This document shows positions 1-26,723 of a stretch of DNA of 26,723 nt, in pieces. The notes beneath the pieces are model-generated. The model did no database searches. It worked only from the letters and a program-made list of their open reading frames with translations, and was not told the origin of the DNA. Position 1 is the stretch's first letter. Every line of letters starts with the position of its first letter. The position numbers and the translations under genes were made by a program. This stretch comes from a virus: positions 1 to 26,723 of the IMG/VR virus record IMGVR_UViG_3300043466_001639; one strand, given 5' to 3'.

Positions 1-520
1 ATTTATCAATATTTGTAATTACCAAAACAAGAGCAATTGCTAATGCTCCCAATCCAGTCATAGCAATTGATACTGCTAATTGTTTAAATGATCCACTGGC
101 TGCTGTAATGGCACCCTTCCCATCCTTTAATCCTTTATTAAAATTACCAATAGCATTGAATCCACCTGTGAAATTTGATGTGATTCCTTTTAAACTATCA
201 CCAAATAAACTAAATTGTTGTTTAAAAGATTTCATATCAAGGGATAATAAACTACTCTTCATTCCCCTAAATGAATTGCTAACATTCTCAATTGGTTCCC
301 CACTTGCTGATTTTATTACAGCATTGAAATCCCCAATCTTATCATTAGTTTCACCAATGGCATCTCTTATCTTTGAGAATGCTTCACTATTGGAATCCCC
401 AACTTCAAGACCTAAACCTTTTAACTCCCTTAAACTTTTCTTGTAATCACCTAAACTTTGTGCAGCATCAAGTGTGTCTAATGCTGCTTTCAACCTTATT
501 TGTATATCCTCTTTTGCCAT
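1..520 (-). CDS. Tape measure protein, N-terminal part (runs off the window)
   Basis: The minus-strand reading frame opens at the ATG at 520 (MAKEDIQIRLKAAL) and is still open at base 1, giving 173 visible residues. The N-terminal half is rich in charged residues and predicted helix. From about residue 150 there is a hydrophobic stretch (LAVSIAMTGLGALAIALVLV), the combination typical of tape measure proteins, which set tail length and are ejected with the DNA. It follows the large tail protein genes, but in many siphophages the tape measure precedes them, so the order here is slightly unusual. It begins 32 nt after copy 1 of the 21-bp repeat. The assignment rests on pattern and context only, because most of the protein lies outside the window. 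Confidence 0.7.
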   Translation of the reverse strand, partial: MAKEDIQIRLKAALDTLDAAQSLGDYKKSLRELKGLGLEVGDSNSEAFSKIRDAIGETNDKIGDFNAVIKSASGEPIENVSNSFRGMKSSLLSLDMKSFKQQFSLFGDSLKGITSNFTGGFNAIGNFNKGLKDGKGAITAASGSFKQLAVSIAMTGLGALAIALVLVITNIDK

Positions 521-552
521 CTTGTGATATATATTTTATCTAATATTTATAT

Positions 553-573
553 CCTCTTATGTGCGTGGATTTT
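553..573 (-). repeat. 21-bp conserved intergenic repeat, copy 1
   Basis: On the coding strand this contains AATCCACGCACATAAGAGG, identical in all five copies. The TAA stop of the 1553-residue tail gene overlaps the first bases of the repeat, and the tape measure start lies 32 nt downstream. After the core comes ATATAAATATTAGATA, similar to the AT-rich tract after the other copies. The position suggests a promoter or RNA-processing element for the tape measure unit, which is an inference. Confidence 0.9.
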
Positions 574-3500
574 ATTCATATCTATATCTAAAAGTGATAT
601 CCCAATAAAAATTACACAAATCACTACCAATACTTTCAATATTCAAATTTATATTCCCAAGAGTATCTGTTAAATAAGCAGATTTATCTAAAACACTAAA
701 ATTGTTTTTTTCAACTTTATCAACACTACCAACTAATTCATAACTACCACCATTTTTTGTGAATACTCCAAATAATGATACTACACCACATTCATAAGTG
801 GGTGGGAATCCAGGTATGGTGGCTTCTAATCTAACATTAGCCTCAACTATTATAGGTGTTTGATCTGTAAGAATATCATCATTCACATAACTATCAAGTA
901 TTATATTCACATCACCAGCAATTATAGAAGTTGGATAATATCCAGTGATAGTTTTAATAATTGATTGTCCAGTTGGATCATTTGTAGTTGATATAGCATC
1001 ACTAATGATGAATGGTGGATTGAATCCTCCATCTTGGGATATGATAATATTTTCTGTCCCAAGATATGTTGTATTTGATGGTAATGATGATGAACCACCC
1101 AATATTAAATTTGAACCAACTATAAAAATATTTTCTGTGATACTTTGAGTCCCACTTGCAGTTGAACCACTCAATCCAAATGGTTGATATAAACTTATAT
1201 TATTACCAAAAACAAATCCACCAGGAATTTCATTGTATATGTTCTCACCAATTAAAACAGATGGACTATTACTACTTTCAACAATTGAATTTGATTGTCC
1301 TAAAACAAAATTGAATCCACCTGTAATATTCCCATTGTTGTCTCCAATGATGATATTATTTCTTTCATAAACATTATTATTCTCACCAATGACTATATTA
1401 TTTGGAGCAGTTATCAAATTATCACTTGATGTATTGATCACACCAAGATATTGTGCATTATCAAGTGGCATTGGTGGTCTAAAACCAGTTGATTGTTCTT
1501 GATATCCAAATCTTGCCATTGATTGTAATTCACAACTACAATCATCAAATGTCTCCCATAAAAATGCAGTCTGTTCCTCACCAGTTGCATCACTTATATA
1601 ATTTGATAAAGTGTATAATCCACCTGGACAAGGTAATGTTGTCTCATAATTAAAACAAATACTATCACTATCACATATACACAGATTTTGATTCACACCA
1701 TAAGTCAATCCACCTTCATCATAAACAGGACCTGAATCAGGAGCAAGAAGTGTTGAATCACAAAATAAATCTGGAGTCCATCCACCTGGTAGGTAATCTG
1801 TATTACTTAAACAAATGTATAAATTTAAATTCTCACCATAACATTCACTCACACAAGGATATTGTTGAATATCACTCACAAATCCAAAATCATAGCAAAC
1901 ATAATTTGGCGCAGGTGATCCAATAGTATCATTCATAGTCAGTTTAGCAATATAAGAATTATTACAAGTATCACATATCACACCATCCTGTCTATAATAA
2001 AATCTAACACCACCACCATCAAGGAAACTTGCAGACATTCCAAATATTGTGTTAGCCCAATCAACTATATCCCCAATATCATCATTACCAGTTGATGCTG
2101 TGAAATTATATGCTCCATTGGCATAAGTATTCCAAAAAGTCAAATAAGAACAACCAGTATCATAATTATCATTCACCACACTCACCAATTCATCAACTTG
2201 TGTGGAGTTTAAATCTATTGTGAAATATAGTGAATCCACATTACTTTGTGTTGAACAATCAGCCACCCAATTCCATCCTAATTGTAAATATGCACCCTCT
2301 GCCAATACTTCCCCACTTGCAGTTCCATATGCACCTGGAATTAAATTCAACCACAAATCTAAAAATGTATATTGATCAACACCACTATTCAAATCAAGGA
2401 AAAAAACATTATATCCTTCAACCCAAGTTCCAAATGTTGAACCACAAGGATAATCAACATAAATTGCTACATATGCGCTTCCAGGTGAATCCTCCCAATA
2501 TGCATTTAAAGTCCCAAGAAAAACAGATGATGCATTCTCATCCATCTCCACTTGGAAATTTAAACTACAAGTGCTTGATTGTGGATAATATGTAGCAGAC
2601 ATTCCAAGAAATGTAGCACCATTTATAGTATCAACAATATCTGTATATGTGAGTGGATATGAACCCATTTGAGATAATGGTGTTGTGATAACTTCACCAT
2701 TGAAATTCATTGTAAAATATGGAGTTAAAGAATAATAATATGTGTTTATTTGTTCAAGATATGTTGTGATATCAGGACCACATAAACATTTTTGTAAAGA
2801 AACAGGACAATCACCAGCATCTGCATCAATTTCAAGAGTGTAATTCAATGCCTTCACCATTTGAACTTTTGTTGATTCATATTTGGATGGATCATAATCC
2901 ATAATTTTATTCACCCTATAATATCCTGCCATATTATCAACACTCATATAAACAATATCAGCAAATGAAAAATTATTTATATCATATGAAGTCAAATTAA
3001 AATATGCCTCAACAATTCTACTTTCAGGTTGATTGAGTTCATAAAATGTATTAGCCCAATATGTGTAATACAAATTATTGATTGTCTCATTATATCCAGG
3101 ATAGAATGGTTGTATTGTCCCAAAATTTAAACTGATATTTGGATTCAATGGATCATCAGCAAATGATGCATATGGATATACATTTTGAACTGATGATGTT
3201 CCAATATTATATCCATTTTTCCAAAACCTCCATTGATCTCCAGCAGTTAGACCCAATGTTTTAGCATATAAAATCCTTGGATTGAATCCACCCAAATTTG
3301 TTAGGTTCCCATTATTATATCCAAATATTTGAGGAATATACATTTGATTGGCACCACTCAAATTTTTAATTGGGGTTGGTGAAAAAATCAATTCAATCTT
3401 TTTCTCATCGGATGAGAATTCATTCTCATATTCAAATTTATATTCACCAAATAAAGTATTTGTGATATTTTTATATTCTGTATTTAAATAATCTTTATCC

Positions 3501-5233
3501 TCTTTATATGTTAGAATATTTGTTCTTGGTTGTAAATTACTGGCTATCTCACTTACAATTGGTTTTGATAAATCTAATTTTTGGCTCCAATCTTTTTGTG
3601 ATTGATATTTTGTATAATACTCATCTCTTGGTTCAATTAAAAATGTTCTATCAACATCCTTTTTTGGATCAATGTAAAGATTGAACATCCTCATAATATT
3701 TGCTATAAAATCCTTCTGCTTCATATTTGGAAGGATTTTACTCATAATTATGGCACTATTTTCAACAGCAATAGTATCATCATATATCACATCAAAAGTC
3801 ATTTGGGAACAAGTAATTCTAACATCAATCAAATTACTCAATGGTAGTCCTCTATATGTAGATACACCATCAAATCCAAACCAGATCATAATTTTTTCAT
3901 CCTCCTCAATTGTATTTGGATCAACAACCAAATCAGTTTCAATGGTGCCTGAATAAACCCAATCACCTACACCAGCAGTAATTAAACTATAACTCACATT
4001 CAATCCTTGTGGATTGTCTTTTAAACTATAATATCTCTTACCAGCAAAATTTAGGGTTTTGTAAGTTTGATTGTATGGTGGTGTAGGATTGCTGATTCCA
4101 AAAATATTTGCTGCGGATGCTGTATTTCCAAAACTTGTGGAACCTTTACTTCTCACAACATAAATTCTAAAATCCCCAAAGGATCCTCCAAATTGATCAG
4201 TTTGATATGGATTGGTTGTGTAATTCAACCTTGTTCTTAAACCACCAATTGTGATTTTTATCTTTTGAGCAAATCTACCACTACTGGGATTTTGATACCA
4301 AGATTGTGTGAAATTGTATAAATTATTTGGATTGTAATTTGGGAAATCACCCTTCATATATCCAGCCAAATATAAACTTTGTCCTTGAATATATTTTGTC
4401 CCAACTGCTGCACCAGGATTTGATAATACATAACTGAATGTTGCTGGATTGTTTTGTGATATTACCAAGATTTGTTTTTGTGGTCCCAAGTTCAAATTCA
4501 CAGAACCAGCAATATTTTTATTACTATATGGCATTATCAGGTGTGAAAAAAATTCACTATCAAGAAAATCACTTACATATGAATATCCTGCCTCACTGAA
4601 TATTTGTCTCCATATTGTCTTTACATAAACTGCTGGCTTAAAATCCCATACTCTAAATTCACGAGTCATTGTGAGTGGTGTTCCATAATCAATCATCGGA
4701 TAATAATATCCATCCCCATAATTAGCAAACCAACTATTATAGACATTTGTTCCATTCCACACGTGATCATATCTACTCAAATCCAAATCACTTAAATATC
4801 CTTCACCAATTGTTTTGAATAAGCCATCATTCTCACTATAAACAACAACACTATAAACAAAATTTTCTAAACTCACATCATATTCAATATTAGTCAATTG
4901 TAGATTTCCCTCAAATTGAATCACATTGTCCTTTAATATAAAACATTTAACTTTCAAATTTGGATTGAAAAATGTAATATTACCACCACCATATAATTCA
5001 TATTGATAATTTAAACTCCAAATATCACTAAAAACTTGTTGATTGTTTTTTGTATTTGGTAATTTAATGGTTTTTGAATATGATGAATTTTTATTTGATA
5101 AATCTAAAATATCAGCAATATTGTAATTTAAACTGATACTTTCATCTTGAAATGTATCTACATAACATCTATCATTCTGTCCTACCAATGCTTGATTGAT
5201 TGGTCTTTCCAATATAATTTGATAATGAATCAT
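572..5233 (-). CDS. Large tail hub/fibre-like protein, 1553 residues
   Basis: This is the largest gene here and probably a tail-tip or receptor-binding component. The N-terminal ~800 residues form a beta-rich region rich in Tyr and Asn, as in Bacteroidota phage tail proteins that join the tip to a fibre. Residues ~806-1245 are rich in cysteine (CLCG, CDTC, CICD). They contain two similar modules near residues 860 and 1053, each with DIVD followed by a GMSA motif. Residues ~1275-1355 carry short repeats such as NNIVIGENNN and NNIIIGDNNG, like the stacked beta-turn heads of trimeric adhesins. A distinct beta-rich domain closes the protein. Its start shares one base with the preceding stop (TAATG), and its stop overlaps repeat copy 1. 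The structural role is likely, but the exact one is not shown. Confidence 0.75.
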   Translation of the reverse strand: MIHYQIILERPINQALVGQNDRCYVDTFQDESISLNYNIADILDLSNKNSSYSKTIKLPNTKNNQQVFSDIWSLNYQYELYGGGNITFFNPNLKVKCFILKDNVIQFEGNLQLTNIEYDVSLENFVYSVVVYSENDGLFKTIGEGYLSDLDLSRYDHVWNGTNVYNSWFANYGDGYYYPMIDYGTPLTMTREFRVWDFKPAVYVKTIWRQIFSEAGYSYVSDFLDSEFFSHLIMPYSNKNIAGSVNLNLGPQKQILVISQNNPATFSYVLSNPGAAVGTKYIQGQSLYLAGYMKGDFPNYNPNNLYNFTQSWYQNPSSGRFAQKIKITIGGLRTRLNYTTNPYQTDQFGGSFGDFRIYVVRSKGSTSFGNTASAANIFGISNPTPPYNQTYKTLNFAGKRYYSLKDNPQGLNVSYSLITAGVGDWVYSGTIETDLVVDPNTIEEDEKIMIWFGFDGVSTYRGLPLSNLIDVRITCSQMTFDVIYDDTIAVENSAIIMSKILPNMKQKDFIANIMRMFNLYIDPKKDVDRTFLIEPRDEYYTKYQSQKDWSQKLDLSKPIVSEIASNLQPRTNILTYKEDKDYLNTEYKNITNTLFGEYKFEYENEFSSDEKKIELIFSPTPIKNLSGANQMYIPQIFGYNNGNLTNLGGFNPRILYAKTLGLTAGDQWRFWKNGYNIGTSSVQNVYPYASFADDPLNPNISLNFGTIQPFYPGYNETINNLYYTYWANTFYELNQPESRIVEAYFNLTSYDINNFSFADIVYMSVDNMAGYYRVNKIMDYDPSKYESTKVQMVKALNYTLEIDADAGDCPVSLQKCLCGPDITTYLEQINTYYYSLTPYFTMNFNGEVITTPLSQMGSYPLTYTDIVDTINGATFLGMSATYYPQSSTCSLNFQVEMDENASSVFLGTLNAYWEDSPGSAYVAIYVDYPCGSTFGTWVEGYNVFFLDLNSGVDQYTFLDLWLNLIPGAYGTASGEVLAEGAYLQLGWNWVADCSTQSNVDSLYFTIDLNSTQVDELVSVVNDNYDTGCSYLTFWNTYANGAYNFTASTGNDDIGDIVDWANTIFGMSASFLDGGGVRFYYRQDGVICDTCNNSYIAKLTMNDTIGSPAPNYVCYDFGFVSDIQQYPCVSECYGENLNLYICLSNTDYLPGGWTPDLFCDSTLLAPDSGPVYDEGGLTYGVNQNLCICDSDSICFNYETTLPCPGGLYTLSNYISDATGEEQTAFLWETFDDCSCELQSMARFGYQEQSTGFRPPMPLDNAQYLGVINTSSDNLITAPNNIVIGENNNVYERNNIIIGDNNGNITGGFNFVLGQSNSIVESSNSPSVLIGENIYNEIPGGFVFGNNISLYQPFGLSGSTASGTQSITENIFIVGSNLILGGSSSLPSNTTYLGTENIIISQDGGFNPPFIISDAISTTNDPTGQSIIKTITGYYPTSIIAGDVNIILDSYVNDDILTDQTPIIVEANVRLEATIPGFPPTYECGVVSLFGVFTKNGGSYELVGSVDKVEKNNFSVLDKSAYLTDTLGNINLNIESIGSDLCNFYWDITFRYRYE

Positions 5234-6885
5234 TATTGAGTTTGGATTCCTTTTTGTGCTGCATATCTATAATTGAGAGTCAAATTAAATATTTGGTCTC
5301 TATAAGCAGTTTTATATTCATAATTTGTATCTGTAATAATAATTGGGACAGGATATGGTTTTGATTCACCAATATATGATTCAAGAATATAAACATCATT
5401 ACTCTCAATCAATTCACTCAACCATTCAAATTCAACCTCACTGATCCAATTTGAATTTAATGTAAATTCAACATCAACCTCACTTGAAATTAAAGTATCA
5501 CCTCTTGAACCTTTTATATTCCCATTTGTGATTTCACCCCAATTAAATTCCTTTTTAATTTGATTCCTTTTTATCCTGTCTGTTTTTTTCTTATCCTGTG
5601 TGAATGTGAAATATTCCCAGGCTCCAAATCTATTTTTAAACATCAATTGTTTATCATCATAAATTGAACAAATATCATCAATATAAAAATATCTCAATTC
5701 ACTCCAAGGATCATATGATGAAATACCTGTCTCCTCAACCAATTGAATGCTAAAATATTTCACATTAGATGGGAAATTCATATTTATTGTTCCAAGTGGG
5801 AAATCAATCCTACATAACTTTCCACCCTCAGGACAAAAAGGAGCATTACTTGCCAAAACATAATATGAATTCAAATAACTAAAATTGGCATCATATGTTT
5901 TATATTCAGCATACACACTATTACCTGTGCTTATCACACCATCAACAATTACTGAAATTGTCTCATATGTATTTCTCCTAACTCTTTTTGATATACTTAT
6001 ACATTCACCTAATAAATTACCACCACCAGAACCAAATACACTACTTGTGCCAGTCCTTCTATTTGGGTAATTTGATAAGAAATTAAAATTACCACCATCA
6101 GGTGCATTATATAATGTGAGATCAAATATTAAATAATTGTAAGAAACATCATATTGTTTATAGTCCTGTGTGCCATCAAATCCATATTTTTGTCCTGTGT
6201 ATAAATCTGGTGCAGAAAGATATTGTGTGATGAATGCTTGATTTGTAGCAGAACTCATTTCAGTTGTGAATAGTGTTGTAGTAGCAAAAGAATATGTTCC
6301 AAATCCATTTCCATTCACAATAAAATATCCACTAATATAAGGATTGTCGCTAACAACAAAAATCTGCCCACTTGTATAAAATGGATTTGGAACAGACATT
6401 GAAAAACCAAGATAATCTTGCCCAGCAGTATTCACAATAATTGCTTCCACACTTAAATCTGGATTGTATGAATATCCACCAAACCAAGAATATCTCACAA
6501 CTGGAAATTTGAAATCTGGATATCTATATTCTTTACTCATTTGTGCCTGTGTGATCCCATAAACTTCTTGTCCAGGATCACCAGTGGGTGTTGTGAATAA
6601 TGTTGATTTTATTATTGGTCCAATTGATATGGCACCATATCCATTTTGGAATCCACTTAAATCTCTTGGTCTTGGTGGTGTTGAAAAAACACCAAAATTC
6701 ATATTCTCATCATCACAAGTTTGAACTGAAACTTCAACATAATATTTGAATGAATTACTATTTACAGATATGAGTGATGTATTTGAGGATGATAAACCAA
6801 ATGCAATTGTATTTCCCCATATATCATTTAATGAACTCAATTCATCAACATCCTTCAATAAAACAATCTCTGCTATTTTAGCCAT
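5233..6885 (-). CDS. Tail structural protein (distal-tail-like), 550 residues
   Basis: A beta-rich protein without signal peptide or membrane segments, rich in Tyr, Ser, Asn and Gly. The C-terminal ~130 residues (from about KNRFGAWEYF) include a charged turn and a strand-rich end, as in tail-tip proteins that contact a central hub. It lies between a gp10-like completion protein and the large fibre-like protein and is translationally coupled to the latter by a TAATG overlap. The order and size fit a distal tail or baseplate-like protein of a siphophage of Bacteroidota. No enzyme motif is visible. The specific role is inferred from context. Confidence 0.6.
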   Translation of the reverse strand: MAKIAEIVLLKDVDELSSLNDIWGNTIAFGLSSSNTSLISVNSNSFKYYVEVSVQTCDDENMNFGVFSTPPRPRDLSGFQNGYGAISIGPIIKSTLFTTPTGDPGQEVYGITQAQMSKEYRYPDFKFPVVRYSWFGGYSYNPDLSVEAIIVNTAGQDYLGFSMSVPNPFYTSGQIFVVSDNPYISGYFIVNGNGFGTYSFATTTLFTTEMSSATNQAFITQYLSAPDLYTGQKYGFDGTQDYKQYDVSYNYLIFDLTLYNAPDGGNFNFLSNYPNRRTGTSSVFGSGGGNLLGECISISKRVRRNTYETISVIVDGVISTGNSVYAEYKTYDANFSYLNSYYVLASNAPFCPEGGKLCRIDFPLGTINMNFPSNVKYFSIQLVEETGISSYDPWSELRYFYIDDICSIYDDKQLMFKNRFGAWEYFTFTQDKKKTDRIKRNQIKKEFNWGEITNGNIKGSRGDTLISSEVDVEFTLNSNWISEVEFEWLSELIESNDVYILESYIGESKPYPVPIIITDTNYEYKTAYRDQIFNLTLNYRYAAQKGIQTQ

Positions 6886-6900
6886 TTAAATTTATATTTT

Positions 6901-7371
6901 TTATTTGAATTCCTTTTTAATTGGTGAATAAAATATTTTATTCAATAGTTCATCAATATCCTGAATTGCTCCTTTTTTTAATATTTGTTCTTTTTTCATC
7001 AAAATATTATCAATCACTTTTTGTTTAGCATTTGTAGGTTTAATTCCTTTTCTTTCAATTGATTTTGAAATCATAAAGGCAGTTTGTGTGAGTGATTGAT
7101 TTTTGATAATTATGTTTTTCATCTCAACCCATCTTTTGATGGCTTTCACAGGTGGAAATGATCCCCTCCTTCTACCTTCATCAACATATTGGAAATATGG
7201 TTCAGCCAAAATTTGTAGCATCAATCCTTCAACATCTTTTATGATTTTGAAATTTAATGATTGAATCAAATCCCCACTTGCCCTTTTGTCCTTCTCAACT
7301 AAAATTCTCCTCAAATAATTGACTGCCTCAACACCAACTATTTCAAGTTGTTTTCTCAATCCACTATCCAT
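6901..7371 (-). CDS. HK97 gp10-like head-tail connector/tail completion protein
   Basis: A 156-residue protein with the organisation of the HK97 gp10-like family: an N-terminal helix (LRKQLEIVGVEAVNYLRRIL), a short beta region, then YVDEGRRRGSFPPVKAIKRW and a later helix with AFMISKSIERKG. The phrase about a position near bulky residues followed by a proline-lysine-containing helix is characteristic of this family, whose members sit at the head-tail joint or complete the tail. The start is 22 nt after repeat copy 2 and is preceded by a GATATATAG leader rather than a Shine-Dalgarno sequence. The tail gene follows after 15 nt. It is probably the first gene of the unit downstream of copy 2. Confidence 0.7.
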   Translation of the reverse strand: MDSGLRKQLEIVGVEAVNYLRRILVEKDKRASGDLIQSLNFKIIKDVEGLMLQILAEPYFQYVDEGRRRGSFPPVKAIKRWVEMKNIIIKNQSLTQTAFMISKSIERKGIKPTNAKQKVIDNILMKKEQILKKGAIQDIDELLNKIFYSPIKKEFK

Positions 7372-7393
7372 ATTCTATATATCTATATTTACT

Positions 7394-7414
7394 CCTCTTA
7401 TGTGCGTGGATTTT
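7394..7414 (-). repeat. 21-bp conserved intergenic repeat, copy 2
   Basis: An exact copy of the repeat in coding-strand orientation. Here the TAA inside the repeat is the stop codon of the upstream 73-residue gene, so that protein ends KNPRT. The downstream flank (AGTAAATATAGATATA) is almost the same as the flank of inverted copy 5 (AGTATGAATATAGATATA), extending that pairwise match to roughly 40 bp with a 2-base difference in length. The gp10-like gene starts 22 nt downstream. Confidence 0.9.
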
Positions 7415-7619
7415 TGATATACTTTTTTATTGAATCAATTTGTGTTTTAATTGAATCAACCATACAAGTATCAACTCTCAATGTGTCTTTATACAAAGTA
7501 TCAACAATCACCTCTTTTTCAATTCTCTTATGTGAGCATATGTAATTCTCATAAAAAATTATCACAAAGAAAATCCCAAATAATACTAAACCAATCTTTA
7601 CAACTTTTTCAATATTCAT
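7398..7619 (-). CDS. Small membrane-anchored coiled-coil protein, 73 residues
   Basis: Residues ~7-24 (VKIGLVLFGIFFVIIFYE) form one hydrophobic membrane segment. The remainder is polar and helical, with repeating Val, Asp, Ile and Lys spacing (VDSIKTQIDSIKKYI). This shape is common in inner-membrane spanins and other phage envelope proteins, but no diagnostic motif supports that. The start overlaps the previous stop by ATGA. The last five residues, KNPRT, and the stop codon are supplied by the 21-bp repeat, so the natural end of the gene may have been replaced when the repeat arrived. Confidence 0.6.
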   Translation of the reverse strand: MNIEKVVKIGLVLFGIFFVIIFYENYICSHKRIEKEVIVDTLYKDTLRVDTCMVDSIKTQIDSIKKYIKNPRT

Positions 7620-7819
7620 AAACTATCAATTATTTCTTGTGATGTATTTTTCAATACACCATTTATTTTTAATAAACCACCAAAAAAACAATAGTAATCA
7701 CCATCCAATCCAATGTGAATACAAAGTTCATCTATTTTTTCATATCCAGTATAAACATAAATTTTACCACCAAATATTATTTCATTACCATTTTTAATAA
7801 TCTCAATCATATTATTCAA
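7616..7819 (-). CDS. Unknown small protein, 67 residues
   Basis: I do not recognise this protein. It is short, with alternating hydrophobic and polar residues that suggest a small beta fold (EIIKNGNEIIFGGKIYVYTG, then DGDYYCFFGG). It overlaps the end of the collagen-like gene by 8 nt and the next gene by 4 nt, so it is probably expressed as part of the same operon. Tight coupling on both sides is the main reason for accepting it as a gene. Confidence 0.55.
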   Translation of the reverse strand: MNNMIEIIKNGNEIIFGGKIYVYTGYEKIDELCIHIGLDGDYYCFFGGLLKINGVLKNTSQEIIDSL

Positions 7820-10472
7820 TTATTTTTACTTGTAGGAATGATGTTCTTGATGTATCTGTCCCAACTGAATTCTGCACAGCCACCATAAAAAATTGATTTT
7901 TAGTCCAATCAATATTCAATGTTGTTTCTGCTGATGATGAGACAACAGCATCATCATCTAATGCAGCAAATGTCTGATTCATCATTTCAGTGGATGATGC
8001 TGATTTCACCACAAGTTGTCTAGTCATTTGTCCAAATCTAGTAGCAGCAGCCATTGTTGTTGATGTTGCTAATAATTGAGAACCACTCAAACTTGATTGA
8101 GTCCCAATATAAAATCTTTCTATCAATGTTCCAGATACATTTGTTTTTCTAACTCTTGCTCTCAATTCAACTACATCACCTACACCAATTGTATTGGCTG
8201 GAATCAAAATACTATCACTTAAAGTATTACTTGTGCTGCTATTAGTTAAACCATCTGTTGTTTTTACAAAATCCCTCAATTTCCAAGATGGTTGTCCATT
8301 CACAATAGTCAATATTGATGATGCTGAACCAGGATTGATATATGATAAAGTTCCACCACCAGTAATGAATGGTAAAGAATTGGTTGCTGTGGTTGAAGTC
8401 CAAATTGGGACTCCATTATTTACTGATAAAATTGAGCCAGTTGATCCAATTCCCAATCTTGTTAGGAATCCACCATTTGTCTGTGTATAAAACAAATCAC
8501 CCTTTGAACTTGTGATTCCATTTGGATTGATAGCAACAAAATTAAATGTTTTATTTGATAATAATTGTGTTGAATCTCTACCTACAAAAGTATCATTACC
8601 AGCAGGTATTGTCCAAATATAACTTGTTCCACCACTTATAGTTTCAGTAGTCAAAGTTATTCTATCAACAAGTGGGAATGAAATATTCTCAACCAAAGTT
8701 AAATTACCCTTTGTGATATAAATTCCATCACCATCACTATAAGTTTCATTTATTGATGAAAAATTTGGATCAACCAAATCATTACCATTATAGTATAAAG
8801 TATTTAAATTACTACCAAGATTAAATATTGGTTCATATCCTGTTGCTCCTTGTGGTCCAATATCACCTTGTGGTCCTGTTGTGCCTTGCACACCAGTTGG
8901 ACCTTGTGGTCCAGGAGTCCCTTGGGTCAATATAAATAATGTGATTGGATCCTGATCACTGAATGTGATATTCTCAAATTGATTATCCACATTCACCTCA
9001 ACATATCCAGTTTGGATTGTAGGATTTGCTGTAAGAACATATTGTTGATATCTATTTGAATTAGTTGGGTCTTGTATAATTAAAATATCACCAGTTTTCA
9101 AAAGAGCCAAAAATATATCAATATCAACATTATCATCATTTATGTGTGAAATATTTAATTGTTTTGTTGTAGCAGGATTTCCAGTATCCCAAAGAATATA
9201 TCCTGAACCAGGATCACCACTATTATTTATTGTATTTGCTTTGTAATTGTAATATGATGTTGATTGTCCATTTGAACCAGTAGCACCAATATCACCTTGT
9301 GGTCCCATATCACCTTGTGGTCCCATATCACCTTGATTCCCTTGTGGTCCTGTATTACCTTGGAATCCTTGGAACCCTCTTGGTCCTTGTGGTCCTTGAT
9401 AAGTCAAAAGGAATGCTGTGATAATAACTGATGGAATGGAAACTGGTGCAGGAGGACTATTTTCTGCATACAATCTCATATCCAAATCTGCACTATACCA
9501 AATGATTTCAAATGAATCATTTGCTTTCAAATCAATAATCCAATTCCACGCAGCAACCATCTTGCTATCATTTTTAGGTAAAGTCAATCTTGTTGAACTC
9601 CAAGGTTCAACTTGTCCATTCACTTCAATCCAAATATCAATATCATCTTCACCACCATCTGTTTTATCAATTTGTGCAGAAAATTGGATATTATATTGTC
9701 CTGATATTGGAACAATGATACTTGTATTATTATTATCAATGATAATTCCATTTGAACCAGCAATTTGATTCACCTCCATTGCTTGTTGTCCAGCATTAGT
9801 TTGAATTTGATTTGAATAAAAACTTCCATAAACACTGGTTGTTCCACCAAATCCTTGGAATCCCCTTGGTCCAATTGGTCCAGTAGGTCCTTGGATCCCA
9901 GTAGGTCCAAAATCACCTTGTGGTCCAGTAGGTCCAGGCACACCCCTTACTGCATAATTAAATACATTATTATTTAAACTATATGTATATCCCTCTAATG
10001 ATTCAATTGGAACATTACAAGGTGTATATCTAATTGGGAATCTAAAAGTGAATTGTGCTGAATGCCCATTTGAATTCATATCTGTCTCCTCATATACAGG
10101 TTCAAATGTAATATCTGCTTCATCTAAACTCAATCCCAAAGATACAAATAATGGGTGTTGATCAATTTCTGTGATAATAGTATCAAGGATGAATTTAGTA
10201 TCACTCAAAATTTCAGTGTAATTACTTTCATCCTTTTGGATTCTATCCATACAATACAACTTAAATGTGTAAAGTCCTGTTTTGTGATATTGATTTCCTG
10301 TTGTGATGCTTGAATCAATCTCCTCTAACCACAGATATGGAGTTTGTAGATCCTTCAATGCATTCATATTCCAGAGTGGTCCAAATCTAAAATCCTTTAC
10401 CATTCTGTGTTTTTGTGAAACTAATTGAACCAATTCAACTAATTTATTCAAACTTGGTGTATTTGCTGCCAT
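7812..10472 (-). CDS. Tail-terminator-like domain fused to collagen-like fibre modules, 886 residues
   Basis: Domains in order: residues 1-~165 resemble small tail-terminator or neck proteins of Bacteroidota phages (FKLYCMDRIQKDES, then FTFRFPIRYTPCN). Residues ~175-208 are Gly-X-Y repeats. Residues ~210-350 are a beta-sandwich resembling C1q/TNF-type jelly rolls (SGQYNIQFSAQID). Residues ~357-402 are a second collagen tract with 18-bp DNA repeats. A beta-rich spacer follows, then a third tract at ~515-545 and a C-terminal beta domain. Collagen tracts usually trimerise fibres. The unusual aspect is a joint-type domain at the N-terminus, implying a fibre attached at the tail-head joint or collar. 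It follows terL after 19 nt and has a TATATAG leader. The N-terminal assignment is by similarity of pattern; the collagen modules are certain. Confidence 0.75.
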   Translation of the reverse strand: MAANTPSLNKLVELVQLVSQKHRMVKDFRFGPLWNMNALKDLQTPYLWLEEIDSSITTGNQYHKTGLYTFKLYCMDRIQKDESNYTEILSDTKFILDTIITEIDQHPLFVSLGLSLDEADITFEPVYEETDMNSNGHSAQFTFRFPIRYTPCNVPIESLEGYTYSLNNNVFNYAVRGVPGPTGPQGDFGPTGIQGPTGPIGPRGFQGFGGTTSVYGSFYSNQIQTNAGQQAMEVNQIAGSNGIIIDNNNTSIIVPISGQYNIQFSAQIDKTDGGEDDIDIWIEVNGQVEPWSSTRLTLPKNDSKMVAAWNWIIDLKANDSFEIIWYSADLDMRLYAENSPPAPVSIPSVIITAFLLTYQGPQGPRGFQGFQGNTGPQGNQGDMGPQGDMGPQGDIGATGSNGQSTSYYNYKANTINNSGDPGSGYILWDTGNPATTKQLNISHINDDNVDIDIFLALLKTGDILIIQDPTNSNRYQQYVLTANPTIQTGYVEVNVDNQFENITFSDQDPITLFILTQGTPGPQGPTGVQGTTGPQGDIGPQGATGYEPIFNLGSNLNTLYYNGNDLVDPNFSSINETYSDGDGIYITKGNLTLVENISFPLVDRITLTTETISGGTSYIWTIPAGNDTFVGRDSTQLLSNKTFNFVAINPNGITSSKGDLFYTQTNGGFLTRLGIGSTGSILSVNNGVPIWTSTTATNSLPFITGGGTLSYINPGSASSILTIVNGQPSWKLRDFVKTTDGLTNSSTSNTLSDSILIPANTIGVGDVVELRARVRKTNVSGTLIERFYIGTQSSLSGSQLLATSTTMAAATRFGQMTRQLVVKSASSTEMMNQTFAALDDDAVVSSSAETTLNIDWTKNQFFMVAVQNSVGTDTSRTSFLQVKIIE
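9283..9336 (-). repeat. 18-bp tandem repeats coding for collagen-like segment
   Basis: About three tandem units of 18 bp read GGTCCCATATCACCTTGT on the plus strand, the first diverged. They encode repeated GDMGPQ blocks in the second collagen tract of the fibre gene. Such repeats can gain or lose units, giving in-frame length change of the fibre. Confidence 0.75.
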
Positions 10473-10491
10473 ATACTATATATCAATTTTT

Positions 10492-11664
10492 TTATGCTGA
10501 ATATAAATTTGTATAAAATTCATTGAAAGATTTTTTCTTATGTGTGAATATTCCATATCTCATAGCATCCATTCCATCATCATTTAATTTCACTGGTTCA
10601 TCAAAGATGTAATTACCTTTGCTCCTCCAACTATACAATTTATATTCCCTCAATAAATTCAAACTATTATTATTTATTAAAATCTGTTTTGATTTTATGT
10701 AATCAATTCCCTCTTTAACTTGTTTTGATGCACCACTTGCATTCCATCCATTTCTCCTCAATTCCTCAACCACATCTGGTCTGGCTGAATCAACATATAT
10801 CATCTTTCTATCACCACCAATCTTATCCTTCATCTCCTCAATCAAATCACTCAATGTGATTTTATTTTTATATATGATCTCCTCAACATAAATTATATCA
10901 CCTCTATATCCAACTTTTACTAATGCTGTTGAGTGATTGAATCCAATATCCAATCCATAACACCAATCATCAAATCCAATATTATCTGTATATGTTTTGA
11001 AGTGTGAATAAATTCTGGTGGTTGATATGGGTCTTTCACCAAGGGCATAAATTTTGTAATAATTCTCATCCACATTGATCAAATTCTCAATCTCTGTAAT
11101 GATTTCTTTACTCAAAAATATATTGTCCTTATATGTTGATTTTAATAATATACTTCTTGCATCATTCAACAATTCATACAACCAGTGATCAGTATCACTT
11201 GGATTGAAATCTATAAATAAACATTTATTTGTTCTTAAACTCAATTGTGTGAAATCTTCAAATTCCAATTCATTTGCTTCATTGAGATAACAAATATCCC
11301 TTTTTCTACCTCTTACCTTTTGAGCAACATCCACACTGAAAAATTCAATCTCTGCACCATTTGTGAAATAATAAACTTGATTTGTTTTATTATGTCTGTT
11401 CTCATCATATAAATTTAATTGACTCATAATTTCAACAAAATCTCTCAACACTGAACCCCTCAATGCTGGAAATGATTTTCTCACAATTGAAATTTTAATA
11501 TCAGGTGTTGTGAGTGAAATGAATATCAATAATTGTATGATGGAATATGTCTTGCTACTTCTACTCCCTCCTTGATTGATGATGAATCTTTTTCCTTTTT
11601 CATACTCCTTGTAATTATCATCAAATACTTTGGTGTGGTGAATTTGTAGTTCCATCTGGTCCAA
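10492..11664 (-). CDS. terL: Terminase large subunit
   Basis: This is the DNA-packaging motor and nuclease, 390 residues. Residues 32-39 (GGSRSSKT) are the Walker A ATP-binding loop. DICYLNEAN, near residue 125, is the Walker B/catalytic glutamate region. The C-terminal nuclease has an Asp-rich first motif (LDIGFNHST), a second (YVDSARPDVVEEL) and a late Asp pair (DDGMDAMRYG), as in the PBSX/T4-like RNase H-fold terminase nucleases. The length is slightly short for the family but complete. The start overlaps terS by 44 nt; an internal ATG at residue 4 would reduce this to 35 nt. Both domains look intact. Confidence 0.92.
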   Translation of the reverse strand: MDQMELQIHHTKVFDDNYKEYEKGKRFIINQGGSRSSKTYSIIQLLIFISLTTPDIKISIVRKSFPALRGSVLRDFVEIMSQLNLYDENRHNKTNQVYYFTNGAEIEFFSVDVAQKVRGRKRDICYLNEANELEFEDFTQLSLRTNKCLFIDFNPSDTDHWLYELLNDARSILLKSTYKDNIFLSKEIITEIENLINVDENYYKIYALGERPISTTRIYSHFKTYTDNIGFDDWCYGLDIGFNHSTALVKVGYRGDIIYVEEIIYKNKITLSDLIEEMKDKIGGDRKMIYVDSARPDVVEELRRNGWNASGASKQVKEGIDYIKSKQILINNNSLNLLREYKLYSWRSKGNYIFDEPVKLNDDGMDAMRYGIFTHKKKSFNEFYTNLYSA

Positions 11665-11992
11665 TCAATTTTATCACTTTAATATTGTGATTCAAATCTC
11701 CTTCAATTTGAATCTTATCATCATATCCTCTTTTTCTACCTTTATGCTTCATATAAAAGAGAATTGATTTTTCACTACCCTCCTTTATTTTTTTTAATAA
11801 TTGATTCTCCGCGAAATCAAGTGTGATTTCATTTATATCATCAACTGCTTTTCTAAACACCTCATCTGTATTGTAATAAATATAAAATTGATTTCTTGAA
11901 ATCCCCACTTCCTTGCAGGCAGGTGTGATCACACCTAAACTTTTTTCAAGTGATTTTAAAAGGGCTTCTTTTTTCTTTTTAATCTTATCCAT
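11621..11992 (-). CDS. terS: Terminase small subunit
   Basis: A 123-residue protein just upstream of terL and overlapping it. The N-terminal part carries a helix-turn-helix (SLGVITPACKEVGISRNQFY), where TerS recognises the packaging site. Downstream helices (AVDDINEITLDFAENQLLKK, then SILFYMKHKGRKRGY) match the oligomerisation core and the common ending of Phage_terminase small subunits. It begins 3 nt after the stop of folE, so packaging genes are transcribed together with the last gene of the DNA-modification block. Confidence 0.85.
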   Translation of the reverse strand: MDKIKKKKEALLKSLEKSLGVITPACKEVGISRNQFYIYYNTDEVFRKAVDDINEITLDFAENQLLKKIKEGSEKSILFYMKHKGRKRGYDDKIQIEGDLNHNIKVIKLIGPDGTTNSPHQSI

Positions 11993-11995
11993 ATA

Positions 11996-12544
11996 TCATT
12001 TATTTATTAAAGATAAAAATTCATTTCTCACAACCAAATCATTTTTAAACACACCAATCAATTTGGATGTTGTTGTCCAAGTATCGTGTTTTTTCACACC
12101 TCTCATACACATACATAAATGTTGTGCCTTTAAACATACAGCAACACCTTTTGGTGATAATTCTTGATTCAATCTATCTGCTATTTGTGTTGTGATCCTT
12201 TCTTGGTTTTGGAAATCATTGGCATACAAATCAACAACCCTTGCCAATTTTGATAAACCCACAATCTTATCATTTGGAATATAAGCAACAGAAGCAAAAC
12301 CCAGAAAAGGTGCTATGTGATGCTCACATAAACTATAAAAAGGAATATTAGTTTGAATTATCATTTCATCAATTCCCTCACTATTAAATGTTGTGAAATT
12401 GAATGGTTCCTTTTTTCTAAACTCCCTCAAAAATTTGATATATCTTTTTGGTGTTTCTATCAACCCCTCTCTATCCACATCCTCACCCAATTGATGTAAG
12501 ATTTGTTGAAAGTGCCATTCAGGTGAATTTATTTCATATTCCAT
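11996..12544 (-). CDS. folE: GTP cyclohydrolase I (preQ0 pathway, first step)
   Basis: This enzyme turns GTP into 7,8-dihydroneopterin triphosphate, the substrate of QueD. The zinc ligands are present: Cys73 and His76 in LCEHHIAPF, and Cys144 in HLCMCMRG. The 182-residue length fits the family, and the core phrases GLSKLARVVDLYA and QERITTQIAD are intact. In this window the likely purpose is 7-deazaguanine rather than folate, since QueD, QueE, QueC and DpdA are neighbours. It starts 29 nt after repeat copy 3, which separates it from the rest of the queuosine-type genes. It may therefore be controlled with the terminase genes. Confidence 0.93.
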   Translation of the reverse strand: MEYEINSPEWHFQQILHQLGEDVDREGLIETPKRYIKFLREFRKKEPFNFTTFNSEGIDEMIIQTNIPFYSLCEHHIAPFLGFASVAYIPNDKIVGLSKLARVVDLYANDFQNQERITTQIADRLNQELSPKGVAVCLKAQHLCMCMRGVKKHDTWTTTSKLIGVFKNDLVVRNEFLSLINK

Positions 12545-12573
12545 ATCTATTCTATTATTATTATTATTTATAT

Positions 12574-12594
12574 CCTCTTATGTGCGTGGATTTT
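12574..12594 (-). repeat. 21-bp conserved intergenic repeat, copy 3
   Basis: An exact copy in coding-strand orientation between queE and folE. The queE stop (TAA) overlaps its first bases, as at copy 1. The flank continues ATATAAATAATAATAATA before the folE start 29 nt away. The tract includes a short run of AAT triplets. Confidence 0.9.
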
Positions 12595-13351
12595 ATACAC
12601 CAGTTTTTTTATCCCATATTGTGATGTGGAGTCTATCAGTGAATCTTAAATTCTCTCTTATACAAATGTTCAATGCTTGTTCATAATGATTTTGTAATTC
12701 CTCCCTTGTCTGTCCCTCTGGCATTATCACAATCTGTTCCCTTTTGATCAATCCATTATCAATGAAGTCCCTTTTGATTTCTAACCAATCATCCTCATCT
12801 TGAATCACAAATTTAAAATGACTATTATCCAACTCACTTAAAAATTTCAACACATCAGGTTTATATCTCATATCATCATCATTTAATGAATTTGATAATT
12901 TTGGTGAATTGTTCCAACAATCAATAATTGATATCATTTCATCATCAGGCATCAATACACATTCATTCTCAATCTCCATATATGGCTTGAATCCAAATCT
13001 CTCAATGAACATCTTTGTGAATAATATTATTGATTTTTGTTGAATTAAAGGACTACCACCTGTCCATATTATATGCTGTCCCCCCTTATATTTTTCAATC
13101 ATATCATTCTCCTCTAACATATTCAAAATCTCATTCAAATTATATCCATTACCAAATCTCCATACAGATATAGTATCACACCACACACAATTCAATGTGC
13201 AGTTTTGGAGCCTTATGAATGTTGATGGAATCCCAACTTTGTTCTCACCTTGTATAGTATTACAAAATAATTCACTTATCTTTAAAACAGGCTCATCAAT
13301 GTTCCATTTCCTTCTCTCCTTTGGATTGCTTTTAATTAGATTCAAAATCAT
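12593..13351 (-). CDS. queE: 7-carboxy-7-deazaguanine synthase (radical SAM)
   Basis: QueE rearranges 6-carboxytetrahydropterin into 7-carboxy-7-deazaguanine. Cys51, Cys55 and Cys58 (NCTLNCVWCDT) make the CxxxCxxC iron-sulfur site of the radical SAM fold. The N-terminal phrase LFCNTIQGENKVGIPSTFIR is typical of QueE, and WTGGSPLIQ corresponds to the conserved GGEP-like SAM-binding motif, here with Ser in place of Glu. At 252 residues it is longer than many bacterial versions, as is common in phage and Bacteroidota forms. It is the last gene of the 16.3-12.6 kb coupled block. Confidence 0.9.
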   Translation of the reverse strand: MILNLIKSNPKERRKWNIDEPVLKISELFCNTIQGENKVGIPSTFIRLQNCTLNCVWCDTISVWRFGNGYNLNEILNMLEENDMIEKYKGGQHIIWTGGSPLIQQKSIILFTKMFIERFGFKPYMEIENECVLMPDDEMISIIDCWNNSPKLSNSLNDDDMRYKPDVLKFLSELDNSHFKFVIQDEDDWLEIKRDFIDNGLIKREQIVIMPEGQTREELQNHYEQALNICIRENLRFTDRLHITIWDKKTGV

Positions 13352-13368
13352 TTTTTATTATCATTTTT

Positions 13369-13899
13369 TTATATTTCATTTCCCCAAACTGACCAGCCTA
13401 ATCTTTCTTTTCTAGCAAACATCTCTATTTTATTTTGTGATGGGAACATTCTTCCTATTCTATCATAAACTTCTTGTGGTTTTTCACTATGTTTAGTCCT
13501 TTTAGAGACTACAATTTGTCTTTCTTTTCTACTACCTCTTGGTTTAGGTATTCTACCCTTTTTAAAACAGAGAACTACTTCCGTTTGTGTTAGTGTATAA
13601 AAACCCGGATTGGTAGCCATTTTATCCCATATGAAAGGAGTATGGACATAGTTAAATCCCCAACCTTTACCAAGTTCTATTGCTTGGTCTAAATGCGGCC
13701 AAGTAGCCCACATAAATAATAAACAATCATCATCAGCCCAACTATTTAATAAATGTTTAAATTCTTTAATCATATCCTTTGTCTTCATAGTTGGATAATG
13801 TGAAGCTGCCCCACCAGTTTCATCACCACCTTTGCCATTATGTTGTTTTTGTCCTTTGTAATCCCAAGGTGGATCTACGCATATTATTTGATATTTCAT
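13369..13899 (-). CDS. MT-A70 family DNA N6-adenine methyltransferase
   Basis: Residues 9-12 are the catalytic DPPW motif, and the following segment with ASHYPTM and later LFMWATWPHLDQAIEL is the usual MT-A70 organisation, with a C-terminal KPQEVYDRIGRMFP and EMFARKERLGWSVWGNE. The full 176-residue length fits phage N6-adenine methyltransferases. It would methylate adenine in DNA and so guard phage DNA or alter expression. It lies between queD and queE and interrupts the preQ0 set. It has about four CpG dinucleotides in 531 bp, whereas the rest of the window has about one per 700 bp, suggesting recent arrival by transfer. The target sequence cannot be told from the protein. Confidence 0.93.
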   Translation of the reverse strand: MKYQIICVDPPWDYKGQKQHNGKGGDETGGAASHYPTMKTKDMIKEFKHLLNSWADDDCLLFMWATWPHLDQAIELGKGWGFNYVHTPFIWDKMATNPGFYTLTQTEVVLCFKKGRIPKPRGSRKERQIVVSKRTKHSEKPQEVYDRIGRMFPSQNKIEMFARKERLGWSVWGNEI

Positions 13900-13901
13900 T
13901 T

Positions 13902-14297
13902 TTATTTCTCATAAATAATTTTACTTGATGTAGTTTCAGCAACTTCAATCTTATATATTGGTAATTTCCCTTCACCCTTTATCCTGTTGAATAAATACAT
14001 AGCAACATTCTCACAACTTGTCTCAAATGGTAATTTTTTATACACCTCACCACATTGATCCAACATCTCACATAATTCATCATTCTCCCATAATAAGAAG
14101 TAGTGATCAAAATCCTTTATGATTGGTTCAACAATCTTATCAATATCACTAAACAACATTGTGATCCCATTCTCCATCTCATCAAATTTAAAAAAACATT
14201 CAACATAATATGTGTGCCCGTGAATTCTACCACACTTCACACCTGCATTTTTATTTCTGTGTGCAGCATAAAAATGATATTTTTTCTCAATTACCAT
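13902..14297 (-). CDS. queD: 6-carboxy-5,6,7,8-tetrahydropterin synthase
   Basis: QueD converts dihydroneopterin triphosphate to 6-carboxytetrahydropterin. His13 (FYAAHR) and the His26/His28 pair (IHGHTY) are the zinc ligands, and Cys22 in the same loop is the catalytic cysteine. FDHYFLL and VAETTSS at the C-terminal end complete the active site. The 131-residue length is normal. Its start overlaps the queC stop by one base (TAATG), and only 2 nt separate it from the MT-A70 gene. This shows a tightly packed operon. Confidence 0.92.
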   Translation of the reverse strand: MVIEKKYHFYAAHRNKNAGVKCGRIHGHTYYVECFFKFDEMENGITMLFSDIDKIVEPIIKDFDHYFLLWENDELCEMLDQCGEVYKKLPFETSCENVAMYLFNRIKGEGKLPIYKIEVAETTSSKIIYEK

Positions 14298-14956
14298 TAC
14301 ATATCTTTAAATTTTTCATATCCATCCCTTCTTAAAAAACAGGCTGGACAATCTCCACAACCATATCCCCAATCATTGAATATTTCTCTATTACCATTAT
14401 AGCAAGTATGACTCAATTCAATCACTTCATTTAAATATCCAATATCATCTGCTAATTTGAATGTTTCTGCTTTATCCAAATACATCAATGGAGTTATTAT
14501 TTGAATATAAGTTTCACTACCTACATTTGTAGCCTGTTCAATCAAATCAATAAAATTCCTCCTACAATCAGGATATCCTGAATAATCTGTCTCACACACA
14601 CCTGTGATCAAATCACCACCACCAATTTTTTGTAAGTAGGAGTGTGCTAATGTAATGAACAATTGATTCCTATTTGGAACAAATGATGCTGGTAATCCTT
14701 TATCATTTAATACATTCACATCACCATTTGATGTTAAGGCACTATCAACAATTGTATTTAAGAATGATATGTCTATTATTGTTTGCTTCACACCTTCCCT
14801 CTTACAAATTTCCTGACTACATTCAATTTCAATATTGTGTTTTTGTCCATAAGCAAAAGTTATGGCTTCAACAATATCATATCTTTGTAATGCCCAATAT
14901 AAACAAGTTGTGCTATCTTGTCCTCCTGAAAAAATTACCAATGCTTTATTTTTCAT
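14297..14956 (-). CDS. queC: 7-cyano-7-deazaguanine synthase
   Basis: QueC uses ATP and ammonia to turn 7-carboxy-7-deazaguanine into preQ0. Residues 10-15 (SGGQDS) are the PP-loop that binds ATP. Cys185, Cys200, Cys203 and Cys206 (HTCYNG, YGCGDCPAC) form the zinc site. The 219-residue length equals stand-alone QueC, with no added glutamine amidotransferase domain, so the archaeosine-making GAT-QueC fusion is not present. With FolE, QueD and QueE in the window, the preQ0 route from GTP is complete. Confidence 0.95.
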   Translation of the reverse strand: MKNKALVIFSGGQDSTTCLYWALQRYDIVEAITFAYGQKHNIEIECSQEICKREGVKQTIIDISFLNTIVDSALTSNGDVNVLNDKGLPASFVPNRNQLFITLAHSYLQKIGGGDLITGVCETDYSGYPDCRRNFIDLIEQATNVGSETYIQIITPLMYLDKAETFKLADDIGYLNEVIELSHTCYNGNREIFNDWGYGCGDCPACFLRRDGYEKFKDM

Positions 14957-14959
14957 ATC

Positions 14960-15736
14960 TCATAAATTTTTTTCTGCCCATTGTTGATATTTCAACCATT
15001 CCAAAAAATTTGATAAGTGATATTCACTTGTCTTACCTTTTAATTTTTTATTTGCTGCTTTATTTGGATTGCTACAATCCTTGATCCCAATACCTGTGAA
15101 TCTGTATATGCGCCCATATTTTGAACCAGCCCAAGTTGTTGAATCAACTGAATCAAAATTTAATTTGGGTAATAAACTTGTATGTGTGAATCCCAATCCG
15201 TGTATTTTAGCATTTTTCTTATGTGCTTCATCAATGAATTTTTTTAATATCATTGGTTGTTTTCTCATCAACACACCATCATTGGTTGCTGTTGTTGTTC
15301 CAATTGAGACATATGGGAATTCCTCACACATCTTTAAATAATATTCCCATCCTCTATTTGAATGCCATACAGGTATTGGTTGTCTCCCAATCACATCAGT
15401 CATCTTATCTCTGTAATATTCAACCTTCTTTAAACCAACTACTGAATCAATATCCAATTCAAAGAATAATTTTTGGTCTGTTGTTTTTATGAAATTTATA
15501 TAATCCTTCACATATTGATCCCAATCCAATTTCTTGGCACTTTCAATATCTTTGAATGTTGAGTAAGCACCACTATCCAAAATGTGTTTATCACCCATTA
15601 CAAATTCACTAATTGTTCTTGATCTCCTCCATTCAACAAATGAACTCAATATCCAAGTATCATTTAAAATTGATTTCCCTTGTGGTGAATTCAATTGTCC
15701 TACTAAACTCTTCACACCTGCTAAATATACAATCAT
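14960..15736 (-). CDS. dpdA: DpdA-like DNA guanine transglycosylase
   Basis: A 258-residue relative of tRNA-guanine transglycosylases. Asp54 in LDSGAYSTF matches the substrate-binding Asp of the family, Asp95/Asp97 in ELDIDS the second Asp region, and Asp195/Asp198 in FDSVDSTTW the nucleophile region, with the GxG-type IHGLGFTHT before it. It is shorter than full tRNA enzymes and lacks a visible zinc-binding C-terminus, as phage DpdA proteins do. DpdA exchanges guanine for a 7-deazaguanine in DNA. Because preQ0 is the last product made by the neighbouring enzymes, the predicted base is dPreQ0 (7-cyano-7-deazaguanine). Its start overlaps the ParB-like gene by ATGA. Confidence 0.85.
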   Translation of the reverse strand: MIVYLAGVKSLVGQLNSPQGKSILNDTWILSSFVEWRRSRTISEFVMGDKHILDSGAYSTFKDIESAKKLDWDQYVKDYINFIKTTDQKLFFELDIDSVVGLKKVEYYRDKMTDVIGRQPIPVWHSNRGWEYYLKMCEEFPYVSIGTTTATNDGVLMRKQPMILKKFIDEAHKKNAKIHGLGFTHTSLLPKLNFDSVDSTTWAGSKYGRIYRFTGIGIKDCSNPNKAANKKLKGKTSEYHLSNFLEWLKYQQWAEKNL

Positions 15737-16272
15737 TCACCTTCAAGTAATTTTAATATTATTGCTTCTTTTGTTCCAGAATATTTCTTTATGTTCTCCA
15801 TAAACAAATCATAATCATTGTCTGTATATTCAAGAATGATTTTCTTTTTCACATCACCTGATTCATCCGCAGTTTTATCAATAAAAAATTCATCAACATC
15901 AAAATCTGTTTTTTCAATATCAATCCCCATATCACTCAATATTTCAATATCCCAATCCTGTTCCAATAATTCAAAATCCCACTCACCACTTGATGTATTA
16001 TCTTTAATGATGAATTCCTTCTTTTGATCCTCTGTTAGATTTTTAAATCTTATGATTGGGACTTCCTTCATACCTGCTTCTTTACAGGCTTTCAATCTTT
16101 GGTTCCCACCCAATACAACCATATCATCATCAACAACAATTGGTCTCACCTCTAACATTTCTGGAAATCCTTTTATTGATTTCACCAATTTTTCAAATTT
16201 ATTATCTTTGATAATCCTTGGATTTTTTGAATTTTGTTTTATTTTTGAAATATCAATTTTTTCAATTACCAT
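15733..16272 (-). CDS. ParB/Srx-fold protein, candidate partner of DpdA
   Basis: A 179-residue protein with an N-terminal ParB-type domain. It includes NPR at 17-19, and residues 55-59 (GGNQR) match the G-x-x-R nucleotide-binding motif. The next region, VPIIRFKNLTEDQKKEFIIKDN, is common to phage ParB-like proteins near DNA methyltransferases. The C-terminal third is acidic and helical. In the Salmonella dpd system a ParB-related protein (DpdB) acts with DpdA to place preQ0 into DNA. Here the gene overlaps dpdA by 4 nt, so the two are coupled in translation. I infer a role in DNA modification rather than chromosome partition, because no ParA is seen. Confidence 0.75.
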   Translation of the reverse strand: MVIEKIDISKIKQNSKNPRIIKDNKFEKLVKSIKGFPEMLEVRPIVVDDDMVVLGGNQRLKACKEAGMKEVPIIRFKNLTEDQKKEFIIKDNTSSGEWDFELLEQDWDIEILSDMGIDIEKTDFDVDEFFIDKTADESGDVKKKIILEYTDNDYDLFMENIKKYSGTKEAIILKLLEGE

Positions 16273-16306
16273 ATAATTTTTCTGTTTTTTTGTAATATTT
16301 GTAATA

Positions 16307-16528
16307 TCACACTTGATGATATTGTTTATTTTGATTCCACCAATTCATTAGGTTCCTCCAATATTTCACAACTGAATTTCCACAGGTTGAACAACCAGAA
16401 TTATTTGGATATGGTGCAGTTGAATCAACAAATTTCACATACAAATCCCAAATGGATGAGATATCTTGTGGTGTGGGTCTAACAATCTTTGCTACCCTTT
16501 CTAATTCATTATACTCCTCAATAGTCAT
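16307..16528 (-). CDS. Small CxxC protein, 73 residues
   Basis: I do not recognise a function. The middle contains SGCSTCGNSVVKYW, a CxxC pair followed by a tryptophan-rich helix (LMNWWNQNK). Small proteins with a GCxxCG segment occur in other Bacteroidota phages and prophages, but their role is unknown to me. One CxxC pair is too few for a complete zinc site, unless a dimer forms. Its start overlaps the preceding gene by ATGA. Confidence 0.6.
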   Translation of the reverse strand: MTIEEYNELERVAKIVRPTPQDISSIWDLYVKFVDSTAPYPNNSGCSTCGNSVVKYWRNLMNWWNQNKQYHQV

Positions 16529-16728
16529 TTCTCATTTAATATTTTTTTGATCTTTATTTCTCTTTTTATGGATTTGATCATTTCATCCCAATCATTGAAT
16601 CCCATATACTCCAAAACCAAATCCATATCTTTCATCAATTCTTTATTCTGTTTTGAGAGCAATCTATAATCCATTGTTCCAATATTTTGTATTGTGCTCC
16701 AATTATTATTTGTATTACTCATAATCAT
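16525..16728 (-). CDS. Unknown small helical protein, 67 residues
   Basis: No known motif. The sequence is polar and probably helical (QNKELMKDMDLVLEYMGFND, then a Lys/Ile-rich tail). Two ATGs are close together at the start (residues 1 and 3); the first overlaps the previous stop by ATGA and is kept. Coupling on both sides supports translation. Confidence 0.55.
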   Translation of the reverse strand: MIMSNTNNNWSTIQNIGTMDYRLLSKQNKELMKDMDLVLEYMGFNDWDEMIKSIKREIKIKKILNEK

Positions 16729-17018
16729 TTAAATCTTATTCCATCTATAAATGGTGCTATACTTTGTTGATAAATGTAAGCAAAGAATGATGTGAATACT
16801 CCACACCAAAATCCACCTAAAATAAAACCAATCCACAATGATGAACATTTAAAACAACTCAACACCATTTCAATTATATGCCAAATGAAATGTTTAACTG
16901 GACTCAATTTGTGATCACCACTTGGTTTTGTAGCATCCAAAATCCAATGTATTGGTTCAAACTTCACAATCAAATGTGCAAGAACAAAAGTATAAATTAC
17001 ATCAATCATCAAATTCAT
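16725..17018 (-). CDS. Small membrane protein with CxxC, DUF1360-like
   Basis: A 97-residue protein with a hydrophobic N-terminus (IDVIYTFVLAHLIVKF) and a second hydrophobic region with CFKCSSLWIGFILGGFWCGV. The CxxC followed by a tryptophan and Gly-rich membrane helix resembles DUF1360-type proteins found in phages and spores, of unknown job. It may bind metal or affect the cell envelope at lysis. It is coupled to both neighbours by 4-nt overlaps. Confidence 0.6.
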   Translation of the reverse strand: MNLMIDVIYTFVLAHLIVKFEPIHWILDATKPSGDHKLSPVKHFIWHIIEMVLSCFKCSSLWIGFILGGFWCGVFTSFFAYIYQQSIAPFIDGIRFK

Positions 17019-17260
17019 AACTTCATCATTTTATTTTTTAATTTACAATTGCTCACAAATCTACCAAAAAATAAATTTGTAGGTTGTGTTTCTACATTAT
17101 CATTACTAAACAAATCAATCAATTCATCTGGCATCAAAATCAAATCATCCCATACATCAATCTCAAATCTGTAATCATTATATTGAATCACAACAATATC
17201 ATTTCTATCCACATTTTCAGTTTCAAGAATTTCACTCCATCTTTTTTTATCCTCCATCAT
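17015..17260 (-). CDS. Unknown protein, 81 residues
   Basis: I do not recognise this protein. It is acidic in the first half (RWSEILETENVDRNDIVVIQ), with alternating strands and a polar C-terminus. No cysteine pairs, membrane segments or catalytic motifs are visible. It overlaps both neighbouring genes by 4 nt, which is the main support for its reality. Confidence 0.55.
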   Translation of the reverse strand: MMEDKKRWSEILETENVDRNDIVVIQYNDYRFEIDVWDDLILMPDELIDLFSNDNVETQPTNLFFGRFVSNCKLKNKMMKL

Positions 17261-17622
17261 AATATTATATTTTTTATTATATCCTTAAAATTTTTAATAT
17301 TTTGTGCTACCTCAAATGCCTCTTCATATTGGCATATTCCCTCATAATAATTCAAAATATTTTTCATCATACTCAAATAATCAAGTGAGACATATGGATC
17401 AATTTCAATCAATCTTTCCAATACATCTGTGAAATCCAAAAACATTTCATCAATTCTATTTAGTTCCAATATTCTGTTTTTGAATAAAGGTGTGAGGACT
17501 GAAAAAAGATTTTGAGCCTCAAAGAATGCATTCTTATTTGAAATTTGTTTTGGATCAATAAAATCAGGAATCACCCTACTATTATCCAAAAAGTCCCTCA
17601 ATAATCTTTTTTCAATCTCCAT
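17257..17622 (-). CDS. Unknown helical protein, 121 residues
   Basis: A mainly alpha-helical protein with regularly spaced hydrophobic residues (FLDFTDVLERLIEIDPYVSL). No known domain was recognised. It could be a small helical adaptor or inhibitor of host function, as many accessory phage proteins are, but nothing in the sequence decides this. It starts 4 nt after the preceding stop and overlaps the next gene by 4 nt. Confidence 0.55.
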   Translation of the reverse strand: MEIEKRLLRDFLDNSRVIPDFIDPKQISNKNAFFEAQNLFSVLTPLFKNRILELNRIDEMFLDFTDVLERLIEIDPYVSLDYLSMMKNILNYYEGICQYEEAFEVAQNIKNFKDIIKNIIL

Positions 17623-17626
17623 TAAA

Positions 17627-17932
17627 TTATATATTTGATTTGTCCTTCTCTCTTAATTTCAATTCCTCCTCCAATGCTTTTTTTATCAATTTTGTATAAA
17701 GTTCCACATCCTCCCAATTTTGTTCCAATCTTGATTCAACAAGACATAAATTGATTGCTAGGATTCTATCAATGAATTTTTTTGTTCTCACCTTCCTTCT
17801 ATTATATTCTCTGTAATATTCCCTTCTATATTCCTTTAAATGTTCTTTATTATTTTCTTTCCACACTTTAAGTGTCTCCCTCATTCTGTCCTTGTTTTTT
17901 AGGTAATACTCCTTGTAATATTCATTATCCAT
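17627..17932 (-). CDS. Charged Tyr/Lys-rich protein, 101 residues
   Basis: The first half is a strongly charged helix with repeated Tyr, Lys, Arg and Glu (NEYYKEYYLKNKDRMRE, then YRREYYREYNRRK). This looks like the linker that follows the zinc pair in many phage HNH-type proteins, but here no cysteine pair or HNH centre is present. It may be a nucleic-acid-binding remnant of such a gene or a separate small protein. The C-terminal half is a Leu-rich helix. Confidence 0.55.
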   Translation of the reverse strand: MDNEYYKEYYLKNKDRMRETLKVWKENNKEHLKEYRREYYREYNRRKVRTKKFIDRILAINLCLVESRLEQNWEDVELYTKLIKKALEEELKLREKDKSNI

Positions 17933-17954
17933 ATCTAATAATTATTTTTTTTAT

Positions 17955-18524
17955 TCAATTTTGATCAAGATCATCAAATATACACCTGACTCTTGATTTT
18001 GGTTGATTCCTCTTTTTTTCATCATTCTCATATTGAACCATAAATTTATCCAAATATCTAAACTTTAAATGTTTTGATGCATCATTTGGATCCAATAAAT
18101 AAACTCTTTTTTTCACTTTTTCATATTTCCCATCCATTGTATTTTTATTCATCATTACTATTGATGTCTTATATTTTGATATAATATCATCAATCTTCCA
18201 AAAATATGTTCCATCTGGTGTTGAATTCACATACAAAATTGTTGTGTTGTCTGGGTCTTGATTTTTTAACTGCATCAATGATTTGTGTTTTTTTGTCTCA
18301 TAAACATATTGATTCCATCTACAATCCCTCAACTTTATTTCAATGTAGAATTTCTGTCCTGTAATTTTATTCAATGCAAAATAGTCATAATGATCCTTAC
18401 CAAGATAACTTGTTTTGTAATAAGTCCATTTGTCTGGTGTGAATAATTTGTGCTCCTCAATGAGTTTATCAAAGAACAATCTTTCCTTAAAACTCGCTTC
18501 TTCAAATTTGTTAGCAAAATACAT
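17955..18524 (-). CDS. PD-(D/E)XK family nuclease-like protein
   Basis: A 189-residue protein with the nuclease core Asp47 (HYDYFAL), then Glu62-Ile-Lys64 (FYIEIKLRD), preceded by an N-terminal helix with Glu14 and followed by an RW/Q-containing segment (CRWNQYVYE). This D...ExK spacing on successive strands is the signature of PD-(D/E)XK endonucleases. These take part in phage recombination, repair or restriction. The Lys/Arg-rich C-terminus (YENDEKKRNQPKSR) may bind DNA. It is the first gene after the terminator at ~18.63 kb, so it probably has its own promoter. Confidence 0.65.
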   Translation of the reverse strand: MYFANKFEEASFKERLFFDKLIEEHKLFTPDKWTYYKTSYLGKDHYDYFALNKITGQKFYIEIKLRDCRWNQYVYETKKHKSLMQLKNQDPDNTTILYVNSTPDGTYFWKIDDIISKYKTSIVMMNKNTMDGKYEKVKKRVYLLDPNDASKHLKFRYLDKFMVQYENDEKKRNQPKSRVRCIFDDLDQN

Positions 18525-18566
18525 AATAAATCTTTTTTTATTATATATTCAACTTTTTTTTAAAAA

Positions 18567-18593
18567 AAAATATAATGCGGTGTTTTTTACAAA
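18567..18593 (-). promoter_or_regulatory. Possible Bacteroidota-type promoter before the nuclease gene
   Basis: On the coding strand a TTTG element is followed after 15 nt by TATATTTT, loosely like the Bacteroidota -33 TTTG and -7 TAnnTTTG boxes, but the spacing is shorter than usual and the second box lacks the final G. It lies just after an intrinsic terminator and ahead of a long coupled gene block, where a promoter would be needed. The AT-rich background makes chance matches likely. Confidence 0.3.
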
Positions 18594-18606
18594 AAAAGAG
18601 GGGTGA

Positions 18607-18651
18607 TAAAAAAAAAATAAAAAAATAACCAGTATGAAATTCACACTGGCT
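18607..18651 (-). terminator. Intrinsic terminator after the zinc-protein gene
   Basis: In minus-strand RNA the arms CCAGTGTG and CATACTGG pair over 8 bp (one G-U), extendable to 10 bp with a further G-U and A-U pair, around an AATTT loop. The stem is followed by ATTTTTTTATTTTTTTTTT. The stem plus U-rich tail is a standard intrinsic terminator. It ends the short unit that begins at repeat copy 4. Confidence 0.8.
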
Positions 18652-18692
18652 ATCTACACATTAAAACTAACAATTCAAATCATAATTATATA

Positions 18693-19010
18693 TTACAAAA
18701 CACTCTTTCCCTTTGGATCATATCCTAAAAAAATGAATCCAAATCCTTCATCAATAAATTTTTGTTTATCACATTCTTTTATTTTATTTGTTAGGACTTT
18801 TTCACCATTTGAAAGTGTGATGTATGAATTCAACCAACTTTGTTTTACAATGTTCTTGCGCTTTTTCTTACCTGTTTTATTTTTCTTTTGATTCACACAT
18901 TCTCTACAACTTCCCAAATATGTATCTTTTGATTCCAAATATGAAAACTCCTCAATACTCAATTCCCTCTTACATAAATTACATATTTTATATGTGTGAA
19001 TTATTCTCAT
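18693..19010 (-). CDS. Zinc-binding (2 x CxxC) small protein, HNH-like N-terminus
   Basis: A 105-residue protein with CNLC near residue 10 and CREC near residue 35, the pairs separated by an EEFSYLESKDTYLGS segment. This matches the zinc-binding start of many phage HNH endonucleases and of stand-alone small proteins of this type. No HNH catalytic segment is seen. Residues ~42-55 are strongly basic (KKNKTGKKKRKN), fit for DNA or RNA binding. The start overlaps the upstream gene by one base (TAATG), and the terminator lies just downstream. Confidence 0.65.
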   Translation of the reverse strand: MRIIHTYKICNLCKRELSIEEFSYLESKDTYLGSCRECVNQKKNKTGKKKRKNIVKQSWLNSYITLSNGEKVLTNKIKECDKQKFIDEGFGFIFLGYDPKGKSVL

Positions 19011-19288
19011 TATCCAAATTTAAAATCTTGAATGGCTAACTGATTAGAATAATAAGTTATTATACTTCCAATTAAATATCCTATTGCTTGTGATAGAGCA
19101 ACAATTGCTCTGTCTTTCCAATTTTTTGATTGTATCATATAACCTACAAATGGGAGTCCCAAGAAAGGACCTATGAATGCAAAACTAAACATACCTATTG
19201 GGTTTTTATCTGCAACAAAAGTAATATAGAAAGTAGAGGCAATTTCTCCAATCACAGCAGCAATTGAAATTATCAAATACTTTTTCAT
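19010..19288 (-). CDS. Small integral membrane protein, 92 residues
   Basis: Three hydrophobic stretches (YLIISIAAVIGEIASTF, FAFIGPFLGLPFVGYMI, AIGYLIGSIITYY) predict a small multi-helix membrane protein. It is not recognised. It could be a second holin or antiholin given that the holin gene is directly upstream, or a superinfection-immunity protein that acts at the membrane. It is the first gene after repeat copy 4, whose core ends 46 nt before the start. Confidence 0.6.
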   Translation of the reverse strand: MKKYLIISIAAVIGEIASTFYITFVADKNPIGMFSFAFIGPFLGLPFVGYMIQSKNWKDRAIVALSQAIGYLIGSIITYYSNQLAIQDFKFG

Positions 19289-19334
19289 AATTTATATATC
19301 TTGAATCACCACCTTTCTATCTATAATTTATACA

Positions 19335-19355
19335 CCTCTTATGTGCGTGGATTTT
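19335..19355 (-). repeat. 21-bp conserved intergenic repeat, copy 4
   Basis: An exact copy in coding-strand orientation. Its internal TAA is the stop codon of the holin gene, so the holin ends KNPRT, as does the unrelated membrane protein at copy 2. The core is followed by TGTATAAATTATAGATAG, sharing the TATAGATA element with copies 2 and 5. The next start is 46 nt away, the longest of the four leaders. Confidence 0.9.
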
Positions 19356-19746
19356 TGGATGTGTTAGCCCTTCTTTCAATGGAGGATGAAATTTTATCCC
19401 ATAATGAATATCCAAATATCAACTGCCAACTTTCATCAATACTCCTCAATTCAACCAGACATATTAGACCTGCACCCAATTTTTCAAGTGGGAGTCCTGT
19501 CTCAAAGATATAAATATTTGTGTAATACAAAAGGAGTATCACAATATTGTAGAATAATATTTTAGCAATACTCTTGCTCATTTTTCTTGATGTGATTTTT
19601 TCACCTTGTTTATTGGCTCTATAAATTCCAAAAAGGAAATCAGCAACAATCAATCCAACTAATGTTAGTGAGATGTGTTTAATTGGTGTGAGTGTTGAAA
19701 AAAAACTCACCATCATATATGTGATAAATGTCTTTACTTTTTCCAT
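19339..19746 (-). CDS. Holin (phage holin family 4-like)
   Basis: A 135-residue membrane protein with an N-terminal hydrophobic segment, a second (LTLVGLIVADFLFGIYRA), and a third after a short basic loop (ILFYNIVILLLYYTNIYIF). The ADFLFGIYRA-KQGEKITSRKM turn and the later CLVELRSIDES segment are typical of the Cph1-type holins (family 4). Holins permeabilise the inner membrane at the end of infection and let an endolysin reach the wall. No endolysin is visible in the window. The C-terminus KNPRT is encoded by repeat copy 4. Confidence 0.75.
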   Translation of the reverse strand: MEKVKTFITYMMVSFFSTLTPIKHISLTLVGLIVADFLFGIYRANKQGEKITSRKMSKSIAKILFYNIVILLLYYTNIYIFETGLPLEKLGAGLICLVELRSIDESWQLIFGYSLWDKISSSIERRANTSKNPRT

Positions 19747-19753
19747 TTATGAA

Positions 19754-20359
19754 TCAATCATTTATATACCATTGTCCATTTGGACAACCATCACAAGGTC
19801 CTGAATATCTACCATTTGATCCAAACCAATAATTTTCTGGGAGATACAATCCTCCAAAATAATTGTTCCTTTTAGCCCTCAATCTATTCACACCATTTAC
19901 TTGGAAATATTCTGGGAAATCAGTAGGGTTGTTAGTAATATATTCTCTTATCCTTTGGGAATAAAATTGTGCATTATTTGATAATTGTTGTCTAATATAC
20001 TCAATATCCTGTCTTGATGAAGGTTGTCCATATTCACTTGATTTTTGTGAAACTGACTTATTTGTGATCTTGAATCCTAAACTGGGTGCTGCTTCATAAA
20101 TACTCCACAATGCTGTTGCTGGTTGAATGAAGTTGTTCATCAAAAATAAATATTGGGCTCCTTGTGGGGAACCTGTGGTGTTGATATCATCAATGAATTT
20201 CATATAAAGATTATATCCAAGGACTTGTTGAATCCTTATGTTTTGAGCAATCAATATAAATGAATTTAATGCATCATCATCAATATTTTGATCAAGATAT
20301 CCTGAATAATATTTTTTGATATAAGAAGTTGTGATGAAATAAACATTATTAGCAATCAT
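19754..20359 (-). CDS. Head-tail connector protein (DUF6712-like)
   Basis: The ORF could open at 20431, but that would overlap the portal by 65 nt. The ATG at 20359 (MIANNVYFITTSYIKK), 7 nt after the portal stop, is a better start, giving 201 residues. Helical segments such as FILIAQNIRIQQVLGYNLYM and FLMNNFIQPATALWSIYEA match the small connectors that follow portals in Bacteroidota phages. These bind the portal ring and form the neck. The C-terminal tail has two CxxC-like cysteines (GPCDGCPNGQW). Confidence 0.7.
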   Translation of the reverse strand: MIANNVYFITTSYIKKYYSGYLDQNIDDDALNSFILIAQNIRIQQVLGYNLYMKFIDDINTTGSPQGAQYLFLMNNFIQPATALWSIYEAAPSLGFKITNKSVSQKSSEYGQPSSRQDIEYIRQQLSNNAQFYSQRIREYITNNPTDFPEYFQVNGVNRLRAKRNNYFGGLYLPENYWFGSNGRYSGPCDGCPNGQWYIND

Positions 20360-20366
20360 ATGTAAT

Positions 20367-21875
20367 TTAATTATTTTGTGTGATATCCCCAAGTAGAGCA
20401 TCAACTTCTGCATCCAATAAACCAAGACCACTCTTGATCAATATGGATGCCTGTTCTTTACTCAATTGATTCTTTTTATATTGGCGGATGATTCTCAATA
20501 ATTGTTGATGTTGTTTTGCTGTTAGATTTTTCACATTCTCATTCACAATCATTTTTTCATCCTCATTATCATCTTCCTCAATTGGTGATAAATTATTTGC
20601 TTTGATTTCATTTGTATCTAATTCAGGATCATATTCAGTTAAATTTTTAGCAACACTTTCATCATATTCATTTTGAATCAACAAATAATATTTTTGTTTT
20701 GCTGGAATTTGACTTTCCAATATTTGTAGAACATCACCCATATTAGTATTTATTTTACTAAATTGAGGTGAATAAACACTTATCTTAAATTCCCCATCAA
20801 TGCCATTTATCCTTCTCAACCAATTGAATGTTTTTTCAATCAATCTTTGTTTTGGTTTTGTATATTGAGTTTGGAATATTTCCAATGATTCCAATAATTC
20901 ATTTCTTGATCCAAGAGCACCAGGTGTCTCAATGCCAAAAAGTGCTGGGTTTATTACTCTGTGTGCTTTGAGGATTCCCTCTTGAATTTGTTTATTCAAC
21001 ATTATGAATCTTTCATCACTTGTGTTTAATTCAATTCTATCAAATGTTGCTGCTGAATCCTTATCTTGTGAAAAAGTAATTAGAACATTACCAGCCATAT
21101 CACTACCTTGATATTGGTTTTTCAATCTCTTGATGATCTCACTTGCCTCCTCTTGACTTGGTTGTCCAATTGGGAAATTTATATGGACAGAAGGATGGAA
21201 TCCATTTTTCACATTATTCAAATGGAAATTTGATACTTCCCATTCCAATTCAATCCATCTCACACCTGCTTCATATTCAGGTCTGGCATAAAATTCTGTG
21301 CCAGGTCTATACTCCTTCACATACAATATTTGTGATTTTTGTGATTTGTCCATTGTTGAAAAACCTTGATATAATACAGGTGGATATTTTTGTAAGTTTT
21401 CCCATCCTTGACTTATGAAATATTGTTCAGTGAATATTCCATCATCCTTCATATATGGATTTGCTATCCTAACTTTTGATGGATCAATATAATTGATTTC
21501 ACTTATCTTGGAACCATCTTTACTCCAAATCAAATTTAAATAAAAACCTCCATACAATTCAAGGTCCATACTGATCTTAAAAAGGATTTCATCACAATCA
21601 TCCTGATTGTATATGTTCTTTAAGAATTGGATTCCCTCTGGTGATAAATCTTGTTTATTCCATCCACCACCACCAATCAACATAGCCTTCTGCTTCACAA
21701 TTGATGAATGGAGACTTGACTTATTAGACAAATCAATTAGATAGTAGGGATATAAATTATTATCACCCCACTCAACCCAATTTTTTGTTCTTGATACTCT
21801 CTCAATTGGGCTTGGAATTGATACTGAATTAAAATTAAAACTCTCTATTATTTTCTTTTCTTCCATTTTTATCAC
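20367..21875 (-). CDS. Portal protein
   Basis: A 502-residue protein forming the ring at the capsid vertex through which DNA is packed. Visible portal features are an early GGDNNLYPYYLIDL-like segment (WGDNNLYPYYLIDLS), the YGGFYLNLIWSKDG strand region, a wing-like LEWEVSNFHLNN area and the long clip/stem helix near residues 270-340 (LNKQIQEGILKAHRV followed by FGIETPGALGS). Residues ~420-440 are very acidic and a helical tail ends the protein. Its start overlaps the preceding gene by 4 nt; an internal ATG at residue 4 is an alternative. Confidence 0.85.
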   Translation of the reverse strand: MIKMEEKKIIESFNFNSVSIPSPIERVSRTKNWVEWGDNNLYPYYLIDLSNKSSLHSSIVKQKAMLIGGGGWNKQDLSPEGIQFLKNIYNQDDCDEILFKISMDLELYGGFYLNLIWSKDGSKISEINYIDPSKVRIANPYMKDDGIFTEQYFISQGWENLQKYPPVLYQGFSTMDKSQKSQILYVKEYRPGTEFYARPEYEAGVRWIELEWEVSNFHLNNVKNGFHPSVHINFPIGQPSQEEASEIIKRLKNQYQGSDMAGNVLITFSQDKDSAATFDRIELNTSDERFIMLNKQIQEGILKAHRVINPALFGIETPGALGSRNELLESLEIFQTQYTKPKQRLIEKTFNWLRRINGIDGEFKISVYSPQFSKINTNMGDVLQILESQIPAKQKYYLLIQNEYDESVAKNLTEYDPELDTNEIKANNLSPIEEDDNEDEKMIVNENVKNLTAKQHQQLLRIIRQYKKNQLSKEQASILIKSGLGLLDAEVDALLGDITQNN

Positions 21876-22267
21876 ATATTTTTATAGTATATAATTTCAG
21901 TATCATCATTACCTGTATAACTTTGATCACTTGAATATGTTAAACTACAAATCAATATTCCTGATTCAACAAGATTTGTTGATTGTGTGAAACTCAAATC
22001 ATATGGTGCAGACATTTCCCATACATTATATGTATATTCACCTGCTGAAATTACAATCTGTCCTTGTGTTAGACCTGATATTGTTCCCACTGAAATTGTG
22101 AATGAGTTCCAATACCAAGGTGCATAACTTGAATCATCCTGATAAAATATTACTTCATCAAAACTACCCTTCCTGATCAACTGCCAGGTGTAGTAAGGTT
22201 GAATCAATGTTGATTTTTCATAAAGAGTTGTGGTGAGAACATTCACACCATCAGTTAGATATAACAT
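21872..22267 (-). CDS. Small beta-rich structural protein, 131 residues
   Basis: A beta-rich protein with aromatic repeats (YYTWQLIRKGSFDEVIFYQDD, APWYWNSFTISVG) and a Gly-Glu-Tyr turn (SAGEYTYNVWEM). Similar small proteins lie just before the portal in other Bacteroidota phages and are believed to be virion parts such as decoration or neck proteins. There is no signal peptide or enzyme motif. It is coupled to the portal gene by ATGA. The role is inferred from context. Confidence 0.5.
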   Translation of the reverse strand: MLYLTDGVNVLTTTLYEKSTLIQPYYTWQLIRKGSFDEVIFYQDDSSYAPWYWNSFTISVGTISGLTQGQIVISAGEYTYNVWEMSAPYDLSFTQSTNLVESGILICSLTYSSDQSYTGNDDTEIIYYKNM

Positions 22268-22270
22268 TGT

Positions 22271-22612
22271 TTATATATTTTTTTGGACAATATTGTCTTT
22301 GTAGTATTTATATATTTTATTCCACATCTCAACAATTTGTTCATTCACAGGATAATCATTCAATTCATCAATATTATCTGTGATATCACTATAAAAATTT
22401 ATGATTTCATTCAAATCACCAAATTCAACATTATACTCATTCTCAATCACTTTATCAATGAATGTTGATAATTCCTTATGTGAAATATTTTTTGATTTGG
22501 CTTTATTGATTCTCCAATTTTTGAAATACACTTTACTGCATTTCTTACAATATGAATTTTTGTTCATTTCCTTTAATGAACCACATTTACTACAATGGTG
22601 ATAAACAGACAT
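22271..22612 (-). CDS. Zinc-binding (2 x CxxC) small protein
   Basis: A 113-residue protein with CSKC at residues 7-10 and CKKC at 22-25, a compact zinc ribbon, followed by a basic patch (YFKNWRINKAKSK). The remainder is an acidic helical domain. The N-terminus resembles that of the 105-residue protein at 18.7-19.0 kb, so they may be distant paralogues that bind nucleic acids. A GATATATAG leader stands before the start. No nuclease motif was seen. Confidence 0.6.
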   Translation of the reverse strand: MSVYHHCSKCGSLKEMNKNSYCKKCSKVYFKNWRINKAKSKNISHKELSTFIDKVIENEYNVEFGDLNEIINFYSDITDNIDELNDYPVNEQIVEMWNKIYKYYKDNIVQKNI

Positions 22613-22653
22613 AAATCTATATATCTATTTATCACCACTATCCTCAATCCAAA

Positions 22654-22848
22654 TCAATCGTGTTTAAAAGTATCATCTGGCAGAACCCAAACTCTATCAC
22701 CCACATATACTGCATTATCATATCTCAATGATTCAATACAAGTATAAAATGCCAAAAATACATCACCACAATCTTGTTCATTATACTTTTTCCCATTATG
22801 ATAAATTGGGAATCTATTGTCTTTTTCAATTTCAATTATCTGCTTCAT
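22654..22848 (-). CDS. Unknown protein, 64 residues
   Basis: I do not recognise it. It is short, with likely beta strands (NAVYVGDRVWVLPDD) and two cysteines that are not paired in a CxxC. It starts 3 nt after the stop of the polymerase-like gene, which implies coupled translation and perhaps a shared function with the polymerase. Confidence 0.5.
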   Translation of the reverse strand: MKQIIEIEKDNRFPIYHNGKKYNEQDCGDVFLAFYTCIESLRYDNAVYVGDRVWVLPDDTFKHD

Positions 22849-22851
22849 ATC

Positions 22852-24066
22852 TCAATTTATTTTTTCAATTTTTAATTCAGGTGTGATTCCATACATTTGA
22901 TCAAAACAATCAATTATCAAATTATTCACATCACCAATATGTTTTTCATCAACTAACCAGGCATCGTGTATGGTGTAGTATTTAATTCCCATTTCATTTA
23001 ATTTTTCACATACAACATCAATACAAAAACTACTCTCAATCTTTTGTAATTTAATAGCAAACTCACTATGGTTCTCAACTTTTTGTGATTCAATGAATGT
23101 ATAAATTGTAGGAAAAATTGATTTGAATACTTCCTTCTCCTTTTTAAAACTACCATTCTTTGAATAATAAATTTTGAACATCAACTCCTTTATTTCCTCC
23201 CTTGTGATATCCTTTGAATATTTCATTTCATATTCATTTTTGAATTCCTCATAAAAATTTCCATTGGATGTCCAATTTTTGTATTTCAATAATTCATATT
23301 GATCCACACAAAATCCACGCACATAAGAGGAGTATGAATATAGATATAAACATAAGAAGAATGGTTGTGAATTCACAATATCAACTTGCCATAAATTTTT
23401 GGTTGTGATGAACTTTTTATACTCACTCTTCAATGATGTTAGATTTGTGTCTATTCTATCATTAGTTTGATTTCTATTGAAATGTAGGTCCCCATCAGCA
23501 ATACTCCTCAATCTCATATAAATGGAATTGTATTTGGATATCACATTCAATTTTTGATCCATATTTAAACACTTATCCATTTCATTGTTGAACCAATCAT
23601 TCAAATGTGATTCAGCACCATCAATATCAATTTTGAATGTCTCAATAAAATGATCCCTATATGGCTTCAATGAATCACACACCAAATTCAATCTTTTATT
23701 TCTATTGGTGATAATTTTATTGGATAATGTTTTCTTTCTAATTTCAACTGGAATGATCTTGGAAATTATGGATTTGTGAAATCTATATCCAAGAGCCTTA
23801 CCATTCACAATTGAATATGTATTATCACACTCAATCAAATTATTTGTAATCAAGAAATCAATATATCTTTTATACTTATCCAAAATATCACAAAAATATT
23901 TCCTTGGGATATCAATAAATTCATTTGCTTGTTCATCATTTTTCCTAAACACACTTTGTCTATAAATCATATCACATACAACAAAAAGATGTTCTTTATT
24001 CTTATATGGAATATCACTCAATTTATTGAATAAAATTTCTGGAACATATCTCTTTACTTGATTCAT
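22852..24066 (-). CDS. Family-A-like (TV-Pol-type) polymerase
   Basis: A 404-residue protein whose C-terminal half has the core motifs of superfamily A polymerases: motif A with Asp229 (VDIVNSQPFFL), motif B with Arg289, Lys293, Phe297 and Tyr301 (TREEIKELMFKIYYSKNG), and motif C with His367-Asp368 (YTIHDAWLV). The R-x3-K-x3-F-x3-Y pattern is that of DNA polymerase I, where Phe favours deoxynucleotides. Motif A, with D-x3-S, is closer to T7-type RNA polymerases. This mixture, the small size and an N-terminal region resembling a winged helix point to the TV-Pol family described for mobile elements and viruses, proposed to be primase-polymerases. No exonuclease domain is seen. Inverted repeat copy 5 is read through in frame as SSYVRGF at 246-252. 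Confidence 0.7.
   Translation of the reverse strand: MNQVKRYVPEILFNKLSDIPYKNKEHLFVVCDMIYRQSVFRKNDEQANEFIDIPRKYFCDILDKYKRYIDFLITNNLIECDNTYSIVNGKALGYRFHKSIISKIIPVEIRKKTLSNKIITNRNKRLNLVCDSLKPYRDHFIETFKIDIDGAESHLNDWFNNEMDKCLNMDQKLNVISKYNSIYMRLRSIADGDLHFNRNQTNDRIDTNLTSLKSEYKKFITTKNLWQVDIVNSQPFFLCLYLYSYSSYVRGFCVDQYELLKYKNWTSNGNFYEEFKNEYEMKYSKDITREEIKELMFKIYYSKNGSFKKEKEVFKSIFPTIYTFIESQKVENHSEFAIKLQKIESSFCIDVVCEKLNEMGIKYYTIHDAWLVDEKHIGDVNNLIIDCFDQMYGITPELKIEKIN
23310..23330 (+). repeat. 21-bp repeat, copy 5, inverted and inside a gene
   Basis: The same 21 bases as the other copies, but running in plus-strand direction, opposite to all genes here. It lies in the polymerase gene, 14 codons after the motif A Asp, and keeps the frame. 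The downstream flank matches copy 2 (AGTATGAATATAGATATA against AGTAAATATAGATATA). Confidence 0.9.
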
Positions 24067-24085
24067 TTAATATATATATATTTTT

Positions 24086-24295
24086 TTATTGTCCCATTAT
24101 TTTGGACAATTTCAATCTATCATCATCATTCAATTGATTCACAGATTTCCATATTGATTTTGGTCTCCCCAATTTTTTTGGAGGCATCTTATCTCTGTCT
24201 CTATATGTTTTTTCATATTCCTTATGCTTCCTACAACAATAAACTTTATTGTCCTCAAATTCAATCTCACAATTTCTGTATGCACATTTTTTCAT
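24086..24295 (-). CDS. Small zinc-finger/AT-hook-like protein, 69 residues
   Basis: Residues 4-9 (CAYRNC) and the following CCRKH make a likely zinc site, and KKLGRPKSIWK includes the GRP core of an AT-hook that grips the minor groove of AT-rich DNA. The two together suggest a DNA-binding protein. It overlaps the upstream 121-residue gene by ATGA and ends 19 nt before the polymerase-like gene, so it may help that enzyme or control the region. Confidence 0.6.
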   Translation of the reverse strand: MKKCAYRNCEIEFEDNKVYCCRKHKEYEKTYRDRDKMPPKKLGRPKSIWKSVNQLNDDDRLKLSKIMGQ

Positions 24296-24657
24296 AATTC
24301 ATTCTTTGTTTTTAATAGATGTTCATAATATTCAATATCCTCCAAAAAAAAGTTTTGTATATAAATATTTCTGTATTTGTTGTGTGGGAATTTCTCCCAA
24401 AAATTTATCTTATCAATCAAATTGTATATCCTTGGGATATCATTCATAAGACAGGTGCCATTGATATCTGTATATTTGTAATTACCCAATAACCAATTCA
24501 CCTCATAACAATATACACTCCTTCTATCATTTTGTGTATCTGTATTTGAATTTTTAATTTGTTGAATCTTTGAATTCAACTCTTCTAATTTTTGAATCAC
24601 CTGATTTCTATATTGATCTGGGATTCTGTCTTTTGGATTCAAATCTTGTAATTTCAT
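24292..24657 (-). CDS. Unknown helical protein, 121 residues
   Basis: No known motif. The N-terminal ~40 residues are helical and probably coiled coil (VIQKLEELNSKIQQIKNS), followed by an aromatic-rich part (WLLGNYKYTD, INFWEKFPHNKY). It begins after the second repeat element (GGTAGGGGG motif), 23 nt past the stop of the 48-residue ORF. It is coupled to the next gene by ATGA. Confidence 0.55.
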   Translation of the reverse strand: MKLQDLNPKDRIPDQYRNQVIQKLEELNSKIQQIKNSNTDTQNDRRSVYCYEVNWLLGNYKYTDINGTCLMNDIPRIYNLIDKINFWEKFPHNKYRNIYIQNFFLEDIEYYEHLLKTKNEL

Positions 24658-24680
24658 TGTGTGTTGTTTATTTTTATATA

Positions 24681-24827
24681 TTAAATAATGTTGTCTCCCC
24701 CTACCCTTTTTTTTGAAATTTCTTTCTTTTTTTTCTTGTTGTTCAACCTACATTGATAAATTAAATGCCAAGGTAATTGGAATTGTGATTCAATGATCTC
24801 CTCCTTTTCTTGTTCCTTCTTTTTCAT
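24681..24827 (-). CDS. Small basic protein, 48 residues
   Basis: A short ORF, starting at the ATG at 24827 and ending TAA at 24681, that fills the gap between the terminator and the 121-residue gene. The peptide has a central segment PWHLIYQCRLNN between two charged tails (KKKEQEKEE, NNKKKKKEISKKR). The last codons, RVGGDNI, are encoded by the 19-bp repeat. It is supported by position and by a suitable AT-rich leader, but short Lys-rich ORFs can arise by chance in AT-rich DNA. Confidence 0.45.
   Translation of the reverse strand: MKKKEQEKEEIIESQFQLPWHLIYQCRLNNKKKKKEISKKRVGGDNII
24687..24705 (-). repeat. 19-bp repeat element B, copy 1
   Basis: Coding-strand sequence GGTAGGGGGAGACAACATT, found at the end of the 48-residue ORF and 30 nt before the 121-residue gene. 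It is 18/19 identical to the copy at 24863-24881, and the flanks (A-rich run before, TAATATATA after) also match. Confidence 0.75.
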
Positions 24828-24862
24828 ATCTTTTTGTTTTATTTTATATTATATATATTAGA

Positions 24863-24881
24863 AATGTTGTCCCCCCCTACC
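24863..24881 (-). repeat. 19-bp repeat element B, copy 2
   Basis: Coding-strand sequence GGTAGGGGGGGACAACATT, 36 nt before the 48-residue ORF, with a run of seven G in an otherwise A/T leader. One base differs from copy 1. Such a G-run is striking in this AT-rich DNA. It lies in the 168-base stretch between the terminator and the ORF, in which I see no other gene; that stretch also holds a 12-bp palindrome, ACTAATATTAGT at 24913-24924. Confidence 0.75.
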
Positions 24882-24940
24882 ACTTTTTTTAAATTATTTA
24901 CATAATTTTTTTACTAATATTAGTGTATTTTTCAATGAAC

Positions 24941-24972
24941 AAAAAAAAAGAGGATCCAAAATGGATCCCCCT
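24941..24972 (-). terminator. Intrinsic terminator closing the capsid gene unit
   Basis: In minus-strand RNA the arms GGATCCA and TGGATCC pair perfectly over 7 bp (9 bp with a G-U and a further G-C) around a 3-nt loop, followed by nine U residues. It ends transcription of the capsid and 176-residue genes. In the plus direction the same hairpin is followed by only CCCTTTT, so it could also slow antisense transcription. Confidence 0.85.
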
Positions 24973-24995
24973 TTTATATTAGATATGAATGATTT

Positions 24996-25526
24996 TTAAG
25001 GAGGTGTAATCACTTGAAGTGCTGCGGATGCAGATACTTGGGTCAAGACATCAAATTCTTTACCAGTAAATGTGATTGTGAATCCATTCAAATCACCATA
25101 TGCTTTACCAGCACCACCAGCAACACCAGTCACATAAACAGGATTTTGCTTACCTACAAGGAAGTAATTACCATTCACATCAAGAACAATAATTCTCCAC
25201 TTGCCCCTTCCAAGAGCATTCACTTTGTTGATCAAATTTTGATCTGTATTATGAGTTGTGATTTCCACAACTTGATCATAATATGCTGTTCCATTTTGAA
25301 CATTGAAATTACCAGTTTCAGTTAAAGAACCAGTTTCAATTGGTTGTTCAAATTTATAGAATGAGGAGGTCCCACTATTGAATGAAGTTATCAATCCAAC
25401 GCTACCTGTTGCAGTTGATTGTGTGTAAGTTAAAGTGGGTCCATTCCAAGTCCCAATATAAACAGCCTGCACACCTGCTATGCTCCTACAATCCAGTGTA
25501 TATCCATCAGTTAAAACACAAGGCAT
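24996..25526 (-). CDS. Probable major tail tube or head-decoration protein, 176 residues
   Basis: A beta-rich protein with the run RWRII-like strand (KWRIIVLDVNGNYFLVG) followed by AYGDLNGFTITFTGKE. This pair recurs in small proteins beside the capsid gene in Bacteroidota phages and is thought to belong to tail tube or decoration proteins. A Gly/Ala-rich loop and a strand-forming end (ASAALQVITPP) complete it. It is preceded by a hairpin and the capsid gene, and an intrinsic terminator follows. Abundant expression is likely because it is in the same unit as the capsid. Which of the two roles it has is not settled. Confidence 0.55.
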   Translation of the reverse strand: MPCVLTDGYTLDCRSIAGVQAVYIGTWNGPTLTYTQSTATGSVGLITSFNSGTSSFYKFEQPIETGSLTETGNFNVQNGTAYYDQVVEITTHNTDQNLINKVNALGRGKWRIIVLDVNGNYFLVGKQNPVYVTGVAGGAGKAYGDLNGFTITFTGKEFDVLTQVSASAALQVITPP

Positions 25527-25554
25527 TATTTTAGTTTATTTTTTTATTTGATTT

Positions 25555-25578
25555 GGGGATGTGAATTCTCACATCCCC
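25555..25578 (-). other. Perfect 10-bp-stem hairpin between capsid and following gene
   Basis: The arms GGGGATGTGA and TCACATCCCC are exact reverse complements around a 4-nt loop. In the coding direction no U-run follows (AAATCAAATAAAAAAAT), so it is not a standard terminator for these genes. It could stop plus-strand transcripts, being followed on that strand by TTCTCAATTATTTTTTTT, or act as an mRNA-stabilising or attenuating structure that sets the ratio of capsid to the next protein. Confidence 0.7.
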
Positions 25579-25594
25579 TTCTCAATTATTTTTT

Positions 25595-26587
25595 TTATCC
25601 TTTGTAATTTACTACATATTGTGGATAAGCAAATTGAACTCCTTGCTTCCAAAGTGCTCTGAAAAAGATTGAATTGAAGTCCTCACTCTTCCAAATCCTG
25701 AATGATTCATAATCATTCTGTAAGTCAGTTCCAAAGTAAAGATTTGATGCAGGTGATAGAACCATTCTATTTGAACCATTCAATCCTCTTGTTGCTAAAA
25801 TGCGGATGTTAGTTCCAGGATGGAGAATTGAATATCCAATTCCTTCATTACTTTCCATTGCTGTGAAGTGGAAGTAATTGGCATTTCTCAATGCTCTCAC
25901 ATATGTTCTAAAATTTGAATAACTCAAAAATAGAGTCAAATCATTTTGATCCCAAAGATTCTTTGGAAGTGCATCTGCCATTGCATCAACAACAGAAATT
26001 GCATTTGTTGATGTGAGGGCTCCACTTGCAGTTGAGTAGATATTACCAGAACCACCTACATTCACAACAGATGATGAATATGTATTATCAATCAGGTAAA
26101 GGAATCCATTACATTTAGTCATATTAGGATCAACTGAATATGTTGCTGTTGGAGCACCTACCCAAATTAAATCATCAATGATCCCTTGGATTTTATCAAC
26201 TTTATCAGCCACATAAACTTTGGCGAATGATACTGGCTCTAATTCATCATAATATGAACCTTCCTTCATCAATTTACCTGCCCAATATTGTTCAAGTGAA
26301 TTGGCTCCATTTAAACAAATTTGTTCCTCAATCATTAAAGGACAAACTTGAAGATTTGCTTGTGTTAGAGTCACAGACCCTGTTGCTGATAACTGCCCAC
26401 ATCCTGCTGCTTGAACAACAGGTAATGAAGTCATAATATTTAGTGCATCAGCATATTTGATTCCAGTTTGAACTGAAATATATTTTTGTGTTCTACCTTG
26501 TAGAACCATTTCCCTAACCAGATCCATTGATAATTGATCCACATATTGTGTTAGGGCGCTTGTGATAAGTGTGCTATTAAAAGGCAT
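25595..26587 (-). CDS. Major capsid protein
   Basis: A 330-residue protein with the organisation of HK97-fold capsid proteins of Bacteroidota phages. An N-terminal helical region (LVREMVLQGRTQKYISV) is followed by a Cys-containing beta region (QVCPLMIEEQICLNG), the long spine helix area, a A-domain-like part (NLWDQNDLTLFLSYSNFRTYVRALRNAN) and a beta-rich C-terminus (WKQGVQFAYPQYVVNYKG). No cleavage motif is obvious. The start at 26587 follows the end of the upstream gene after 22 nt. Confidence 0.8.
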   Translation of the reverse strand: MPFNSTLITSALTQYVDQLSMDLVREMVLQGRTQKYISVQTGIKYADALNIMTSLPVVQAAGCGQLSATGSVTLTQANLQVCPLMIEEQICLNGANSLEQYWAGKLMKEGSYYDELEPVSFAKVYVADKVDKIQGIIDDLIWVGAPTATYSVDPNMTKCNGFLYLIDNTYSSSVVNVGGSGNIYSTASGALTSTNAISVVDAMADALPKNLWDQNDLTLFLSYSNFRTYVRALRNANYFHFTAMESNEGIGYSILHPGTNIRILATRGLNGSNRMVLSPASNLYFGTDLQNDYESFRIWKSEDFNSIFFRALWKQGVQFAYPQYVVNYKG

Positions 26588-26609
26588 TTTCTTATATTAT
26601 TTTTTTATT

Positions 26610-26723
26610 TTAGATTGCTAAATTATTATTGTTCTTGTTTCTTTCAACAATGATTTTTCTCAAATCATTGATTTCATTTTTCTTTGATTCCTTTGTGAAA
26701 TCTTTTGAAAAACCTTGGAACCC
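26610..26723 (-). CDS. C-terminal end of an upstream gene, possibly scaffold
   Basis: An open reading frame enters from the right edge and ends at TAA (26610-26612). The 37 visible residues end in a charged helix (TKESKKNEINDLRKIIVERN) and a short Asn-rich tail. Being directly before the capsid gene, and helical and charged, it could be a scaffold or prohead protein, but there is too little to decide. Confidence 0.5.
   Translation of the reverse strand, partial: GFQGFSKDFTKESKKNEINDLRKIIVERNKNNNNLAI

Follow-up and report, generated by a model that had tools for sequence, protein, structure and literature searches.

The window, that is, the whole stretch of viral DNA analysed here (26,723 nt), has all of its genes on the minus strand and contains five exact copies of a 21-mer, AAAATCCACGCACATAAGAGG, the sequence common to all sites. 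Four copies run with the genes and the fifth lies inside the gene of a 404-aa polymerase (Table 1). Terminase genes are found beyond folE (11996-12544), behind copy 3.

Table 1. Element copies and features of the polymerase gene in the window.
Feature	Position	Strand	19-mer AATCCACGCACATAAGAGG	Context
Element copy 1	553..573	-	553-571 (-)	Predicted start base G at 556; 32 nt before ATG of tape-measure-like ORF 2-520
Element copy 2	7394..7414	-	7394-7412 (-)	Spans stop codon of ORF 7398-7619; 22 nt before ATG of ORF 6901-7371
Element copy 3	12574..12594	-	12574-12592 (-)	Directly after QueE-like ORF 12593-13351; 29 nt before ATG of folE 11996-12544
Element copy 4	19335..19355	-	19335-19353 (-)	Spans stop codon of holin-like ORF 19339-19746; 46 nt before ATG of ORF 19010-19288
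Element copy 5	23310..23330	+	23312-23330 (+)	Antisense inside polymerase gene 22852-24066; other strand encodes SSYVRGF
404-aa polymerase	22852-24066	-		Winged-helix-like 1-110, then family-A palm/fingers; without exonuclease (model)
Motif A DIVNSQP, motif B KELMFKIYY, motif C HD	in polymerase 22852-24066	-		Assigned from homolog alignment and model
Coil loop housing copy 5, codons 246-255 of polymerase	23302..23331	-		Between palm motif A and fingers

The initial annotation had described five identical 21-bp copies, and exactly this number was found; the 19-mer AATCCACGCACATAAGAGG has no further site at up to three mismatches in the whole window, its chance expectation in 100 shuffles of the window was 0, and an exact search of IMG/VR showed it to be absent from every other contig. 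The coordinates likewise bear out that the four gene-sense copies precede the next ATG by 22-46 nt; two of them directly follow a TAA and two contain the stop codon of the preceding gene (KNPRT-stop). The CpG of the element is indeed a rare pair in this genome (observed/expected 0.06; 36 CpGs in 26.7 kb), and 5 of the 36 fall within the five copies. Likeness between the copies at 7394 and 23310 extends past the 21-mer into A/T-rich DNA (39 nt at 87%). No Rfam match and no dyad symmetry were detected in the element, and RNA folding was better than that of shuffles in one of the five 121-nt windows (copy 2, z -3.8). The window has a further leader repeat, consisting of GGTAGGGGGRGACAACATT and A/T-rich DNA; it occurs twice on the minus strand at about 24658-24885, upstream of short ORFs, and a strong terminator (24945-24975) precedes the two repeats.

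Including the window, the element is present in nine genomes or contigs that encode this polymerase family, with 1-5 copies each and 22 sites altogether, a count in which the single site of genome G003 is included in both of its terminal copies. The polymerases of the eight other contigs are about 30-51% identical to that of the window. In G001 (contig L091, 51% identity), a complete genome with an exact 127-bp end overlap, a 34-nt repeat (core CACATAAGAAG) occurs twice within the polymerase gene, both times antisense, with a spacing of 252 nt. G009 and G010 (44-46%) also have two antisense copies each in this gene, 243 and 249 nt apart, and G002 (47%) has one copy there and two elsewhere. Three intergenic copies occur in G011 and one in G008, with none in the available part of either polymerase gene (that of G011 is incomplete in the contig), and the single site of G003 lies within its terminal overlap; the sites of G003, G008 and G011 are neither in nor directly beside the polymerase gene. 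Most of the contigs are fragments, three of them short (G008, G009 and G010), and these counts may therefore omit some copies. In a scan of a genome collection, a Flavobacteriaceae chromosome (L203) was found to encode a polymerase relative at 48% identity. The element occurs there only twice in 21 kb, the two copies lying 67 bp apart and immediately before the polymerase gene. The region is an integrated element with a neighbouring tyrosine integrase, and none of the 10 flanking proteins scanned was recognisable as a phage structural protein. A CBASS-like pair (patatin phospholipase and DncV-like synthase; L203:3492-7882) adjoins the integrase.

The element is tied to this polymerase family. 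Repeats in about 80 terminase relatives included no comparable intergenic family, and the pattern AAAACTTGCYACATAAGARRAG matched, among viral contigs, only G011 and G001, both already known as carriers of the polymerase. Distant polymerase relatives (~20-30% identity) showed no clear element except in G003. The initial annotation had named the absence of copies at equal positions in related phages as a refutation of its reading; the positions differ between genomes, and it is the core sequence and the link to the polymerase gene that are kept. Three observations concern the surroundings of individual sites. About 65 bp around the polymerase-internal site of G002 (gene in L092) recur imperfectly upstream of the small terminase gene (L177:180-260), as a segment copied out of the polymerase gene. 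The ends of the G003 contigs (L179, L180) can be overlapped in either of two registers (104 nt or 123 nt), suggesting that the genome is circular and that about 0.7 kb beside the site is variable. The sites at L188 5224 and L092 2758 lie upstream of genes that seem homologous by eye (260 aa and 174 aa), in opposite orientations.

The consensus of the 22 sites from nine genomes is AAAAAC-nnn-C-Y-ACATAAG-R-R-G-R-R, followed by A/T-rich DNA. The invariance of ACATAAG is by construction, since this word served as the search handle; this does not apply, for the most part, to the A-tract, to C at -6 and -2, to the purines further on or to the A/T-rich side. Profiles built by leaving out one genome at a time ranked the true sites first in 9 of 9 genomes, with gaps of up to ~20 bits, the exceptions being two of the three G002 sites, which are without the upstream half. 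The sites of the window scored 18.0-21.1 bits against 11.7 for the next match, and those of G001 29-30 against 9.7. As the best scores in the terminase relatives reached 20.8 bits in 868 kb, single matches near 18-20 bits are no proof of a site, whereas five in 27 kb with such a gap are. Divergence of the upstream half of the element tended to follow polymerase distance, a trend that is not significant (Mantel rho 0.33, p 0.12).

Copies within the polymerase gene were found in five genomes, in one or two variable loops each, and are antisense in 8 of 8 cases. Their recurrence in related genomes revises the view in the initial annotation that only four of the window copies are ordered elements: the fifth is no stray. 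Two reading frames are found for these copies, depending on the genome (TAT GTG in G001 and the window; TTA TGT in G002, G009 and G010), and the loops that hold a copy have extra residues and are shorter in relatives lacking it. Conservation at the level of the peptide was rejected on these grounds; with two frames and extra loop residues, it is the DNA word that is kept. Pairing between the mRNA of intergenic copies and the polymerase mRNA was also rejected as a general role, because all G002 copies share one orientation relative to the genes. No description of a cis element placed antisense in loops of a polymerase gene was found in the literature searched.

Sequence comparisons of the polymerase with Pfam, PHROGs, NCBIfam and PDB gave no convincing family, and matches among deposited phages were limited to distant huge-phage proteins, which align with it at DIxNSQP, KxxxYxxxFG and HD motifs. 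Its AlphaFold model (mean pLDDT 91, pTM 0.85) identifies it as a DNA-polymerase-I-type enzyme with an A-superfamily fold lacking the exonuclease: it matches family-A DNA polymerases in PDB, where the best 50 fold matches are DNA polymerases with no RNA polymerase among them, and the model also matches a viral protein at 46% identity (TM 0.93) as well as Aeromonas and Rheinheimera phage proteins of ~430-450 aa. Palm motifs A, B and C and the active-site arginine (R204) are present, as expected of this superfamily, and 13 positions are invariant among 51 homologs (R204, T210, D229, I230, S233, Q234, Y272, K293, K329, Q341, E344, H367 and D368). Judged by the secondary structure of the model, residues 1-110 resemble a winged helix. 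Copy 5 encodes residues 246-253, within the coil 246-255, and block 241-250 (pLDDT 71) is among the less confident parts of the model.

The element resembles the promoters of T7-class phages (T7, T3, SP6, K11), which are ~23 bp long, near-identical within a genome and A/T-rich at the upstream end, with a phage-specific middle, a conserved core of CAC/ATAA type and a purine start; the genomes described here show the same multiple near-identical sites of about 23 bp with conserved core and purine start. In the best alignment with the T7/T3/SP6/K11 consensus, +1 falls on the G of ACATAAG on the F strand, with permutation p values, over all offsets and both strands, of 0.001 by columns and 0.003 by two-column blocks, and G001 CACATAAGAAGAG matches SP6 CACTATAGAAGAG at 10 of 13 positions. 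The comparison used four promoter sequences; the likeness had been noticed before the test was run, so the result is support rather than proof. In T7, two such RNA polymerase promoters lie at the primary origin. The element differs from T7-class promoters in that it is not consistently placed before genes and is often antisense in the polymerase gene, and the polymerase, at 404 aa, folds nearest DNA polymerases. Promoter-like orientation is seen in the window (four of five copies), G008 and G011, where intergenic copies run with the genes; those of G002 and G003 run against them, and in G001 (complete) and the contigs G009 and G010 all copies are antisense inside the polymerase gene, so that the expected orientation is lacking in these five. 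This inconstant orientation and the confinement of the G001 copies to the polymerase gene do not support the proposal in the initial annotation that each of the four gene-sense copies could head a set of genes, a 'promoter heading operons' being too narrow a description; its broader idea of a shared function stands in that the site is real, selected, phage-specific and promoter-like in appearance.

The reading that we prefer, and to which we give about an even chance, is that the sites are start sites for the phage's own polymerase, used mainly in replication. The 21-mer would be the form taken in the window by a short, directional site at which nucleic-acid synthesis begins and which the 404-aa polymerase recognises. 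The enzyme would bind the A-tract (positions -11 to -8, counted from the first A of ACATAAG) together with the phage-specific bases after it, open the ACATAA/A+T-rich part and start a new strand, whether RNA or DNA, without a primer at the G of ACATAAG, moving in the AAGAGG direction. The main use would be to start or prime genome replication, and copies placed before operons, as in the window, may additionally give transcripts. Such a use would account for sites that often lie in or next to the polymerase gene, also in antisense, and the reading is preferred because a replication-start site has no orientation constraint, would be located near its initiator and could survive in an element without recognised structural genes. 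The literature precedent for self-starting A-family enzymes and the content of G001 both point to start sites: no other polymerase, helicase or primase was found in this genome by Pfam or among the best 25 of 97 PHROG families. The positions within the polymerase gene in five genomes and upstream of it in L203, as well as the A/T-rich 3' side, agree with a replication origin. Origins usually have clustered sites, and the dispersion of the sites in the window and G011 speaks against this part of the reading. No origin signal came from GC skew, which is monotone in the window, G001 and G003, where the genes lie on one strand. Further points against the reading are the two G002 sites without the upstream half, the non-significant Mantel trend and the distant polymerase relatives that, G003 excepted, show no clear element.

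It is rather unlikely, in our estimation, that the sites serve solely as promoters and the enzyme as a T7-like single-subunit RNA polymerase, with four of the sites driving operons in the window and the fifth giving an antisense RNA that limits the polymerase. The layout and register of the T7 class, the sense copies 22-46 nt before ATGs in the window and those of G011 (three) and G008 (one) would fit this explanation, as would divPolA2, which is also among the fold matches and was proposed as a possible RNA polymerase (PMC11348598). It leaves unexplained, however, the genomes with copies only antisense in the polymerase gene (G001, G009, G010) and the intergenic copies of G002 and G003 that point against the genes; moreover, the 50 best PDB matches are all DNA polymerases, and L203 retains a pair of sites with no phage structural gene recognised among the flanking proteins scanned.

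Asymmetric, near-identical and dispersed intergenic sites are also typical of operators such as the stoperators of mycobacteriophage L5. Bound by the winged-helix part of the polymerase or by another repressor, the sites would control transcription or load replication proteins with no start of synthesis, and the winged-helix-like N-terminus and the L203 pair upstream of the polymerase gene, suitable for autoregulation, are in line with this idea. We regard it as improbable, as the orientation of the sites relative to transcription varies, whereas L5-type stoperators keep a single one, and conservation goes beyond a binding word to cover the ACATAAG-purine-A/T part expected for melting and starting.

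Promoters for the host RNA polymerase with a phage sigma-like factor are very unlikely: G001 encodes a sigma-70 region 4 protein and TATA-like A/T DNA follows the core, but no sigma-like protein was seen among the window ORFs scanned (part of the window), the G011 candidate reached only E 0.08, that of G008 had no match, and the antisense placement in the polymerase gene would stay unexplained. Recombination, packaging or small mobile-repeat sequences have hardly any probability, for while positions shift between genomes and the ~65-bp segment of G002 recurs upstream of the small terminase gene, the sites have no dyad symmetry, several per genome would cut the genome if used for packaging, and the core has persisted among polymerases that are 31-57% identical whereas the remainder has drifted, which is not the picture of recently spread repeats.

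Start sites for the phage's own polymerase can be compared with several known systems. Phage lambda O is an initiator with a winged-helix part and has its binding sites inside its own gene, both of which are paralleled by the putative initiator described here; O is not a polymerase, however, and the lambda iterons are clustered, in contrast to one or two directional loop sites. De novo synthesis of DNA primers, with initiation favoured at a putative origin, has been described for CCPol-MP of SCCmec, an A-family enzyme (PMC7581432) that shares with the present case a small A-family polymerase, mobile DNA and a candidate or preferred start site close to its own operon. Unlike the polymerase of the window, CCPol needs the partner MP, has no reported winged-helix fusion and leaves origin recognition to the helicase Cch2 (PMC7581432), and no helicase was found in G001 by Pfam or among the 25 PHROG families listed. 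The TV-Pols, predicted primase-polymerases of small viruses and mobile elements, have, as judged from motifs and model, a similar minimal A-superfamily palm, fingers and thumb with no nuclease (PMC2579912), whereas no link to a D5 helicase or resolvase was observed in the genomes examined here. Another divergent phage PolA without exonuclease is divPolA2 of Barba-type phages, proposed to act in repair or as an RNA polymerase (PMC11348598); it accompanies a main polymerase, in contrast to complete G001, where the enzyme is the only polymerase found.

A bolder form of the start-site reading, possible but doubtful, is that replication in a group of Bacteroidota-type phages and integrative elements is initiated entirely by a minimal A-family polymerase with a winged helix fused to it. 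This enzyme would recognise a T7-promoter-like duplex site and start there by itself, carry its origin antisense in surface loops of its own gene whose sole purpose is to hold the signal, and link, within one superfamily, the sequence-specific RNA polymerases to the primase-polymerases. Phage polymerases that have start sites of their own are a known kind; what is new, as far as the literature was searched, is the antisense position in polymerase loops, which clearly exemplifies how a coding gene can accommodate a cis element in its loops. Family A includes both primer-dependent DNA polymerases and self-starting RNA polymerases, so that the origin of sequence-specific primer-free starts is at stake, and with a phage enzyme of 400 aa and a candidate site of 23-29 bp the question is testable with two reagents. 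The system also offers a handle on the replication of small Bacteroidota-type phages without other recognised replication genes and a set of candidate orthogonal polymerase/site pairs.

The window contains in addition a run of 7-deazaguanine genes on the minus strand (11996-16272; FolE, QueE, QueD, QueC), accompanied by an adenine-methylase-like ORF (13369-13899), a ParB-N protein and a 258-aa ORF that may encode a DpdA-like transferase. Together these genes make the phage a candidate for DNA base modification. CpG depletion similar to that of the window (observed/expected 0.04-0.06) was observed in three contigs with distant polymerase relatives (L119, L122 and L128), most others in the search having values of 0.3-0.8.
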